A stretch of 64,000 bases of DNA. Origin: Litchfieldia alkalitelluris (GTDB taxonomy: Bacteria; Bacillota; Bacilli; Bacillales; Salisediminibacteriaceae). The stretch spans positions 4,197,100-4,261,099 of the forward strand of contig NZ_KZ119600.1 of the NCBI RefSeq assembly GCF_002153425.1. Reading direction: 5' to 3'. Both the position numbers and the translations under genes were made by a program. Below are positions 1-64,000 of this stretch, one piece after another (position 1 is the first letter of the stretch; every line of letters starts with the position of its first letter). The notes beneath the pieces are model-generated. The model had not been told where the DNA came from, did not search any database, and worked only from the letters and a program-made list of their open reading frames with translations.

Positions 1-384
1 TTGGAAATGTATTAAATAAAAAATAAATAGGTATTTTAAAATAATAAATAGATCAATTGAATGATTTCGAGCTCTTCTTACTTTCCTCTTTTTAAAATTT
101 TCATCACTATAATTTCTATAACGTAATAGAACAACTTTTACTGTAATCCATTTTAGTAGTTCAACTAAGTTAATATAGTAAAGGATATTTATTATTCTGT
201 TTAACATTGGATATATAAAGCCATTATCTGTTTCTTTTTCTTTGTTTCTCCCACTGTACATATACGCATTTATCCTTTATATGAATTTCAAGTTAAATAA
301 AATACTTGTTTATATCCAATTATTAATTTTTGAAAGTAGAATAAAAAGAACATAAGTTCAGTAGTTCTTTTTATTCTTTTACTT
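1..384. other. AT-rich spacer at the left edge
   Basis: I see no credible coding frame here on either strand. The only structured element is the inverted repeat at 338-377, listed separately. Confidence 0.6.
338..377. terminator. Perfect 14-bp inverted repeat after the small ORF
   Basis: The arms AGAATAAAAAGAAC (338-351) and GTTCTTTTTATTCT (364-377) are exact reverse complements around a 12-nt loop. It lies just downstream of the 385-537 gene on the minus strand. The stem is AT-rich and the T-run sits inside it, so it is a plausible but not strong terminator. Confidence 0.5.
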
Positions 385-537
385 TTACTCCTTAGGTTTC
401 AAGGCTGGTTTTGCACTAGTTGGTGGCGGTTGAGGTGTTTGTCTTGATGGTTGATGTCCGTTTTGATGGCGAGGTTGGTGTCCAAAATTTTGACTAGGTT
501 GATATCCCTCATTTAATTTTTTATTATCTTGACTCAT
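385..537 (-). CDS. 50-residue Gln/Pro-rich small protein
   Basis: This frame encodes 50 residues rich in Gln, Pro, His and Asn, with repeated GHQP-like steps and a PPPTSAKP stretch near the end. It has no hydrophobic segment and no domain I recognise. The ATG overlaps the TGA stop of the upstream membrane protein gene as ATGA, which suggests translational coupling, and a hairpin follows the stop. Low-complexity composition makes the function open; a soluble tail or partner of the membrane protein is inference only. Confidence 0.5.
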   Translation of the reverse strand: MSQDNKKLNEGYQPSQNFGHQPRHQNGHQPSRQTPQPPPTSAKPALKPKE

Positions 538-1157
538 TCTTCAGTTTCACTCCTTTCTACGTATTCTATTGCTTTAATTTCATCTCCCTTTATCCAGATA
601 CTCCTTAATGGAGTTAACTCTATCCAATTACCATCTTCATCTAGTTCATATATTTTTTCTAAGAAAATATCTCTTTCCGAGCTTAAAGATGAGGCAAAGG
701 ATCTTGAGCCAAAGTAACCACTAATTGGCTGATTATCTTTTAGGTGAATAGTAACGTAAGCACCTTCCTTTTTATTATTAAAAACATAATCCCAAGAAAC
801 TGCAGTAGGATGAATAGGATTTAACCCTAATTTATTGTAAAACTTTTTCATTAGGCTATACTGATGAACTATTACTGAAATCAAACCGAACACAATTGGA
901 AAAACAAACATGATAGATATCCAAAATAAAAAAGTTAACATAGGATGCTGAGTTTGGAAGTCATTCTTATATAAATAGTAAATTGGAAACGCCCAAACAC
1001 CGTAATTAAAACAACTATAAATAAGAAATTGAATATATACAAACTCAGTTCGTGTATCTTTCAACGAAATAAATTTCCTTCGGATGAAGTCAATAATAAA
1101 ACCTGGAACGATAAATAACAAAACTATCATTAACACAGTATAATTTGTAATACTCAT
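534..1157 (-). CDS. DUF6338-type membrane protein
   Basis: I place the start at the ATG preceded by GGAG, giving 207 residues; a longer frame begins further upstream but lacks a good ribosome site. The N-terminal part has three or four hydrophobic segments (a helix right after the start, one near YIQFLIYSCFNYGVWAF, and one near FWISIMFVFPIVFGLISVIV). The C-terminal third is soluble and carries the pattern SGYFGSRSFASS followed by acidic residues, which I associate with the DUF6338 family. The family's function is not established. It is coupled to the tiny gene downstream. Its position beyond the recombinase array leaves open whether it is host or element DNA. Confidence 0.65.
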   Translation of the reverse strand: MSITNYTVLMIVLLFIVPGFIIDFIRRKFISLKDTRTEFVYIQFLIYSCFNYGVWAFPIYYLYKNDFQTQHPMLTFLFWISIMFVFPIVFGLISVIVHQYSLMKKFYNKLGLNPIHPTAVSWDYVFNNKKEGAYVTIHLKDNQPISGYFGSRSFASSLSSERDIFLEKIYELDEDGNWIELTPLRSIWIKGDEIKAIEYVERSETEE

Positions 1158-1274
1158 ATTTTTCTCCATTTCAACAAGAGATTTAAAGAGCCGATAGTGT
1201 TTAAATAACACATGGGTATTATACCATTTTTTTGAAGTAATTGGTCGAATTTTGTATACAATTAATGCTAGAAT

Positions 1275-1319
1275 CAGAATAAACCCACCAAGCGGCTTGA
1301 TCTGCCTACTCAGTGGGTT
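1275..1319 (-). terminator. Terminator after the left fused recombinase
   Basis: Arms AACCCAC (1282-1288) and GTGGGTT (1313-1319) close a long hairpin that is followed on the minus strand by TTTATTC. It lies just past the stop of the recombinase gene. Confidence 0.6.
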
Positions 1320-1325
1320 CCTTCA

Positions 1326-4300
1326 TTACTTCTTCACCATATAATATTTATGCTTTCTTTGACGATTTGGCAAGAACTCTTTATATAGCTTCCCTTCTTC
1401 AATTAATGGTTGTACAATGCTTGCTCGCAAATGAGAATCGGAGATAAACTTCACCGTGTTCATAAACTCCAAGATTTCTCCCCACATCCGTGGTTTTTCA
1501 CAAAACTCCAACAAGGCTTTCACTTCCGGTCCTTTCAAAAAGTCCTTCTGCTTTTGCTTTCGTTTCGCCTTGGTTCTCGCCTTTTTCTCATCTAAAAGCT
1601 GTTGCCGGTACTGATCATACCGTTCATCCGTTGTCCACCTCACTCCTATGCTCAAATGGTACACTACCTTTCCGTCTTTAAAGATTGTGGCTTGTTCCAC
1701 AAACTGTGAGTAAAGCTCTGTAGGAAATGCCTGCTGTTGTTCTTCGTGAAGTATCTTTACTTTTTTCATAAGCTCTTTGAATTCATCCCGGTATTGCTCA
1801 GCCAACTTTTTACGGTCCGAGAAAGCTTTTAATTGCTGGTGTAGCTCCACAATCTCCCCACTTAGTTCATCTACCCTTTGTGAGTCTTGTCCGTCTTGAT
1901 GGAGTTCTTCATCCACCACTTCGTAGAGCTCATGGTTCATCTGCTCCATTCTTTTTTGAGCCTCTTCTTCTTGTTTTAATTCCAGGGGACTTAACTCCGT
2001 TTGAGAAATGATTGCTTCCACTTCTTTTTGAAAGGCCTCATTCCGGTAAAGCCCTTTGACCATGTTCACAAAGTGCTGCTCGAGGTAGGTTTGTTGAAAA
2101 CGACGTGAGGAACAGCCCTCGACAGCGTAATACTTTTCCGCAAGTCTACACACCCATCGGTGGATCTCGTATCGTTCACCCGTACTTCGCCGTTCCACCG
2201 CCCTCGAATAGCCAACACCACTCCCACATTCGCCACACTCGAGTTTCTGACCAAACGCTTCATTTTTGTGGGTCTGTGCTATATACTTGCTGCTCATACG
2301 AGACTTATAGGATCTTGATCGATCTTCAATGATGGCTTGTACATCGTCCCACTCTTTGGGATCAATGATGGCTTCGTGGTGGCCTTCGATATAGTATTGA
2401 GGCAATTCCCCTTGATTGGTCGCACTCTTCTCTTCTAACGTGTCCACCGTAAAGTACTTCTGATACAAGTAGTCGCCGCGGTAGACCACGTTTGTCAAAA
2501 TCTGTTTGACCGTACTTAACGACCACATTCCCTTTCCTTTTGGACTCGGGATCCTATCTTTCGTTAGCGAGGCATGGATTTGGCTGTAGTTCTTTCCCGC
2601 CCTTAAGTCCGCATAGATGCGACGGACGATGGTCGCTTCTTCTTTATGAATGATCCATTGATGGTTGTTCCCTATTTCGTACCCGTAGTTCGCCGTTCCG
2701 ACCTTAATAATGCCTCTTTCTGCTTGGCTTCTCTTTCCCCAGGAGATGGAGTTTCCAATGTTGATGCTTTCTTCTTGAGCAATGCTTCCGAAAATCGTCA
2801 TCATCAATTCACTATCGGAATTTTTTGTATGAATGTTCTCTTTTTCGAAGAAAATGTAGACGGGCTTGGAAAGTGACTTCAGCCAACGGATGGTTTTCAA
2901 TGTTTCTAATGTGTTTCTGCTAAATCTTGAAATGGATTTACACAAAATAAGGTCGACATTTCCTCGGCTACATTCATCCATTAATTTCTTAAAGTCGGTT
3001 CTGTTTTTCAGTGACTTTCCAGATATCCCTTCATCCGCAAAGATCCCCGCAAATTCATACCGAGGGTCTTTTAAGATTAGATACGTATAGTACGCGACCT
3101 GTGTCTTATAACTCGTGAGCTGCTCTTCCTTATCTGTCGAAACCCTGCAATAGGCAGCCGTTCTTAGCGGTTTTGTCACCGGGTTGGCTGTAGCGGTGGA
3201 AGGAAGGCCGTTCAAGTTTGCTTCAATGGTTTTCAACATGCTTTTTCCTTCTTTTGGTTCGATTTTGATGACTTCTCGCTCCATTAGAGTTTGCATGCTC
3301 TCTTCACCCCTTCCCTTTAAATGGCCATTTGCATCAATGATCTCATACAACGGCTCTTGTTCTTTTTGTTTTTGTGGCTTTTTCTTGATTGGACTTTCGG
3401 TACTAATCCCCTTCCCATCCTTTTCCGGCATCTCTCCTATGACGGTTTCCGTTCCATCCACCCATTCGATACGGTAATCGTTGGTTGAATAGATCTCCAC
3501 CCCCATCACCCACGCCCGAAGCTGGTCAATCGTCACTTGTTCCAAAAACTCATCTACTGTTTGCACGTCCTCGAGCCAACTCAATGTTTGATTTCGATAG
3601 GGCCGATCATCTTCAATCCTTGCGGTGTGCTTCTCAAATGCTTGATACTCCTGTTCTAACTTGGCCAGATCTCCCTGTTCTGCTTTTGCTAACTCCAGTT
3701 CAGCCATCCATCTTAATCGGTGAAATTCGAAATGGTCTTTCTGATTGATATCTTGCAGCGCTTTTTTCAACTTATGAAAAACAGAAGGGCTCTCCATGTT
3801 AAACTTCTGTTTGAGCCCCTCTAGCAACATTTCTCTCAAAATATCTTCTCTTATGGACGTCAAATCACAGACCCCAATATCGCTCGTGTTACATTTCCAA
3901 TAGTTCACGCCTCTTGTTGGATAGTTGCTCAAACGATAGCTACACCGGTGACAGTTCATTCTCCCTGAAAGACAATGTTTCTTCCCCTTTGGTCCTGTGT
4001 AGTTCTTCTTTGGCTTTATCTCCTCTAAACGTTTCTGTACCTGCTCAAAAACATCCACACTGATAATGGGAGAATGACAGTTTGCAATGGATATCTGATC
4101 TCTTATGTTTTTGGTCGTTTTATTCGTGAAAATATCTTTTGTTCGAACCCTTGTCAGTTTACTTCCGGTATAGGTAACATTGGTTAAGATGTGCTTGACC
4201 GTCGATCCCCTCCACAGTTCTTTCCCAACCGAAGTCTTTATTCCTTGTTGCATCAGTTCGCGAGCAATTTCAGCCATGGTCATGCCTTGTAAAAACCAGT

Positions 4301-4988
4301 CAAAAATTCTGCGAACAACTACAGCTCCTTCTTCATTAATTTGCAGGGCGTTCCGTCCCTCTTTTTTGACTAAATCATAACCAAGCATTTTATTATAGCG
4401 AGGGATACCTTGCTTGAAATTCTTCTCATACCCCCACCTAGTTGAGATGGATATGGTCTCGACTTCTTCTTGAGCAAGCGCCGCATACGTACTTAATAGA
4501 AATTTGTTGTACTCAACCGATGTATCAATCTGCTCTTTCTCAAAATAAAGTCCTACGTTCAATTTTTTAAGCTTTTCAATAATGGACAACGTCTCTTCCG
4601 CATTTCGTGATAGGCGGGAAATATTTTTTGTTAAAATAAAGTCCACTCGGCCTTCTTCACAGTGTCGAAGTAACCGTTGTAGCCCACGCTGTTTATCCGT
4701 TCTGGTTCCACTTCCGCTATCCACATATACCCCAACAAACTTCCAATTGGCTTTGTTTCGGATAAGGTGGGTATAGTGGCTTACTTGGTTTTCCAGAGAA
4801 CGAATTTGCTCTTCCAGTGTGGTACTTACCCGGCAATAAGCTGCCACTCGGATAATCCCTTCCTCTGTTTCAAGAGAGCTTTGCCTTTTCTCCTTAACCG
4901 GATCCCAAAGCGTTCGTACCCACATTCCTTGTTGAACATAATCCAACACAAAAACCCCTTTCCATAGGTGATAATGGTTCGTGTCCAT
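1326..4988 (-). CDS. Fused double large serine recombinase, left copy
   Basis: This 1220-residue protein holds two complete large serine recombinases in one frame. The first has its resolvase domain from about residue 45, with catalytic Ser55 in YCRVST and the SRLSRNA motif near 124-130. A recombinase domain follows, then a Cys4 zinc ribbon (Cys 346, 349, 366, 374) and an end around residue 520. After a charged linker the second domain starts near 608 with Ser617 in AAYCRVSTD, followed by ISRFSRN, a second zinc ribbon with CGECG, coiled coil and a basic tail. Usual family members are 450-560 residues, so this is a tandem fusion. The first half resembles LSR-A (15215-16831) and the second half LSR-B (13555-15222). 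Enzymes of this family cut and rejoin attachment sites. Both active sites look intact. Confidence 0.9.
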   Translation of the reverse strand: MDTNHYHLWKGVFVLDYVQQGMWVRTLWDPVKEKRQSSLETEEGIIRVAAYCRVSTTLEEQIRSLENQVSHYTHLIRNKANWKFVGVYVDSGSGTRTDKQRGLQRLLRHCEEGRVDFILTKNISRLSRNAEETLSIIEKLKKLNVGLYFEKEQIDTSVEYNKFLLSTYAALAQEEVETISISTRWGYEKNFKQGIPRYNKMLGYDLVKKEGRNALQINEEGAVVVRRIFDWFLQGMTMAEIARELMQQGIKTSVGKELWRGSTVKHILTNVTYTGSKLTRVRTKDIFTNKTTKNIRDQISIANCHSPIISVDVFEQVQKRLEEIKPKKNYTGPKGKKHCLSGRMNCHRCSYRLSNYPTRGVNYWKCNTSDIGVCDLTSIREDILREMLLEGLKQKFNMESPSVFHKLKKALQDINQKDHFEFHRLRWMAELELAKAEQGDLAKLEQEYQAFEKHTARIEDDRPYRNQTLSWLEDVQTVDEFLEQVTIDQLRAWVMGVEIYSTNDYRIEWVDGTETVIGEMPEKDGKGISTESPIKKKPQKQKEQEPLYEIIDANGHLKGRGEESMQTLMEREVIKIEPKEGKSMLKTIEANLNGLPSTATANPVTKPLRTAAYCRVSTDKEEQLTSYKTQVAYYTYLILKDPRYEFAGIFADEGISGKSLKNRTDFKKLMDECSRGNVDLILCKSISRFSRNTLETLKTIRWLKSLSKPVYIFFEKENIHTKNSDSELMMTIFGSIAQEESINIGNSISWGKRSQAERGIIKVGTANYGYEIGNNHQWIIHKEEATIVRRIYADLRAGKNYSQIHASLTKDRIPSPKGKGMWSLSTVKQILTNVVYRGDYLYQKYFTVDTLEEKSATNQGELPQYYIEGHHEAIIDPKEWDDVQAIIEDRSRSYKSRMSSKYIAQTHKNEAFGQKLECGECGSGVGYSRAVERRSTGERYEIHRWVCRLAEKYYAVEGCSSRRFQQTYLEQHFVNMVKGLYRNEAFQKEVEAIISQTELSPLELKQEEEAQKRMEQMNHELYEVVDEELHQDGQDSQRVDELSGEIVELHQQLKAFSDRKKLAEQYRDEFKELMKKVKILHEEQQQAFPTELYSQFVEQATIFKDGKVVYHLSIGVRWTTDERYDQYRQQLLDEKKARTKAKRKQKQKDFLKGPEVKALLEFCEKPRMWGEILEFMNTVKFISDSHLRASIVQPLIEEGKLYKEFLPNRQRKHKYYMVKK

Positions 4989-5061
4989 CTATCACTCACA
5001 TCCCATAAAGGTTCAAGTCCTTTTTTACAGGTGGAAAGAGGTTTCTAGTTATTCAATAAGA

Positions 5062-5926
5062 TTACGCTTTTTCTTTTTTCGGTGTCTTGCGTACTTTCGC
5101 ACAGATGGTCCGTTTCACTCCGCATTTAAAGTGGAATTCGACCATCCGCTCTTTGCAAATGATGCCTCGCTCAATTGTGCTTTTGAAAAGCTTGGCATCA
5201 AAATCATCTAATTCTTCCGTTTCTTGGAGTATGTCTAGAAGGGATTGCAATTGCTTCTCCAAATAAACTTGTTCTTGTCTATTTTCTTCCAAGCTATCCC
5301 GCTCTTGTTGGAGAATTTCCTGCTCGTAGATAAGATGTCTTAAGGTTGCATCGTATATGGCATCGCTTGTGGCAGACTCCTTTGCGGCGAGATTACTAAT
5401 TCGGTCACTAACCGCTTCAATCTGGATGTTCAATTCTTCAAGTCGTTCTTGTTCTGGGGGAGAAAGAGATGCTTTTTCAATGGCACACTTCGCTTCTTCT
5501 ACTGTCTCCTCTAGATTCTCTTTCATCTCACGCACGACGTTCATAAAGGCTTTTTCCAGGTCTGTTTCTTGTACATAACTTGTTTTGCAATCTTTAAAGT
5601 CAGGATCCGACCCAGCTGTGACTCGACATTGCCAGGCGGTAAAGTAATACTTTTCTCCTTTCCTGCTTGAAGTCATGCGCCTTCGTACGACCGGCCTTCC
5701 ACATTCCCCGCAAAAAAACTGGTTGGAAAAGATGCCAGTAGAACTATAATTCTGTCGGTATTTCCGATCCGGGTCCCGCATCATCAAACTTCGCCTTTTC
5801 ATTTCTTGTTGAACTGCTTCAAAGGTTTCTTCACTGATAATCGCAGGGTGAGTGTTCTTCACATAATATTGTGGTTGTATATCGTGGTTGCGTACTCGTT
5901 TATGTGATAAGTACGCCGTGGAGACG
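5062..5926 (-). pseudogene. Truncated LSR-B serine recombinase, 3' part only
   Basis: This stretch matches the last half of the 555-residue LSR-B gene at 13555-15222, at close to 90% protein identity by eye. It keeps the end of the recombinase domain, the zinc ribbon (CGECGRPV), the coiled coil and the KTPKKEKA tail. The resolvase domain with the catalytic serine is missing. Homology can be followed upstream to about 5926 (VSTAYLSHKRVRN against VTTCYLSHRRVRN) and then stops. An internal methionine-type start exists near 5862, but a product would be catalytically dead, though it could still bind DNA. It sits 73 bp upstream of the left fused recombinase, as in the intact array. Confidence 0.85.
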
Positions 5927-6013
5927 AATAGATAAAAATTCGCAATATATAGATTGAAAGAATCCGAGTTTCTACTATTATATAAGCAGAATTATTTCGC
6001 TATTATTTATGCA

Positions 6014-6061
6014 CAAAAAAATACCCACCAAACAGCTTGTACTAGCTTGTTCAGTGGGTAT
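6014..6061 (-). terminator. Terminator of the ietAS operon
   Basis: Arms ATACCCAC (6021-6028) and GTGGGTAT (6054-6061) form a stem followed on the minus strand by seven T residues. It lies 13 bp past the ietS stop. Confidence 0.85.
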
Positions 6062-6073
6062 TATCTTCACTAT

Positions 6074-8617
6074 CTATTTTTTATAAGTAACTTCTGTAGA
6101 TACAGTAGTACGATTTTCAACACTAACTTTAGATTCAATTTTATTTTTTATGACAGAATATAAATCAACTTCTGTCTCAGGTGCCTCAATACTTACTATT
6201 AAAGAATATCTAATCTTTGAATTATATTTCTTTAAGTTCGTTCTCAGTTTCCACCATCCCGTTATTGGATAAACAGCTATTTGATTGCTTTGACTTAATT
6301 CACTTGCTGTTCCTTCCCAAATATCAGAATGAACGGATCCTACATTTCTATTAGATGTCCCGATAACCCAACGGTTACTATCGTTTTTTACATCACCTTT
6401 ATCTTCTTCATCATCTCGCATAGCCTTATTAATTCTCTTCAAGAAATTATCTTGATCCTCAGTTGAATTATTAACATCAAACTGCAGGCCACAAGAAGGA
6501 TATCGATATTTATCTTTCCAACCAACTTCTCCAGGACCTGGTTCAATAAAATAAGACAATGTAACTCGCATCTTTACATTTTTATCTTCCAGACTAAGTA
6601 ATACATCATCTGGCCAGGGTATATTATGAATATGCATTTCTTTTGAAGTAATGCTTCCACTAGCCTTCTTATAAAAAGGTTGAATTTCATCTTCTATAAT
6701 AAGGTTAACTCTATTAGAAACACTCCAAAGTGCTTTCGAAAGATTTGGCACACCATACCCGCAAGTTCTCAATAAGTTTCTATAATCCATTCTTTTTGGG
6801 GGATTATTCTCAAAACAAGCATTTTTCATTGCGTCTGTCCATTCAGCTGAATGAATCATCAAAGCCCTTATTGTTTCTGGCCATAGTTCTGGATAATGAT
6901 GTTGAATATTTGCACCCATCCATGCAGCTTGAGCTGTTGCAGAACTTGTCATACTAAGTGTATCGAATGATTTACCCGTCGCAGCATCTTTACATGTCGT
7001 CAAAAGTTGTAGATCTGGTAATTCTGTATAAAAATTAGAATTTTCATCATAAGCTAAATTTCCACCCTCTAAAACTATATCCGGTTTCACCGGCCATTTA
7101 ATACTCCACGTAAGTGAGCTAGAGGTAAATGGTGAGAAACATCCAGGTTCCACAACTGGATGATATGTACCACTTAATTCTTCAGGTATTTGGTATTTGA
7201 CTGTATAAGCACCTACAGTAATAGCATTCCAAGCTTGTGCAGGATCTTCAATTGCATGGTTGATGACAGCAGTTTTTACATCACCTGATTCGCTAATCTC
7301 TGTAACACTTGTATTTCCTGCAGAAATGAACATAAGCTTTCTTTTTATATCCGTTTCCTCTATTAAATTTGCACCTGAAATAATAGAATCAATCGCTCCT
7401 GACCATGAGGAAGGTCGTCCATCACCTTTAAGTGTATTGGTTGGAGCCGTAATAGCCATACAAATAGCTCTATTAGTCTCAGGATTTTGTATTTCCGCTA
7501 AGCTAATAGCACTTTCGGTAACATAACCATATAATTCTCGTTGATTATCATCACTACGATCAAATAACTTTACAGATTCTAAAAAGTGATTAACTACAAC
7601 AGGAGTAGTATTTTCAAGTTTATCTTCAAGTGTAAAGTAAGATGCTATTCCAGCCATTCTTGTACCATGATTAGCAATGTCATACACACCTTTTGAAGGA
7701 TCTACTGCATGCATATTTTCATCAGTTAAAAGTGGCGCTAGCAAATCATGACCATTATTAACACCTGTATCAAGTAAACAGACCGAAGTATTTGACTGTT
7801 CTGAAACATCTAGTCTTTCTACTAAATCTTTTACAAAGTCTCTTTGATCTAATTCAGAAAGCTCTTCAAAAAAGCTTGTTGGGGTAACCATAATTCTGAA
7901 TTCTGCAATTCTAGAACTTAACCATTGCAATTCTGATAATTGCTGCTTATTAGCTCTTACTCCTAATACGACCCTCTCTGGAAATACTATTTTTTGATTT
8001 TTATGTTGGATTTGTCTTTCATCACAAATTTGAAAAAATTCCCCAATAATGGTGTCCACTTCTTCTTTCATATCAAACATTAACCACACTTCACACCATT
8101 TAGGAGTATTGTTGGGTAATTCATTTTTATCGCTCATCCAAAGAGCATCGACCATTGCTAGATTAATACTCTCTATTGTTCCAATTACTTTTTCTTCAGT
8201 CTCTGTTTCTTTGTACTTATTTAATTTCTTAACAAAAAAATCCCTTTTGTTTTCAGGGACAAAAACAGTGGAGCTTACAACTTTCTGCTCCTCACCATCA
8301 TCTTCACTTTTTATATTACAAATCCTAACTTTTTGCGTTGTATTCTCTAAGCTTTTAGTAATCAGATCATAACCAGCCTGACCCTTAATTTCTAAATATA
8401 CACCGTGTTGAGAAGATACCGAAACCGCGCCTAAAATTTCCTGCTGTTTTTCAGCTTCTTCCCACGCTTTTGTTAAGCTTTCTTCTAATCGTTCTGCATG
8501 GCTACGTCTACTAGTTCTAACGGGATAATTACCTTTTCCACTGTTGGAGACAATTGGTGTGTAATCAACTGTTTGAGAGGATTGATTTATATATAAGTTG
8601 CTTAATTCTGGTTTCAT
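6074..8617 (-). CDS. ietS: Subtilisin-like serine protease, IetS type
   Basis: 847 residues. An N-terminal region of about 270 residues with no recognised motif precedes an S8 (subtilase) domain. The catalytic triad is visible: Asp283 in LLDTGVN, His317 in NHGTRMAG and Ser558 in MTSSATAQAA, with oxyanion Asn435 in SAGN. A beta-rich C-terminal region of about 230 residues follows. No signal peptide or membrane segment is seen, so it should act in the cytoplasm. It lies 7 bp after an AAA+ ATPase gene. This pair matches IetAS, first described as a plasmid stability and incompatibility system of Agrobacterium and later reported as anti-phage. The ATPase presumably controls or feeds the protease. 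Assignment rests on family architecture, not on a search. Confidence 0.82.
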   Translation of the reverse strand: MKPELSNLYINQSSQTVDYTPIVSNSGKGNYPVRTSRRSHAERLEESLTKAWEEAEKQQEILGAVSVSSQHGVYLEIKGQAGYDLITKSLENTTQKVRICNIKSEDDGEEQKVVSSTVFVPENKRDFFVKKLNKYKETETEEKVIGTIESINLAMVDALWMSDKNELPNNTPKWCEVWLMFDMKEEVDTIIGEFFQICDERQIQHKNQKIVFPERVVLGVRANKQQLSELQWLSSRIAEFRIMVTPTSFFEELSELDQRDFVKDLVERLDVSEQSNTSVCLLDTGVNNGHDLLAPLLTDENMHAVDPSKGVYDIANHGTRMAGIASYFTLEDKLENTTPVVVNHFLESVKLFDRSDDNQRELYGYVTESAISLAEIQNPETNRAICMAITAPTNTLKGDGRPSSWSGAIDSIISGANLIEETDIKRKLMFISAGNTSVTEISESGDVKTAVINHAIEDPAQAWNAITVGAYTVKYQIPEELSGTYHPVVEPGCFSPFTSSSLTWSIKWPVKPDIVLEGGNLAYDENSNFYTELPDLQLLTTCKDAATGKSFDTLSMTSSATAQAAWMGANIQHHYPELWPETIRALMIHSAEWTDAMKNACFENNPPKRMDYRNLLRTCGYGVPNLSKALWSVSNRVNLIIEDEIQPFYKKASGSITSKEMHIHNIPWPDDVLLSLEDKNVKMRVTLSYFIEPGPGEVGWKDKYRYPSCGLQFDVNNSTEDQDNFLKRINKAMRDDEEDKGDVKNDSNRWVIGTSNRNVGSVHSDIWEGTASELSQSNQIAVYPITGWWKLRTNLKKYNSKIRYSLIVSIEAPETEVDLYSVIKNKIESKVSVENRTTVSTEVTYKK

Positions 8618-8624
8618 TTATTGC

Positions 8625-9587
8625 TTAAGCCTCCTTATATTTATAATAATTCTTCCGATCTTTAATGTAATTTAATAGTATGTTTTTTGTAATCAGCTGA
8701 TCCTCTAAGATAGAATACTTAACTGCTTCCTCACACGCTTTAACAATGTCTGCATGATTTAATCCTTTGGCCTCTTTGTACACATCTTCTGTAAAAATAT
8801 TGTTAGATGCTTTGCCATGAAGCTTCATCTTAAATAATCTTGTGATTTGTTCGATATCAGGATTTTTATATTCCATCACATCATCAAATCGTCTAAATAG
8901 AGCATTGTCTAAAATGCTCGGATTATTGGTTGCTGCGATGATAATACTATAAGATTCATCATCTTCAAGATTCTGTAAAAATGAATTTAAGATTCTTCTC
9001 ATCTCACCTACATCATTATCTAAGTTTCTATCCGACCCTATAGCATCAAACTCATCAAATAAATATACCCCTCGAACTTCCTTTATCTGATCAAATACTT
9101 GTCGAAGTTTTGCACTTGTTTCACCCATGTATTTCGTTATCAACCGATCAAATTGTATTACATAAAGCGGTAAATATAACTCGCTGGCTATAACCGAAGC
9201 AGTCATGGTTTTCCCTGTACCAGGATCACCTGCAAGTAACAGTTTTGAACGATTCATAAGTCCATTTTTTCTTAAGAGATCTTTTTTGTGATACTCATTG
9301 ATTACACGTTTGATTTTTTCTTCTATCTCAACCGAAACGATTAAATCAGATAAATGGACATGAGTCATCTTTTGTTCAAGAATGTCTAATCCATTATTTA
9401 ATGCTACAACCTTATTTTTGTTTAGATATTTTGGGTTTTGGATAATTTCTTTAATTTCACGAGCACTTGCTGTATGACCTACTTTTGCTTCGTGAGCCGC
9501 AATTTGCAAAACAACAGTTTTAAATTTCTCTTCATTACTATCGAAATGCGCTCTTATTAAAGCTTTAATCTGTTCTATTGTTGCCAT
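8625..9587 (-). CDS. ietA: AAA+ ATPase, IetA type
   Basis: 320 residues. An N-terminal helical region of about 85 residues precedes one AAA+ module of the FtsH/spastin-like class. Walker A is GDPGTGKT (120-127), Walker B is LFDEFDAI (176-183), sensor 1 is Asn221 in AATNN, and the arginine finger is in ALFRRFD (229-235). There is no protease domain in this protein; that role falls to the subtilase gene 7 bp downstream. The start ATG has AGGTG upstream. An AAA+ ATPase followed by a cytoplasmic subtilase is the IetAS arrangement. It is expected to use ATP hydrolysis to regulate the protease or present substrates, which is inference. A generic ATPase/protease stress pair is the main alternative. 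Confidence 0.82.
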   Translation of the reverse strand: MATIEQIKALIRAHFDSNEEKFKTVVLQIAAHEAKVGHTASAREIKEIIQNPKYLNKNKVVALNNGLDILEQKMTHVHLSDLIVSVEIEEKIKRVINEYHKKDLLRKNGLMNRSKLLLAGDPGTGKTMTASVIASELYLPLYVIQFDRLITKYMGETSAKLRQVFDQIKEVRGVYLFDEFDAIGSDRNLDNDVGEMRRILNSFLQNLEDDESYSIIIAATNNPSILDNALFRRFDDVMEYKNPDIEQITRLFKMKLHGKASNNIFTEDVYKEAKGLNHADIVKACEEAVKYSILEDQLITKNILLNYIKDRKNYYKYKEA

Positions 9588-9615
9588 GCGGATTCACCTA
9601 CTTTCTATAGAAGTG

Positions 9616-9655
9616 CTTATATAAAAATATAAGGCACATACATCCTTTGTGCCTT
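9616..9655 (-). promoter_or_regulatory. Two overlapping hairpins in the ietA leader
   Basis: Arms AAGGCACA (9631-9638) and TGTGCCTT (9648-9655) form one hairpin, and ATATAAG (9627-9633) with CTTATAT (9616-9622) forms another. The two share 9631-9633, so full-length versions exclude each other. A TATAAT box lies upstream at 9682-9687, with a poor -35. It may be the end of recombinase transcription, an ietA attenuator, or both. Confidence 0.45.
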
Positions 9656-9806
9656 GAAAAATAACGGTAAAGTTTACTTAAATTATATTTTATGTTAAAA
9701 TTTCCATTTCGTTACAACGCATAGATTCTCTCTTTATTTTATCACTCAATGTCAAGCATCACAACTACATCAATTGGCTCATTTCATGTTGGATAATCAC
9801 TTTTTT

Positions 9807-12800
9807 CTAAAAAGATGTCTTCTTTCTTTGATAATGAAACACCTCTCTGGTCCCACCCTTTTCCGGTGCTTTGAATCTTTCCATTTCCCCCTGCCTCATT
9901 AATGGTCTCAATATAACTTGGAAGATGTGCGAATCAGAAATCTCCATCCTCTCATTCATAAAAACTACAATCTCTTTAACTGCTTTGGGCTCCTCGCAAA
10001 ACACTAACAGCTCCTCCACCTCAAGCCCATTGAGTAACGCCTCATGCTTTTCCTTCGTTTTCTGCTTCTTTTGCTGTCTTTTTATCTCAACATAGTCATC
10101 GTAGGTGTCAGGCATTTTTTGTTCCAGTTCAATTATGAGATGGTAGGTGACCTTTCCATCTTTACACACATCTGCACTACTTATAAATTCTTGAAACAAA
10201 TCTTCAGGGAAGTCCTCGCTTACTCCTTCCACATACTTTCTCACCTTCTTCATTATTTCCTTAAACTGTTTTCTTTCATGTTCCACACGTCTTTCGCGAT
10301 CACTAAAATATTTCAGTCGTTCATGCAGTTCGACCAATTCCTCTGTCAATTGATCCACCAGCTGAGTGTTTTGCCCGCTCTCATGGATACCTTCTTCAAC
10401 CGTACTGTACAAGGATTGGTTTTGCTTCTCTACTTGTTCCTGCAAAGCTGTTCTTTCTTGTTTCTCTTCCTCTGTTAATTCCAATCTATTAATCCAATGC
10501 AAGACGTCATTTTTAAAATTAAGATTGTCATGAATTTGATTTAAAAAGTGAATGAAGTTCCACTCTAAATAATCCTGGCGAATACGCCGTGTATCGCATC
10601 GTTCTTGTCTATATCTCTGATCATGGCGACAGCACACCCAGAAGTGCGTTTCAAAAGGATTTTTCCATCGTCTCTCTACATGCCGTCTATGCCCCATCAA
10701 ATATCCACATTCACCACAATACAGTTTTTCAATAAAAGCTTCATTTTTCATTTCGTCTTTTTCGTATTTCTGATGTCCATCCTTGATAAATCCTTTATTT
10801 CGTTTTCGTTCTTCTAAAATATCTTGAACCCGGTCCCAGTCCTTCGGCTTAATAATCGCCTCATGGTGATTTTCAATATAATACTGTGGTTCCTCTCCTT
10901 GATTACGAACGACCTTGGATTGTAGTGTATCGATGGTCACATGTTTTTGAAATAAGTAATCGCCCTTATACACTTCATTTGTTAACATCGCCATCACCGA
11001 TTTAGGATTCCAAAAGTCTTTTCCAGTCACTGTTTTAATGCCATCCCCTGCCAAGTCTTCGCAGATTTTATTTACTGTCTTTCCTTTTATCACTTCAGAA
11101 TAAATACGTTGGATGACTTTCGCTTGTTCTGGTTGGATATGCCAGTGATAGTCATTGTCCACCCAATACCCAAAAGTAGCTTTCTTCCACCGAATAATTC
11201 CTCGTTTAGCCTGACTTCGATGCCCCCAAGCAATGCTCTTCCCAATATTCATTACTTCTTCTTGGGCAATTGCACCGTAGATGGACATCATCAGTTCTGA
11301 TTGAGGGTCTGATGTCCAAATGTTCTCCTTCTCAAAATAAATATACACAGGGGTTGGGAGTTCTTTCAATTGGCGTGAAATGGAAAGGGTGTCTAATGCA
11401 TTCCGACTAAAGCGAGAAATTGACTTTGTAATGATGACATTTACAAGGCCCCGTTCACAATCCTTCAATAGACGGTTTAATTGATCACGATTTTCCAAGG
11501 AACGCCCTGTAATTCCTTCATCGGCATAGATACCAGCAAATTCGTAGGATGGGTCTTTTAAAATGAGATACGTATAGTACGCTACCTGGGTTTTCAAACT
11601 TGTTTTCTGTTCTAAACGGTCGGTTGAAACCCTGCAGTAAGCAGCTGTTTTAAGTGTTTTTTTAATTTTTTGCAAATGATCAGGTTTTTCATTTCCTATT
11701 CGAGCATTCTCGATCGTTTGAAGAATAACCTTCCCCTCACTTGGTTCTATCTTTTGTACTTCTCGCTCAACTGTAGTATTCATAGCTTCTTCCCCCTTCT
11801 CTTTTAACGCCCCGTGCTCATCTAGAAGGGTCAGTTCCCGGTTCACCTCCTTCTTGGGGCTTTCTTTTTTCATTAATTTCTCTTTCTGAGATGAATGAGT
11901 GGAGTTGCTTTCCGATAATTGACCAACCGTCAGGCTTGTCCCATCAAACCATTCAATTTGGTAGTTTTTTTCAGATTCAATCGTGATTTGATGAATCCAT
12001 GCCCGTAAATATTCCGTCGTTACTTTTTGGTGAAACTCTTCCACAGACTTTAGTGTTTCTAGCCATTCCAATGTCTTCACACGAAATAGACGATCATCTT
12101 CTATTCGAGCCACTTGTTTTTCAAACGCTTGGTATTCTTTTTCTAATGCAACTATCTTTTCTGGATCTTCATTTCTTGCTTTTGCTATCTCCAATTCCGT
12201 TAACCATTTCAACCGATGAAATTCAAAATGATCCTGCTGATTGGTGTCTTTTAGGTCTTTCTTCATTTTTGCAAGGTTATCTGATTGATCCATATCGTAT
12301 TTTGAACTCATCACTTGTAATGCCATTTGTTTTAACTGCTCTTCATTGATATTTGGAGCATCGCATGTTTTTGCATTACTCGAAGCACACTTCCAATAAT
12401 CAATTCGTGGACTAGGGTGAAATTTATACCGATATCCACAAGCATGGCAGATGAGCTTTCTTGCGAATGCAGGTTGATTTATTTTCGTTGGTTTTCCTGT
12501 ATTTCTTTTGTTGCTCTCGATACGCCTCTGTGCTTCTTCAAAAACTTCAAGACGAATAATCGGAGGGTGAGTATTTACTAATTCCATCGCTCCTCGCTCA
12601 TGATATGTTACTTTATGAGTGAACAGGTCCCTCGTCGTGGTTCTTGTCATGATATTCCCTGTGTAGGTATACGTCTGTAACAAGGTTTTGATATTTGATG
12701 ACAACCATCTATCTTTTCCAGTAGCTGTTTTAACTCCTTGGCGATATAATTCTCTTGTTATTTCAGCCCTCGACCATCCTTGTAGAAACCAATCAAAAAT

Positions 12801-13481
12801 GTTGCGAACGCTCGTTGCTTCTTGTTCGTTGATTTCTAGTCTACTTCCTGACTCCTCTTGCACTAAGTTATAACCATATAATCTCGAGAATTTTGCTTCT
12901 CCTTTTTGAAACTTTTTTTCGTATCCCCATTTCGTTGTGGAAGAGAGAGTCTCTATTTCTTCTTGTGCTAAAGCAGCATACGTATTAAGTAAAAAATGAT
13001 TAAAAGTAATGGAGGTATCAATTTGTTCCTTTTCAAAGTAAATCCCCACATCTTTCGCTTTAAGATCCTCTACTATTTCCATCAGATGTTCTGCATTTCT
13101 CGTTAAACGAGATACATCTTTTGTGAGGATGTAATTGACTCTGCCCTCGTCGCAATGGCGAAGCAACCGCTGCAGTCCTCGTTGTTTTTTAGCATTACTA
13201 CCACTCGTACCACTATCAAAATACACACCAACAAATTTCCAATTAGGTTTACTTCTAATTAAGTGGGTATAATGATGTACCTGGTTTTCCAATGACCGAA
13301 CTTGATCTTCAAAAGCGGTACTCACTCGACAATAAGCTGCGACCTTTACTTGCTTTTCACCAAGTAACGGACTTTCCTCTCTTTCCTTGACTGGATCCCA
13401 AAGTGTTTTGGTCCACAAACCTTTTTGAAATTCATCCAACACAAAAACCCCTTTCCCTAAGTGATAATGGTTCGTGTCCAT
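9807..13481 (-). CDS. Fused double large serine recombinase, right copy
   Basis: 1224 residues with the same layout as the copy at 1326-4988, about two thirds identical by eye over the first 200 residues. A 45-residue leader (MDTNHYHL...) precedes the first resolvase domain, with Ser54 in YCRVSTAF, then the VSRLTRN motif, a recombinase domain and zinc ribbon (CHACG...CASSNAKTC). The second unit begins near residue 608 with AAYCRVSTDRLEQ, then ISRFSRNA, a CGECG ribbon, coiled coil and basic tail. Both catalytic serines are present. It is the third gene of an intact recombinase array, 73 bp after LSR-B, and its two halves resemble LSR-A and LSR-B in order. It probably takes part in integration or excision of the phage or islet; the division of labour cannot be read from sequence. 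Confidence 0.9.
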   Translation of the reverse strand: MDTNHYHLGKGVFVLDEFQKGLWTKTLWDPVKEREESPLLGEKQVKVAAYCRVSTAFEDQVRSLENQVHHYTHLIRSKPNWKFVGVYFDSGTSGSNAKKQRGLQRLLRHCDEGRVNYILTKDVSRLTRNAEHLMEIVEDLKAKDVGIYFEKEQIDTSITFNHFLLNTYAALAQEEIETLSSTTKWGYEKKFQKGEAKFSRLYGYNLVQEESGSRLEINEQEATSVRNIFDWFLQGWSRAEITRELYRQGVKTATGKDRWLSSNIKTLLQTYTYTGNIMTRTTTRDLFTHKVTYHERGAMELVNTHPPIIRLEVFEEAQRRIESNKRNTGKPTKINQPAFARKLICHACGYRYKFHPSPRIDYWKCASSNAKTCDAPNINEEQLKQMALQVMSSKYDMDQSDNLAKMKKDLKDTNQQDHFEFHRLKWLTELEIAKARNEDPEKIVALEKEYQAFEKQVARIEDDRLFRVKTLEWLETLKSVEEFHQKVTTEYLRAWIHQITIESEKNYQIEWFDGTSLTVGQLSESNSTHSSQKEKLMKKESPKKEVNRELTLLDEHGALKEKGEEAMNTTVEREVQKIEPSEGKVILQTIENARIGNEKPDHLQKIKKTLKTAAYCRVSTDRLEQKTSLKTQVAYYTYLILKDPSYEFAGIYADEGITGRSLENRDQLNRLLKDCERGLVNVIITKSISRFSRNALDTLSISRQLKELPTPVYIYFEKENIWTSDPQSELMMSIYGAIAQEEVMNIGKSIAWGHRSQAKRGIIRWKKATFGYWVDNDYHWHIQPEQAKVIQRIYSEVIKGKTVNKICEDLAGDGIKTVTGKDFWNPKSVMAMLTNEVYKGDYLFQKHVTIDTLQSKVVRNQGEEPQYYIENHHEAIIKPKDWDRVQDILEERKRNKGFIKDGHQKYEKDEMKNEAFIEKLYCGECGYLMGHRRHVERRWKNPFETHFWVCCRHDQRYRQERCDTRRIRQDYLEWNFIHFLNQIHDNLNFKNDVLHWINRLELTEEEKQERTALQEQVEKQNQSLYSTVEEGIHESGQNTQLVDQLTEELVELHERLKYFSDRERRVEHERKQFKEIMKKVRKYVEGVSEDFPEDLFQEFISSADVCKDGKVTYHLIIELEQKMPDTYDDYVEIKRQQKKQKTKEKHEALLNGLEVEELLVFCEEPKAVKEIVVFMNERMEISDSHIFQVILRPLMRQGEMERFKAPEKGGTREVFHYQRKKTSF

Positions 13482-13554
13482 CTATCACTCACATCCCTTA
13501 AAGGTTCAAGTCCTTTTTTCGGATGGAAAGAGGTTTTTGGTTATCCAGTTTAGG

Positions 13555-15222
13555 TTAAGCTTTTTCTTTTTTCGGCGTCTTTCGTACTTTCGCACAAATG
13601 GTCCGTTTCACACCGCATTTAAAGTGAAACTCGACAATCCGCTCTTTGCATATGATGCCTCGCTCTATGATGCTTTTGAAAAGCTTGCCATCAAAGTCTT
13701 CTAATTCTTCTGCTTCTAAGATGTCTAGAAGTGATTGTAGGTGCTTCTCCAAGTACACCTGTTCTTGCCTGTTTTCCTCCAAGCTGTCCCGCTCTTGTTG
13801 GAGGATTTCCTGTTCGTAGATCAGATGTCTTAATGTGGCATCGTAGATCGCATCGCTTGTCGCTGATTCTTTTGCGGCCAGGTTACTAATGCGGTCGTTG
13901 ACCGCTTCAATTTGACCGTTTAACTCTTCAAGCCGGGCTTGTTCTGGGGGAGAAAGGGACGCTTGTGCAATGGCCGTCTTCGCATCTTCCACCGTCTCGT
14001 CTAGATTCTCTTTCATCTCGCGCACGATCGTCATAAAGGCCTTTTCCATGTCTATTTCTTGTACATAGCTGGTTTTGCAATCTTTAAAGTCCGGATCGGC
14101 CCCAGCGGTGACGCGACATTGCCAGGCAGTGAAATAATACTTCTCCCCTTTCCTGCTTGATGTCATTCGCCTTCGAATGACCGGCCTCCCACACTCCCCG
14201 CAGAAAAAGTGGTTGGAGAAGGTGCCTGTGTTACTGTAGTTCTGGCGATACTTCCGATCTGGATCCCGCAGCATCAAGCTCCTTCGTTTGAGTTCCTGTT
14301 GGGCTGCTTCAAAGGTTTCTTCACTGATGATTGCCGGGTGCGTGTTTTTCACGTAGTATTGCGGTTGAATATCGGTGTTGCGTACGCGCCTGTGCGACAA
14401 GTAGCAAGTTGTGACAGTCTTCTGAGCTAAACAGTGTCCTTGATATTTTTCTTGTTTGATAATCTTATAAACCGCATCACTCGTCCATGTGGTATTCCCT
14501 TTTCCGGTCTTCATCCCATCTCTCGTAAGTTCTTTAGCAATGGTAGGGCATCCTTTTCCTTCAAGAAATTCTCGGAAGATGCGCCTCACTACCTTAGCCT
14601 GTTCTTCGTCAATGACAATCTCGCCGTCTTCCATCGTGTCGTACCCCAGAAAGAATGTGGTCGGCATATGAACAATACCTTGTTGGAAGCGTTTCTGTAC
14701 ACCCCATTTTGTATTTTCACTTACACTTCGGCTTTCCTCTTGGGCCATTGAGGATAAAATGGTTAAAAACAGTTCGGATTTCGAGTCCAACGTGTCGATG
14801 TTTTCTTTCTCGAAATATACGCCCACGGCGGGTTTCAGTCCTTTGAGGCGCCTTAAAATGCTGATGCAGTCAATAGTGTTACGTGCGAAGCGGCTAATGG
14901 ATTTTGTCAAAATATAATCAATTCTATTATCTTCACAGTCCTGTATCATTCGATTGAATTCTGTCCTGTTTTTCGTTGATGTTCCCGATATCCCTTCATC
15001 TGCATAGACATCAACAAGTGTCCAAGCTGGATTCTTTTTAACATATTCAGTGTAGTGAGCCACTTGTAAGTCATAACTACTTGATTGCATTTCCGATGCT
15101 GTTGAAACTCTGGCATAAACTGCTATCCGCTTTTTCTGACCATCAGGATTCTCTTCCATCCGGCCAGTTCTAGCTTTTGCGGGTATAATTCGTACTCTCG
15201 ATTGGTTTTGATATTCACTCAT
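13555..15222 (-). CDS. Large serine recombinase LSR-B
   Basis: 555 residues, normal length for the family. The resolvase domain starts near residue 32 with catalytic Ser40 in VYARVSTA, and the conserved ISRFARN motif is present. A recombinase domain follows, then a zinc ribbon (FFCGECGRPV...WQC...DC), a long coiled coil and a basic tail (KTPKKEKA). The ATG has GGGGAGGAG upstream and overlaps the stop of LSR-A by 8 bp, so the two are translationally linked. It acts on DNA as a site-specific recombinase, probably with LSR-A. A truncated relative lies at 5062-5926. Confidence 0.9.
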   Translation of the reverse strand: MSEYQNQSRVRIIPAKARTGRMEENPDGQKKRIAVYARVSTASEMQSSSYDLQVAHYTEYVKKNPAWTLVDVYADEGISGTSTKNRTEFNRMIQDCEDNRIDYILTKSISRFARNTIDCISILRRLKGLKPAVGVYFEKENIDTLDSKSELFLTILSSMAQEESRSVSENTKWGVQKRFQQGIVHMPTTFFLGYDTMEDGEIVIDEEQAKVVRRIFREFLEGKGCPTIAKELTRDGMKTGKGNTTWTSDAVYKIIKQEKYQGHCLAQKTVTTCYLSHRRVRNTDIQPQYYVKNTHPAIISEETFEAAQQELKRRSLMLRDPDRKYRQNYSNTGTFSNHFFCGECGRPVIRRRMTSSRKGEKYYFTAWQCRVTAGADPDFKDCKTSYVQEIDMEKAFMTIVREMKENLDETVEDAKTAIAQASLSPPEQARLEELNGQIEAVNDRISNLAAKESATSDAIYDATLRHLIYEQEILQQERDSLEENRQEQVYLEKHLQSLLDILEAEELEDFDGKLFKSIIERGIICKERIVEFHFKCGVKRTICAKVRKTPKKEKA

Positions 15223-16831
15223 TGAGTTTTGCTCCTCCCCTTAAGTCAACAATGGTTTCTTGATCATCAATCCACTTTATACAAAAGGACATTGGCGATA
15301 TCGTTTTTACACGAACCACCCATGCCCTTAAAAATGTGATCTGTTCTAGTTCTTTTTGTAATAGTTTTAATGGATCTCTTACTCCTTCTAGTTCTTGCAA
15401 CTTGTGTTGAGCCGTATCTCGAAAGGTGGCATCTTGATCTATCCTTTGCCACCACTCTTCCTTCACTTTTAGCTCTTTTTCAATTTCTTCACGTTTACAG
15501 GCGAGTGCTTCAAGCTTATTGTTTGTACTTGCACTCTCAGTTCCACTTGAATTAATTAATGTGATATTTTCTTCTAACAAGATTTTCTCTAAATCCAGTC
15601 GAAGTCTATTGTAGGAAAGATCTCTTGCTGATACAGCTCTCGAAAGGTCTTTTTCCATTCGTTGAGTGTCGTATACATATTTGGTCTTTCCATAGCGTTG
15701 CAGAAATGCAGCTTGCATAGCTTCCATGATGGTGGCCTCTGTTATACTTTTCATCGGGCAAAGCTCTTTGCTCTTCACATTATTTTCACATCGCCATCTG
15801 ACAAATCCTCTGCAAATAAATCGATGCAAAGTCCCTCCACAATTACTACATTCTATCCGACTAGACAGCGGGTAGCGATTGGCTTTTTTGTTTCGGTTTG
15901 GCTTTTTCCGCTTCTCTAACGCTTGTTGGGCTGCTTCAAATAGTTCCCGGGTGACTATGGGTTCATGGTGGTTTCTAATGAGGAATTGATTTCTTTCCCC
16001 TTTATTAGCCACTTGCTTGTGAGAAAGGTGGCACTCAGTATATGATTTCTGGCAAATGACGTCTCCTGTGTAGTCTCGATTGAGAAGCATTAACCTCACG
16101 GTAGTAGAAGACCAATCTGTCCGGCCATTAATCTTCTCATAGCCCTTTTTAATAAACTCCCTAGCTATTTCAGAGGGCCTTTTTCCTTTCACCACTTCTT
16201 CAAATGCTTCTCGAACAATTTGAGCTTCTTCCTCTATCACAACCCATCTTTTATATGCATCTTGACGATATCCTAGCTTTCTACAAAAGACCGGTTCACC
16301 TCTTTCAAACCGTCTTGATACCGCCCAATTTATATTTTCTGATATGCTTCGACTCTCTTCTTGTGCAGTAGCTGAAAGCATGGTGAGAATAAACTCACTC
16401 GTCATGTCTCCTGTATCTATATTTTCTTTATCAAAAATAATTCGAACACCGAGTTCCGTAAGTTCGCGGATTGTGTTAATTGAATCAATTACGTTTCGCG
16501 CGAATCTTGATACTGACTTACAAAGTATCACGTCAATCTTTCTTTCCTTTGCATGCCTAATCAGTCGATTGAAGCCAGGTCGTTTGTCCATAGATGTTCC
16601 TGTTCGTCCTTGATCTACATAGATGTCTACCATCTTCCAACCCGGTGTGGATCGGATCAATTGTGTATAATGCATCTTCTGATTATCAAATGACCCTTCC
16701 TGTTCATCCGAAAGACTGCTGACTCGTACATATGCCGCTACCCGTAGCAGCTTAGGTTGTTCTTCCAGCTGATTCATTAAAGATAGTCCATCAACCCTTT
16801 GTCCGAATGAACCAAACAATGCTTCTGCCAT
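15215..16831 (-). CDS. Large serine recombinase LSR-A
   Basis: I start it at the ATG of MAEALFG, which follows AAAGGGGG by seven bases; the longer frame begins inside that ribosome site. The product is 538 residues. The resolvase domain carries YVRVSSLSDEQ with the catalytic serine near residue 38 of this start, then VSRFARN. A recombinase domain follows, then a zinc ribbon (CSNCGG...CENN...LC), a coiled coil, and the end motif LRAWVVRVKTI, which recurs in the first half of the fused recombinases. It is the first gene of the array and lies 128 bp downstream of a promoter-like motif shared with phage gene blocks. Its position after the lysis genes fits a phage integration module. Confidence 0.9.
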   Translation of the reverse strand: MAEALFGSFGQRVDGLSLMNQLEEQPKLLRVAAYVRVSSLSDEQEGSFDNQKMHYTQLIRSTPGWKMVDIYVDQGRTGTSMDKRPGFNRLIRHAKERKIDVILCKSVSRFARNVIDSINTIRELTELGVRIIFDKENIDTGDMTSEFILTMLSATAQEESRSISENINWAVSRRFERGEPVFCRKLGYRQDAYKRWVVIEEEAQIVREAFEEVVKGKRPSEIAREFIKKGYEKINGRTDWSSTTVRLMLLNRDYTGDVICQKSYTECHLSHKQVANKGERNQFLIRNHHEPIVTRELFEAAQQALEKRKKPNRNKKANRYPLSSRIECSNCGGTLHRFICRGFVRWRCENNVKSKELCPMKSITEATIMEAMQAAFLQRYGKTKYVYDTQRMEKDLSRAVSARDLSYNRLRLDLEKILLEENITLINSSGTESASTNNKLEALACKREEIEKELKVKEEWWQRIDQDATFRDTAQHKLQELEGVRDPLKLLQKELEQITFLRAWVVRVKTISPMSFCIKWIDDQETIVDLRGGAKLNE

Positions 16832-16903
16832 GTGTTTGCCCCCTTTCAAATTTCAGCTATGTTTCTTACCACCTTGCGTTTTGTATTCAATCTGGCTCGC
16901 CAA

Positions 16904-16946
16904 AAAAAATCTGCTAAAGTGGCTCTAACTCAAGCCCCTACAGCTT
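16904..16946. terminator. Bidirectional terminator or attenuator before LSR-A
   Basis: A GGCT/AGCC-centred hairpin is flanked by eight A residues on one side (16902-16909) and six T residues on the other (16945-16950), so it can terminate in both directions. On the minus strand it falls between the promoter-like motif and the LSR-A start and ends in eight T residues, so it could attenuate recombinase transcription. Confidence 0.55.
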
Positions 16947-16958
16947 TTTTGGTCATTG

Positions 16959-16990
16959 TATATATCACTTAATTTCATCCTAATAGCAAG
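16959..16990 (-). promoter_or_regulatory. Phage-type promoter motif upstream of LSR-A
   Basis: On the minus strand it reads CTTGCTATTA, ten bases, then AAGTGATATATA. It contains TTGCTA and GATATA with a 17-bp spacer. The same motif with identical spacing lies at 38327-38358 and 39588-39619. Confidence 0.6.
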
Positions 16991-17110
16991 TAAATAAGCG
17001 GATAAAAAGAAGAGAAAAGAGCTGATAATATAAGGTTTTTCAGCCCTTGTGTATGTAATCAGTTTCAATTTTCATCTTCTGCTGTGAGAATTTATTATCT
17101 AAATACACCC

Positions 17111-17166
17111 ATAAAAAATGCACCTAAATGTCCGCTCATAAATAAAGATAGCGGATATTTAGATGC
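17111..17166 (-). terminator. Terminator with 17-nt arms
   Basis: Arms 17120-17136 and 17150-17166 pair over 17 positions with two wobble pairs, followed on the minus strand by six T residues. It lies downstream of the sigma-like gene. A weaker hairpin (AAGAGC/GCTCTT) is at 17183-17213. The rest of 16850-17231 holds only the promoter motif and attenuator listed separately. Confidence 0.7.
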
Positions 17167-17231
17167 AGTAAGGATAGTAAATAAGAGCCGATGCATAACG
17201 CACACCAGCTCTTTGTTTTCTTAATATTTGT

Positions 17232-17849
17232 TTAATCCCAATAAAAGTCTTCTCTTTCCATACCTAAGACTTTAATCGCTTTTTGGCGATGATCTAATTC
17301 ATTTTCCCGCCACAAATGGATAAGCAGTTTTTCTAACTTTATACGATTTTTATAGTTATTGGAATATTTCTGATTGAAATAATGCTCAACTACAGCTTCA
17401 TAAGAACGGATTTCTCGACCAATCTGTACTAACACTTCATCCGATTGAGCTGCAATAACTTTTTCAAACGATTGTTTTGGCTTTTTCGGTTTTATTCTAG
17501 CTAAAAACCTCAGAATTTCCCTTGTAATAATACGTTCAGACTTATTTCGTATTTGCGAAGCACGAGAATTAGAAAAACCAAAGTGTTCCCCTATCTCTGT
17601 AAGAGTAGGAATTTCACCTTTCAGTCCATATTGGAAGTCTAGTATTGTTTTTTCTCTTTCCTTTAGACAGTCTCTATAATTGTGATAGACTCGGATAAAC
17701 CTTTTGTAATCTTCCGAATCCCGCTCCTTAAGCAAAGGATAGTAGGGCTTTAACTTTCCGATTTTTGGTTTATAAGATGGACCGTATCTAGAACCTATCA
17801 TATCCAAATAAAACAGTACATCTTCTTTAGTAATTTCTTTTTCGCCCAT
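17232..17849 (-). CDS. Sigma-70 region 4-like helix-turn-helix protein
   Basis: The start is the ATG of MGEKEITKED, preceded by AAGGTGGT; the product is 205 residues. The middle contains LKEREKTILDF, then LTEIGEHFGFSNSRASQIRNK, which is the classic sigma region 4 helix-turn-helix, around residues 65-105. No region 2 is obvious, so it may be a sigma-like activator rather than a full sigma factor. It lies between the lysis genes and the recombinase array and is followed by strong terminators. A role in late or recombinase gene control is inference from position. Confidence 0.65.
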   Translation of the reverse strand: MGEKEITKEDVLFYLDMIGSRYGPSYKPKIGKLKPYYPLLKERDSEDYKRFIRVYHNYRDCLKEREKTILDFQYGLKGEIPTLTEIGEHFGFSNSRASQIRNKSERIITREILRFLARIKPKKPKQSFEKVIAAQSDEVLVQIGREIRSYEAVVEHYFNQKYSNNYKNRIKLEKLLIHLWRENELDHRQKAIKVLGMEREDFYWD

Positions 17850-17908
17850 AAAACTACCACCTTTGCTCAAGAGTAAATTCACTAGATACAAGAATATTTT
17901 AGCATAGT

Positions 17909-18895
17909 TTAATCAAATTTAATGTATCCCTCAAACCCTGCTGCCTTTACTCTCTTTAACAATGCCTCTGCATTTTCCTTATTAGAGAAAGCTCCAACCT
18001 GAACCCTGTAGTAACTATTATTCTCTTTTGACGTTTTAGCTTCTTTAGCCTTCGAAACAATGACAACTAACGAACCGACATCAATCCAACTCATAATCCC
18101 AGGAGATTCTTTCCCACTCTTCTTATCTAGGCTTTTGCCTAGCAGCACACAAGTCTTTCCACCTTTAACAACAGGTTTTCCACTTGAAATAACCTGCGTT
18201 ACTTTGTGATAGGAGTCTGTTTTGACCCAAGCTGGAATAGCCGCCCCACCCGGATAATAGGTATTCGCCGATGCTTTCACTTCCACAACATCACCTACCT
18301 GAAGCGAAGCTGATACATCTGGAGAAACCTTCGTTTTACTTAATGCAGCTCTTACTGCTGCTCTAAAGGTATCCGTACTCTCACCATGCTTAGGGAACCA
18401 ATGCATAACATCAGCATGATTACTCGCTATCCCTCGTCTACTACCTTCCGAGTGGCAAATAATATCCCGCTCAGTTAAACCGTACTTCTTACAGAGCAAC
18501 ACACAAAGTTCCACTGCATTTTGCCAAGCCTTTCTGAAATACGCTTCATTCTTCGCAACATTATAGCCAACCATGTTTGAACCACCTGAATACGAAAATC
18601 CACCTGGCTCACAAATCTCAATCCCAATATGGGTATTATTAGCTGTGCCACCAGCATGCCAGCCCCGATGATCCCAAGGAAGGTACTGCCACGCTTCCTT
18701 ATCATCAACAAAGGCATGAACACAAACTTGACGGTTGATCTCTCCAGCTTGATACGATTTATTCCAACGACTAAACCAAGTAGCTGCCATCACACCTGGA
18801 GTTGCTGTTGAATGGATCATGATTCCTTTAGGAGTGATTTTTCTTCCTGCTTTGTAACAATCATTTCTCGTCATAAACTTAGTACTTAGTTTCAT
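17909..18895 (-). CDS. Phage endolysin, N-acetylmuramoyl-L-alanine amidase with SPOR domain
   Basis: I choose the ATG of MKLSTKF, nine bases after GGAGG; the product is 328 residues. An Amidase_2 domain covers about residues 20-185, with zinc-ligand type histidines in GIMIHSTAT, VHAFV and SNHADVMHW, and the HRGWHAGG signature. A middle segment of about 85 residues (LQVGDVVEV...VIVSK) looks like an SH3-type wall-binding unit. The last 45 residues (YYRVQVGAFSNKENAEALL) form a SPOR domain that binds glycan. It cleaves the bond between muramic acid and the stem peptide at lysis. It overlaps the holin gene by 17 bp. Confidence 0.9.
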   Translation of the reverse strand: MKLSTKFMTRNDCYKAGRKITPKGIMIHSTATPGVMAATWFSRWNKSYQAGEINRQVCVHAFVDDKEAWQYLPWDHRGWHAGGTANNTHIGIEICEPGGFSYSGGSNMVGYNVAKNEAYFRKAWQNAVELCVLLCKKYGLTERDIICHSEGSRRGIASNHADVMHWFPKHGESTDTFRAAVRAALSKTKVSPDVSASLQVGDVVEVKASANTYYPGGAAIPAWVKTDSYHKVTQVISSGKPVVKGGKTCVLLGKSLDKKSGKESPGIMSWIDVGSLVVIVSKAKEAKTSKENNSYYRVQVGAFSNKENAEALLKRVKAAGFEGYIKFD

Positions 18896-19313
18896 TTTTG
18901 CCATCCTCCTTTGATTTCCCATTTAGTTGAGCAAGCACATCTTTCAGCTTCTGTGGTACCGGAAGTCCAATCCTTGATGCATTTTCGATAATGCTAATCC
19001 CTTCATTCGAGAGATAAAAAAAGATGACCGCTGTGCGAATAGCACTACCGTCACCAATAAGTCGGTTGTCAATAATATGAGCAACACCGACAAGGATAAA
19101 TATTAAAATCTTTTTAAAAATACCTCTAGCACCGATTTCACTAGAAAGTTCTCGGTTAATAATTGCAACCATAATCCCTGTGATGTAATCGACAATCACA
19201 AAGGTAATAAGAGCATATAAAAATCCGTCAAACCCACCAAGAAACCACCCTAACCATCCACCAACCGCTGCAATTCCGACCTGTGCATATATCCATAATT
19301 CCTTTACCGCCAT
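18879..19313 (-). CDS. Phage holin
   Basis: 144 residues with a hydrophobic N-terminal half: a segment at about 10-30 (VGIAAVGGWLGWFLGGF), another at 30-52, and one near 68-82 (ILIFILVGVAHII). Spacing, the motif DYITGIMVAI and the charged C-terminus fit the holin 4 (TcdE/Cph1-like) family. It should form membrane lesions that release the endolysin encoded immediately downstream. Two terminators just upstream (19353-19387 and 19453-19481) separate it from the ABC-3C cassette, so it needs its own promoter or read-through. Confidence 0.85.
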   Translation of the reverse strand: MAVKELWIYAQVGIAAVGGWLGWFLGGFDGFLYALITFVIVDYITGIMVAIINRELSSEIGARGIFKKILIFILVGVAHIIDNRLIGDGSAIRTAVIFFYLSNEGISIIENASRIGLPVPQKLKDVLAQLNGKSKEDGKNETKY

Positions 19314-19352
19314 GTTACCTCCCCACTTTCTATTTAGTTTGATGTATATAAA

Positions 19353-19387
19353 AAGACGCCTGTGACTATTTAGGTCATAAAGCGTCT
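19353..19387 (-). terminator. Hairpin terminator upstream of the holin
   Basis: Arms AGACGC (19354-19359) and GCGTCT (19382-19387) with T or A runs on both sides; on the minus strand the stem is followed by TTTTTATATAC. Confidence 0.6.
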
Positions 19388-19452
19388 GTATTTTTTACCA
19401 ATTGAATGTCAGAGTCCAAGGTGAAAAACTATCACATCTCTAAAAGGACATG

Positions 19453-19481
19453 AAAAAAGCCCACCATAATAAATGATGAGC
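19453..19481 (-). terminator. Terminator of the ABC-3C operon
   Basis: On the minus strand GCTCATC pairs with GGTGGGC over seven positions (19459-19481) and six T residues follow. It lies 17 bp after the ATPase stop. Confidence 0.75.
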
Positions 19482-19497
19482 AATTGAAATATTCATT

Positions 19498-21234
19498 TTA
19501 ATCTTCAATATTCACTTGAATCCCGAGCAATTTCTCAGAAGCATCGTTATCTGTTAACTCCAAGACTACATGCTTTTCAATGATATCCTTATATTGCTCT
19601 TCGTCGAGAATTTGTTTAATTTCGTTAAGCTGATTCTGATTAACAGAAGCTATATACTGTTTATCAGAATCGTTGAATGTGTCATTCAAAACCTTAATCA
19701 TCTCTGTTTTTTGACGTTCATCAATGCCATCGAATAAACGACTGTCGTGAAATAGAGAATTTATATTATGGTTTCGTCCCTTGAATAACAAAGTCAAGTC
19801 ATAACAGAATATTTTAACGTTATTGATACCATCCGAGTTATCTGATTCAATCTTCGCATCAATATCAAATCTTTGTAGGTTGTCTCCATCATTATTGTCA
19901 ATGGTCAAACCTGACGTACTGTCTGGATAAAAGCGTTTAGCCAAAGTACGAAAGAAATTTCTTTGTTCTGCAATTTCGGCATGCATTCGTTCAAGGTAAT
20001 CATCTGTTTGTTGAGATTGATCAAGCTGGTCCTTCTTAATTTCTCTGATTTTCTCCTTATACTCCGATTGTAGCTCTTGGTATTTCTGCAAATTTTCTCG
20101 TTTAGCTTTAAGATTGGACACTTCTTCACTAAGCGAAACAAAAACATCTAAAGCTTGGTGATCACCAAGATATTTCATTAAACGATCTAGTTCTACTTGC
20201 ATTTTCTTTACTTCTTTTGACTTTTCTTCAACCTCGGATTCAAAACGTGTTTTTTGTTCCAACAGCCTCCGTTTACGATTAGTGACTAGTTTCTCATAAA
20301 AGGACTCTAAATCAGTTAAAGTTTTCGATACTGATTCATTAAAATGAATATTAGCTTCTTCATACACCCTTTGTATATCATTAGTATTATCTTTATTCGG
20401 TTCAACACTCAAACTTCTCTCAATTGACTTAACATTATTTCCCAGTAAAATAATGTTATTATTGAGCTTGAATAGTCTTTCTTCCACCCGGTCAGCTTTT
20501 AATTGAACAGCATGATAATCCTCAGCTACTTTAAAGTTCTTTAAATTCGTCTCAAGCCGCTTAATTTTTTCATCTAGATCAGATATAGTCAGGGAAACAT
20601 CTTTCTGTCCAGTAAAAAAATCCTTTAGTAAGTCATCATTTCTAAAATTTGATTCTAACTTTTCAATCCGCTGTTTCTCTTTCCTTAATTCATACTTTTT
20701 ATTCGCTAAATTTATATCTAATCCTAAGAGAAAAGAGTTGTATAACATTTTTTGATAAGGGTTCCGATTAGCGCTTGCTTCATCAAAGTTCAAATAGCTT
20801 TCTTTACCTGGACGTATGAAGTATTTAAACAACGATCGAAAAGACAAAAAGGGTATTTTTTCAGGTATATTAAAACATACCTCTTCAACCTTTGAATTAA
20901 ATCGTTTTACGGGTAACTCTTCATTATTAAGTAATATCCTTCCTGGATTGGCTGTAGATCTAGTAGCTGTGTGATTCTTCCCTTTAATTTCAAATTCCAA
21001 TGTAAAAGACCAGTCAGTAAGTTCATTGCAAAACGATTTATATCTATCTTTATCAGCGCCTAAACAAAAATGAATAATACTGATTAACAATGACTTTCCG
21101 ACACCATTGTACGTCTTTCTTATATTTGTTACTGATTCATTTTTCTTTCTGGCTATAATGAAGTTTAATCCACTTTTGTTAAAGTAAACAGTTTTAAAAG
21201 TTGGTTGGTTCGCAGATACTTTTATGAGCCGCAT
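19498..21234 (-). CDS. ABC-3C system ATPase, DUF2326-type SMC-like
   Basis: 578 residues. A P-loop is seen in YNGVGKSLL (about residues 42-50), with MRLIKVSANQPTFKTV at the start, as in ABC/SMC-like ATPases. The middle, about 165-390, is long coiled coil rich in Glu, Lys and Leu. The C-terminal part contains DNNDGDNLQRFDIDA and the motif FCYDLTLLFKGRNHNINSL, followed by HDSRLFDGID, which is typical of DUF2326. This is the ATPase of ABC three-component systems, which are predicted conflict (defence) systems. It is the third gene of the cassette, overlaps the MC6 gene by 13 bp and has GGGGGAGG upstream. It probably senses a structure or ligand and licenses the effector; this is inference. Confidence 0.82.
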   Translation of the reverse strand: MRLIKVSANQPTFKTVYFNKSGLNFIIARKKNESVTNIRKTYNGVGKSLLISIIHFCLGADKDRYKSFCNELTDWSFTLEFEIKGKNHTATRSTANPGRILLNNEELPVKRFNSKVEEVCFNIPEKIPFLSFRSLFKYFIRPGKESYLNFDEASANRNPYQKMLYNSFLLGLDINLANKKYELRKEKQRIEKLESNFRNDDLLKDFFTGQKDVSLTISDLDEKIKRLETNLKNFKVAEDYHAVQLKADRVEERLFKLNNNIILLGNNVKSIERSLSVEPNKDNTNDIQRVYEEANIHFNESVSKTLTDLESFYEKLVTNRKRRLLEQKTRFESEVEEKSKEVKKMQVELDRLMKYLGDHQALDVFVSLSEEVSNLKAKRENLQKYQELQSEYKEKIREIKKDQLDQSQQTDDYLERMHAEIAEQRNFFRTLAKRFYPDSTSGLTIDNNDGDNLQRFDIDAKIESDNSDGINNVKIFCYDLTLLFKGRNHNINSLFHDSRLFDGIDERQKTEMIKVLNDTFNDSDKQYIASVNQNQLNEIKQILDEEQYKDIIEKHVVLELTDNDASEKLLGIQVNIED

Positions 21235-21467
21235 TTCATTATACCTCCCCCACTTTCCTCAATAGCACCAAGGGAGTGTAAAAATACAAGTGTAAGTAAC
21301 AAGTTATCGAAACTATGCTTTGCATCAAAACGATAATCGGATAAATCCTTTTGATATTCGTTCCAGAGATCATCTACTGATTTTTTAGTATCTAGCTTCT
21401 TCAATATATATCCGCCGAATCCAAGTAATGACTCTGAAAAATGGGTGTGTTTTGTTGGCATAATCAT
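21222..21467 (-). CDS. ABC-3C middle component, MC6 type
   Basis: 81 residues. The N-terminal pattern MPTKHTHFSESLLGFGGYIL and the helical remainder (TKKSVDDLWNEY...LLLTLVFLHSLGAIEE) match the small middle component 6 of ABC-3C systems as I know it. The start overlaps the stop of the upstream gene by four bases (ATGA), and its 3' end overlaps the ATPase gene. It is thought to bridge the ATPase and effector. Confidence 0.78.
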   Translation of the reverse strand: MIMPTKHTHFSESLLGFGGYILKKLDTKKSVDDLWNEYQKDLSDYRFDAKHSFDNLLLTLVFLHSLGAIEESGGGIMKCGS

Positions 21468-22375
21468 CTTTCTTCCTCCTCCCTTGGTTCTTCAAATATA
21501 TCGCAGGTCTCAAAATATTTTGCCATTATAATAATCACGATATTTTGATAAGGTTGAGTTTGTTTGGGACTGAGCTGTTCTACCATGGCCATAAATAATT
21601 GATCGCCACTTTTGTTTATCTTTTCCTGTTGATAAACTTCATTCAACTTATCTCTCAATTCATCTGCAACAAAGTAACTGTTGTTTGCTAAATATGCTTC
21701 TAAGTTATCGAGTTGTAGACAAGCTGTATCCAGATACCTTGCTACTGTATCAGATAAATTATTGAATTGAATTTTTTTGTCCCAATCAGGTAACACTATT
21801 TTTCCATCTTCATTGGAATGTATCGGCAATTCCATAATATGCGAAATTACCTGATTTAATATAGAGTAATCAATATTTTTAATACTACTTGGATCTGGTG
21901 GCATACCTACAATATTAAATATTTGATCATCTTCCAATTCAAACAATATATTTTCCAGATCCTTGGCGATAAGAATTGCTGCATCTTCTAAACCATGCTC
22001 TACTTTTATTTTTTCCATTTCTTGATCTATATCAGGATGTACCCCATCATATTTATCATTTATTACAAAATAAAACCTATTCACCGGGGACCACTGTTTC
22101 ATTAAGCCATTAAAATCTGTATGAAGCTTTTTTACCGCACTTGGATAAGATTTTTTTATATCTTCCGGAGCAAAAACTTGATAGTATGTTCCAGTCTGTT
22201 TTATATATCCATCATTTTTTCTGTCTCCAATATTCCCCCAAGGTTTAATAGGTTTGAAATCTTTTTCTGCATAATTCATCACAGATGTAAATAGATCTTC
22301 AAATGATTGAGCATCACTTTTGTGTATTCTATTTTGAAATATTATTCTTAACATGGTCTTTTCTTGTGAGTTCAT
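21464..22375 (-). CDS. ABC-3C effector with nuclease-like N-terminus
   Basis: 303 residues. Residues 45-72 read WGNIGDRKNDGY followed by TYYQVFAPED, which fits a restriction-endonuclease-like core with the lysine replaced, seen in ABC-3C effector proteins. The remaining helical part, about 175-300, corresponds to the ABC-3C C-terminal domain, with blocks near YSILNQVISHIMELP and FYQQEK-like helices. It is the first gene of the cassette, has GGGAG upstream and is coupled to the MC6 gene. A TATAAT box is at 22438-22443. Nuclease activity is inference from the motif and would need testing. Confidence 0.7.
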   Translation of the reverse strand: MNSQEKTMLRIIFQNRIHKSDAQSFEDLFTSVMNYAEKDFKPIKPWGNIGDRKNDGYIKQTGTYYQVFAPEDIKKSYPSAVKKLHTDFNGLMKQWSPVNRFYFVINDKYDGVHPDIDQEMEKIKVEHGLEDAAILIAKDLENILFELEDDQIFNIVGMPPDPSSIKNIDYSILNQVISHIMELPIHSNEDGKIVLPDWDKKIQFNNLSDTVARYLDTACLQLDNLEAYLANNSYFVADELRDKLNEVYQQEKINKSGDQLFMAMVEQLSPKQTQPYQNIVIIIMAKYFETCDIFEEPREEEER

Positions 22376-22727
22376 GCAAATACTCCCTTATCATTAAACA
22401 TTCAGCGAGGCCGATTTATTTACGGTTTAAATTCTTAATTATAACTGAAATTTTAACATATTTTTGGTAATTATAATTAACTAAATGTATTCTTTCAGTT
22501 GCTTGCCAATAAACCAGCATCTTACTCTCGCTAGAATAGTCAGGTTATTATACTGCTTTCCCAGTCTAATGACATGTTAACCTACTACATGCCAGTGGCT
22601 GGCACCCTTAACCCAGATAAAGTGTCAAGTTTTTATGGTGCTAAACCACCATTACTTCAACTTCATTTTACCATAGTTGAACTGTTGACTTGTACATTGA
22701 AAGGGACACATTACTGGCTAATTTTTA
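22376..22727. other. Spacer upstream of the ABC-3C cassette
   Basis: It contains a TATAAT box on the minus strand (22438-22443) that may drive the cassette, an AT-rich palindrome TAATTATAATTA near 22475, and the dyad TGCCAGTGGCTGGCA near 22590. No coding frame is convincing. The dyad could be a remnant of a small mobile repeat. Confidence 0.4.
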
Positions 22728-23783
22728 TTAATACGGAGCATAATACACAAACCCACTCGCCTTCACATAAAACCCATCTCCCGGTACATAAATAGCTCCA
22801 CCAAAGGTATCATAGGTTGTTGTTGTAAAGCCTGGTTGCTCTACTCCTTCCCATGTCAGGCCATCGCCAGAAACATAAAGTGTGCTTTCATTAAAAAGAG
22901 CAAACTTCCCCCAAGCTTCCATCCAGATGATATTTTGTGGATTAGCGATACGGTTGTCAGCAAGATCGCCAACATGAGAAAGGTTCGTTTCCGTTAGCTG
23001 AGTGGCACTATCATTTAACACACAAAGATTTACATGATAGGTGTTGTTCACATATCGCCATCTCATCACAAACAGTTTTCCATTAACAGAACGAATAAAC
23101 ATGTACCGACTATCATTTGCATCTTCAGGTATAGTCGTATTCCAAAGTCCAGGACTAGATGAACTTGCTGCTGCAATCGATCGGTCACCACCAACCACAC
23201 CAACAAATTGCCCTTTATGGGTAGTCAGATATCTAAAGATTGGAACACCACCACCGCTTGCTAATGGCCATTCAGTTCTTTCTGTCAGGGAATCAAAACT
23301 ATAATAAATAGGGGTTTGATTGTACCACCAACTGACAATTCCACTTCCCCTATCCATATCATAGGCACCAGTTGTCATCGCATTTTGTGCTCCAACACAG
23401 TATCCAGCATTATGCCAGGTGATGCCGTCAAAAGAAGCGATGATGTTTGCAAACCCTGTGATTTTTGCTATAAATACACCACCGCCAGCATAAAGAATTT
23501 CCGGCTCCCCATGTGCCCACCAAGATACATCTACCACTGTCCATTGACCCGTGGTCTTGTTGTAATAGGACATATATGGTGTTTTCGCATAATACACAGC
23601 TATTTGTACATTCCCATTATCATAGACATTGATTTGTCTCTCACTTCCATATTGGCTGTAGCCAAAGTCGTAATAATATTTTCTTTGCCAGTTCAAGGTA
23701 GGGATAGGAAGAATAAGTTCACCTCTGCCACCAAAAGCTGTCCAGATCGCTAATGTGTTATTGAAATTTCGATCATAACTCAC
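22728..23783 (-). CDS. Putative tail receptor-binding protein, beta-propeller-like
   Basis: 351 residues, starting at a GTG preceded by GGAGGG. It is rich in Tyr, Trp, Gly and Asn and has repeated short strands with BNR-like units such as SFDGITWHNAG and SGDGLTWEGVEQ, which suggest a beta-propeller. There is no signal peptide. It follows the tail genes and precedes the lysis genes, the usual place for a host-recognition protein. A sialidase-like fold without catalytic evidence is the other reading. I do not recognise a close family. Confidence 0.5.
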   Translation of the reverse strand: MSYDRNFNNTLAIWTAFGGRGELILPIPTLNWQRKYYYDFGYSQYGSERQINVYDNGNVQIAVYYAKTPYMSYYNKTTGQWTVVDVSWWAHGEPEILYAGGGVFIAKITGFANIIASFDGITWHNAGYCVGAQNAMTTGAYDMDRGSGIVSWWYNQTPIYYSFDSLTERTEWPLASGGGVPIFRYLTTHKGQFVGVVGGDRSIAAASSSSPGLWNTTIPEDANDSRYMFIRSVNGKLFVMRWRYVNNTYHVNLCVLNDSATQLTETNLSHVGDLADNRIANPQNIIWMEAWGKFALFNESTLYVSGDGLTWEGVEQPGFTTTTYDTFGGAIYVPGDGFYVKASGFVYYAPY

Positions 23784-23807
23784 AAACTATCCCTCCGTTT
23801 CGGCATG

Positions 23808-23841
23808 AAAATAGCCCACCACCCGGTAATAGTGATGAGCT
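23808..23841 (-). terminator. Terminator of the AbiEi-like cassette
   Basis: On the minus strand AGCTCATC pairs with GGTGGGCT over eight positions, followed by ATTTTC. It overlaps the stop of the 141-residue gene. Confidence 0.6.
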
Positions 23842-24265
23842 ACGTTCTAATTGGTACTGCAAATTCATATGAGTCAGTGGCTAATCTTCCACCTGTCACA
23901 CGTAATAAATCCATATCTGTGTAGTCTGAAGTTAGATGGTTAGCTTTTAAAATCCCTTTAAAATCTGGTCTCCTTTTATCCGGTAATCGACGTGCAAAGG
24001 GTCCAAAAAGCCGGTCAGAAACATAAGTCTTTTCTATATCTCGAAATGATAAATGTGGCTTATACCCATTTTGCATTGCTTCAGTTAAAGTTTGTCTCTT
24101 CCCACTTAACTCATAAGAAAATGTATACGTGCCATCTTGATGAAGAATTAAGTTACCAACGTAGTAACATTGTTCAGTTTCTTCGTTCTGCCAAATCAAC
24201 CACAATACATCTGGGGCATTTTTCATTCGAACACTTCCTTTTTTCTTAGAGATAATCCACTTCAT
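23840..24265 (-). CDS. Small HipA-N/HIRAN-associated-like protein beside AbiEi
   Basis: Up to 141 residues; an internal ATG at 24226 also has a ribosome site. The core reads YYVGNLILHQDGTYTFSYE, then SFRDIEKTYVSDRLF, FARRLPDKRRPDF and LLRVTGGRLATDSYEF. This pattern recalls the N-terminal unit of HipA/HipS-like proteins and of Firmicutes proteins in which it precedes a HIRAN domain. Here that second domain is absent. It lies 14 bp after an AbiEi-like gene, with a shared promoter upstream and a terminator at its stop, so the two form a small phage accessory operon. The function is unknown; a toxin, antitoxin or defence partner is inference. Confidence 0.45.
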   Translation of the reverse strand: MKWIISKKKGSVRMKNAPDVLWLIWQNEETEQCYYVGNLILHQDGTYTFSYELSGKRQTLTEAMQNGYKPHLSFRDIEKTYVSDRLFGPFARRLPDKRRPDFKGILKANHLTSDYTDMDLLRVTGGRLATDSYEFAVPIRT

Positions 24266-24279
24266 CGCTAAACTTCCCT

Positions 24280-24873
24280 TTATAAAAACATCTCCATATA
24301 ATTTCTTACTATTTTTTGAACCCCTAATTCTTTTGCATATCTTAAGAGTTGCGGAATATTCTTTTCACTACTCCTGGAATACCTTCTAATTGCTTCGTTT
24401 AAAACAGCAACATCCATATTATGTCGGTTACGGGCAATGTCACAAATCGTTCTTTCCTTATTGTAAGTTTTGATTTTTCTTCCAAATATCGTTTCTGCCT
24501 CTGTTACCCCCATTAAATAATGGGATCTTTTCACAGTATAAACCTGAATGCCTGACTTTCTTAGATTAGTCCCGTTATAGCCGTATGGTACTGTAACTGA
24601 CCACTCAAGAGGTATCCTGTCGGTTAAATCATACAGATTTAATGCTGTTTCATGAGAAAAAATTACTCTTTGCCTCTTTACTTGAAGGATATACATTTCA
24701 TCTTCCAATGCATCCGATGTAACGTATGTACCGTTTGCAACTCTCTCAAGCTTTCCCTCTCGCATTAATAACGTTAAATAATGTCGTGGGATCCCTTTCC
24801 TTTCAACTTCCTTTGTAAAAATAAGTCCTTGATTTTCAGCAATTAAATCCTCTAACTGTTCTCGATATCCCAT
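24280..24873 (-). CDS. AbiEi-family antitoxin/transcriptional regulator
   Basis: 197 residues. The N-terminal 55 residues form a winged helix (LIAENQGLIFTKEVERKGIP...LMREGKLERVANGTYV), the classic start of AbiEi-type antitoxins. The following AbiEi C-terminal part includes FSHETALNLYDLTDRIP, the SVTVP strand and the TYNKERTICDIAR motif. AbiEi normally represses the abiE operon and antagonises the nucleotidyltransferase toxin AbiEii. No AbiEii gene is nearby; the next gene is the 141-residue protein. A good promoter lies upstream, with a palindrome over the -35, as expected for autoregulation. Confidence 0.8.
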   Translation of the reverse strand: MGYREQLEDLIAENQGLIFTKEVERKGIPRHYLTLLMREGKLERVANGTYVTSDALEDEMYILQVKRQRVIFSHETALNLYDLTDRIPLEWSVTVPYGYNGTNLRKSGIQVYTVKRSHYLMGVTEAETIFGRKIKTYNKERTICDIARNRHNMDVAVLNEAIRRYSRSSEKNIPQLLRYAKELGVQKIVRNYMEMFL

Positions 24874-24905
24874 TAAACCAACCTCATTTTTGCTTTTATG
24901 CTTTA

Positions 24906-24933
24906 ATTATAAATAATTTGAGCATATATGCAA
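24906..24933 (-). promoter_or_regulatory. Promoter and operator of the AbiEi-like cassette
   Basis: On the minus strand TTGCAT (24928-24933) and TATAAT (24906-24911) are separated by 16 bp. The palindrome GCATATATGC (24922-24931) covers the -35, a natural operator for the AbiEi-like repressor. Confidence 0.7.
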
Positions 24934-24935
24934 AA

Positions 24936-24957
24936 AAACATGAGGACCGTAACTCAT
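24936..24957 (-). terminator. Terminator after the tail-associated protein
   Basis: ATGAG and CTCAT arms with an eight-base loop are followed on the minus strand by GTTTTTTT. It ends the tail operon just before the accessory cassette. Confidence 0.6.
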
Positions 24958-24960
24958 ACT

Positions 24961-26118
24961 CTATCCCTCCAACACCTTATCAATCCCAGTAATCCGACCA
25001 CTGCTATCGGTCGTATAATCATAATTCGCTGTAGTCCCATCTACATAAGTAATCTCAAACCTCGAAGCATCTACCAACAAAGAAGACACTTCTTTTAATA
25101 GCAATTCCGAAAAAATATCTTCAAGCGTAATCGATGTTATTCTTCCATTACTGTCCGCAGTGTAACTGTATTGAGCATGGTACTGATGGGTGTCCCCTTT
25201 TTCTACTTCATAAGTGACATTAATAGAACTAGCATCGACAGTCAGGTTTTTCACAATCGTGTAGGAAATGCCTAGTTGATTCACTTGGTGTTGAAGACCA
25301 TCGACGGAACTTCCAACCTGTGTGATTGACGATTCCACTGTATTCATGGAGCTTTCAATTCGATAAAACGTATCAGAGATGCTAGGCCTGTACCTTCCCA
25401 CTTCTACCCGAATGTTGTATCGATAGAAAGGGTTATACTCCAATGAAATAATCCTCGTTTTCACATTGATACCTAGCGGCTTAAAAACGATATGAACATT
25501 GTCGCCAACGGATAGGTTCAAGAGCTTAAAGAAGGAAATATCATAAGAAGAGGCATTTTCCCTCGAGTCATATGACACCGATACATTGGTCACGTTTTTG
25601 GAATCCATAACTGCTTTATGTTCCATGCTCCCTCGATGACTACGAATGTTTATTTGATAACCATCGTACTCGAGCTCTCCACCTAAAAGGCCGATGAACT
25701 GCATCAGAGCTGCTCGCCTTCTAACGAGCTGATTAATTTTTATATTAATAGTGTCTGTAAATTCAACAATCCCTACGGAAAAAGGAGTACCAGCTAGTAG
25801 TAATTCAAGTCCTTCTGCTGGATCTCCGGAAAAATCAAAGTCGTCGATTCTATACCAATCATTATTTAAGGTGTAAGATACATGTTCACAAGTCACCGAA
25901 CAAATTGGCAGGCTGCCCTGAATTGACTTGTTAATCTGGACAATTTCAAAGAATTGCTCATTTATCTTGGCCAGCTGTTTCGTCTTTAAAGCAAGGGCAG
26001 ATTTCGCCAGTACCGTAAATGATAGGGTGAACTCTCCTTCTAGCGTTTCTCGAATATTAGCGGTCATAACCTTTTTCACAGTTTGGATCAGGGTGTTCCC
26101 TGCATAAACTTCAATCAT
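24961..26118 (-). CDS. Phage tail protein, Tal/prophage endopeptidase N-terminal type
   Basis: 385 residues. It begins MIEVYAGNTLIQTVKKVMTA and continues with features of the Tal (gp29-like, Prophage_tail) baseplate hub: a beta-rich first third, VTCEHVSYTLN near residue 75, and SYDSRENASSYDISF in the middle. A short coiled segment (ESSMNTVESSITQVGSSV) precedes two related C-terminal repeats of about 45 residues, each with a YTADSNGRIT- or YTTDSSGRIT-type motif. It is short compared with most Tal proteins and shows no lysin domain. It follows the tape measure by 37 bp with no separate Dit gene between them. Confidence 0.75.
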   Translation of the reverse strand: MIEVYAGNTLIQTVKKVMTANIRETLEGEFTLSFTVLAKSALALKTKQLAKINEQFFEIVQINKSIQGSLPICSVTCEHVSYTLNNDWYRIDDFDFSGDPAEGLELLLAGTPFSVGIVEFTDTINIKINQLVRRRAALMQFIGLLGGELEYDGYQINIRSHRGSMEHKAVMDSKNVTNVSVSYDSRENASSYDISFFKLLNLSVGDNVHIVFKPLGINVKTRIISLEYNPFYRYNIRVEVGRYRPSISDTFYRIESSMNTVESSITQVGSSVDGLQHQVNQLGISYTIVKNLTVDASSINVTYEVEKGDTHQYHAQYSYTADSNGRITSITLEDIFSELLLKEVSSLLVDASRFEITYVDGTTANYDYTTDSSGRITGIDKVLEG

Positions 26119-26155
26119 GGCTTACCTGCCCTCCTTTCTGCCAAGTGTGGTTCAC

Positions 26156-28429
26156 CTATGATTTAGCAACTCCTAAGTTCCTAATGGTTACAGTGTTTTG
26201 GTTCCATTGAAGTTGGGCGATAATTCGAGTTAATACCGTTCCATCAATGGTCAAAGGAATAGTCACATCTAGTAGCGATCCGTTTGCTCCTTTGGCTGTC
26301 GCACCAATTTCACTATTCAGGTCAAGATCAAAGTCAGTTGGAATCGCACCTTCCATGTCTTTTTCTACATCACTCATCGCACTAGAAAAACCTTCTCCAA
26401 TCCCTTCACCCATGTTCTCACCAATGCCAGCAAAGACCCTAGAAGGGGAACGAATGCCAAGGACCCCTTTTACATTGCTGACAATCCCACCGACAAAGCT
26501 GCCAACCTTATCTTGGATCCAACCAATCATAGAAGAGATCCCATTCCAAAGACCGCGAACAATATCGCGACCAATGGCACCTATAGATAAAACCGCTTTG
26601 CCTAGGCCAACGAGGAGAGCGGAAATGACTTGTGGCAATTGAGCAACAAGCTGGGGAATGGCTTGAATAATTCCAGCCGCTAATTGAATAATCAGCTTTA
26701 CTCCCATCTCGACAATCCTTGGTAAGTTCCCGGTGATAAAGTTGATAAGGGTTAAAATAATAGTAGGCAGTGCTTCGACAAGTCTTGGAAGTGCATTGAT
26801 TAATCCCAGTGCTAACCCTTCAATAATTTTGAAAGCTGCATCTAAAACCATATCCAAGTTACTGAGGATTGTATTTACAATGACCATGATCGTTTCCACA
26901 ATGACAGGGATGAGTTCAGGTATGGCTTCTCCAATCCCTTCTGCCAAGGTAACGACCATTACCAGCGCCGCTTCAACTAAGGAAGGTAGATTTTCGACGA
27001 TGCCATTAACAAGAGCGAGTACCAACTGAAGTGCTCCCTCGGTGATTTGAGGCAGGGCTTCGATAATGCCACTTACTAAAGTCATGATGATGCTTGTTGC
27101 CGCTGTAATTAACGTCGGTAAATTCTCGATAATACCGTTCACAAGAGCCATCACTAATTCTGGAGCTACTTCAGCAATCGCTGAAATAAGACCCGTCACC
27201 ACATCCAATATTCGAGGGAGAATCTCTCCAATCTGTTGAACGGTTTCTTCCGCTCCTTGCTTTAGCTTTTCGGATGCCCCTTCTTGTCCTGTAATAAGAC
27301 CAGTTAAGCCGTCAAGGATCATCGTAAATCCCGGTAACAATTCAGAAGCGATGTTGTTTTTGACTGCCTGGAATGTTCTTGTGAAATTATCCATCGCATC
27401 TGTGTATTCAACAGCTGCATTTACCGCATCTTCACTCATGACGAGTCCGAGTTCATGAGCTTTTTGCTTCAGTTCATCTGTACCTTCCGCTGTTTGGTTG
27501 AGTAAAGCTGATAATTCTACAGATGAACTCCCGAGTAGATCATTGGCTACCGCTGCTTTTTCACTTTCATCTGTCATCCCTTGAAGGCCACGAACCGTCA
27601 TTTCAAAGATTTCTTCACGACTTTTTCCTTGTAAATCCTCCATAGAGATACCTAATCGCTCAAATCTCTTCGCAGCAGAGTCACTTCCGTTAATCGCATC
27701 ATCGACAGTGTTATTTAGTTTCTTCATACCATTATCTAACGTATCGATACTGGCGCCATTTTGAGATAAAACGTATTCCCATTCCTGATAAGCCTCTTTG
27801 GAAAAACCAACTCGTTGACTCGCTTTGTCGATTTCATCCCCTGCTGCAGCCGCATCGTTGGCCATATCGTACAACTTCTTTCCCGCTGTAACTGCTGCAG
27901 TTCCAATGGCAGCCATGGCTACACCAATTCCAACCGCTACACCTTTTACAACTGAACCTAACTTTTCAAATTTACCCCCTGCATCATCTGCAGTGTCCGC
28001 TGCATCTTTAACTTCATCTCCAAATTTATCAGCTTCACTTCCTGCTTCATCAAAACCTTCACTCGCCGCTTCTAGGGTTCGGTTATTTTCATCTAGCTCA
28101 CTTTCCATTCCGTTTAGGGCAGCTTTGGCATTGTTCAGCTGAATTTGCCAAGCTTGGGTGCGTTTATCATTTTCGCCAAAGGAAGAAGCCGCATTCTCGA
28201 GGGCCTTCTCCAGCGTGCCAATTTTATCTTTCTGGGCATCAATCTCTTTATTAAGTACAGCATTTCTAGCAGTAACCGCCTCAATCGATTTGTCTTGCTT
28301 ATCAAATTGAGAACTAACGAGTTTCATCTCACTCCCTAGCACTTTAAAGTTTCGGTTGATATCCCTTAAGGCATTTTTAAACTCTTTTTCTCCTTCGACA
28401 CCAATTTTCAGACCAAAATTATCGGACAC
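26156..28429 (-). CDS. Tail tape measure protein
   Basis: 757 residues, starting at GTG after GGAGGTGG. The first 140 residues are coiled coil (KEFKNALRDINRNFKVLGSEM...). A Gly/Ala-rich stretch near 160-180 and several hydrophobic helices follow. From about 370 to 600 there are repeated units such as LVNGIIENLPTLI and LVSGIIEALPQI, typical of tape measures that set tail length. The C-terminus is small and beta-rich. At 757 residues it predicts a fairly short tail, on the usual rule that length scales with this protein. It follows the tail assembly chaperone frames and a small gene. Confidence 0.9.
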   Translation of the reverse strand: MSDNFGLKIGVEGEKEFKNALRDINRNFKVLGSEMKLVSSQFDKQDKSIEAVTARNAVLNKEIDAQKDKIGTLEKALENAASSFGENDKRTQAWQIQLNNAKAALNGMESELDENNRTLEAASEGFDEAGSEADKFGDEVKDAADTADDAGGKFEKLGSVVKGVAVGIGVAMAAIGTAAVTAGKKLYDMANDAAAAGDEIDKASQRVGFSKEAYQEWEYVLSQNGASIDTLDNGMKKLNNTVDDAINGSDSAAKRFERLGISMEDLQGKSREEIFEMTVRGLQGMTDESEKAAVANDLLGSSSVELSALLNQTAEGTDELKQKAHELGLVMSEDAVNAAVEYTDAMDNFTRTFQAVKNNIASELLPGFTMILDGLTGLITGQEGASEKLKQGAEETVQQIGEILPRILDVVTGLISAIAEVAPELVMALVNGIIENLPTLITAATSIIMTLVSGIIEALPQITEGALQLVLALVNGIVENLPSLVEAALVMVVTLAEGIGEAIPELIPVIVETIMVIVNTILSNLDMVLDAAFKIIEGLALGLINALPRLVEALPTIILTLINFITGNLPRIVEMGVKLIIQLAAGIIQAIPQLVAQLPQVISALLVGLGKAVLSIGAIGRDIVRGLWNGISSMIGWIQDKVGSFVGGIVSNVKGVLGIRSPSRVFAGIGENMGEGIGEGFSSAMSDVEKDMEGAIPTDFDLDLNSEIGATAKGANGSLLDVTIPLTIDGTVLTRIIAQLQWNQNTVTIRNLGVAKS

Positions 28430-28454
28430 ATTTCCACCTCCTCTCTTTTAGACA

Positions 28455-28488
28455 TAAAAAAAGAAACCCAGTCTCTGTAACGGGTTCC
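28455..28488 (-). terminator. Terminator between the 62-residue gene and the tape measure
   Basis: GAAACCC (28463-28469) pairs with GGGTTCC (28482-28488), and seven T residues follow on the minus strand. Its place inside the tail operon implies read-through or a second promoter. Confidence 0.65.
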
Positions 28489-28512
28489 GTGTATAACTAA
28501 CTTGTAAATAAA

Positions 28513-28701
28513 CTACTTTTCTTTCCTTGAATCCAATATTCTTTTTGCATTAGCAATCCGTTCTGATTTACTATGCCTCATATCATTGAATACATCTGTT
28601 TCATTAAGTATTGTACGTGGAGTAGAAATGATTTTTTTAGCAGCTTCTTCATCTAGAGTAAATGAACTAATATTGGCTTTTGCCTGTCTGTCACCAGTCA
28701 C
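28513..28701 (-). CDS. 62-residue protein between chaperone and tape measure
   Basis: It starts at a GTG preceded by AAGGAG with good spacing. The protein is charged and helical (DEEAAKKIISTPRTIL, then HSKSERIANAKRILDSRKEK), with no Cys, membrane segment or family I can name. The strong ribosome site supports expression. A terminator follows directly, so it may be a small accessory gene inserted into the tail operon. Function unknown. Confidence 0.55.
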   Translation of the reverse strand: MTGDRQAKANISSFTLDEEAAKKIISTPRTILNETDVFNDMRHSKSERIANAKRILDSRKEK

Positions 28702-28770
28702 ACAATCAACTCCTTCTTTTGCTAACAGTATACCTCTAACTAAAAAAAGCTCAACCCACTTTATTTCATT

Positions 28771-28980
28771 TTAAATCCCAACCGGAATCACATCATCAAT
28801 CGATATTTCCCTCAGCGGTTTTGCTATTCCAGTAAACTGCTTATGACATTCCCATAGATCCATTAAGTAGCCCAAAGGCATGAGCCAGACTTCTTCTTCT
28901 CGACGGTTTAAATGGGCCGTTCCATAATAAAGAAGTCGGATAAACAACTCATCATCGCTTACCCGACTTCCACGTTTTTT
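28771..28980 (-). CDS. Tail assembly chaperone, -1 frame extension (GT product)
   Basis: This frame has no start of its own but encodes a well conserved tail: DELFIRLLYYGTAHLNRREE, then EVWLMPLGYLMDLWECHKQ, GIAKPLREISIDDVIP and a stop. It is the familiar downstream part of siphovirus tail chaperones, made by ribosomes that slip back one base in the preceding gene. The slippery heptamer A AAA AAC lies at 28974-28980 in the upstream frame, exactly where the two frames overlap. The join would read ...EKK RGSRVSDDELF. The fused product acts only during tail assembly around the tape measure. Confidence 0.85.
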   Translation of the reverse strand, partial: KKRGSRVSDDELFIRLLYYGTAHLNRREEEVWLMPLGYLMDLWECHKQFTGIAKPLREISIDDVIPVGI

Positions 28981-29384
28981 TCTGGTTCACTCGCTATATG
29001 ACGTTTTGTGCCTTTCATCATGCTGACCATGATGGCATTTTTGTACTCTGCTAATTCAAAAGGTGTCGTTAACAGCTCCACCTCATCTTCTTCCAATAAT
29101 TCCTTCTTGTCATCCTTATTTCTGATATTGTGAATGAGGATGGACTGGTTAGCGAGTAAAGTAACGAGCCAGACAACTTCATCTAAAGCCAATTCAAAGT
29201 CCTTGTTCTCCACAAGCTTCGTTCCGAGATTTTCTAAACCGCCATAGCGTTTTGCGATTTCCTTGGTTGCTTTGGTAGTCAAAACGAGCTTATACTTCAC
29301 CCCACCAATTTCAATGGCTGCACTTCTTTCATTCGCTACCTCATCTACATCAAGAGAGTTCGTCTCTACCTGTTCATTTGTCAA
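28959..29384 (-). CDS. Tail assembly chaperone, zero frame (G-like)
   Basis: 141 residues from a TTG start with GGGAGG upstream. The protein has a beta-rich core (IEIGGVKYKLVLTTKATKEI) and a helical remainder (LVTLLANQSILIHNI...), as in gpG-type chaperones of Gram-positive siphophages. Near its end the codons GAA AAA AAC contain the slippery heptamer that yields the longer GT product with the frame at 28771-28980. It lies between the major tail protein and the tape measure, as expected. Confidence 0.85.
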   Translation of the reverse strand: MTNEQVETNSLDVDEVANERSAAIEIGGVKYKLVLTTKATKEIAKRYGGLENLGTKLVENKDFELALDEVVWLVTLLANQSILIHNIRNKDDKKELLEEDEVELLTTPFELAEYKNAIMVSMMKGTKRHIASEPEKNVEVG

Positions 29385-29415
29385 TTTTCATCATCCTCCC
29401 ATAAGCCTCATGCAT

Positions 29416-30297
29416 TTACGATACAATTACAGTCGCAACATCAGTTTTGACATCTGTCGCACCAACGGAACTAAGCACACAATAGTAGTAATACGTTCCA
29501 GCAAGTAAGTCTGTTGGAAGATTGAAACTTGCTGATGTTTCTCCATTAATAACCGTTCCACCAGTCGTGCTATCTGTCGTATTTTCATACCACTGATAAG
29601 TGATTGGATGGCTTGTATTCACACTTGCTACGACAGAAAGGCTACCTGAAATACTGCCTTCAGTAGTTTCTGTTAACTCTTCAGGCTGAGTCGTAATGGT
29701 GATCACGGGTTCCACTGGGGTGAAATCAGGTTCATACACTGCACTAAACCATTCTGAGATTGTTGAAGTCGCAACGCCTGAATCGCCTTCCGTCACCTCT
29801 GCCTTCCACGGGTGTTTGCTTTCTCCATCCAATTTGTTTCGTCTAAAAACGGTTCCTTCAATGGTCGGACTACTAAATGTAATCGATTCTCCTTTTGTCG
29901 CAAGGCTTGTGGTAGGAATGCTGAAAATCACACGATACAACCAGAAGTAGCGATATCTCCCGTTCGACTTTTTGGCACGAAATCCAATGGCCACCGGATT
30001 CCCTCCATCTTCACTTCTTGAAACGATGACGTTATTGCTATCAACTTTACAGCCTGTTAAATCCTGAGCTGCCAGTGGTCCAATGTCGTCAATCCCAAGA
30101 TTTAAAGTACCGCTTTGAAACTCTTTTACAATTTCAGACGCCCCGTCATCGGCATACAGAATGGCTTCAATCAGCTCAACACTTAGTTCAGCTGTCATTG
30201 CTTTTGCTAGTACCTTAGGAGTTCCATAACTCTCAATGCCATTTTCATCTTCTGTAATGTTGGCATAAAATAAACGATCAAGTCCTATCGTTGCCAT
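29416..30297 (-). CDS. Major tail (tube) protein with C-terminal Ig-like domain
   Basis: 293 residues. The first 195 or so match phi13-type major tail proteins: GLDRLFYANITEDENG near the start, AEAI-type helices, and FWLYRVIFSIPTTSLATKGES in the middle. From about 200 to the end there is one Ig-like domain (TITTQPEELTETTEGS...YQWYENTT...AGTYYYYCVLS). It builds the tail tube, with the Ig domain probably displayed outside. The same kind of Ig domain ends the head fibre protein at 31942-32463. Such domains on phage particles are thought to bind cell-surface or mucus glycans, which is not tested here. Confidence 0.85.
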   Translation of the reverse strand: MATIGLDRLFYANITEDENGIESYGTPKVLAKAMTAELSVELIEAILYADDGASEIVKEFQSGTLNLGIDDIGPLAAQDLTGCKVDSNNVIVSRSEDGGNPVAIGFRAKKSNGRYRYFWLYRVIFSIPTTSLATKGESITFSSPTIEGTVFRRNKLDGESKHPWKAEVTEGDSGVATSTISEWFSAVYEPDFTPVEPVITITTQPEELTETTEGSISGSLSVVASVNTSHPITYQWYENTTDSTTGGTVINGETSASFNLPTDLLAGTYYYYCVLSSVGATDVKTDVATVIVS

Positions 30298-30300
30298 TTG

Positions 30301-30669
30301 TTATTCTCCTTCCATAATAAAATTCATTTCATATTCCTTTGCTACATCAATGGAAAAGTGGTGATAACCAGTATCTCTTTCAAAACCAACATAACGTCGG
30401 TCGCTAATGGTGAAATCGGCTGCCATTAGTAAATCGACAACTTCATTTTTTCGCTCCATATAATTACGTTTACTAAAAAGAGAAAGGCGAGCTTCTTGTA
30501 TTTCATGTTGAGGCAGATTATCCGCAAACAACTCAAAAACGTCGCTCATCGGTGTGATGACCAAATACTCATCAGGTGCTTTTTTACTGAAGATCCCTGT
30601 TTCAATTGGAATCTCTGTTTGCTTAAGAACCACTTTTATATCTTTTAAAATGCTGTTGTACTTGACCAT
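30301..30669 (-). CDS. Tail completion/terminator protein
   Basis: 122 residues with a ribosome site GGAGG. It starts MVKYNSILKDIKVVLKQ and has mixed alpha/beta character, with ERKNEVVDLLMAADF and a closing FSIDVAKEYEMNF strand. Position between the HK97 gp10-like protein and the major tail protein, together with size, fits the tail completion (neck) protein that caps the tail tube. I infer this mainly from position. Confidence 0.65.
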   Translation of the reverse strand: MVKYNSILKDIKVVLKQTEIPIETGIFSKKAPDEYLVITPMSDVFELFADNLPQHEIQEARLSLFSKRNYMERKNEVVDLLMAADFTISDRRYVGFERDTGYHHFSIDVAKEYEMNFIMEGE

Positions 30670-30687
30670 CCTCTGCCTCCTTCCTGG

Positions 30688-31119
30688 TTACAATTTACGA
30701 ATCTCTTCATCTAGCTTTTGTTTCATCACTTCGATAGCTGGCTTTCGACTAGAATTCCTAGCAGGTCTTAAAAAAGGCTTCGGTGGCTGACCAGATTTAC
30801 CATGTTCGAGAATGTTCGCAAGCTTTGCGTTCGACACGCCATCCCTTCTCGGTTCGTCAAATCCAACCTTCACGTTATACTCACCTTTTCGGTCCACCCC
30901 CGCTGGTGTTACACCTAAAGCATTGATTAACTCACCGGTAGAACGGGGATCTTCTTTCAAGTTTTTTCCCACCACTGCTTCAAGATTCGATTTAACCCTG
31001 GTTTTCACCACTTCGCCACCCTCTTGTAAAACTCTAGGGATGATTTCATCGGTTTTACCAGCGAGAGAGGATACTTTTAAAAGAAAATCGTCAGGCATTT
31101 TAATAGATGCTTTTGCCAA
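30688..31119 (-). CDS. HK97 gp10-like head-tail joining protein
   Basis: I prefer the TTG at 31119, since an upstream GTG lies inside the ribosome site GGGAGG; the product is 143 residues. It contains a helical N-terminus (FLLKVSSLAGKTDEIIPRVLQEGGEVV), then GYNVKVGFD-type strands, and a basic C-terminus (KPFLRPARNSSRKPAIEVM). This is the pattern of HK97 gp10-type neck proteins. It sits in the usual connector block. Confidence 0.78.
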   Translation of the reverse strand: MAKASIKMPDDFLLKVSSLAGKTDEIIPRVLQEGGEVVKTRVKSNLEAVVGKNLKEDPRSTGELINALGVTPAGVDRKGEYNVKVGFDEPRRDGVSNAKLANILEHGKSGQPPKPFLRPARNSSRKPAIEVMKQKLDEEIRKL

Positions 31120-31135
31120 GTCGTTCACCTCCCTA

Positions 31136-31465
31136 CTATGCCTTTGAAGGCTCTATTTTTTCAGCGAGGACCTCCGTGTACATTCCGTTAATGTCTTCTA
31201 CACTAATAACGGTGTATCTACTTTTATCACAAACAAATAGCATGCCACTTCGAATCTCTAATCCTGGTACCCTTCGAAACTTAAAAATCGCATTGGCATC
31301 TGTAAATGCTGCCAAGTTGGCCCACTTCCTTGAACCATGCCGTTCTTCTCGAAAGGCTCTGACACTGGCGACGAAATCGTCTATTTGTGTGACAAAGCCC
31401 TCACTATCTTTTGATTGATTTCGATTAAAAATATCGACAAAAATATTCATCTTCCCTAAACTCAT
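31136..31465 (-). CDS. Head-tail adaptor/closure protein
   Basis: The likely start is MSLGKMNIFVDIFNR, giving 109 residues. Head closure proteins of siphophages typically begin this way and are small beta-barrels; REERHGSRKWANLAAF, FKFRRVPGLE and VISVEDINGMYTEV fit that family. It overlaps the small basic ORF upstream and lies before the gp10-like gene. Confidence 0.75.
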   Translation of the reverse strand: MSLGKMNIFVDIFNRNQSKDSEGFVTQIDDFVASVRAFREERHGSRKWANLAAFTDANAIFKFRRVPGLEIRSGMLFVCDKSRYTVISVEDINGMYTEVLAEKIEPSKA

Positions 31466-31592
31466 CATCCACACCTACCTGCTTAACTTCCTTCTCTACC
31501 TTCTCCACACGATTGTCTCTGTTCCGGTTTTTCTTTCTCCCTTTTCGATAACAGCGCTTTTGCTTTTTTCGATGCTGCTTGCTGAATTTCAT
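31425..31592 (-). CDS. Possible 55-residue basic protein in the connector block
   Basis: An ATG with GGGAGG upstream opens a frame of 55 residues, rich in Lys and Arg in its first half (KQHRKKQKRCYRKGRKK) and acidic later. It starts 13 bp after the gp6-like gene stop and overlaps the adaptor gene by about 41 bp. The ribosome site and tight fit favour a real gene; composition alone does not. It resembles no family I know. Confidence 0.4.
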   Translation of the reverse strand: MKFSKQHRKKQKRCYRKGRKKNRNRDNRVEKVEKEVKQVGVDDEFREDEYFCRYF

Positions 31593-31605
31593 GAGCCTTC
31601 CTCCC

Positions 31606-31929
31606 TCAGACCTTCCACTCCTTGCCTGTACGAAGTAAGAGATGGACGGTTTTCCAAACTTGATCACCTGCTCTGAAGTTGTTACCAAAAAAGCCACCGC
31701 TGGAACCATCGCGACTCTCATAAAAATGAGTAGCCAGCATGATAATTCCTTGCTCGGTAGCTGATGATATGGGATATTCGTTGTAATAGCCCTCATCTAA
31801 TTGCTGAAAGCTCTCGGCATAAGATTTGGCAGCCGCAACATAGCTTTCGATAAGGGCATCATCCTCGTCATGACTGATAATGAGGTTTGCTTTTACCTTT
31901 TCAAGTAGTGCGCTCACGTTAACCACCAC
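31606..31929 (-). CDS. Head-tail connector protein, gp6-like
   Basis: 107 residues, or slightly fewer if the GTG at 31917 is used. The content is mostly helical: ALLEKVKANLIISHDEDDAL, then IESYVAAAKSYAESF and EQGIIMLATHFYESRD. This is the classic DNA-packaging connector (gp6-like) pattern. It follows the head fibre gene and begins the connector block. Confidence 0.8.
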   Translation of the reverse strand: MVVNVSALLEKVKANLIISHDEDDALIESYVAAAKSYAESFQQLDEGYYNEYPISSATEQGIIMLATHFYESRDGSSGGFFGNNFRAGDQVWKTVHLLLRTGKEWKV

Positions 31930-31941
31930 CGGTCACTTTCA

Positions 31942-32463
31942 TTACGCTTCCTCAACCGTTACAGTTATGACTCTAGAAGTCACATTTTCAGCTTCTTCAG
32001 CACTAACAACACAGTAGTAATAATACGTACCTGCAGTTATATCAGTAGGAAGTACAAAAACAGGATCAGTAGCATCTTCAATCAATGTACCGCCACTATC
32101 ACTTTCCGTTGTATTGCTATACCATTGATAAGCGAGGTCTCCACTGCCCGTAACGCTAGCTTCAAGACCAAGACTTTCTTCAATGCTGCCTTCCGTTACG
32201 GTAATATCCAGCGGTTCTATTAAAATCGTAATCAGTGGTGCTTCCGGAAACACCACCCCTGCACTCCTCAGCTTTCCTAGCAATTTATTAAAATCAGAAA
32301 CGATCCCAGCAACAGAAGAAGCTTCACTATCAGATTGGAAAGTAGCTTGAGAAACTTCACTTCCGTCAAAAGTTAACTTCCCACTCTTTTCAATGGTTAG
32401 CTCACCACCAATGACCGTTTTCTCTCCACCCTGTTCGGTGTAATTCTTTGTGTTATACCCCAT
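31942..32463 (-). CDS. Head fibre protein with Ig-like domain
   Basis: 173 residues. The start, MGYNTKNYTEQGGEKTVIGG followed by LTIEKSGKLTF, matches the N-terminal part of head fibre proteins that attach to the capsid. Residues 85-173 form one Ig-like domain (LDITVTEGSIEESLG...YQWYSNTTESDSGG...AGTYYYYCVVSAEE). It lies directly after the major capsid gene, the usual place for decoration proteins. Its Ig domain is closely similar to the one on the major tail protein, so the particle would carry related domains on both head and tail. Confidence 0.8.
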   Translation of the reverse strand: MGYNTKNYTEQGGEKTVIGGELTIEKSGKLTFDGSEVSQATFQSDSEASSVAGIVSDFNKLLGKLRSAGVVFPEAPLITILIEPLDITVTEGSIEESLGLEASVTGSGDLAYQWYSNTTESDSGGTLIEDATDPVFVLPTDITAGTYYYYCVVSAEEAENVTSRVITVTVEEA

Positions 32464-32486
32464 GGTTGTTCCCCTCCTTTAATTCA

Positions 32487-32517
32487 AATAGGTAGCCCCA
32501 ATGAAGAGACTACCTAT
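32487..32517 (-). terminator. Hairpin between capsid and head fibre genes
   Basis: Arms ATAGGTAG (32488-32495) and CTACCTAT (32510-32517) are exact. No long T-run follows on the minus strand, so it may partly terminate or stabilise the capsid transcript. Confidence 0.4.
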
Positions 32518-32526
32518 CGTTATTTA

Positions 32527-33717
32527 CTATTTTTGTTGGAGCACCTTCACTGCTTCAGGAAGAATCAGTTTGGCATCAAGTCGTTGCCAAGCTAAGAAGC
32601 CAACTTGACCGTTTGCTGCATATAATTCGTTCAATCGCTTAAAGGTTCGTCCTTGACGATCCGCAATCCAGTAGTAATTGAAATCACCGAAAAGTATCGT
32701 TTTCTCACCAGCAGCAGCTGTTGGCATGTACTGAGAAGTTTGCACCGGGCGATTTAAAATCGTATCTGGTGTACCTGCAGTGACAGAAGGCTGCCATAAA
32801 TACTGCCCTTGTCCATCTTTTAGCTTTCGAATGGCTTTCACTGTTGCATCATTCACCACAAATGTTGCATTCTTTCGATAAGCTGACTTCAAGCTATGAT
32901 ACAAATCAAACACTTCATCCATTGAAATCGCAGTGGCACTTGAAGCTGTCACTCCAAGGCTAGCCCCACCAGTACTATTAAGAAGTCCAGTCGGTTTGCT
33001 GCTACCATTTCCTAAAAGGAACGCTTCTTCTTCAGCAGCACCAATTCTTCTTGCAAACTCTTCAGCCACATACCCTTCAAGGTCAAAGAAGCTATCGTGT
33101 AAAAGCTCATCAGATACCTTTAACATCGTGCCAAGCTTATACGCTGAAAGACTTACTTGGGTGAACGTATCATCGTTTTCTTGGAAGGCACTCTCTTCAT
33201 CCATCCAAGCTGCACTTCCGTGACTGGCTACCACTGGAATTTTTCTATCGCCATGACTTGTATTAATAACATTACACAGCTGTCGTAATACATTCGCTTC
33301 TTCTAATGCCTGAATTAATTGTTGCTCGTATTCATCTGGAACAAGAAAACCACCTTCAGAGTCTTGGCCAATTTGTAAGGCATTTTGCACGGAAGGGTTC
33401 ATCTTGTTTCTCATTGCACCCCAGAAAGCTGTTCGGTAATTATCAGTCGCTCTACCTGTCTTTCCTTCTTTTGATTTTTCAGGGCGACCGGCTAACGGTT
33501 TGGAAACCGCAGCTGATAGTTCTCGGTCCACTGCTTCTTGACGTTCTAATCGTTCTACCTCTTTCCCAAGGTCTACAACTTCCTTTTCCATCTTTTCATA
33601 GGTGGCATTGTCCTCAGGTGAAATAAGGCCATTTTCCTGACGACGCTCATCTAAAAACTTCTTGGCTTGATCCCAGACCTTTGCTCGTTTTTCTCGTAAC
33701 TCTTGAATTCTATTCAT
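32527..33717 (-). CDS. HK97-type major capsid protein
   Basis: 396 residues. The first 100 or so are a coiled-coil delta domain (IQELREKRAKVWDQAKKFLDE), which is normally removed by the head protease. The mature part contains GGFLVPDEYEQQLIQALEEA, ISMDEVFDLYHSLKSAYRKN and the typical ending LAWQRLDAKLILPEAVKVL. These are hallmarks of HK97-fold capsid proteins. It follows the ClpP-like protease by 6 bp. Confidence 0.93.
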   Translation of the reverse strand: MNRIQELREKRAKVWDQAKKFLDERRQENGLISPEDNATYEKMEKEVVDLGKEVERLERQEAVDRELSAAVSKPLAGRPEKSKEGKTGRATDNYRTAFWGAMRNKMNPSVQNALQIGQDSEGGFLVPDEYEQQLIQALEEANVLRQLCNVINTSHGDRKIPVVASHGSAAWMDEESAFQENDDTFTQVSLSAYKLGTMLKVSDELLHDSFFDLEGYVAEEFARRIGAAEEEAFLLGNGSSKPTGLLNSTGGASLGVTASSATAISMDEVFDLYHSLKSAYRKNATFVVNDATVKAIRKLKDGQGQYLWQPSVTAGTPDTILNRPVQTSQYMPTAAAGEKTILFGDFNYYWIADRQGRTFKRLNELYAANGQVGFLAWQRLDAKLILPEAVKVLQQK

Positions 33718-33723
33718 ATTTTT

Positions 33724-34503
33724 CTACCTCCAATTTTTAATCAGTTCCAGCCGTTTTTCTAGCTGGTCTACTGGAATTTGAATTTCTTGCCCTTGGCTAT
33801 CCTGTGGTTCTTTGAAACTATCAGTTGCATGGGGGGATACTATTTTGGGTAACTTGGCCTGAACCCCAGGTAGCTTATGAATCAACGTGTTTGTGACGGT
33901 TAGCTTGTCAAAAATAAAACCGTCAGCCCCTTCAGCCGTCGGTTCATGTTCATAAAGAATGCGGTCAGCAAACTTTAATTCAATTGCCTTATGGGCACTC
34001 ATCCATGTTTCTGCATTCATCATGTGAGCGATTTTTGTTCTCGAAAGACCGGTTTTAATCTGATAAGCATTGATAATGCTCTCTTTGACTTCGCTTAAAA
34101 GATTAATTCCAGCCTCCAGATCCGACACTTCCCCACCAATGAACATAGCCGGGTTGTGGATCATTAACACCGATAGTGGTGAAACAACCACCTCGTCGCC
34201 TGCCATGGCAATCACAGAGGCAGCACTTGCAGCAAGCCCATCGACCTGAACACTGATGTGTCCTGGATATTCCTTTAACATGTTGTAGATTTGCGCTGCC
34301 GCAAAGCAGTCACCACCTGGGGAATGGATTTTCACAACGATGTCATCTGTTACATTCCCAGTGCCATAAAGCTCTGTTTTAAACTGCTTAGGGGTGATGT
34401 CATCATCAAACCAAGAGGACTCAGCGATGTACCCTTCCATGTGCAGTGTGCGTACTGGCTTTTCTCCGGCTTCATTCGTTACCCAGCGCCAAAATTTATC
34501 CAT
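33724..34503 (-). CDS. ClpP-like head maturation protease
   Basis: 259 residues. The core reads IVVKIHSPGGDCFAAAQIYN, then VDGLAASAASVIAMAGD with the catalytic serine, and SVLMIHNPAM with the catalytic histidine, as in ClpP-related phage proteases. The N-terminal 40 and C-terminal 60 residues are phage-specific; the tail may act as a scaffold. It cleaves the delta domain of the capsid protein during procapsid maturation. It is located between portal and capsid. Confidence 0.92.
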   Translation of the reverse strand: MDKFWRWVTNEAGEKPVRTLHMEGYIAESSWFDDDITPKQFKTELYGTGNVTDDIVVKIHSPGGDCFAAAQIYNMLKEYPGHISVQVDGLAASAASVIAMAGDEVVVSPLSVLMIHNPAMFIGGEVSDLEAGINLLSEVKESIINAYQIKTGLSRTKIAHMMNAETWMSAHKAIELKFADRILYEHEPTAEGADGFIFDKLTVTNTLIHKLPGVQAKLPKIVSPHATDSFKEPQDSQGQEIQIPVDQLEKRLELIKNWR

Positions 34504-34522
34504 TTTTCAAACCTCCTTTTGG

Positions 34523-34550
34523 GCATAAAAAATACACCTCAATATTGAGA
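34523..34550 (-). terminator. Weak hairpin between portal and protease genes
   Basis: CTCAATATTGAG (34537-34548) is a perfect palindrome followed within a few bases by six T residues on the minus strand. It sits inside the head operon and may attenuate. Confidence 0.4.
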
Positions 34551-34571
34551 TGCTGTCGCCTTTTATCTTAG

Positions 34572-35828
34572 TTAAGTTGTTGTTTCATCTACTTCATCAG
34601 CCTCCCCCTCACTCTCTTTTAACGCTTTCTTTGCATAAGCTCCTGCCATCTTCAGTGGGAGCATGTTGCCATTTGTTAAGTAAAGGTCACCACCTTCTTC
34701 AGCAGCAATCGGGTCCAAGTTCTCCATGCGCCTTACATCATTAACAGAGAAAAATCCGTTCTGAATACCAATGGCGTACCCATCCATTCGTGATTTGTAA
34801 TCCCCACGCATGAGGGCAGAGGCATTAAAAGATACAAAGCATTGTCCCTTCTCACTTTCTTTAAAAAGTTTACGGTTCATCGCCTGTTCAATTCTTACAA
34901 TCCATGGTCTGACGGTATGGACCACAAAGCTGATGGATTGATTCTCAATGTTACTAAACGAACTTTTACTTAAATCGGCAACCATGTGAGGTGGCACCTG
35001 AAATATTCGGCAGATCTCTTCAATCTGAAACTTCCGAGTTTCTAAAAACTGTGCATCGGAATTGGGCATGCTAATGGCTTGGTATTTCAAACCATCTTCT
35101 AAAACAGCTACCTTGTTACTGTTGCCACTGCCACCATAAGCTGCTTGCCAAGCATCTCTCACTTTTGTCGGGTTTTTAATCGTTCCTTCTGTAGAAAGGA
35201 CCCCACTAGGAGTGGCATTATTAGCGAAGAACCGACCTCCATATTCTTCAGCTGCAATGTTCAGGCCAATGGCATTTTTAGCAAGGGCGACTGGGGAGTA
35301 CCCCATCACGCCATCAAAGCCTAGACCTGGTATGTGTAATACTTCTTCTGGCCCAAGGTAATGAGTAATACCCTCTTTTTTGTAGGCATAATAAAGGTCA
35401 CCCCTTCCGTCTCGGTCCACAGTCATTTTATCTGGGAGCAAAGGATAAAGGCCAATCACATCACCACGACCATTTCGAATGATTTGGCAGTACGCATTCC
35501 CCCACAATAGAAGGTGTGTCATGATCGTTTCTCTAATTGTAAAGGACGTCATTTCCGGATTCGGTTCGTCATGGAGGATCCTGTACAATGGATGGTCAAC
35601 CATCTTTTCTTTTCCATCACCGGCATACTTATAGGTGTGTAATGGTAAGGAAGCGACCGTCTCCGCAATGATTCGAACACATGCAAATACCGCTGTTGTC
35701 TGCATCGAACTTCGCTCATTCACCATTGCCCCTGACACACTTTGTCCCATGTAAAAGTTTGGTGCCGAGCTGACTCTGTCAGTAGGATTATCACGGGCTT
35801 TAAAAAATCCTTTTAGAAATTCAAACAT
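34572..35828 (-). CDS. Portal protein
   Basis: The start MFEFLKGFFKARDN gives 418 residues. It contains TTAVFACVRIIAETVASLPLH, then HPLYRILHDEPNPEMT, the WGNAYCQIIRNGRG block, and EEICRIFQVPPHMVADL, which are the landmarks of HK97-family portals. The C-terminus (EADEVDETTT) is acidic. Twelve copies form the channel through which DNA enters and leaves the capsid. It lies between the large terminase and the protease. Confidence 0.93.
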   Translation of the reverse strand: MFEFLKGFFKARDNPTDRVSSAPNFYMGQSVSGAMVNERSSMQTTAVFACVRIIAETVASLPLHTYKYAGDGKEKMVDHPLYRILHDEPNPEMTSFTIRETIMTHLLLWGNAYCQIIRNGRGDVIGLYPLLPDKMTVDRDGRGDLYYAYKKEGITHYLGPEEVLHIPGLGFDGVMGYSPVALAKNAIGLNIAAEEYGGRFFANNATPSGVLSTEGTIKNPTKVRDAWQAAYGGSGNSNKVAVLEDGLKYQAISMPNSDAQFLETRKFQIEEICRIFQVPPHMVADLSKSSFSNIENQSISFVVHTVRPWIVRIEQAMNRKLFKESEKGQCFVSFNASALMRGDYKSRMDGYAIGIQNGFFSVNDVRRMENLDPIAAEEGGDLYLTNGNMLPLKMAGAYAKKALKESEGEADEVDETTT

Positions 35829-35907
35829 ACGTTTTTCATCACTCCTTTCTCCATTAAATTTTGCTTTCATGCTCAAATGACAAACAATTAAAGCATAAAC
35901 GCAAAAC

Positions 35908-37464
35908 TTAACCTAAAATAATCATATCCCGCTCATCATATATCGAACTTCCATCATCAGTTGGATTTACCATCGCTCGAGCCAGTCCCATAATCATTGC
36001 GACAATGCCATCAATTTTCTCCGTTGATTTCTCCTTATCCACTTTAATGTTGCCAGCGGGATCGGTCTTAACGACAATGTTATCTGCCATCCAACGAAGA
36101 ACCGGATGTCCACCATGAGCAACTTGTTTACTTAATACGAGTCGCATCATTTCCTTGGTTGGTGGTGACATATCTTTGAACCCTTGACCAAAAGGAACAA
36201 CTGTTAAGCCCATTCCCTCTAGATTTTGACTCATTTGAGTAGCTCCCCAGCGGTCATAAACAATTTCTCGGATGTTATATTGCTCCCCTAGCTTTTCAAT
36301 GAACTTCTCAATAAAGCCATAGTGGACCACGTTTCCTTCTGTAAGATTTAACAACCCTTGTTTATTCCAAATATCATAAGGTACACCATCTCGTTTTACC
36401 CTTTGAGGCAACGTTTCTTCTGGCAACCAAAAGAAAGGCAACACCTGGTATTTGTCGTCTTCATCTTCAGGTGGAAAGACTAAAACAAAAGCGGTAACGT
36501 CACTGGTAGATGATAAATCCAAGCCACCGTAACAAACCCGACCTTTCAACTCCTCTGGATCGACAACAAAGTTACAATGATCCCATTTGTCCATCGGCAT
36601 CCATTTGATTTCTTGTTTTAACCACATGTTCAACCGTAGCTGCTTAAAAAGCGCCAAGTCTGCTGGGTCATCTTTTACTTGCTGATAATGTTCCCTAACT
36701 CGATCTATTTGAATGGTGTGACCAAGACTAGGATTAGCCTTGTACCAATTGTTTTCATCTTCAATGTCTGCATCTTCTTCTAATCCATAAATGATAGAAA
36801 GGAATGTAGGATCGACCCTTTTCCCATCTAAGATGTCTTTCGCTTTACAATGCATTTCCCATCCATAGCCGGAGAGTTTATTCCCGGCTGTCGTCAAATA
36901 AAGAAAGAGCGGTTGGCTTCTCGCATCACCAGAACCTGTGGTGAGCATCTTTGCCAAGTCCGCATTCGGATACGTCCAGATTTCATCTAAGATTACACAT
37001 GATGCGTTGATCCCTGATTTCGATTTTACGTCTGAACTTAATACTTGATAAAAGCTTCCCGTCTTCGGATAAACAACTCGTTTAGTAGAACGGACTGTGT
37101 TCGTAACTTTTGATAACGTCCTGTTTCCTTCCACAAAATTGACGCTCGTATTAAAAATGATACTGGCTTGCTGGCGGTCACAAGCAGCTACATATACTTC
37201 AGCATTTGGTTCACCGTCAGCCAAAAGCATATAAAGAGCAATGGCAGCACCAAGTTCTGACTTGCCGTTTTTCTTTCCTATTTCCACATAGGAGGTGCGA
37301 TATTGTCTTGTACCATCTTCCCGCAACGTGCCAAAAAGCTTCTTCACCAAATCAAGTTCCCAAGGGAGAAGGATAAACGGTTTCCCGGCCCATTTCCCTT
37401 TGGTCAGTTTTAAGTTCTGGATAAAATTCACTGCATGATTGGCATGGGCCTCACTATAAGGCAT
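35908..37464 (-). CDS. terL: Terminase large subunit
   Basis: 518 residues. Walker A-like EIGKKNGKSE is at 61-70, Walker B is SCVILDEIW near 160, and the C-terminal nuclease carries YGGLDLSSTSDVTAF and IVYDRWGATQM with acidic residues. The motor packages DNA into the prohead and cuts the concatemer. It follows terS by 25 bp, so no upstream extension is possible. It is of the Terminase_1 type that pairs with P27-family small subunits. Confidence 0.93.
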   Translation of the reverse strand: MPYSEAHANHAVNFIQNLKLTKGKWAGKPFILLPWELDLVKKLFGTLREDGTRQYRTSYVEIGKKNGKSELGAAIALYMLLADGEPNAEVYVAACDRQQASIIFNTSVNFVEGNRTLSKVTNTVRSTKRVVYPKTGSFYQVLSSDVKSKSGINASCVILDEIWTYPNADLAKMLTTGSGDARSQPLFLYLTTAGNKLSGYGWEMHCKAKDILDGKRVDPTFLSIIYGLEEDADIEDENNWYKANPSLGHTIQIDRVREHYQQVKDDPADLALFKQLRLNMWLKQEIKWMPMDKWDHCNFVVDPEELKGRVCYGGLDLSSTSDVTAFVLVFPPEDEDDKYQVLPFFWLPEETLPQRVKRDGVPYDIWNKQGLLNLTEGNVVHYGFIEKFIEKLGEQYNIREIVYDRWGATQMSQNLEGMGLTVVPFGQGFKDMSPPTKEMMRLVLSKQVAHGGHPVLRWMADNIVVKTDPAGNIKVDKEKSTEKIDGIVAMIMGLARAMVNPTDDGSSIYDERDMIILG

Positions 37465-37489
37465 AACTATCTCCTCCTTCCTGATCGAC

Positions 37490-37996
37490 CTAATCCGAGC
37501 TGTTCATAATGTCTTCTGCTTTCGGAATAGATAAAAGCAGCTCTTCCATCTCGTCACCTTCGACCGTGTTACCTGAATTGTTAATATTCAGCCTGCTTCT
37601 TGCAGACGGACTAAGCCCCAGTTCCGAGCAAAAGTTTCGCATTTGTTTTAAGTTTTGCTGAGCAATCGATACCTGTGGGATCTGCTGGATATAGCCTGAG
37701 CTGGTCTTTAAAATCGAACCGTGCTTTGAAATAAACTCTTCCGCTTCTTTCCACCTCGCATAAGCCTGGCAATAGCCAGCAAAGGCAGCCATATCAACAT
37801 GTGTTAATAACCCCATCGTTTCTAATTCTTCAGAAAGTCTCCGCCATTCTTTTTTCGCATCAGGCTCCAGCCATGACGGGCATTTCGGTGCCTTTTTCAC
37901 CGGCCTCGGTTCGTTTTTATTCAAAGGTCGTTTTCCCGGATTACCTTCCAGTTCTTTTATCGCTGTTGGTTTTGGCGGCCTTCCTTTACCTGCCAT
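37490..37996 (-). CDS. terS: Terminase small subunit, P27 family
   Basis: I start at MAGKGRPPKPTAIKELEGNP, a nearly invariant opening of P27 small terminases; the product is 168 residues. Further landmarks are the WLEPDAKKEWRRLSEELE helix, VDMAAFAGYCQAYARWKEAE, and LGLSPSARSRL near the end. It recognises the packaging site and recruits TerL. A small hairpin with T residues at 38026-38046 lies upstream. Confidence 0.92.
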   Translation of the reverse strand: MAGKGRPPKPTAIKELEGNPGKRPLNKNEPRPVKKAPKCPSWLEPDAKKEWRRLSEELETMGLLTHVDMAAFAGYCQAYARWKEAEEFISKHGSILKTSSGYIQQIPQVSIAQQNLKQMRNFCSELGLSPSARSRLNINNSGNTVEGDEMEELLLSIPKAEDIMNSSD

Positions 37997-38025
37997 AGCT
38001 TTCACCTCCTCAAATTGAACAAAAG

Positions 38026-38046
38026 AAAAAGCCTATCTCTTGATAG
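38026..38046 (-). terminator. Small terminator upstream of terS
   Basis: CTATC (38033-38037) and GATAG (38042-38046) form a short stem; on the minus strand GCTTTTTC follows. Confidence 0.45.
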
Positions 38047-38078
38047 ACCCGATTCCTAAGCGTTAACTTTTGTATTTT

Positions 38079-38294
38079 TTATGCCTTCCATATTTCCATC
38101 TTGAACTCCCCTTCAAAAACCATCCAGCGTACTTCACCATCTTCAAGCTTTAAAACTAACATTCCCGGCATTAAAAACATTTGATCTTTTTGATATCCGG
38201 ATGCTAGTAAATCCCTTTTTTGCTTCACTAGAAGTTCCATACCTCGTAATGCATCAACATTCCCCTGCAGCATTCGTTCCTCATCTTTAACCAT
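38079..38294 (-). CDS. 71-residue phage protein
   Basis: The start ATG of MVKDEERMLQ follows GGGAGGT. The protein has a helical first half (NVDALRGMELLVKQKRDLLAS) and a beta-rich second half (MPGMLVLKLEDGEVRWMVFEGE). No family is recognised. A copy of the phage promoter motif lies directly upstream at 38327-38358, so this gene heads the transcription unit that leads into the terminases. Confidence 0.65.
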   Translation of the reverse strand: MVKDEERMLQGNVDALRGMELLVKQKRDLLASGYQKDQMFLMPGMLVLKLEDGEVRWMVFEGEFKMEIWKA

Positions 38295-38326
38295 GTGTAA
38301 CTTACCTCCCTGCGTTTTGGTATGTC

Positions 38327-38358
38327 TATACATCACTCTAAAAGCAGGGGATAGCAAG
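38327..38358 (-). promoter_or_regulatory. Phage promoter motif upstream of the terminase block
   Basis: On the minus strand it reads CTTGCTATCC, ten bases, then GAGTGATGTATA. TTGCTA and a -10-like GATGTA are 17 bp apart. Flanking CCCTGC and GCAGGG arms make a dyad across the predicted start site. Confidence 0.65.
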
Positions 38359-38362
38359 TTAA

Positions 38363-38572
38363 TTATTGGCCGTGAATTCCTTTATAATTGTAATTTCCCT
38401 TCTTGATTTCCTCATGATCGGCTTTAACCGCCTCATCATAGTCGTCCTGTTTTGACTCTTTGTCTTTACAAGTCATGCACAGGCAATCGGTATTGTACAT
38501 CGACATAATCCGTCCGCCTTTTAAGCTACCGCCACATCGGTCACAGTGTGTTTGAGTAAAAAATGTATCCAT
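38363..38572 (-). CDS. 69-residue zinc-ribbon-like phage protein
   Basis: The start MDTFFTQTHCDRCGG follows GGGGAGG and overlaps the previous stop by one base (TGATG). Two cysteine pairs, CDRCGG and CLCMTC, suggest a zinc ribbon; the C-terminal half is charged. Small proteins of this kind are common near terminase genes, with unknown role. Confidence 0.65.
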   Translation of the reverse strand: MDTFFTQTHCDRCGGSLKGGRIMSMYNTDCLCMTCKDKESKQDDYDEAVKADHEEIKKGNYNYKGIHGQ

Positions 38573-38802
38573 CACTGCCTCCCCAATGTGTACTTTTCTC
38601 GAGTTGTGTTGATGAAACGCTGAAGGTGTTCGGCATTCTCTTCGAATTCCATGTCGCTGTTCCAAAAAAGGTCTAAATCCTCAAGCAAATCGAGAATGGT
38701 GAGTACACTTTCTTTTGCATCTGCTTCGCCAAGCACTACCTCTTTTTCAATGATGGTAGCAATCAACCCTCGTATCATCGCTCGGTAGGTTTCCCTATTC
38801 AT
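38572..38802 (-). CDS. 76-residue helical phage protein
   Basis: The ATG of MNRETYRAMIRG overlaps the stop of the upstream gene by eight bases, with GGTGAG as ribosome site. The sequence is helical and acidic (ESVLTILDLLEDLDLFWN). No family is recognised. It is translationally linked on both sides. Confidence 0.6.
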   Translation of the reverse strand: MNRETYRAMIRGLIATIIEKEVVLGEADAKESVLTILDLLEDLDLFWNSDMEFEENAEHLQRFINTTREKYTLGRQ

Positions 38803-39556
38803 TCGGCTCACCCGCTTTTCTAAAGGCTCCGCTTCCTTCAAGGTTTGCAAGTAGCACTTTCCTTGTTGTTTTATATTCGCTGCCATTCATCCCTAGGCGA
38901 ATGAGCCATGTTCGGAAGGCGTATTTCGGATTGTCGTCCTGTGCTTGTTTAAACGATGCCCGTTTTTGCTTTTGGGCACTTTGGTTAATGAGTACGGCGA
39001 GGTCTTGAAAGGCTGCAATCTTATCCGGGTCCAAGTTTGGCGCTTTTAGCTTGATCGTGAAGGTTTCTATTTCAAAATCAAAGGTTAGGCCTGGGATCTT
39101 TTCCTTTCCGATTTCCTCGAGTGCTTTCTTAAACTCTTCAAAAGTGCTAACTTCCTTGGAGCTTAAATCCTCTGCAAAGGTTCCATCCATCAGTGGCTCG
39201 GTCATTTCAAAAGCCTTTATGATTAGGTGCTGCTTGCTAAAAAGCATGTTTACTAGATTTCGTAGGGTGGTTCCGGTGTGCCCTTCTAGCGGAAGCGTAA
39301 CTTCTAAACCGTCAATCTCTAAGGGCTCATGCTTTTCTTCGGCCGGCTGCTCTGGCTCTTCTTTCGGTGCTGGTGGGTTAATAATCTCTTCGTAAGTCTT
39401 TACTTCTCCAGTTGAAGTTGTGATTGTTCCAAGCCTGTCGATGGTGTAGGTTTCCTCTTCGGTTACAATTTCGTAATTAAAGGTTGGTGCGTTAAGAAAC
39501 TTTGGTTTCACTCCTAAAAATTCACCTAACAATTTGACCATTTCTTTTCTTTTCAT
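38795..39556 (-). CDS. 253-residue accessory protein of phages and integrative elements
   Basis: The opening MKRKEMVKLLGEFLGVKPKF is typical of a protein found in Firmicutes phages and conjugative elements, sometimes labelled virulence-related. The N-terminal 60 residues carry a small beta-rich unit; a Pro/Glu linker follows, then a helical C-terminal domain ending FRTWLIRLGMNGSEYKTTRK. No enzymatic motif is visible. A copy of the phage promoter motif lies upstream at 39588-39619. Function unknown. Confidence 0.65.
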   Translation of the reverse strand: MKRKEMVKLLGEFLGVKPKFLNAPTFNYEIVTEEETYTIDRLGTITTSTGEVKTYEEIINPPAPKEEPEQPAEEKHEPLEIDGLEVTLPLEGHTGTTLRNLVNMLFSKQHLIIKAFEMTEPLMDGTFAEDLSSKEVSTFEEFKKALEEIGKEKIPGLTFDFEIETFTIKLKAPNLDPDKIAAFQDLAVLINQSAQKQKRASFKQAQDDNPKYAFRTWLIRLGMNGSEYKTTRKVLLANLEGSGAFRKAGEPNE

Positions 39557-39587
39557 TTTTCAATACCTCCTGTGTTTTGGTGTAGTA

Positions 39588-39619
39588 CATATATCACTCT
39601 AAACACAGGTAATAGCAAG
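39588..39619 (-). promoter_or_regulatory. Phage promoter motif upstream of the 253-residue gene
   Basis: On the minus strand it reads CTTGCTATTA, ten bases, then GAGTGATATATG, matching the copies at 38327 and 16959. CCTGTGTTT and AAACACAGG arms form a dyad across the -10 region and predicted start. Confidence 0.65.
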
Positions 39620-39665
39620 CATTTCTGGGGAAAAATAGTATTTATTTTAGCTTTATAATTGCACA

Positions 39666-39700
39666 TAAAAATGGTTGCTCATAATAGCAACAGCAACCAT
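39666..39700 (-). terminator. Terminator after the 40 kb gene group
   Basis: ATGGTTGCT (39671-39679) pairs with AGCAACCAT (39692-39700), and five T residues follow on the minus strand. It closes the transcript from the methylase block; the next promoter motif starts 47 bp further on. Confidence 0.8.
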
Positions 39701-39844
39701 TCCCTAGTTAAAATTTCACTTTAAGTATCCTAAACATTATGTGCCAACTGCGACGTATAACAAAGTAGCTCTGCACCTCTCAATGTAAGAGGTATCAGCA
39801 CTTTCTGTTCCATGGGGCACTTCGAGTTATTGCACAGTTATCTC

Positions 39845-40171
39845 CTACTCCGAAACAACCAGAGTTTCAATCGCTGTGTACCGGGGATATGTATATCCTT
39901 CGTTGTTCACAAGTACCTTTTCATCGGTATCTTGGTTAATCACCCGAATGCAGCGAACCTCTCTTTGCTCGATTACTCCGCCATCTTCCTTCGTGATCCA
40001 AGCCTGATCGTTAAAGAAGTCCTTTGCAAAAGAATGAAATTCGTCATCTTCTAATAAGACTTCTTTTATCACGCAGTAGCTTTGACCCCGCTGCCCACTC
40101 TTTATCGCTTGTTCCGTCAGTTCTTTCAGCTCGGTCAGGTTGGTTACTTTTCTACCAAAGATCGCTCTCAT
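39845..40171 (-). CDS. 108-residue phage protein
   Basis: The ATG of MRAIFGRKVTN follows GAGGTGGAG and is preferred over an upstream TTG. The sequence is mixed alpha/beta (LTELKELTEQAIKSG, then SYCVIKEVLLEDDEFHSF) and ends with VLVNNEGYTYPRYTAIETL. It resembles a small family of uncharacterised phage and element proteins. It overlaps no other gene and precedes a terminator. Confidence 0.6.
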   Translation of the reverse strand: MRAIFGRKVTNLTELKELTEQAIKSGQRGQSYCVIKEVLLEDDEFHSFAKDFFNDQAWITKEDGGVIEQREVRCIRVINQDTDEKVLVNNEGYTYPRYTAIETLVVSE

Positions 40172-40178
40172 GTAATCA

Positions 40179-40376
40179 TCACTCCACCTCAACGTATTCC
40201 ATCATAATTTGCAGGGCCTCATCATAGGAACCAGATGCCAACACTCGCTCACTTACTTCCTTGGCTTCATCAGCTTTTCCGTTTTCCTTTAAGGCTCTAT
40301 TTACCCGACCGAGGATCCAAAAGATATTCCCATCTTCTCCGACTAACTTGCATATTGGTTTTCCATGCTCTTCCAT
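40179..40376 (-). CDS. 65-residue phage protein
   Basis: The start MEEHGKPICKLVGEDGNIF follows GGAGGT. A short beta segment (VGEDGNIFWILGRV) precedes a long helix (ALKENGKADEAKEVSERVLA...EALQIMMEYVEVE). It is a commonly seen companion of the preceding type of protein in Firmicutes phages. Role unknown. Confidence 0.6.
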   Translation of the reverse strand: MEEHGKPICKLVGEDGNIFWILGRVNRALKENGKADEAKEVSERVLASGSYDEALQIMMEYVEVE

Positions 40377-40465
40377 TGCTACACCTCCAATCTCTATTAA
40401 GGTAGTAGCATATTGCCATACACGTGGGTGTATAGCAACTAGATTCATAGGTTAGCAAAACACTG

Positions 40466-41740
40466 TTACTGCAGCAATTCCTCTTCCACATTAACCTCTG
40501 GTTTTGGTACATCAGCAAAAGCAATCTTCTTTCCATCACGAATTAAAAACACATCTTCATCCGTTCCGACTTGTTCAATAAACCTCTTCACAATTACCGT
40601 CGCATATTTCGGATCAAGCTCCATTGTGTAGCAAATTCTATCAATCTGTTCACAAGCAATAAGAGTGGAGCCACTGCCACCAAACGTATCAAGAACGATA
40701 CCATTGACTTGGGAAGAATTCTTAATAGGGTAGCATAACAACGGAACTGGCTTCATTGTTGGATGTTCACCATTTTTCTTTGGTTTATCATACGTCCAGA
40801 CGGTAGTTTCCGAACGGCCAGTATACCATCGGTGTTTGCCTCCCTTTTTCCAACCAAAAAGAATCGGCTCATGGATCCAGTTGTATGGGCTCCTTCCCAG
40901 AACAAGAGAGTTCTTTTTCCAGATACACACACCACTCAAATGGAAACCTACGTCAATAAATGCTTTTCTAAAATTGAGCCCCTCGGTATCGGCATGGAAT
41001 ACATAAGCAGATGCTCCCGGTGCCATATTCTCTGCCATATTCTTAAAGGCGGCTAATAAAAACTGAAAAAAGGATTCGTTCTCTTGTTTATCGTTTTGTA
41101 TTTTTAGTCCGCTCGAACTTTCAAAATCAACATTGTAAGGCGGGTCCGTTACCAGTAGATTTGCCTTCTTACCATCCATCAGCAAAGCTACATCTCCCTC
41201 TTTTGTTGCATCGCCACACACTAAACGGTGACGACCTAATTCCCAAACATCACCGGGGAGAACAAAAGCGGCTTCTTCTAATGCTTGATTGACATCGTAA
41301 TCATCATCTTTCGCATCCTTGTCGTGAACTTGACTAAACAAATCGTCAATTTCAGCTGCATCGAAACCGGTAAGCGTGACATCGAAGTCTTGCTCATCTA
41401 GTTCTTTCAGTAGATCTGCCAACGCTTCAAACTCCCAGTCACCCGTCACTTTATTAAGAGCGACATTAAGTGCTTTCTCTCTTTCTGGCGTTAACTTTAC
41501 GACGACACATTCCACTTCGGTATGACCTTCTTCTACAACCACTTTGTATCGCTGGTGGCCGCCGACAATGTTCCCCGTTTCTTCATTCCAGATGATCGGT
41601 TCCACATAACCAAATTCAGTAATGGAGCGTTTCAACTTTTCATAAGCTGGATCCCCCGGCTTTAAATCCTTACGAGGATTGTACTTGGCCGGTTTAATCT
41701 CCGATACTTGGACCCTCCGGATATTCATTGCTTCGTTCAT
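40466..41740 (-). CDS. DNA methyltransferase with N-terminal ParB-like domain
   Basis: 424 residues. Residues 8-95 form a ParB-N/sulfiredoxin-like domain (IKPAKYNPRKDL...NIVGGHQRYKVV). The methyltransferase domain follows, with catalytic DPPY at 199-202 and the SAM-binding FGGSGS at 353-358, the order of beta-class N4-cytosine or N6-adenine enzymes. The motif HPTMKPV lies between them. Phages use such enzymes to protect their DNA from host restriction or to mark packaging DNA. The gene lies between the HNH gene and the terminase block and is preceded by a terminator. Confidence 0.92.
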   Translation of the reverse strand: MNEAMNIRRVQVSEIKPAKYNPRKDLKPGDPAYEKLKRSITEFGYVEPIIWNEETGNIVGGHQRYKVVVEEGHTEVECVVVKLTPEREKALNVALNKVTGDWEFEALADLLKELDEQDFDVTLTGFDAAEIDDLFSQVHDKDAKDDDYDVNQALEEAAFVLPGDVWELGRHRLVCGDATKEGDVALLMDGKKANLLVTDPPYNVDFESSSGLKIQNDKQENESFFQFLLAAFKNMAENMAPGASAYVFHADTEGLNFRKAFIDVGFHLSGVCIWKKNSLVLGRSPYNWIHEPILFGWKKGGKHRWYTGRSETTVWTYDKPKKNGEHPTMKPVPLLCYPIKNSSQVNGIVLDTFGGSGSTLIACEQIDRICYTMELDPKYATVIVKRFIEQVGTDEDVFLIRDGKKIAFADVPKPEVNVEEELLQ

Positions 41741-42051
41741 CTTCCCAACTCCTTTTAATCAATCATTTAATTAACAGCAAAAAAGCCCGAGACGTAGTGA
41801 CCGAGCTCAAAAATAGCTAAAAACATGATAAAAATAACCGTTTTTCGCTTTATATTAATCAAAAAAATACTACCTTCTGTTAAATATTTAAAGTACGGTA
41901 ATCCTTATTTTCATAAGGTTTTTCAAAGGTTTCTAGTGCAGTTCCACCAACATCAGAACCGCTTAGATACCCCCCCTTACGATTTTTGCGAATTATTACA
42001 CGAAACCCTGGCGCGTTGTCGACTCAAAAGTTTTTGTAAGATGTGATCCCC
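41741..42051. other. Spacer between HNH and methylase genes, possible cos region
   Basis: It contains the terminator at 41778-41807, a run of seven C residues at 41970-41976, the GC-rich patch CTGGCGCGTTGTCGACTC near 42007 and the palindrome CCCCTAGGGG at 42049-42058. No coding frame is convincing. HNH genes of cos phages often lie beside the packaging site, so this is a candidate, without direct proof. Confidence 0.35.
41778..41807 (-). terminator. Terminator upstream of the methylase gene
   Basis: On the minus strand GCTCGG pairs with TCGGGC-type bases over six positions and is followed by six T residues. It ends transcription after the HNH gene. Confidence 0.6.
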
Positions 42052-42414
42052 CTAGGGGTGCTTGGAAACATTTCCGAAGCCACCATCTTCAAGAGCTGTC
42101 TTCTTACTGTGACACTTTTTACAAAGCGACTGCCAGTTTGTCTGACCCCAGAACAATTTCATGTCACCGTTATGAGGAATGATATGGTCCACTTCAGTTG
42201 CTGGAGTTAGTCTCCCATCACGCTCACAATTAATACACAACGGATGTTCTTTCAAATACACTTTGCTTACCTTTCTCCATTGGTACGTGTAAATTCTGGA
42301 GCTGGATTTATTTTGTTCTTTCGCTACATTCTTTTTATGTTTATCGCAATACCTATCGCTGCCAAGTTCATGACAACCGGGATAACGACAGATTGTTTTT
42401 GGTTTCCATGGCAT
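42052..42414 (-). CDS. HNH endonuclease
   Basis: The ATG of MPWKPKTICRYPGC, with AGGTGA upstream, gives 120 residues. An N-terminal zinc motif (CRYPGCHEL...YCDKHKK) precedes the HNH core: CINCERDGRLTPATEVDHI, then IIPHNGDMKLFWGQTNWQSL and CKKCHSKKTALE. In cos phages this protein works with the terminase to cut the packaging site. The gene lies upstream of the methylase and terminase genes. Confidence 0.9.
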   Translation of the reverse strand: MPWKPKTICRYPGCHELGSDRYCDKHKKNVAKEQNKSSSRIYTYQWRKVSKVYLKEHPLCINCERDGRLTPATEVDHIIPHNGDMKLFWGQTNWQSLCKKCHSKKTALEDGGFGNVSKHP

Positions 42415-42445
42415 TGCCATCACCTATTTCATAATTTAAGGCATA

Positions 42446-42477
42446 GAAAAAGCCCTCGGTTTCTAATCCCAAGGACT
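42446..42477 (-). terminator. Terminator at the end of the replication operon
   Basis: AGTCCTTGG and CCGAGGGCT pair over nine positions with wobbles (42451-42477), and five T residues follow on the minus strand. It separates the DUF1492-like gene from the HNH gene. Confidence 0.75.
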
Positions 42478-42615
42478 GTGATATCAAGAATGCTGCGTTT
42501 CCTAAGATCGTATCGATATAGCTTAGGCATATGCTACAACATCTGGTACTCTTGATGTTTTCTATACCTTTACATGTTATAGAATAACAGATTAACCGAC
42601 TGCCCTTCACTGCCC

Positions 42616-43038
42616 TCAACTGCCCTCTTTTCGAATTAGCTCAATTTCTTTGAGAGCTCTTCCATGTACCTTGAACACCGAGCGATTATTATAATTCAGA
42701 GCCAGAGCAACGTCATCCCATGACTTCCCACTAATGTATCTCATCTCAAGCAGCAATTGATAGTTCAAATCATTCACTGCCTGTATCGTATTAAGAATTT
42801 CTTTTTTCAAATCTACAAGTCTGTCAACATCAAGATTAATCTCTTCTTCCAAATCAATCACCTTTGCGACAGCATTTTCCATCGCACTTTTCACATGGTT
42901 TCCACCGGATACTTTCTCCTCACTTAGTGTGGAAGTAACCTTCACCGATAGACTCTTGAGTGAATCAAGTTGTTCCAGTTTATTATCAATCATCTTATCC
43001 AGCCAAATCGCTTGGGATAAATATTCCTTTGCGTTCAT
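42616..43038 (-). CDS. DUF1492/ArpU-like phage regulator
   Basis: The ATG of MNAKEYLSQAIWLDKMIDNK follows GGAGG; the product is 140 residues. The first 95 residues are helical; the C-terminal part (LNYQLLLEMRYISGKSWDDV, then ALALNYNNRSVFKVHGRALK) is a sigma region 4-type helix-turn-helix. This family controls late gene transcription in Firmicutes phages. It closes the early operon just before the packaging and structural genes, the place expected for a late activator, and may read the shared promoter motif. Confidence 0.8.
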   Translation of the reverse strand: MNAKEYLSQAIWLDKMIDNKLEQLDSLKSLSVKVTSTLSEEKVSGGNHVKSAMENAVAKVIDLEEEINLDVDRLVDLKKEILNTIQAVNDLNYQLLLEMRYISGKSWDDVALALNYNNRSVFKVHGRALKEIELIRKEGS

Positions 43039-43076
43039 AGCAAGTACCTCCCTTCTTGGACACCACCTAAAATCAA

Positions 43077-43301
43077 TCAAACTTGTTCAACCAGTTCATT
43101 CAATTTCCCACTATAATATGTTTCGTTAATGTCTCGTCTTGTTGCTTCATCCAAAAACTGAATGCACATAAGCGCTTGCTGTCTATCCGTCTCTAATTGC
43201 TCACTGGTCTTATGAAACCCACAACCTAAACCTTCGCATTTGTTAATTCGTAATATTTTGCACTTCCCATTCTTGTAAGCAAAGCACTCTTTCTCGTTCA
43301 T
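43077..43301 (-). CDS. 74-residue Cys-rich phage protein
   Basis: The start MNEKECFAYKNGKCKIL follows GGGAGGAG. Cysteines in CFAYKNGKC and CEGLGCGFHKT could bind zinc; the C-terminal half is helical. Such proteins are common in Firmicutes phage early regions, with unknown function. Confidence 0.65.
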   Translation of the reverse strand: MNEKECFAYKNGKCKILRINKCEGLGCGFHKTSEQLETDRQQALMCIQFLDEATRRDINETYYSGKLNELVEQV

Positions 43302-43723
43302 CGTTTCGCTCCTCCCACCCATTCACACTCCGTTGAAAACTGGCGAACGGTCATGTTTTTTGATTTCGCTCTTTTTATTTCAATCACCATGCCTTGTGAT
43401 AACTGATTACCGAATATCCAAAGTTCCTCACATTTACTGAGTAAGGCTAGTCCCATTTCAATGCCCAACTTTCGTTCTTCTTTATCATCATCAAATAAAA
43501 ACTGAGTGTACATGAGATGAGGAATAATTGGAACCGCACCTTCTGTTACTGCAAAACGGCCGTAGCGTTTCGCTCTCATCACATTTCCTTCAATATCACC
43601 AGCATAAGGAGCGCAAATAAAAACGAGCTTTTTCTGCTTCTTGTTCTCCCGTTCAAGATTTGATAATGCTTCATAAGCTGTCGGATCCAAGTATCCATCA
43701 CTGTTATACAGACTCACTCCCAT
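43298..43723 (-). CDS. DUF4406-like nucleotide-processing protein
   Basis: 141 residues. The core reads LVFICAPYAGDIEGNVMRAK, then GAVPIIPHLMYTQFL, followed by ELWIFGNQLSQGMVIEI. This is the deoxyribosyltransferase-like fold of DUF4406 and related phage proteins, which may act on nucleosides or nucleotides. It overlaps the helicase gene by 20 bp and the following small gene by four. Confidence 0.7.
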   Translation of the reverse strand: MGVSLYNSDGYLDPTAYEALSNLERENKKQKKLVFICAPYAGDIEGNVMRAKRYGRFAVTEGAVPIIPHLMYTQFLFDDDKEERKLGIEMGLALLSKCEELWIFGNQLSQGMVIEIKRAKSKNMTVRQFSTECEWVGGAKR

Positions 43724-45095
43724 TAATCGTCCCCTCCTTGTATTGATTGATCCTCGCCTTCACTGCTTCTACCAGTGCTGCTTGACCCGTATCTTTTTCA
43801 TCAATTGCTCTCATCACTCGTTCATCAATGGTGTCCTTGGCAATGATATGGTGAATAACCACTGTTTGTTTCTGGCCTTGTCGCCAAAGTCTTGCATTCG
43901 CCTGTTGATAGAGTTCAAGACTCCAAGTCAAACCAAACCAGATAATCGTGCAACCACCATCTTGTAAATTTAAACCGTGTCCTGCTGAAGCGGGATGGCA
44001 CAAAGCAATTTGCATCTTGCCTGCATTCCATCTAGCAATATCCTCCGAGGTGTTTATCTCTCCTGCATCAAACCGTTCTTTAATGCGGTCCCGATCATGT
44101 TTAAAAGAATAATAAACAAGGGCTGGTTTTCCGTTAGCTGCTTCAATCAAATCTTCTAAAGCATCTAGCTTTCTATCATGAATGGCTTTCACGTCACTAA
44201 ATTCATCATAGACTGCACCGCCTGCCATCTGCAGCAGCTTGTTCGATAACACTGCTGCATTGGCTGCATCCACATCGCTATCCTCTAATGGCAGTAACAA
44301 ATCTCGTTCTAGCTTTCGGTACAGCTTCATCTCTTTTTCAGAGAGTTCCACTTCTACTTTGTTAAAAATAAGCTCAGGCATTTCCAAGTACTCAAGCGCC
44401 TTCATGCTAATGCAGATGTCTGATATCTTTTCATAGATTTTATCTTCCGCATCCTCGTTGATGACATAGTCAGCTGGGATGCCACCGTTAATATATTTCT
44501 GTGGGTGGAAGTAGCGACTGCGGTAGCCGCTATAGGTTCTCCCGAGTCGTTCCCCACCATCAAGCAAATAAATCTGACTCCAGATATCCAATAGACCATT
44601 CGGTGCTGGCGTTCCGGTTAGCCCAACAATACGTTTTATTTTATGGCGCACTTTCTTCAGTGCTTTGAACCGTTTTGCTGATGGAGATTTAAAACTAGAA
44701 AGTTCATCAATGATTACTGTGTCAAAATCCCACTCTTTGTTTTTCACAAGCCACTCCACATTCTCCCGATTAATCACGTAGACATCTGCTCTTTTGTAAA
44801 GGGCCATCTTTCGTTCCTTTTCACTACCGAGAACTTTAGAAATCACCAGTCCATTCAGGTGTGCCCACTTCTCACATTCCCTGCTCCATGTATCTCTCGC
44901 CACTCGAAGCGGAGCAATCACCAGCACCTTTGTCGCATCGAAATAATCGTAAAGCAACAACCAAACCGCTGTCAGAGAAATCACCGTCTTCCCAAGTCCA
45001 GGTTCTAAGAAAAGTCCTGCTTCTTTATGCTTTAAGATAAAATCAGTAGAGTACACTTGATAATGGTGAGGTTGGTACTCTGTGTTCAATGCCAT
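43704..45095 (-). CDS. SNF2-family DEAD/DEAH-box helicase
   Basis: The ATG of MALNTEYQPHHYQ follows GGAGG by eight bases; the product is 463 residues. Motif I is LEPGLGKTVISL, motif II is VIIDELSSFK, motif III is GLTGTPAPNG, and motif VI is LYQQANARLWRQGQK. This is the compact SNF2-type helicase of Firmicutes phage replication modules. It probably remodels protein-DNA complexes or assists fork progress. It overlaps the VRR-NUC gene. Confidence 0.92.
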   Translation of the reverse strand: MALNTEYQPHHYQVYSTDFILKHKEAGLFLEPGLGKTVISLTAVWLLLYDYFDATKVLVIAPLRVARDTWSRECEKWAHLNGLVISKVLGSEKERKMALYKRADVYVINRENVEWLVKNKEWDFDTVIIDELSSFKSPSAKRFKALKKVRHKIKRIVGLTGTPAPNGLLDIWSQIYLLDGGERLGRTYSGYRSRYFHPQKYINGGIPADYVINEDAEDKIYEKISDICISMKALEYLEMPELIFNKVEVELSEKEMKLYRKLERDLLLPLEDSDVDAANAAVLSNKLLQMAGGAVYDEFSDVKAIHDRKLDALEDLIEAANGKPALVYYSFKHDRDRIKERFDAGEINTSEDIARWNAGKMQIALCHPASAGHGLNLQDGGCTIIWFGLTWSLELYQQANARLWRQGQKQTVVIHHIIAKDTIDERVMRAIDEKDTGQAALVEAVKARINQYKEGTINGSESV

Positions 45096-45357
45096 CCAGC
45101 ATTCCTCCAATCTGCCTCGGATCATCTAAGCAATACACTAAAAATCCTAGTGACTCTAGCTCCCCTTTTCGCTTTATTTGTAGTGGTCGCATTTTCTTTC
45201 CTGGTGCTTTCACTTCTACAAAACCAATCTTTCCACCGGGCATAAGCACAAGTCGATCAGGCACTCCATTGATACCAGGAGAAATAAACTTATACGCTCG
45301 TCCCTTTCTTTTCTTTACTTCTTTCACGAGCATTTGCTCCACATCTTTTTCAGTCAT
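45043..45357 (-). CDS. VRR-NUC domain nuclease
   Basis: 104 residues from the ATG of MTEKDVEQMLVKEVKKRKG. The catalytic core NGVPDRLVLMPGGKIGFVEV followed by KAPGKKMRPLQ contains the D...E.K nuclease motif of the VRR-NUC family, which cut branched DNA. It precedes and overlaps the SNF2 helicase, a pair seen in many phages of this type. Confidence 0.9.
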   Translation of the reverse strand: MTEKDVEQMLVKEVKKRKGRAYKFISPGINGVPDRLVLMPGGKIGFVEVKAPGKKMRPLQIKRKGELESLGFLVYCLDDPRQIGGMLDGIEHRVPTSPLSSVLY

Positions 45358-45369
45358 AATCGTTTTCAC

Positions 45370-45697
45370 CTCATCTATTTATCGAGCACCCTTATCACTT
45401 TTCAGACTTTTTAACTTGCAACATTTCATTGACACTTCCTCTGTTCCTAAAGCTGTTCTTAAGCGTTTAAAAATCCTTACGCGCATATATACATGTTTTT
45501 AGCTTCTATTAGTAAACGACCAATACTTTATAGTAGAGATAGAAACATAGGAACAAATATCATAAAACCCGCACCAGCTCTCACTTTGAATGTGTTCCTA
45601 TAAAAGTTCCTAGTAACATCTTGAGTATCATAGGAACAGCAATCCCGTTCCTAAGTAGGTCATAAATGTCGTCATTCGTTCCTAACGGGAACACCGA
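45370..45697. repeat. Iteron-like cluster of GTTCCTA, candidate origin
   Basis: Seven exact copies of GTTCCTA or its reverse TAGGAAC lie at 45443, 45548, 45594, 45606, 45631, 45647 and 45678, plus near-copies at 45455, 45687 and 45701. GTTCCTAACGGGAAC (45678-45692) forms an inverted pair. The spacer is otherwise AT-rich and lies beside the VapE-type primase gene, so a replication origin or regulatory site is likely. Confidence 0.6.
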
Positions 45698-48094
45698 TCA
45701 TGTTCCCTCTCGTACATACGTCAATTGCGGACCATAAATCGGAATTCGTACCTTTCCAGACTTGTTGCCGTTATATCGTTTCCAGCCGCCAATCTTAACT
45801 AAGATGCCTTGAATTTCAAAGGAATCCGTCCGTTTGATATCTTCTTTTTTCTTTCCAAAGCACTCACACCAAATTTCCTGTAAACTTACTTGCGTTCTCC
45901 TCACCGTTCCAATCAATGTTTCTGGTCCAAATTCATTATCACCAGCTAAGAAATTGCGACGCTGGAACAAGTCCATCTCATTCCAGTTCTCCGGTAAAAG
46001 GGTATCAAGGTACTCCCGCACCAACCCTTCTCGGTCATCTTCTTCCAAGGCTTCTTGTTGTCGTTGGTAAGCAATCACGGCTGCTTCCCCTTTGATCGTT
46101 AACTCTTCTTCAGCTTTATATTTCATAATTACCTCTGCCCAAATTTGATCCACTTCTGCCTCATTCAGGTCGTGCCAAATACTCTTTTTGCCACCTCTCA
46201 CTTGAACAGGCCAAAACCTTCTGTTACCAGTGACATCTCGTAAGAAGCCTTTTTCTGCATTGGTTGTTCCGACGATAATACATTGCCTTGGATGATTTTC
46301 CACATGGACACCATAGCTTTGACGAAACTTATCATCGGTTCTTGTAATAAAGGATTTAACGGTTTCCACATCCATCTTACGAAGACCCGCCAGCTCCCCA
46401 AGTTCCAAAATCCAGTAGCCTTGTAGTTTCTCAGCTGCTGCCTTATCTCTCATATCTGAAACAGTTAAACTATCAGAAAACCACCGACCAGCAAGCTTGG
46501 CGAAAAAAGTAGACTTTCCGATCCCTTGGTCACCGTTTAAAATGAGCACATGGTCAAACTTCATGCCCGGCTCGTAAATCCTAGCGACAGCTGCACATAA
46601 CGTCTTTCTCATGACTTCACGAATATAGATGTTGTCCTCAGCACCGAGATAGTCGATTAACAGCCTATCCACTCTCTCCGTTCCGTCCCAAACGGGTAAG
46701 GAATGAAAGTATTCTAGAATTGGATGATAAGCTCGCTCGGATGCAGCAGTTAATAGTGCATCTTTAAACTTTCCCGGTGCCCAAATGCCATACTTCTTGT
46801 CAAAGTACACCTTCGCTCTTGAAAGGTCGGAGTCATTCCAACCTGGCTTGACTTGTTTCCATGGAAGCGTACCGTTGACATCAATCATATGAGACAGCTG
46901 GTTGTAAGCAATAGACCGAAACATGTCGTCATTACGAAGAATTTCTGTAATATTACTCAACGTATCTTTGACCGTTCCATTCTTGTTCAGGTCCAACCCT
47001 AACTCCCAGTCATCGTCAATATCACTTTCTGTATCTTCACTTGATGAAGCAAACTCTTCTTTTGCCTCCATCTCTCGTTCCTTAGCTAATTGCCTTTTGA
47101 CCACACCATCTTTAATATAAAACTCGGTCATAGCCTTAAACGAAGGAAGCTGCTTCTTTCCATCGACCTCTTCATCTAAATCACCAAACAAATGGATCCG
47201 TACTAAATCAAAAGCATTTAATAGCTTTCCACACGCTGGATCAGTCGCATGGTGGGAATAAGCATACTTATTGTCGTATATCACAACACCAGCGGTAGAA
47301 TCAGCCGGAATGTAGTCGTACCGTTCTGGCATCAGGCTTGGTGTATAAACTTCAGGTAGAAATGTTTCAATCGCTTCATCAAGTGAATAGCTTCTACAAA
47401 ACACACCGACCATGCCGTCCTTCTCCATCGGATCGGCTTGTTTTTTCATTAACTTATTGATGATGGCTGTTTGTCTTGAAGATACGGGCCAACTAGAAGT
47501 ATCCCGCCAGTTCTTATAAAGCTTTAAAACGTCATCCGGGTTTAAAAACTCTCCTTCAATTAACTTGAAAAAATACTCTCCATCTGATGAGGTGCTTGGC
47601 CAGTACATGAGCCGATTCGGTTCAAAGGTCGTATCATCAAAAAGCTCCATGCCATTTTCCTTTGCGACCATACGAGCAATGGCTTGATACTCATCGGCTG
47701 ATACTGGTCGAGACAAGGGAATAATCATCCGAAGTCTCGGCTTCTCAGGCACATGCTTATGGGTCGAATATATACAGCAAGCATAGTCAAAAAGCATCTC
47801 CATATTTTCAGCAATGACGTTTGCATCATCGGCATAATCCATATCGAGTGTGATCATGGAGCGGAATAGTACATTTTCTTTCCTACGTCGTCCGTCTTTC
47901 AGTTCACCCGCAACAAATCCACCGACATCTTTCACATTGTCTTGTTCGTACTTTTTCATTTTCCGGTACTCTGCCTGTGTTTCACTGGTGACAGTGGTTT
48001 GGGAGAGCTTTTTGACAAACTCATCCCAAGATACCACCTGTTGTTTCCACACTTTATCTTTCCGGCTGTTCCCAACTGAAATCGTAAATTTCAT
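45698..48094 (-). CDS. VapE-like primase/helicase
   Basis: 798 residues. The N-terminal 200 residues resemble an archaeo-eukaryotic primase-like domain (ITLDMDYADDANV with acidic residues, and a TFEPNRLMYWPS motif). The C-terminal virulence-associated E domain carries Walker A GDQGIGKS at 521-528, WILELGELAGL for Walker B, and TNAEKGFLRD for sensor 1. It should prime and unwind DNA at the phage origin. It follows the DNA polymerase and has an iteron-like cluster just past its stop. A GGGGAGGAGG ribosome site supports the start. Confidence 0.9.
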   Translation of the reverse strand: MKFTISVGNSRKDKVWKQQVVSWDEFVKKLSQTTVTSETQAEYRKMKKYEQDNVKDVGGFVAGELKDGRRRKENVLFRSMITLDMDYADDANVIAENMEMLFDYACCIYSTHKHVPEKPRLRMIIPLSRPVSADEYQAIARMVAKENGMELFDDTTFEPNRLMYWPSTSSDGEYFFKLIEGEFLNPDDVLKLYKNWRDTSSWPVSSRQTAIINKLMKKQADPMEKDGMVGVFCRSYSLDEAIETFLPEVYTPSLMPERYDYIPADSTAGVVIYDNKYAYSHHATDPACGKLLNAFDLVRIHLFGDLDEEVDGKKQLPSFKAMTEFYIKDGVVKRQLAKEREMEAKEEFASSSEDTESDIDDDWELGLDLNKNGTVKDTLSNITEILRNDDMFRSIAYNQLSHMIDVNGTLPWKQVKPGWNDSDLSRAKVYFDKKYGIWAPGKFKDALLTAASERAYHPILEYFHSLPVWDGTERVDRLLIDYLGAEDNIYIREVMRKTLCAAVARIYEPGMKFDHVLILNGDQGIGKSTFFAKLAGRWFSDSLTVSDMRDKAAAEKLQGYWILELGELAGLRKMDVETVKSFITRTDDKFRQSYGVHVENHPRQCIIVGTTNAEKGFLRDVTGNRRFWPVQVRGGKKSIWHDLNEAEVDQIWAEVIMKYKAEEELTIKGEAAVIAYQRQQEALEEDDREGLVREYLDTLLPENWNEMDLFQRRNFLAGDNEFGPETLIGTVRRTQVSLQEIWCECFGKKKEDIKRTDSFEIQGILVKIGGWKRYNGNKSGKVRIPIYGPQLTYVREGT

Positions 48095-48124
48095 CGTGTC
48101 CTCCTCCCTCTCCTAAAAGAAGCA

Positions 48125-50083
48125 CTAATCTTTCTGGTAAAATGAACACTCATAGCCTTCTGCCTTTAGCGGTAATCCATCAGCCCATTCGGGTGCAATA
48201 CCCATTACTTCACAAACTTCCCCTACGGAACGATTCGTTCCCTGGGGCACCTCACAAATGACCTCATCATGCACATGAGCGACAATGTCATATCCCGTTT
48301 GATCCAACCTAAGCATGGCTTCTGCCAATAGATCACGTGAGGTTGCTTGGACAATGTTCTCAACGATTTTAGGGCCATACGTTTCAATCCGCTCCCACTT
48401 CTTTGTCGTACCAATCCCTTCATAAGTGAGACCTTCTCGACCAAATTTGTTTAGAGCAAGCTTCGGTTTCACATAAACAAGGTTTCTCCCTGACGGTAAA
48501 GTGATAAAAAGCATGCCACTTCGATACGTAAAAATAAGTCCATGCGTACTTGTTCTTGTTCTTTCCTTCACTGCTTCGATCGCTGCTCTATCTACTTCCC
48601 ACCAGAAGTTCACAACGCGGGGGTTTGCTGCTCTCCAGTTGTCAATTAAGCCTTGCAGCTCCTGTTCCGCAACACCCATTTCAATCGCACCCATCGCCTT
48701 TAACGCTCCAACACCGCCACCATAACCACAGGCTAATTCGGAAATTTTCCCTTTCTGTCTTAATCGACTACCCTTTGTCACACTTTCAAAAGGAACATGA
48801 AACATCATCGATGCCGCCGCTTCATAAATCTTTCCGTGGGATGAAAACACATCAATCCGCCACTTCTCACCAGCAAGCCATGAAATCACTCTTGCTTCAA
48901 TCGCTGAAAAGTCTGCAACAACAAAACTATGACCCTCTTTCGGAATAAAAGCTGTTCTAATCAGCTCTGATAATACATTGGGCGTATTCCCAAAGAGCAG
49001 TTCAACATCATCCACTCTGCCCTCTTTTACTAAATCTCTAGCAAGCTCTAAATCTCTCAAATGATTCTGAGGCAGATTTTGAAACTGAACTAATCGGCCA
49101 GCCCATCTGCCTGTCCGGTTAGCACCATAAAACTGAAACAGTCCATGAACTCTGCCATCAGAGCAAACGGCGCGTTCAATGGCTTCATACTTCTTCACAC
49201 TCGTCTTAGCCATTAAAAGTCGTAACTTCAAAGCCTCTTCGACTTCCCCTTCCGTTTCTTCCACCAGCTCAGACACAGCTTTTTTTGATAGACTCTCTAC
49301 TTCCACTCCCCGCTCTGCCAGCCAGTCTTTTAACTGAGCGACTGAGTTAGGGTTTTCAAGACCCGTCAGTTCATAGGCTCTTTCAGTAGCCGCAACAGTA
49401 AACTGTCGGTCACACGAAATGGCCTCATTCACCATATCCATATCTACCAACAGTCCTCGATCGTTAATTTTTTGGTCAAGGATGTAGATGGTTTGTTCAT
49501 TCTCCGGTATTGGGTAGGAAGCTAGCTTTTCCCGTATCGCTAGCTCCACCTCAACATCCCGAATGTTGTATTTCTTAAACAGCTCCCACTTTTCTGGAGC
49601 ATCCACTGGTCGATTCCGTGTCCTTCCACCATTAGCCGCTGTTGGTTTACAAGGAATACAAAAATACCTGATTAAAGTTTTCCCTTCCGATAGTTTTTGA
49701 TCTTCAAGGCCCAGCACCTTGCCGACATTATCAAGTGATAGTGGTAACCCCAAAAGAGCTGCCTGCGTCATGCTGCATGACCAACTATCAGGGTTTAAAA
49801 CAATCGTTCTATTAAACTTTCGACTTAAATAACGCGACAGACAAATACGTTCAAAGTTGGCATTAAAGGCCGTCTTAATCACAGTAGTATCCTTCAAGGA
49901 TTCAATAACTTCTGGAGGGAGTTGTTCCCCTCTAGCCAAGTCAATCAACTCAACAGGACCCCCATCAATGCTGTAGGCAAACAGCAAAATATCGAAATTC
50001 GGACTATCGGCATATCGATAAACGCCACATTTACCAAGGTCAATATCCGAATATGTCTCAATGTCTAATGACATTGTTTTCAT
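48125..50083 (-). CDS. Family A DNA polymerase with proofreading domain
   Basis: 652 residues. The 3'-5' exonuclease domain has Asp7 and Glu9 in SLDIETYSD, Asn74 in FNANFER and YNIRD at 172-176. The polymerase domain has motif A VVADFSAIEARV (Asp391), motif B RLRQKGKISELACGYG (440-455) and motif C VHDEV near 604-608. All catalytic residues look intact. It replicates phage DNA and is the central enzyme of the replication module, followed by the VapE-like primase. Confidence 0.95.
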   Translation of the reverse strand: MKTMSLDIETYSDIDLGKCGVYRYADSPNFDILLFAYSIDGGPVELIDLARGEQLPPEVIESLKDTTVIKTAFNANFERICLSRYLSRKFNRTIVLNPDSWSCSMTQAALLGLPLSLDNVGKVLGLEDQKLSEGKTLIRYFCIPCKPTAANGGRTRNRPVDAPEKWELFKKYNIRDVEVELAIREKLASYPIPENEQTIYILDQKINDRGLLVDMDMVNEAISCDRQFTVAATERAYELTGLENPNSVAQLKDWLAERGVEVESLSKKAVSELVEETEGEVEEALKLRLLMAKTSVKKYEAIERAVCSDGRVHGLFQFYGANRTGRWAGRLVQFQNLPQNHLRDLELARDLVKEGRVDDVELLFGNTPNVLSELIRTAFIPKEGHSFVVADFSAIEARVISWLAGEKWRIDVFSSHGKIYEAAASMMFHVPFESVTKGSRLRQKGKISELACGYGGGVGALKAMGAIEMGVAEQELQGLIDNWRAANPRVVNFWWEVDRAAIEAVKERTRTSTHGLIFTYRSGMLFITLPSGRNLVYVKPKLALNKFGREGLTYEGIGTTKKWERIETYGPKIVENIVQATSRDLLAEAMLRLDQTGYDIVAHVHDEVICEVPQGTNRSVGEVCEVMGIAPEWADGLPLKAEGYECSFYQKD

Positions 50084-50149
50084 AGACTGACCACCACCTT
50101 TGGATGTCCAAACAGCTTAAATGGCTCCCAGCTGCCATGAGTATTTCCT

Positions 50150-50689
50150 CTATTGCAAGAAATCATCATCTTCATCCGTCTCAATTTCAAAATCATCCTC
50201 AGCTCTGCTTTTCCCACCCAAAGATTCACCATCACGGAGCTTTTGAACGTTACCTAATCCAGCGGCGATCCCACGGTTCCCGTTCGTATTGAAAGCATAA
50301 AAATTAATGCTCACTTTTCCGTAGCAACCACTATACACTTCACTACGCTCGAGAATCGGTTGGATCTTTGCATCAACAATCTGTGGTGCGTCTTTAGAGT
50401 TAGTATTAATGAAATAACAATCTTCATAATTTGGATCATCAGGACGGTCAATATCACCGTCTCTCAATGGAGTCTTTAAGTTAGCCGGGATCTTACCACC
50501 GAACTTCGCCAACCCATCTTGCTTTGCTGCTTCAATGGCCTTCTGAATGGCAGCAACTGTCTTCTTATCACTTTTTGAAATAATTAAAGAAATACTGTAC
50601 TTCGGATCACTCCCATTAATACTTTTCGGCTCCCACACATTCACAAAACTAAATCTTCCTGGAACAACAATTTTCGTATTTTTACTCAT
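50150..50689 (-). CDS. DUF2815 single-strand DNA-binding-like protein
   Basis: 179 residues. The opening (KIVVPGRFSFVNVWEP) and the block YSISLIISKSDKKTV match DUF2815. The fold is thought to be OB-like, and the C-terminus ends in an acidic tail (DFEIETDEDDDFLQ) like that of SSB proteins, which recruits replication partners. It lies directly upstream of the DNA polymerase, with AGGAGG before the ATG. Confidence 0.88.
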   Translation of the reverse strand: MSKNTKIVVPGRFSFVNVWEPKSINGSDPKYSISLIISKSDKKTVAAIQKAIEAAKQDGLAKFGGKIPANLKTPLRDGDIDRPDDPNYEDCYFINTNSKDAPQIVDAKIQPILERSEVYSGCYGKVSINFYAFNTNGNRGIAAGLGNVQKLRDGESLGGKSRAEDDFEIETDEDDDFLQ

Positions 50690-50761
50690 GAATAAATCCT
50701 CCTAAAATTGGTTTATAGATACGATTACTCGCTATATCGTTAATCAATCGATTGATTAACT

Positions 50762-51898
50762 TTATCCTTCCACTTGAAACTCAGCCGCTACTGGATCGAC
50801 AGCTTTTCTTTTATCTGCTTCTGATACCAAAGTAAGTTTGCCTTTGGGTTTGTCCACGAAGGCTCCAAGAATTTCTTTGAACTTCTTCTTGCCCATGAGC
50901 TTCTCCATCTCCGTGATGGAGATTAGACTCTCGTTGAAAATATCGCTGTAACCGGCTTCCTTTGCTGCCTCAGCTACAGCTTTTTCATCGGAATACTTTC
51001 TACGGGTACGACTCTCCACTAACTTAAATCCATCCCACTGCCTACCTTCGTTAATGGCAAGAGCACTAGCATAGGTGTAAATATCACTCGCCCATTTGGA
51101 GAGTTCATCTGCTACACCAATAATTTCTGCAATTTCATCATCCGAAAGTAAGGATGGATCTGCGAACTCATATTTAAGAAGCTCTAGGTTCTTTACTGCT
51201 CTAGCTCGGCACTGATTTTTTGCCCTGCAAAATCGGCAATGATCACCTGCACAAAACTCTCCTTCACCTTTACTGGCTAGTAACGCTTTCGGCTTCAACT
51301 CACCCTCTGCCCAATCGAGAAGCTCGTCCACGCTCATTTCATAAGTAGAGAAGTTATCTACCCTTGGCTGAACAATAACCATTGAAATTCGATCAATCTG
51401 ATAGAGCATTTCAAACAGGGATAAAGCTCCGAGGGCATACAACATCATCTGCGGATTGCGTTCCGCTGATACCACTACACCTTTGCCGTACTTAAAATCA
51501 ACTACATGAAGAGTGCCATCCCCTACTACAACCAGGTCACCAGTACCGAAGCCATCTTTTACGAAATCACTGAAGTCTAACTTCTGTTCAATAAGAACCT
51601 GAATATCTTTGCACTGCTCCTTTTCTTGTTCAATTAATGATAGGCAGTACTCCACATAAGCATCAGTGTATTCGTCCATCTCATCTGAATGAAACTTACT
51701 AACGGGTTTCCTCGAACGTAGCTTCAGTGCTTTTCTTAACTTATGCTCCGCTAGATCATGTGCAGCAGTTCCCTCTTCTGCAAAAACACTTGTTTCATTT
51801 GGAAACTGTTGCTCCAAATGAGCGGAAGGCGGACAAGCCATCCAGCGATGAGCACCTGAAGCGGAGTAAATGGAGTGAGAATTATGTGATCCACTCAT
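50762..51898 (-). CDS. DUF2800 nuclease, RecB/Cas4-like
   Basis: 378 residues. The N-terminus carries SAHRWMACPPSAHLEQQF and EEGTAAHDLAEH; the nuclease core has GTGDLVVVGDGTLHVVDF followed by KYGKG, the D...D.K motif of PD-(D/E)XK enzymes. A cysteine cluster (FCAGDHCRFCRAKNQC) suggests an iron-sulfur site as in Cas4 and AddB. It probably processes DNA ends in replication or recombination. It overlaps the upstream gene as ATGA. Confidence 0.88.
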   Translation of the reverse strand: MSGSHNSHSIYSASGAHRWMACPPSAHLEQQFPNETSVFAEEGTAAHDLAEHKLRKALKLRSRKPVSKFHSDEMDEYTDAYVEYCLSLIEQEKEQCKDIQVLIEQKLDFSDFVKDGFGTGDLVVVGDGTLHVVDFKYGKGVVVSAERNPQMMLYALGALSLFEMLYQIDRISMVIVQPRVDNFSTYEMSVDELLDWAEGELKPKALLASKGEGEFCAGDHCRFCRAKNQCRARAVKNLELLKYEFADPSLLSDDEIAEIIGVADELSKWASDIYTYASALAINEGRQWDGFKLVESRTRRKYSDEKAVAEAAKEAGYSDIFNESLISITEMEKLMGKKKFKEILGAFVDKPKGKLTLVSEADKRKAVDPVAAEFQVEG

Positions 51899-52248
51899 TT
51901 AATGTCACCCACTTCTTTCATCACTTCTGTGTAATGCTTTGAATCAAGGGCAGTCAGCTTATTAGCTCCATATTTAATAAGAATTGATTTGATCGCTTCT
52001 CTATGTCCTTCACGATTTTTCTCCGCCATCGCAGCTCGAACTTCTTCAAGAGTGGGTTGCTTTTGTTCCGGTTCGGACTCTTGTTTTGACTCCGTTGATT
52101 TCTTAGTCTTTGTTTTCTTGGGTTGTTCCAGTTCAGCTTTCGCAACCTCTGTTTCATTTGCTTTCATTGCCTCAACCAAACCTTCAATACTACCAGCTAA
52201 GTTCCTTAAATCGTTTACTACATCAAGAGCGAGTTTGATTTTACTCAT
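51895..52248 (-). CDS. 117-residue early phage protein
   Basis: The ATG of MSKIKLALDVVNDL is chosen because it overlaps the previous stop and has an AAGGAG site; a longer frame lacks these. An N-terminal helix is followed by a Lys/Glu/Gln-rich linker (KKTKTKKSTESKQES) and a C-terminal helical unit (LEEVRAAMAEKN...YGANKLTALDSKHYTEVMK). This protein regularly precedes DUF2800 in Firmicutes phages. Its C-terminal unit may bind nucleic acid; that is inference. Confidence 0.7.
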   Translation of the reverse strand: MSKIKLALDVVNDLRNLAGSIEGLVEAMKANETEVAKAELEQPKKTKTKKSTESKQESEPEQKQPTLEEVRAAMAEKNREGHREAIKSILIKYGANKLTALDSKHYTEVMKEVGDIK

Positions 52249-52408
52249 GTTCTGCTTCTCCTTTCTTTTCGTTTTCATCTAGTTGGGTTAATCGGTTTGC
52301 TAGTCTTTTAGATACAATGCTGATGGCAGTAAGTACACCAACCATTTCTTCCTGCATTTCTTTATTGGAAACAGTCGTCACTATTTTTTCCTTTGCTTGA
52401 GTTGTCAT
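52241..52408 (-). CDS. 55-residue first gene of the early operon
   Basis: The ATG has GGAGGTG upstream. The protein (MTTQAKEKIVTTVSNKEMQE...) is helical and ends in an acidic tail. Its stop overlaps the start of the next gene, so the two are coupled. It is the first gene after the repeat-rich regulatory spacer at 52445-52605. No family is recognised. Confidence 0.65.
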   Translation of the reverse strand: MTTQAKEKIVTTVSNKEMQEEMVGVLTAISIVSKRLANRLTQLDENEKKGEAEHE

Positions 52409-52444
52409 CGGGTTCACCTCCTAACTTTAAATAATGCCCTTCAC

Positions 52445-52605
52445 TTGTTAGCCAATGGAGAGAGTCATTTGTTAACCAAAATTCATAAAAAAGTTTCTAT
52501 TTTTTTCCGGTCCTAAAAATGATCTTTTTGGTTAACAATTTTCCCTCTCAATTACTAGCCAACGAGAGTGACAGTTTGTTAACCAAAATCACTGAAAAAT
52601 TTTCT
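52445..52605. promoter_or_regulatory. Operator-like repeats before the early operon
   Basis: GTTAACCAAAA occurs directly at 52471-52481 and 52578-52588 and inverted at 52526-52536. The first and last lie in longer related units (52445-52498 and 52552-52605), each starting with a TAGCCAA element. They flank the start of the early operon and the end of the sigma-like gene. Confidence 0.6.
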
Positions 52606-53023
52606 TTAATTTGCTTAACACCTTTTTATGCCTTTTAAATACAGCAACCTGTGAGATATTTTCTTCGCTTGCTACCTCTCTTAAAGTAAGATTTTTATAG
52701 TAAAGTGCTTCAATCAGTTCCCGCTCCTCTCGCTCGAGTTCTGCAACTGCTTCCTGCAAGATTAATAGAGTTGCTTTATCGCAAATAATATCTTCTACTA
52801 GCTGATCGCCTTCAAAATCTGCACCTTGCTCCATCAATCGATTGATTGAATCTTCTTTGCTTGGGATAAAATCAAATGTTTCAGCTTCAGGATCAACCTC
52901 TATCCTTCCAACTTTAATATCCTCTTCTAGGTATCTCTCACGTCTTTTCATTCTGTAGTACTCTTTATAAATCTCCTCACTTACTGGTACTCGCTCCTTG
53001 CCAACGTAGATAAACTTGCTCAT
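52589..53023 (-). CDS. Phage sigma-70-like regulator
   Basis: The ATG of MSKFIYVGKERVPVSEEIYK follows GGAGG; the product is 144 residues. The middle contains ERYLEEDIKVGR; the C-terminal part, ELEREERELIEALYYKNLTL followed by REVASEENISQVAVFKRHKK, is a sigma region 4 helix-turn-helix. Proteins of this kind open the early region of many Firmicutes phages. Its 3' end reaches into the operator-like repeats. It may control early genes or be controlled there. Confidence 0.8.
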   Translation of the reverse strand: MSKFIYVGKERVPVSEEIYKEYYRMKRRERYLEEDIKVGRIEVDPEAETFDFIPSKEDSINRLMEQGADFEGDQLVEDIICDKATLLILQEAVAELEREERELIEALYYKNLTLREVASEENISQVAVFKRHKKVLSKLKKIFQ

Positions 53024-53080
53024 TCTCTTTTCCTCCAATGGCCCGGCAAGGAGCCGTCAGGGGAAAAAGAGACAAAAAAA

Positions 53081-53165
53081 AGGCCGGACAACAGCTAACC
53101 CTGATCAGGGTTATCCATTGTCCGGCCTATAGGTAGTTCACCACGACTCCGTTGCTCGGTACCGA
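53081..53165 (-). repeat. RNA hairpin repeat unit 1
   Basis: Stem AGGCCGGACAA (53081-53091) with TTGTCCGGCCT (53118-53128) encloses the palindrome AACCCTGATCAGGGTT. On the minus strand eight T residues follow. Upstream on that strand lies the conserved block ACCGAG...GGAGTC...GAACTACCT shared with units 2-4. Confidence 0.75.
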
Positions 53166-53194
53166 TTATTTTTAATTTCTAAGAACATAAAAAA

Positions 53195-53260
53195 GCCGAA
53201 TAACTACTAAAAAAAGTAATTATCCGGCCTGGGTAATTCTTAGGATTCCTCGCTCGGTAT
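53195..53260 (-). repeat. RNA hairpin repeat unit 2
   Basis: GCCGAATAACTACT pairs with AGTAATTATCCGGC (53195-53228), followed by six T residues on the minus strand. The preceding block ACCGAGCGAGGAATCC...GAATTACC matches the other units, but no Com-like frame precedes it. Confidence 0.75.
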
Positions 53261-53292
53261 AATCGTGATATGAACTTTTAAAACAAAAAAAA

Positions 53293-53373
53293 GCCAGATG
53301 ACTGCCATTGTCGACAGTCATCCGGCCCTTAAGGTAGTTCTTCAGACTCCTTTTCGTCTCGGTATTGGTTTTC
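53293..53373 (-). repeat. RNA hairpin repeat unit 3
   Basis: GCCAGATGACTG (53293-53304) pairs with CAGTCATCCGGC (53315-53326), and eight T residues follow on the minus strand. The conserved ACCGAG...GAACTACCTTAA block overlaps the 3' end of the 64-residue Com-like gene. Confidence 0.8.
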
Positions 53374-53536
53374 CGCTTATTAACTTGAATTCATCTGTTC
53401 CTAAATCAACTTCCCATACCCTTTTACATTTACTGCACTTGACTTGAACCTTACCTGTTGCATCTTCTTCCTTATCCATTAACCTCTGTCCACAAACAAG
53501 GCATTCGACTCTTATTACGATAGCTTCTTTTGTCAT
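53342..53536 (-). CDS. Com-like zinc ribbon protein, copy 1
   Basis: 64 residues with two cysteine pairs, CLVC and CSKC, spaced as in the Com family of phage Mu. Mu Com is a zinc protein that binds an RNA stem-loop and activates translation of the mom DNA-modification gene. The ending reads KPIPRRKGV. The gene lies downstream of a methyltransferase-like gene, and a LexA-like box is found upstream at 53611-53626. Its stop lies inside repeat unit 3. RNA binding here is inference from the family. Confidence 0.65.
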   Translation of the reverse strand: MTKEAIVIRVECLVCGQRLMDKEEDATGKVQVKCSKCKRVWEVDLGTDEFKLISGKPIPRRKGV

Positions 53537-53610
53537 TATGTCCTCCTAACTATGTTTATGTTTTAAACCTTTTATTAATTTTTCACTTCCACCATATTTA
53601 CATTTTACAT

Positions 53611-53626
53611 AAGAACACTTGTTCTT
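53611..53626 (-). promoter_or_regulatory. LexA-box-like dyad upstream of Com copy 1
   Basis: AAGAACACTTGTTCTT contains GAAC-N4-GTTC, the core of the Bacillus SOS box. It lies 75 bp upstream of the Com-like start. Confidence 0.45.
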
Positions 53627-53660
53627 GTATAGTGATAAATTATGCTAGCAAATAAAAACA

Positions 53661-53742
53661 GGGCCGGATAAACCATTAATGAATTACTTAATGGTCTATC
53701 CGGCCCTTAAGGTAGCTCTTTAGGCTCCTTTTCGTCTCGGTA
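53661..53742 (-). repeat. RNA hairpin repeat unit 4
   Basis: GGGCCGGATAAACCATTAA (53661-53679) pairs with the segment at 53688-53706 over 19 positions with one mismatch. On the minus strand TGTTTTTATTTG follows. Its conserved ACCGAG...GAGCTACCTTAA block overlaps the 3' end of Com copy 2. Confidence 0.8.
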
Positions 53743-53915
53743 TAGGTTTTTTTACTTATTAATTTGAATTCATTTGTTCCCAAATCAACTTCCCATACAT
53801 TCCTACACCTACTACACTTCGGTTGGACTTTACCCGAAGCATCTTCTGCTTTATCCATCAATTTTTGTCTGCATTCTGGACATTCTACTCTTAAAAGGAC
53901 AGTTTCTTTTAACAT
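53688..53915 (-). CDS. Com-like zinc ribbon protein, copy 2, with shifted C-terminus
   Basis: 75 residues, closely similar to copy 1 up to KLIS, with cysteine pairs CPEC and CSRC. After that a run of seven A residues puts it one base out of frame relative to copy 1. Removing one A would restore the ending KPIPRRKGA and a stop at the same place as in copy 1. In the present frame the gene runs on through the first arm of hairpin unit 4. It lies 49 bp after the methyltransferase-like gene. It may be a slippage variant or a mildly damaged copy. Confidence 0.6.
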   Translation of the reverse strand: MLKETVLLRVECPECRQKLMDKAEDASGKVQPKCSRCRNVWEVDLGTNEFKLISKKTYTETKRSLKSYLKGRIDH

Positions 53916-53964
53916 TTGTTTCCTCCCCGAAAATAAGTATATAATTTTAGCTTTGTAAGCTTAA

Positions 53965-55833
53965 TTACTTCTTTGAAATGGACAATCGCAATTTACTTGT
54001 TAATTCCTCTCTCTGATGTTCAAATCTCATAATTGCTTCCTCAATTACTTTCTCGTAATCAAATTTATTTCGTCTTATATCGTTACCGATATCATCCATA
54101 AATTCGATATCAAACAAAGGTACTTGAAGCCGTTCCAATTGCGAAGTGTTCAGGAGTTTAATAGTCGTACCTGTTTGGATACCCTCAAGCATTTTAACCC
54201 CTATTTCACTCTGTAAAAATTCATATAAAACATAAGGATTATACTTTCGAGGGTCTACTCTTATTCTTGTAAGGTTTGAGCTAATAAAGGCTGGCCTTGA
54301 GTGTTCTTCGACAATAGCAACTCTTACTGTTGACCCTTTGGATGTAAGAATAATATCATTTGGTTTTATATCGAACTTCCCTAGCCAATCGGCTTTCTTA
54401 TTAGTAAGCTTGGCAGTTTCGTCATAATATATCCTTCCATTATCTATGTCCTTAACATTTAGAAAATAATGTGTTGGATGCGCTGATAACATTTCCATAT
54501 CACTCTTAGATACTTGAACACCTCTTGTAATTTCAGCTATGTTTTTTAACTTAACGCTGTGTTCGAATGTACTTTTCAATACATCGAAATCCAAATATTC
54601 TTTAGGATTTAATGTGTAGTTATACTCTCTAATTTTTTCTATGTCCACAAACTTACTAAAATGGTCCTCTTCAATGCCATGATGATAATATTCCAGTATC
54701 TTATTAATTCCTTCTGGACTTACAGCATGTTGGTTCTTGTTAATCCTATAACTATAGTCGCTAGCGTTAATAAATAAAACTTTATTCCTCCGAGCACGAT
54801 CTTTATTTGTATTGAATATAATAATTTCCGTTCCTATACCGGACTTTTCATATAGGTTAGTTGGTAAAGTAATAATACTCTCAATTAAATCATCTTCCAC
54901 GATCCCTTTTCTAATATGGGCTTCATTACTTCGTACCAAAGTACCCATGGTTCCGATAACAACACCCTTGCCATTTTCTTTTAAATGATGCAATACTATC
55001 TGGCAAAATGCCCAATCAGCACTACTGCGAGTTGGAATACCGTATTTTAATCTAGGGTCATTATATCTGTATCCCATATCATAATGCACGACTTGGGGAA
55101 AATCAGAAACAATGAAATCGAATTTTAAATCTCGTTCACTACTTTCATCACTTAAAGCATCCTTGTTAACAATTTCATAATTATCTATTCCATTAACAAT
55201 CATGAGTAACTTTGATATTAAGAAGTTTGTTACATTCATCTCTTCCCCATAATAATGTAACTCTCTATTCATTCGATCTCGTCCTGTTTTGGCCATACGC
55301 TCAAAGATATGAATTGCCACACCAGACATACCCGAGCAGTAATCAGCAAAAGTCCTTACTTTACCAAAATCCATTAAACCTACAATTATTTCCTTAACAC
55401 TATCCGGTGTTTGATTAAACCCGAACATTGCAGGGCGATAAGAGGTTATCTGATTGATAAACATCCTTACTTCTTCATCTGTTGAAAAATTGGCACTTTC
55501 CACTATTTGAAAAATATGTCTTAGCTTCTTATTTTCAGATTTGTCCTTATAAATTAATACCTTATCCATCATTCCTGTTAAGATCCCTTTAAACTCAGGA
55601 AATTCATACTCAAACTGTTTTAATTCATCTTGTAAAAACATAAATGAGCCGTACTCATGCAAATACCTTTTATGTTTTAGGTTCGATGTATTATATTTAT
55701 CATTTAAATTTACCCATGTGATAGACGAAACTCCTAAAATGATATAAAAGGATTGTTCCTGACTAAAAGTTCCTCGTAATTCCCCAAAACACGATTCTAT
55801 AATTGCTTCATATTCTTTATTCCAGCCGTACAT
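53965..55833 (-). CDS. Type I-like N6-methylase with TRD and degenerate catalytic motif
   Basis: 622 residues. Residues 130-400 align with HsdM-type methylases: FADYCSGMSGVAI in the place of motif I, ADWAFCQIVLHHLKENGKG, VIGTMGTLVR, and LPTNLYEKSGIGTEII. The catalytic NPPF/Y is replaced by SDFP in FDFIVSDFPQVV. From about 420 the protein continues into an HsdS-like target recognition domain (LKNIAEITRGVQVSKSD...FIKPNDIILTS-type, ending QLERLQVPL). No endonuclease subunit is nearby. It could be a DNA-binding decoy, regulator or altered methylase. Strong ribosome site AGAGGTGAT; the promoter is flanked by dyads. Confidence 0.75.
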   Translation of the reverse strand: MYGWNKEYEAIIESCFGELRGTFSQEQSFYIILGVSSITWVNLNDKYNTSNLKHKRYLHEYGSFMFLQDELKQFEYEFPEFKGILTGMMDKVLIYKDKSENKKLRHIFQIVESANFSTDEEVRMFINQITSYRPAMFGFNQTPDSVKEIIVGLMDFGKVRTFADYCSGMSGVAIHIFERMAKTGRDRMNRELHYYGEEMNVTNFLISKLLMIVNGIDNYEIVNKDALSDESSERDLKFDFIVSDFPQVVHYDMGYRYNDPRLKYGIPTRSSADWAFCQIVLHHLKENGKGVVIGTMGTLVRSNEAHIRKGIVEDDLIESIITLPTNLYEKSGIGTEIIIFNTNKDRARRNKVLFINASDYSYRINKNQHAVSPEGINKILEYYHHGIEEDHFSKFVDIEKIREYNYTLNPKEYLDFDVLKSTFEHSVKLKNIAEITRGVQVSKSDMEMLSAHPTHYFLNVKDIDNGRIYYDETAKLTNKKADWLGKFDIKPNDIILTSKGSTVRVAIVEEHSRPAFISSNLTRIRVDPRKYNPYVLYEFLQSEIGVKMLEGIQTGTTIKLLNTSQLERLQVPLFDIEFMDDIGNDIRRNKFDYEKVIEEAIMRFEHQREELTSKLRLSISKK

Positions 55834-56239
55834 TTTATCACCTCTTCATTTTAGGTATGTATATACCTTGAAATAAGCTTATCATCTCCCATGTTTTCCC
55901 GTCAATAGTTTTTAGGTATAAACATACCTTTTTATTTTAAAGTCACATTACAGTTTCCAAAAGGGATATATGTTCTTGTTAAGAGGAAATATACATAAAG
56001 CCCGCTAAGCATAATGATAGGCAGAAAATTTTTGAATTTCATTTATCTGGAGAGTTTTGTCAGATATTCGTGAAAAAAAATGAGGTATATTGTAGGATGA
56101 ATTTATTATTCGTTAGATACTATTGAGGTTTATTGTTATATTTGTGTTAAAGATAGTAGAGCAGGAAAGCATTTTGTCGAGGAATAACATAAATAACTTC
56201 TTTAAATTAACGCGCTAAAGGTTAAAGATCTAAAAGTAA
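55834..56239. other. Spacer at the right phage boundary
   Basis: The first 100 bp hold the promoter and dyads of the methylase-like gene. From about 55990 to 56235 I see no gene and no clear repeat. The phage-host junction probably lies here, but no att core is recognisable. Confidence 0.45.
55853..55929 (-). promoter_or_regulatory. Promoter flanked by AGGTAT dyads
   Basis: AGGTATGTATATACCT (55853-55868) and AGGTATAAACATACCT (55914-55929) are near-palindromes. Between them on the minus strand lie TTGACG (55900-55905) and TAAGCT (55876-55881), spaced 18 bp. This looks like an operator pair for a repressor. Confidence 0.65.
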
Positions 56240-56270
56240 TCCCGCCAAGTTTTTACACTCAGCGGGAACT
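56240..56270 (-). terminator. Terminator of the polysaccharide operon
   Basis: On the minus strand CCCGCTGAGT pairs with ACTTGGCGGG over ten positions including wobbles, followed by ATTACTTTT. It lies just past the epimerase stop. Confidence 0.7.
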
Positions 56271-56272
56271 CA

Positions 56273-57298
56273 TTACTTTTTATTATAATAATCAACATAC
56301 CAATTAGCGAACTTCTGTAAGCCCTCTTCAATCGATGTTTTTGGTTTAAACCCAACAGCTTCCTGCAATAAATCAGTTGAAGCATACGTAGCAGGTACAT
56401 CTCCTGGCTTAATTGGTTCAAAAACCTTTTCAAATTGTACTTCTCTTCCTAAAGCCTTAGTTAAAGTCTTCTCCAATGTATTAATAAACGTCATCAGCTT
56501 TTCAGGATTGTTATTACCGATATTGAACACCTTGTGAGGAACGGCATCGACTGGTGGTTTACCAATAAGTCGCTCTATTCCTTCGACTATATCATCGATA
56601 TAAGTAAAATCACGGTATAGGTCATTATCAAAATCACCATTATTAAAGATCTTAATTGGTTCTTCAGCAAAATATTTATCTGTAAAACCAAAGTAGGCCA
56701 TATCCGGTCTCCCCATCGGACCATAAACGGTAAAGAAGCGGAGACCTGTTGCAGGAATGTTATATAAATGGCTATACGTATGAGCCATCAATTCATTTGA
56801 CTTCTTCGTAGATGCATAAAGTGATACAGGAGTATCTACAAAGTCTGTTTCTTCAAATGGCACCTTTTTATTGGTGCCATAAACAGAGCTTGAAGATGCG
56901 TACACTAGATGTTCTACTGGATTATGCCTACAAGCCTCTAGGATATTATAGAAACCAATTATATTACTTTGAATATACACATCTGGATTCTCTATTGAAT
57001 AACGTACCCCCGCTTGGGCTGCTAAATTAACTACAACACTAGGCTTGTACTTTTCAAAGAGTTCTGTGATTAATTCCTTGTCCGAAATATCTCCCCTAAT
57101 AAAAGTAAACTTATTAAAAGGTAGTAGTTGCTCCAGACGATCCATTTTTAGATTCACATCATAATAATCATTTAAGTTATCAATACCTATTACTTGGCAT
57201 CCGCTTTTTAGTAGCTTTTTAGATAAAAAGTATCCAATAAAACCTGCTGCTCCAGTAATAAGATAAACTATACTAGGATCTAACGGTTTGTAACTCAA
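56273..57298 (-). CDS. UDP-glucuronate 4-epimerase, NAD-dependent
   Basis: I choose the TTG preceded by AAAGGAG, giving 341 residues; a longer frame runs into the upstream gene. The NAD-binding motif ITGAAGFIGYFL lies near the start, then VNLAAQAGVRYSIENP, the YASSSSVYG serine motif and the YASTKKSNE tyrosine-lysine pair. This is a short-chain dehydrogenase/reductase-type sugar epimerase. The pattern and its place next to UDP-glucose dehydrogenase point to conversion of UDP-glucuronate to UDP-galacturonate for polysaccharide synthesis. It overlaps the end of ugd by 26 bp. Confidence 0.88.
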   Translation of the reverse strand: MSYKPLDPSIVYLITGAAGFIGYFLSKKLLKSGCQVIGIDNLNDYYDVNLKMDRLEQLLPFNKFTFIRGDISDKELITELFEKYKPSVVVNLAAQAGVRYSIENPDVYIQSNIIGFYNILEACRHNPVEHLVYASSSSVYGTNKKVPFEETDFVDTPVSLYASTKKSNELMAHTYSHLYNIPATGLRFFTVYGPMGRPDMAYFGFTDKYFAEEPIKIFNNGDFDNDLYRDFTYIDDIVEGIERLIGKPPVDAVPHKVFNIGNNNPEKLMTFINTLEKTLTKALGREVQFEKVFEPIKPGDVPATYASTDLLQEAVGFKPKTSIEEGLQKFANWYVDYYNKK

Positions 57299-58649
57299 TA
57301 TTTCTCGACTCCTTTGCAACTTCTCTCTCCACAGCCTTCCTTCCAATAGAATGATATTCCACTCCTGCTTCCTTCATTTCATCGATACTATATATATTTC
57401 TTCCATCATATACTAAAGGAGTTCTCATTAACTCCCTATACTTTCCAGGAGTAACTGCTTTTACTTCGCCCCACTCTGTAAATATAAAGCAAACATTCGC
57501 ACTGTCTAGTGCTTCTTTTACATTAGTAACATAAGTGATATTTCCCTTACCATTTTTTCCTTCTGGGTGTACTTTTGCAAAGTTACTTGCGCCAACAGGG
57601 TCATAGGCATAGATATCTGCACCTTGTTCTAATAGTAAAGGTACATTCTCAAGAGATGCAGCTTCACGCAAATCATCTGTTCCAGGCTTAAATGTCAAGC
57701 CAAGTACAGCTACTTTCAGACCGTTAAAAGTAATAAGCCTTTTACTAGCTTTTTTGTATAACAATGTTTTCTGATCTTTATTAACATCAATTGCAGCCTT
57801 AACCGTTCGTAACTCATACCCATGTTGTTTTGCAATGTTTTCCAGTGCCTTAGTGTCCTTAGGGAAGCATGAACCTCCATAACCGATGCCTGCATTTAAA
57901 AACTTATTTCCAATACGTGCATCATAGCTCATGCCTTTTGCAACATCTTGCACATCTGCTCCTACCAATTCACAAAGGTTTGCAATATCATTCATATAAG
58001 AAATTTTTAGAGCCAAAAAGTCATTAGATGCATACTTAATCATTTCTGCAGACCTTCTATTCACCGAAACGATAGGCAAATTAAATGGTTTATAGATTTT
58101 CATCAGCAGCTCTTCAGCCCATTTACTCTCCGTACCGATAATTATTCTTTCTGCATGTAAAGTATCATGTACCGCAGAGCCTTGCGCTAAGAATTCAGGG
58201 TTTGATGCAACTTCTACTTTTACATCATTAACTAAAAAGTCTTGAATAAACTGTTCTACTTTATCATTCGTTCCTACTGGAACTGTTGATTTTACTACTA
58301 CTAAGCAATCCTTTTCAATTGACTCAGCAATTTGCCTAGCAACCGTTGCAATATAAGAAAGATTCGCAGAACCATCTCGCCGTTCTGGTGTACCTACACC
58401 AATAAAGATTGCATCCGCATTTTTGTAAGCTGAATTATAATCTGTTGTATAATCAATTCTTTCAGCTGCATAGTTTTTTTGCATTAACTTTTCTAAACCC
58501 GTTTCATAAATTGGAGAAACTCCAGATTTCATTACATTAACTTTTTTTTCATCAATATCTACACAGGTTACTTGGTGACCAACTTCAGCAAAACATACAC
58601 CTGCGACTAGACCTACATAACCAGTTCCTGCTACTGCTATTTTGTACAT
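57273..58649 (-). CDS. ugd: UDP-glucose 6-dehydrogenase
   Basis: 458 residues. The NAD motif VAGTGYVGLVAGVCFAE opens the protein. Further landmarks are KSTVPVGTNDKVE, the central EMIKYASNDFLALKISYMN helix, the catalytic cysteine in GYGGSCFPKDTKAL, and LGLTFKPGTDDLREA. It oxidises UDP-glucose to UDP-glucuronate, the substrate of the epimerase downstream. Length is normal for the family. Confidence 0.95.
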   Translation of the reverse strand: MYKIAVAGTGYVGLVAGVCFAEVGHQVTCVDIDEKKVNVMKSGVSPIYETGLEKLMQKNYAAERIDYTTDYNSAYKNADAIFIGVGTPERRDGSANLSYIATVARQIAESIEKDCLVVVKSTVPVGTNDKVEQFIQDFLVNDVKVEVASNPEFLAQGSAVHDTLHAERIIIGTESKWAEELLMKIYKPFNLPIVSVNRRSAEMIKYASNDFLALKISYMNDIANLCELVGADVQDVAKGMSYDARIGNKFLNAGIGYGGSCFPKDTKALENIAKQHGYELRTVKAAIDVNKDQKTLLYKKASKRLITFNGLKVAVLGLTFKPGTDDLREAASLENVPLLLEQGADIYAYDPVGASNFAKVHPEGKNGKGNITYVTNVKEALDSANVCFIFTEWGEVKAVTPGKYRELMRTPLVYDGRNIYSIDEMKEAGVEYHSIGRKAVEREVAKESRNIELQTVRS

Positions 58650-58817
58650 GGAAAAATCCCTTTCTAAACCATATTTATAGTATGAAAATTTGAGTTATTT
58701 GCATAAGAAACTTATTATTAAATCGTCTAATTATTATATAAAAATGGAGCAGGTTCTGACCTTCGGGCTTTCGAAATACTATGTGGAATGGACAGTTATT
58801 ATAATTTTGTTAGCTAA

Positions 58818-60587
58818 CTACTTCCGGTTAGAGTGTAATGTATACAAAACTTGCATTAAGTTTTTTAACTGACTCTTACTAAGATTGCCATCTATAAATA
58901 ATTTCTCTACATCCTTATCTACAAGAGCAGTTTCTAAAGTTGTAACATTTTTTGAGTAGTTTTTCTTAGCTGTCTGCCACTCCTTGCTATTCATAACGAA
59001 ATTCCAATCACCCCAAGATTTTTGATTACCTTTTATTATTCCAGTTTTTTTCCCTAATATTTGAGTTGACCACATTATAAAACGTATAAAGCTATTAACG
59101 TACCATGGGAAATATGGCATATGTCCATTACTATGCAACAACCATTTTGTGGGTTTTAACATTGGCTTCGCTGCTTTGTGAAACAGTCTACGGTTAAGCT
59201 TCCAACTTTGCGGTACTGATGCACTAACTTTCACTACATCTTTAGACATAAAAGGTTCGTAACTACGAAAAAGTCTTCTATTACCATATAAATTAGGTAT
59301 ATTCATATTCATTGAACTAGGCCAAAGTTCAAACCACTCTTCGGCTGATTCGCCACGCAAACTTTTAACATAACTCAAATGTGTCTGCCGTCTTATTTTA
59401 ATTTCAGACAAAACCTCTTTTTTAAAAACATTACTTTTCAATGTTTGATCTGGAGTATAATTTTGTTTTTTTATTTGAGGAATAAAAGGAAACCGACTTG
59501 TTCCACGAACTTTTTTTACACGGGCCCCTTTAAGTAAGGCATCTGAGAATAAACCTCCAAAAACGGCTGGATATTCATCAAGTTTACAACTTTTATGAAA
59601 ACCAAAAGTATGAACATGATGATACTGAAATCCACTTCCCACTAATTCCGTACACTTGGGTAAAATTTCTATATAATGTGCTTTACTTCTTGTAGCTATA
59701 TTAAAATTTGCACCATACGCTTCTGCTGCTTTTTGTGCAACTTTTCCCTCCCGATTCATAAAATCAAGAAATACAAATGAATCACGTATACGATCTTGTG
59801 GTAAAATAGCAGAAAGAAACCGAGAATCTTCCCCACCACTAATAAATTGAGCTATATGAGGCATATCTTTTACAACCGCCTCTGTATAGTTTTGCAATCC
59901 TTGCCTTAAATCTTGAGCCGCCTTATTAATAGACTTATACCTAACATTATCTGACGGTAACCAATATGCACTTGATTGAATATTTTTTAATTTACTCAAT
60001 ATTTTATGTTCGGATGCCGGAAATAACTGCCGAAGATTGGTATACGTTGTATAAGGGAAGGTTACCACCCCATGAAGAATAAAGTCGATCTGGGAAACTA
60101 TGTCTATCCTATCAATCTGACGAGAGGTCTTTGCTAATGCATCAACATGGGTTGATAACATACTATTTCCAATATCATCTTGGTAAATAAAAACTGGAAT
60201 AAAGGACATTAAGTCAGTAACACAAATAATTTCTTCTGTGACTTTATTTATTATTAAGATATTAAAAGGACCACTCAAGTCTTCATCCCAACGTATATCC
60301 CCTGATAACCAGCGATTTAAAATACTGCTAGTACCCGTACACATGTCATCTTTTGTCAAAAATATATTATCCTGAAAATGGAGAATAGGGCCACCGATAA
60401 CAGTACAAATGTATTCTGTAGTTTCTAGTACCTGAAACCCATTGTAAAGATTTTGACTTACTGCCAATGACCCCCATTCCCCATGAAACTCTTTTATTTG
60501 AGGTTTTTCTTTAGAATAAATAGCTTCAATTTTTTTTGTTAACTCCCCTTTAGAAATTGGCTTTTTGGAATAAATAAAATCACTCAT
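58818..60587 (-). CDS. Asparagine synthase-like amidotransferase of a polysaccharide cluster
   Basis: 589 residues. The N-terminal 180 residues resemble a glutamine amidotransferase fold but lack the usual catalytic Cys2. The synthase domain has the PP-loop IAQFISGGEDSRFLSAIL (about residue 245), used to activate a carboxylate with ATP. Proteins of this type occur in capsule and exopolysaccharide clusters, where they may amidate uronic acids. That substrate fits the UDP-uronate genes downstream but is inference. Its start overlaps the CapA-like gene. Confidence 0.75.
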   Translation of the reverse strand: MSDFIYSKKPISKGELTKKIEAIYSKEKPQIKEFHGEWGSLAVSQNLYNGFQVLETTEYICTVIGGPILHFQDNIFLTKDDMCTGTSSILNRWLSGDIRWDEDLSGPFNILIINKVTEEIICVTDLMSFIPVFIYQDDIGNSMLSTHVDALAKTSRQIDRIDIVSQIDFILHGVVTFPYTTYTNLRQLFPASEHKILSKLKNIQSSAYWLPSDNVRYKSINKAAQDLRQGLQNYTEAVVKDMPHIAQFISGGEDSRFLSAILPQDRIRDSFVFLDFMNREGKVAQKAAEAYGANFNIATRSKAHYIEILPKCTELVGSGFQYHHVHTFGFHKSCKLDEYPAVFGGLFSDALLKGARVKKVRGTSRFPFIPQIKKQNYTPDQTLKSNVFKKEVLSEIKIRRQTHLSYVKSLRGESAEEWFELWPSSMNMNIPNLYGNRRLFRSYEPFMSKDVVKVSASVPQSWKLNRRLFHKAAKPMLKPTKWLLHSNGHMPYFPWYVNSFIRFIMWSTQILGKKTGIIKGNQKSWGDWNFVMNSKEWQTAKKNYSKNVTTLETALVDKDVEKLFIDGNLSKSQLKNLMQVLYTLHSNRK

Positions 60588-61729
60588 TTGTTACCTCCGT
60601 ACTTATCTTTAAATACCAACTCAAGTGCATGTTTCGCAGCGAAATAATAAGACTCGTTTCTTAGGAGATGCAGAGCAAGTGTATCTTTGTCTTTCTTTTT
60701 TTGTTTACCGACAATTGTTGCTAGAATCCTTTTTAGTGAAGATTTTATTGTCCCATCGAATGGAAAATGTAATAACGAAAAGGTATATTTCGGTTTAATT
60801 TTCTTTCTATATACTGTAAGCGACATCTGATCATGAAGCTTTTCATAATCATTATCCAAATTGGAATTTAGAATTTTAAAATCAATTTGTTTTTCTTGCA
60901 TGGAAAGTTGAACAATACCTTGTTCCTTATGATGAAAAACAGGTTCAAAGTTCATCTTTTTATTTTTCTCTAACCTCAAAACAATAGAATAAGAACGATC
61001 TTCTTTATTAATAAAATTTTTCGAGTCAAAATAAAAATTTCCAAGACTGTAAAATATTAAAGAATCATTATAATTCTCAAAACCTTGTGGAACATGCGGA
61101 TGAGAACCAATAATTGCATCAGCACCTAAATCACAAAAATGCTTATATCGCCATCGCCATTCTTTTTGTGGGATATTATAATGTTCTAAACCTGCATGTG
61201 CCAATACTATAACAAAATCACATTCTTTTTTAAGTTTAATTATCTGCTTATCGATAAAACTATGATTAATCCAAGCATAGCCACTCTGTTCTAATCCTGA
61301 AAAGTAATCAATTACACCAAATTGTGCTTCACAAGCATTTATTATTCCTAATTTTATATCACCAATTGACTTTATAATTGGTTTATAAGCCTGTTCAAAA
61401 TTTACTCCTGCCCCGATTGTTTCCATACCTAATTTTTTTGCTTCGTTAATTGTCCCCATTAAACCAACAGTACCAAAGTCCATTATATGATTATTAGCCA
61501 TGCATAATAAATTAAATCCCTGCTCCTTTAACCCATTTATTGTACTTTTTTTCTGATAATGATGGGGTCCTGATTTAGGCTGCGGCTCACCAAAACCTTC
61601 AATCGGAGCTTCAAAATTGCATATAGAGTAATCTGCTTCAGCCACCACCTTTGCCAAAGAACCAGAACAGATCAAACCATCATTCTTTTGATAATTTACA
61701 ATATCACCGCATATGAATACCTTTACCAT
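60584..61729 (-). CDS. CapA-like protein of capsule synthesis
   Basis: 381 residues. The metallophosphatase-like core of the CapA/PgsA family is visible: FICGDIVNYQK at the start, FEAPIEGFGEPQPKSGPHHY, CMANNHIMDFGTVGLM, VLAHAGLEHYNIPQKEWR and IIGSHPHVPQGFE. It lacks an evident signal peptide or transmembrane anchor. In capsule loci such proteins take part in polymer export or attachment. It overlaps both neighbours by one to four bases, so the genes are translated together. Confidence 0.85.
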   Translation of the reverse strand: MVKVFICGDIVNYQKNDGLICSGSLAKVVAEADYSICNFEAPIEGFGEPQPKSGPHHYQKKSTINGLKEQGFNLLCMANNHIMDFGTVGLMGTINEAKKLGMETIGAGVNFEQAYKPIIKSIGDIKLGIINACEAQFGVIDYFSGLEQSGYAWINHSFIDKQIIKLKKECDFVIVLAHAGLEHYNIPQKEWRWRYKHFCDLGADAIIGSHPHVPQGFENYNDSLIFYSLGNFYFDSKNFINKEDRSYSIVLRLEKNKKMNFEPVFHHKEQGIVQLSMQEKQIDFKILNSNLDNDYEKLHDQMSLTVYRKKIKPKYTFSLLHFPFDGTIKSSLKRILATIVGKQKKKDKDTLALHLLRNESYYFAAKHALELVFKDKYGGNK

Positions 61730-63024
61730 TAATTAAGCCCCCGTAACTTATCAAAATTTTTCACCTTATTTATTGTTATTAAAATTAATAAAAGATTAAT
61801 TAGAGCCCCAGACAGGCCAAACAGTGCAACACTAATTAAGTCACTTGAAAAAGCATAATACCCAACTGCCAAGGAAATAACACGAGCAATAATAGTAAAA
61901 ACAGTGAAGTTTAAGTGGAATAATTGTGCAGACAATACAGGTAATGCTTTTACACTTGGGGTGTTAATAAACAAGAAAAATGTCCAAAGTGCTATCCATC
62001 TAGCATATTCACCAGCTAACACCCAATCCATTCCAAAAACAAATCCAAATAGCCAGGGACCAAAAATAATAACTATTCCAAATGGTATAATCCCTACTGC
62101 ACAAAGTGCTAACGTAGCTTTTATAACTAAGTTTGTGAGTTTATGACCATTATTAGCTGCCTCCGCGATCCGAGGGTAGAATACATCACCTATCGCATGA
62201 CCAATTAGCTGTCCAGGTATGCTTAAAACTGTTTTGCCAATAGAGTAAAATCCAGCTGAAGCCGGACCAAAAAAGCTTGCTAATAATAATACCGGCAAGC
62301 TTTGTGATATAGCATTAAGAAAAACTTGTGGCGCTCTATAAAGAGGGAAGTCTCTGTATTTTTTCATTAGTTCCATTACATTTGAAGGTTTCTCAGTATC
62401 TTCATGATGACTGGTTTTTGAACCTCTTATGCCAATAATTAGCATTAATGCATGAATAGCACTACCAATAGTTGTAATTATAATAAGTACAGACGCCACC
62501 GGATTTATCCAACCCATACCTACTTTAGCACTATTTAAAAATAGAGCTTGTAAAAATAAAACCCTTGCAGTAACACTGAACTGTTTAGTACGTATTATCC
62601 ATTGTTTTGTTACTTGTAAAAAACCTGTAAACACTATTACCAATGGAATTAGATATAAAAATGGAGCTATATCCTCAAGTTGTAATAACAAAACAATATG
62701 ATTACTATAAAAAACTAATAATAGTGCTATAAAAACTGCCATTAAAATTGAAGTATATATTGAAATACGAATTAATAGTTTAGCATCTGCATCTTTTTTG
62801 GGTAACACGATGGCTATTGGATATGTCATGGCAGCTATCGGCGAAACAATTGCCACTAATGCCATAAAGACACCTAGTACACCGAATGCTTCTGGACCAT
62901 ATATGCGGGTAATTATTGGGGAAAAAAGTAAAGTTATAGCTTGAGCCCCAGCCGCACCAGTTGCCACTATAGCTACATTACGAACAAATTGCTTCTTTGT
63001 AAGTTTTGTGAGTTTATTTATCAT
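61729..63024 (-). CDS. Wzx-type oligosaccharide flippase
   Basis: 431 residues with about 12 hydrophobic segments. The opening KLTKKQFVRNVAIVATGAAG and the pattern LFSPIITRIYGPEAFGVLG are typical of the polysaccharide transporter (MOP/Wzx) family. It flips lipid-linked repeat units across the membrane for capsule or exopolysaccharide assembly. Its stop overlaps the CapA-like start. Confidence 0.9.
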   Translation of the reverse strand: MINKLTKLTKKQFVRNVAIVATGAAGAQAITLLFSPIITRIYGPEAFGVLGVFMALVAIVSPIAAMTYPIAIVLPKKDADAKLLIRISIYTSILMAVFIALLLVFYSNHIVLLLQLEDIAPFLYLIPLVIVFTGFLQVTKQWIIRTKQFSVTARVLFLQALFLNSAKVGMGWINPVASVLIIITTIGSAIHALMLIIGIRGSKTSHHEDTEKPSNVMELMKKYRDFPLYRAPQVFLNAISQSLPVLLLASFFGPASAGFYSIGKTVLSIPGQLIGHAIGDVFYPRIAEAANNGHKLTNLVIKATLALCAVGIIPFGIVIIFGPWLFGFVFGMDWVLAGEYARWIALWTFFLFINTPSVKALPVLSAQLFHLNFTVFTIIARVISLAVGYYAFSSDLISVALFGLSGALINLLLILITINKVKNFDKLRGLN

Positions 63025-63228
63025 TTAATACCCCTTAAGGCTTTAATATTTCTTTTATCAAATAATATGATACTAAAAACAAATAAGTTTCTTAGTACTT
63101 GACCAGTTTGGCTATCTAAAAATTTGCGACCGACGGATCTACATAGTTACATTCTCAGCCTATTTTTATTGCAGTTTTATGGTAAAATATTTATGTCTAG
63201 TCATAATTTCTTTTACCTTCGGTATTAT

Positions 63229-64000
63229 TTAGTCTTTTTTTTTAAACATAGCGATAAAATTATATATCCTCTTTTTAATAAACTTAGTAAAGTTATATAA
63301 ACCTAACAAATATAGGAAAGAGGTAATGTAAGCTTTCTTATTAAGTGGATTCAACTTAATTGAGTTAATCAACATATATTCAGCCTTTTTTTTATTACCC
63401 GCGCGTAACAAAACTTCTGCATACTGTACTAAGTAGGTACTATGAATTTTTGGGAGCTTTACTAAATCAGCATATATTTTTTTATATAATATATCAAACC
63501 CAGTCACTTTAGCTTCTGGATTATTGGTTATTCTATCTTGATGAATGTTTATAATCACTAATGGTTCTTCTATAAAATCATACTTATATTCTCTAGCCAA
63601 TCTAATATATAAATCTAAATCTTGTCTTGATGGTAATGACTCATCAAAAAGGCCTACGTTAATTAATGCATATTTTTTGCATATTACTGTGGATAACTTA
63701 GGAGCCCGAACACCATTTTTCACCAATAGGTCATCGAAAATATATCCTCTTAAAACAGGAACAATGATTTTTTCATGTTTATAATTATGTTTATCTGACG
63801 TTTTTATTACCTTTCGACCTGTATCGAATACCGCAACATCTTCTTTAGCAAAACTAATTTGTTTGACTTGCTTTTCTAACTTATTTGGTAACCATTCATC
63901 ATCATCATCAAGAAAGGCAATGTAATCTGCTTTTGCGGATAAAATCCCAGTATTTCTTGCAGCTCCCCCCCCCTTATTCTTTGCATGCTTTAAATATCTT
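63229..64000 (-). CDS. Family 2 glycosyltransferase (5' end outside window)
   Basis: The frame is open to the window edge, so at least 256 residues are present and the true start is outside. The visible part opens RYLKHAKNKGGGAARNTGIL, then AKADYIAFLDDDDEWLPNKL, the nucleotide-sugar and metal-binding region of GT2 enzymes (DDDD). DLYIRLAREYKY is the acceptor-side motif. The C-terminal 80 residues are helical and basic. It adds a sugar to the repeat unit. A run of nine G residues at the KGGG codons may allow slippage. Confidence 0.88.
   Translation of the reverse strand, partial: RYLKHAKNKGGGAARNTGILSAKADYIAFLDDDDEWLPNKLEKQVKQISFAKEDVAVFDTGRKVIKTSDKHNYKHEKIIVPVLRGYIFDDLLVKNGVRAPKLSTVICKKYALINVGLFDESLPSRQDLDLYIRLAREYKYDFIEEPLVIINIHQDRITNNPEAKVTGFDILYKKIYADLVKLPKIHSTYLVQYAEVLLRAGNKKKAEYMLINSIKLNPLNKKAYITSFLYLLGLYNFTKFIKKRIYNFIAMFKKKD

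Follow-up and report, generated by a model that had tools for sequence, protein, structure and literature searches.

A prophage end joined to the recombinase gene of an older related element, with a defence gene pair beside it, in Litchfieldia alkalitelluris

How does a pair of defence genes come to lie between two arrays of large serine recombinase (LSR) genes that all point the same way? The question is raised by a 64,000-nucleotide stretch of the Litchfieldia alkalitelluris genome (hereafter the window), in which ietAS stands between an intact array (LSR-A, LSR-B, and an A-B fusion) and a partial one (an LSR-B remnant and a second fusion). An earlier note on this DNA had read the arrangement as successive integrations at one site and had left open whether the pair is phage cargo or a separate islet. 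If the answer proposed here is true, it amounts to direct phage-phage competition at the level of integration, with a rival's integrase gene as the landing site, and explains the growth of layered defence islands at one locus; it also makes site choice by serine integrases directly testable through a natural, module-swapped targeting subunit whose types and sites are already paired.

The two recombinase arrays and the genes between them

All seven genes (LSR-A, LSR-B, fusion, IetA, IetS, LSR-B remnant, and second fusion) are present where the earlier note placed them, and every one lies on the minus strand, in line with the single orientation it had described (Table 1). The array proteins carry the Resolvase, Recombinase, and zinc-ribbon domains of large serine recombinases, together with the catalytic-serine motif, which is found in LSR-A, in LSR-B, and in each half of the two fusions but not in the LSR-B remnant. 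Each fusion has two Resolvase and two Recombinase domains (Pfam), with two zinc ribbons in the 1224-aa protein and one in the 1220-aa protein. Since the N halves score higher against LSR-A than against LSR-B and the C halves higher against LSR-B, the name A-B fusion is apt. The two fusions of the window are 51% identical to each other. Compared with seven related phage arrays, LSR-A of the window shows 66-76% and LSR-B 82-84% identity, and all seven matches to PF07508 in the genome fall at this locus.

Table 1. Features of the window and the basis of their assignment.
Feature	Position	Strand	Basis
DUF6338 protein, first cargo gene of older element	534..1211	-	Pfam
A-B fusion recombinase, type II, 1220 aa, older element	1326..4988	-	Pfam domains; type-II ends at yifB codon 313 or LSR codon 119
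3' part (codon 274 on) of older element's LSR-B gene, joined to P1	5062..5913	-	blastx: end of arm runs into LSR-B residue 274, 90% identity
End arm (P1) of newer prophage, 25 bases	5914..5938	-	identical 25 bases at yifB codon 313; conservation among the end arms of related elements
IetS, subtilase of IetAS defence pair	6074..8617	-	PADLOC IetS 8.2e-36; Peptidase_S8 2.1e-48
IetA, AAA ATPase of IetAS defence pair	8625..9587	-	PADLOC IetA 5.7e-70
A-B fusion recombinase, type I, 1224 aa, newer prophage, proposed targeting subunit	9807..13481	-	two LSR modules
LSR-B, newer prophage, 555 aa	13555..15222	-	Resolvase, Recombinase, zinc-ribbon domains (Pfam)
LSR-A, large serine recombinase, newer prophage, 544 aa	15215..16849	-	Resolvase, Recombinase, Zn-ribbon domains (Pfam)
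Newer prophage body (lysis, tail, capsid, terminase, replication genes)	17232..53560	-	homology to related phages; gene names mostly by sight

The newer prophage is a temperate tailed phage with terminase, portal, capsid, tail, and lysis genes beside its integration genes, and these have homologues in S. horikoshii, B. timonensis, and IMG/VR phages; its genes were named by sight, with family searches covering a few of them. The interval from about 53.6 to 56.3 kb should contain its far end: homology between phages starts near 53.56 kb, the sequence shared with S. horikoshii on the polysaccharide side stops near 56.25 kb, and the polysaccharide genes start at 56273. IetA and IetS, an AAA ATPase and a subtilase, are adjacent and form an IetAS pair, predicted to act against phage. 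The older element continues to the left of the window, where its cargo comprises a channel-like gene, ThsB, and Wadjet JetABCD, followed by an arm joined to yifB; a scaffold gap (a run of N) is crossed between the left edge of the window and this end, and the yifB part lies beyond the gap.

Junctions of a conserved phage end arm

The ORF of the LSR-B remnant (5062-5862) is 89% identical to LSR-B codons 291-555; of the Pfam domains it keeps the zinc ribbon and the final part of the Recombinase domain, and no more. LSR-B homology continues up to base 5913 (codon 274), where it directly abuts the arm P1 with zero bases between, and the junction is in frame. Conservation past the arm is weaker and extends to about 5983. 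The same 25 bases abut yifB codon 313 left of the window (numbered in the G004 protein, where 313 is the first codon after the cut and the second site is 459). With up to two mismatches allowed, the genome holds three copies of the arm, all in this locus, the two further ones both at yifB remains left of the window, and no copy of the reversed pattern.

At one junction, then, the newer prophage's end meets codon 274 of the LSR-B gene in the older element; at the other, the older element's own arm meets yifB codon 313. These junctions uphold the idea of successive events involving old and new recombinases; the wording "at one site" is not supported, the older end being at yifB and the newer one in the older LSR-B. 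The 5.9-9.8 kb interval, listed earlier among candidates for excision, is not an element by itself; the candidate prophage ends are at about 5.94 kb and somewhere within 53.6-56.3 kb. It looks as if the newer prophage inserted itself into a gene used for integration by an older, related prophage.

Such junctions recur in other genomes. Over all records, 22 arm junctions were assigned, 15 to recombinase genes, six to yifB, and one to a UDP-glucose dehydrogenase gene, at a few, recurring codons; the T. hominis yifB assignment is based on about three codons, and the count leaves out one further junction (G033) with an unassigned target. Mismatch-free arm matches number 13 in the 397 genomes of the order, nine in recombinase genes and four in yifB, one of the latter assigned by eye from about nine residues. 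Four of the 13 lie in genomes outside the set from which the pattern was built (G303, G381, and twice in G073), and all four are in recombinase genes. The exact arm pattern had no match in viral contigs. The 22 do not include two further end types: the first was seen at LSR-B 167 and at fusion about 744, the second at yifB about 290 (G358, and twice in G036). A split of LSR-B near codon 137-146 in IMG/VR 2926493430 was set aside, the insertion there having other ends.

In the classical single-core reaction of serine integrases, an identical central dinucleotide is expected in all att sites. To the right of the arm, no constant dinucleotide was seen over the 22 junctions, where these two positions read AT, TC, TA, TT, TG, AG, GT, or CT depending on the target, which weighs against the landing proposed below; by eye no shared core is visible at the junctions.

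In Bacillus timonensis, an intact array, a lone fusion piece, four arrays of 3' LSR-B plus fusion, and a final yifB piece stand in a row, and remnants of this kind in relatives suggest repeated landing that builds layers of defence genes at one place. A tandem series of co-oriented arrays that closes with a yifB remnant could also arise if a single att site had been reused and random decay had trimmed the older arrays. The trimming points, however, recur in frame at the same codons across species with the same arm abutting, and they go with the fusion type, so that reuse with random decay is contradicted by the exact recurrence of the junctions and seems to us highly improbable.

The arm also bears on the origin of the defence genes. 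We consider ietAS to be probably cargo of the newer prophage, in a slot between the fusion and the end arm, because the conserved arm stands exactly where the LSR-B remnant begins. Between the two origins that the earlier note left open, phage cargo is better supported than a separate islet: the arm lies beyond ietS, some relatives keep other defence genes in the same slot, including a different IetAS, and ietAS follows decayed fusion-gene pieces in three other genomes. In these three (G111, G144, and G171), the 3.7-kb segment 6072-9777 lies at another locus with 92-98% DNA identity, and no end arm was found there with up to four mismatches allowed, so transfer or inheritance of the pair does not depend on this prophage. 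This is what would be expected of a chromosomal or independent cassette inserted between two arrays; yet the pair is preceded there by weak, decayed fusion pieces, for which the best query is the window's type-I fusion (about residues 729-793), and relatives fill the same slot with other defence genes, which makes such a cassette very unlikely. IetS of at least 90% identity occurs in three genomes besides its own among the 397 of the order, one copy being broken, and yifB, polysaccharide, or phage genes of this locus are found in none of these three stretches. Among these carriers, none has ietAS at this locus without recombinases, the case by which the earlier note would have had its reading fall. 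Viral contigs yielded no IetS relatives.

Fusion types and their targets

Among 13 elements, the 10 pairs with a shared target all agree in fusion type (permutation p 2e-5), in a test that treats the elements as independent of descent, whose types were assigned with the targets already known and which includes B. timonensis array 4 with its different end arm. The exception to this rule is a G073 fragment in which a type-I-like C half is followed by an LSR-119-like target. Type I has three complete fusions for which the end is known, and in each case that end is at LSR-B codon 274. A rule of one site per fusion type proved too strong, as type II uses both yifB 313 and LSR 119.

The fusion evolves apart from A and B. 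A type-I array (L046) and a type-III array (L051, with its fusion cut by the contig end) are 97% identical in A, 90% in B, and 56% in the fusion; the corresponding values for the window against L046 are 76%, 83%, and 86%. Its association with the target and this independence of A and B together make the fusion the probable targeting subunit.

Codons 270-274 of the window's own LSR-B encode VTTC before the cut and Y after it, and other types have VTID before it and F or Y after it. The four residues 270-273 are altered in all five type-I arrays (VTTC, VTTS, and VTLD three times), and they are VTID in 8/8 close arrays of other known types and 2/2 of unknown type; an altered 274 site is thus found in 5/5 arrays of type I and 0/8 of the other types. 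Judged by these sequences, type-I phages appear to protect themselves through the altered site in the LSR-B gene that they carry. The support for self-sparing is confined to type I, because type-II phages keep their own LSR-B codon-119 site unaltered and in type-III phages the ILTK site in LSR-B is intact.

A proposed stack of phage ends and its relation to known systems

We think it fairly probable that the locus is a stack of ends of related temperate phages, in which the fusion picks the target, a relative lands in the resident's recombinase gene, and the middle is later lost. These phages would carry the A, B, and A-B fusion genes at the right end, then a cargo slot, often with defence genes, then the conserved end arm. 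A and B would act at this arm, and the fusion, in exchangeable types, would pick the target. Because the targets, as far as known, would be short sites mostly in yifB and relatives' recombinase genes, a superinfecting relative would land in the gene with which the resident integrates and break it, and the older cargo would then be locked into the chromosome. Later, the central part of the doubled prophage would disappear, either through homologous recombination of the two related phage bodies or through a deletion made by the recombinases, and nothing but the target's 3' part, the old fusion, and the old cargo would remain. We hypothesize further, and much more tentatively, that A and B may handle the phage end and the exchangeable fusion may read short, conserved coding motifs in rivals' recombinase genes without the shared core on which serine integrases normally depend, that each type would have to alter its own motif, and that superinfection would disable the resident's integration gene and fix its defence cargo in the host. 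An aspartate codon stands immediately to the left of the cut at each of the four main sites.

The partners of the right-end junctions were sought as well. No attL was identified: in a comparison of eight prophage left ends, the window's included, no common end sequence turned up, and a terminator-like repeat after the polysaccharide genes was dropped as a left arm because it is possibly just the host operon's terminator. Among the loci read, none has both target halves beside one complete prophage. Two sets of genomes were searched for the 5' target halves, and these are missing throughout: yifB in four (the own genome, S. horikoshii, B. timonensis, and T. hominis) and the LSR in seven (the own genome, B. 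timonensis, Cytobacillus, T. hominis, G303, G381, and G073). With the full YifB protein as query, the 3' part was recovered from the own genome, from S. horikoshii, and, as a short match, from B. timonensis, and apart from a degenerate 5' piece in S. horikoshii the remaining matches are Lon-like; three matches to the ChlI model in the own genome were read from their sizes as Lon, LonB, and RadA, not yifB.

Missing left halves are what an adjacent deletion would produce, in which the left site by the polysaccharide operon is fixed and the recombinases join the right arm further to the right, deleting the yifB 5' half, the older prophage body, LSR-A, and the 5' part of LSR-B. Consistent with this, the left neighbour is a polysaccharide gene (by sight) in six of six left ends (window, S. 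horikoshii, B. timonensis, G066, G096, and G013, a phage with another recombinase pair), and the right junction varies. A contig of IMG/VR genome 2916897638, however, breaks off at codon 273 of LSR-B, precisely at the left half of the 274 site, and retains LSR-A and the 5' part of LSR-B, which fits persistence of both sides of a split site, and serine integrases are not known for one-ended deletions; we regard this course of events as less likely than landing followed by loss of the middle. Pieces of the targets were also seen elsewhere: in S. horikoshii, the degenerate 5' piece of yifB, at a distance of 7 kb and on the far side; yifB pieces (residues 21-90) beside polysaccharide genes in G381; and LSR-A plus LSR-B residues 9-144 as a loose piece in IMG/VR 2926493430. 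In keeping with the proposed stack, G008 has an intact yifB after polysaccharide genes in a stretch without phage genes.

Several known systems resemble this locus in part. Composite SCC elements hold several recombinase complexes and cargos in tandem at one locus with one fixed site. The stack described here shares the tandem recombinases and cargos and differs in that the next landing site is the resident's recombinase gene. Set against known IetAS (PADLOC models PDLC02196 and PDLC02198), the pair itself is ordinary, adjacent, and co-oriented, and only its placement is notable. A gut phage, IMGVR 517045 (PV036459, Ca. Heliusvirales by its record), is a divergent case with four LSR-B matches in its record; behind its endolysin come two genes of single length and one of double length, and the halves of the latter share 30-42% identity with the fusion halves. 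Among titles and abstract starts, in a library with few subscription papers and preprints, we recognised no report of a phage integrating into another phage's recombinase gene.

The gin element of Bacillus cereus (girA, girB, and girC, three separate genes) splits a host gene and is without phage genes, and GirC with GirX carries out the gerE recombination at a 9-bp shared sequence; composite SCC elements of staphylococci are mentioned there too (PMC5595907). Like gin, the newer prophage brings three serine recombinases in a Bacillaceae element; unlike gin, it has phage genes and a fusion. Three separate single recombinases are likewise described in PMC6814731. The triplet serine integrases of Streptococcus ICEs are three single genes in one orientation at one element end, in some cases with genes between integrases and target, and insertion disrupts mutT, hsdM, or traG (in one case another ICE's), with 2-8 bp direct repeats (PMC4701971). 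The arrays here similarly place three co-oriented serine recombinase genes at the end; end arms were seen inside genes. They depart from the triplets in having two single genes and one double-length A-B fusion as the third, a phage as carrier, targets mostly in yifB and recombinase genes, and a cargo slot that often holds defence genes. Taken together, triplet serine integrases are already known, and the fusion-bearing variant looks new.

Ends and cargo of the two elements

In the genome of Litchfieldia alkalitelluris, the 3' part of yifB begins at codon 313 (numbered on the intact G004 protein) and is directly preceded by a non-yifB stretch ending in CACGGCG. A near-identical stretch lies at the same yifB codon in S. 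horikoshii and is absent from five intact yifB genes of relatives. The same 25 bases occur at window 5914-5938, stopping exactly where homology to the large serine recombinase LSR-B starts, at codon 274. A search of this genome with a pattern built from the variants seen of this phage-end sequence (the arm) found three copies, none of them outside this locus: one at window 5914, one at yifB 313 and one at another yifB piece, decayed, that lies still further left. The reversed pattern gave none. By the copies at window 5914 and yifB 313, the newer element ends beyond ietAS, which thus lies between that end and the A-B fusion; the older element (second fusion, DUF6338, ThsB and Wadjet) has an end of its own at yifB.

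Along the minus strand the order is polysaccharide genes, prophage (about 56-17 kb), LSR-A, LSR-B, fusion (1224 residues), ietA, ietS, a 3' LSR-B piece, the second fusion (1220 residues) and the DUF6338 gene. Beyond the scaffold gap left of the window follow a channel-like gene, a ThsB-type TIR gene, Wadjet JetABCD, the 3' part of yifB (comM) and a Y1-type transposase, yifB and the transposase being named by sight. The PF07508 recombinase model has seven matches genome-wide, all within this locus.

Features of the prophage and its polysaccharide flank (window coordinates)
Feature	Position	Reading	Remark
UDP-glucose dehydrogenase gene	57273-58649	minus strand	named by sight
Epimerase gene	56273-57346	minus strand	named by sight
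N6-DNA methylase and type-I specificity-like parts in one protein	53965-55833		near the far prophage end
Second cargo region	19498-25000		prophage interior, past the lysis genes
AbiEi-like gene	24280-24873		second cargo region
PDC-M03B-like gene	23840-24265		second cargo region
PDC-M68A/B pair	21464-22375, 19498-21234		second cargo region
Holin gene	18879-19313	minus strand	prophage lysis
Amidase gene	17909-18922	minus strand	prophage lysis

In S. horikoshii, three other genes take the place of the methylase/specificity gene. In the left flank (L008), the third arm copy (1028-1052) is joined to the decayed yifB piece; with a further yifB 3' piece 6.6 kb to the right of this copy, it makes up a third layer. 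Additional yifB 3' pieces are found off to one side in this genome and in G036, where a fresh yifB came to stand in front of an older piece; in G036 (L166, 2581-4080, 6123-6729 and 18143-18569) an intact yifB is followed by two separate 3' pieces, both beginning near codon 290 and each behind a similar end sequence unlike the arm. Could this be the same process, carried out by another phage family?

The slot between fusion and arm is as short as 0.2 kb and as long as about 10 kb, the latter in the older element here, gap included. Its cargo is IetAS in the window and a different IetAS lineage in array 5 of Bacillus timonensis (PADLOC IetA 1.2e-139, IetS E = 0). Elsewhere the slots carry Wadjet together with ThsB, neighbouring PDC-S50/AlbA and HEPN genes, genes for an AbiL-like ATPase and an AbiD/Abi_2 protein and, in G096, one for a NERD nuclease. 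PADLOC was run on 20 proteins from the slots and the left flank, covering part of the slot genes, and 11 had a match; the other slot proteins tried had none. At L008:15269-17361, left of the window and running across a scaffold gap, the ThsB-type TIR gene (PADLOC ThsB1 3.1e-65) stands beside the membrane, channel-like gene, and no ThsA was noticed in this stretch; the two may form a Thoeris variant whose effector is a channel.

The ietAS segment at window 6072-9777 recurs in G111, G144 and G171 at 92-98% DNA identity. There, too, ietA is preceded by weakly matching, decayed remains of a fusion gene: two or three short tblastn segments per genome, at about residues 729-793 and scoring 22-42 bits. 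No arm was found at these ietAS copies at up to four mismatches. In G111 and G171, ietAS adjoins genes named by sight as smpB and RNase R.

Probable landing sites and the fusion types

Across 397 genomes of the order, the arm pattern had 13 matches without mismatch, four in yifB and nine in recombinase genes. Nine of the 13 come from the pattern's three source genomes (this one, S. horikoshii and B. timonensis); the other four (G303, G381 and, twice, G073) are new, and all lie in recombinase genes. One-mismatch matches fell in yifB of G157 and in a UDP-glucose dehydrogenase gene of G096. At up to two mismatches the pattern matched 33 times and its reversed control 12 times, so most of the weaker matches are chance ones. 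Among 35 family genomes, two more one-mismatch matches were a junction in G033, outside the assigned set, and unrelated sequence in G034. LSR-B relatives with at least 55% identity turned up in 5 of the 397 genomes, and the phage group is thus uncommon.

All records together gave 22 assigned junctions: LSR codon 119 (seven), yifB 312/313 (five), LSR-B 274 (four), an ILTK motif of the catalytic domain (three), and yifB 459, fusion 841 and UDP-glucose dehydrogenase (one each). The fusion 841 junction has a divergent arm and no clear boundary; wherever the boundary is clear, it falls between target codons. In intact homologues of the four main sites, an aspartate codon stands immediately left of the cut (T-L-D, T-I-D, I-D or V-D). 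This rule fails for yifB 459 and the dehydrogenase, which were compared with genes of other species only. The junctions share no constant dinucleotide, an unusual feature if a serine integrase made them.

In B. timonensis, an intact array, an isolated fusion piece and a run of four arrays, each made of 3' LSR-B and a fusion, extend over some 42 kb, with a yifB piece at the end. In G013 (C1:3199754-3230334), a different type of serine recombinase (about 42% to LSR-B) recurs at a second location; a two-gene module may show the same habit there.

The type of fusion goes with the target. Type I fusions (window, L044, B. timonensis array 3) belong to elements ending at LSR-B 274. Those of type II, namely the older element of the window, array 5 of B. 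timonensis and the elements of S. horikoshii, T. hominis and Cytobacillus, end at yifB 313 or LSR 119. The ILTK motif is where type III elements end (array 1 of B. timonensis and two arrays of IMG/VR 2929886851). Two further types have one member each, one ending at yifB 459 and one, whose end arm differs, at LSR-B 167. Pairs of elements with a common target agreed in fusion type in 10 of 10 cases (13 elements; permutation p 2e-5), and in 15 of 18 when three fragmentary fusions were added (p 1e-5), both tests ignoring common descent and using types set with the targets known. The discordant pairs all trace to G073.

The fusion has an evolutionary course separate from that of A and B. Between L046 (type I) and L051 (type III), identity is 97% in A and 90% in B but 56% in the fusion; for the two type-I arrays of the window and L046, the corresponding figures are 76%, 83% and 86%. 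Nor does the arm follow the fusion type, as the type-I and type-II elements here share identical arms over 25 bases and type-I ends elsewhere differ from the window's arm by 4 to 6 bases. Because type goes with target, the fusion evolves apart from A and B, and the arm is independent of type, we propose that the fusion is probably the targeting subunit.

The own target site and the missing 5' halves

A type-I phage's own LSR-B contains its target. Codons 270-273 are altered in five of five type-I arrays, reading VTTC (window), VTTS (B. timonensis array 3) and VTLD (L045, L046, L044); the VTLD cases are one lineage, so at most three changes are independent. VTID stands there in all eight close arrays of other known types and in two arrays outside the typed set, and four divergent arrays read VTVD, ITVD, ITID and VTID. 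The type-III phages with ends at the fusion's N-half and C-half sites have a different wording at these places in their own fusions, INYVLTK and VILVK, respectively, and both still have the site in LSR-B. Codon 119 of type II's own LSR-B is unchanged. These comparisons support self-sparing by an altered own site for type I only.

Normal integration would place the 5' half of the target at the prophage's other end. A 5' half of LSR-B is missing both from this genome and from the LSR matches of B. timonensis, Cytobacillus and T. hominis. Nor was a full yifB 5' half found in this genome, S. horikoshii, B. timonensis or T. hominis, or a recombinase 5' half in G303, G381 or G073. Loose pieces are a degenerate yifB 5' piece in S. 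horikoshii, yifB fragments near polysaccharide genes in G381, and LSR-A with LSR-B residues 9-144 in IMG/VR 2926493430, whose LSR-B is split at another place. In that record (L115:2036-16328), 14 kb with a capsid-like gene of their own separate LSR-B residues 9-144 from 137-555, the two parts being 62% and 81% identical to the window's LSR-B.

The prophage left ends examined adjoin polysaccharide genes in six of six cases, and in G008 polysaccharide genes are followed by an intact yifB. In G096 (L159:4069-11723), where the arm is joined within the dehydrogenase gene, a second, intact dehydrogenase-epimerase pair 3.5 kb to the left indicates polysaccharide genes duplicated or replaced at the same locus.

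The loss could have come about in two ways. A phage would integrate into a resident's LSR-B, after which the two related phage bodies would collapse by homologous recombination; or a recombinase would make a deletion starting at the arm. A contig of IMG/VR 2916897638 carries holin, amidase, LSR-A and LSR-B, has a gene start at its other edge and stops exactly after LSR-B codon 273 (...GATCGAT), which favours integration over deletion; since the assembly breaks at precisely this base, codon 273 may be followed by more than one sequence.

Comparison with known systems

In ICEs of Streptococcus, triplets of serine integrases break mutT, hsdM or another ICE's traG and leave repeats of only 2-8 bp (PMC4701971); gene-breaking triplets, even ones landing in another mobile element, are on that account already known. 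The gin element of B. cereus (PMC5595907) has three serine recombinases like the locus here but, unlike the prophage, is without phage genes. As far as the literature was searched, what is new is the proposed role of a fused third recombinase as an exchangeable target selector, the recurrent use of relatives' recombinase genes as landing sites, the altered own site and the slot for defence cargo.
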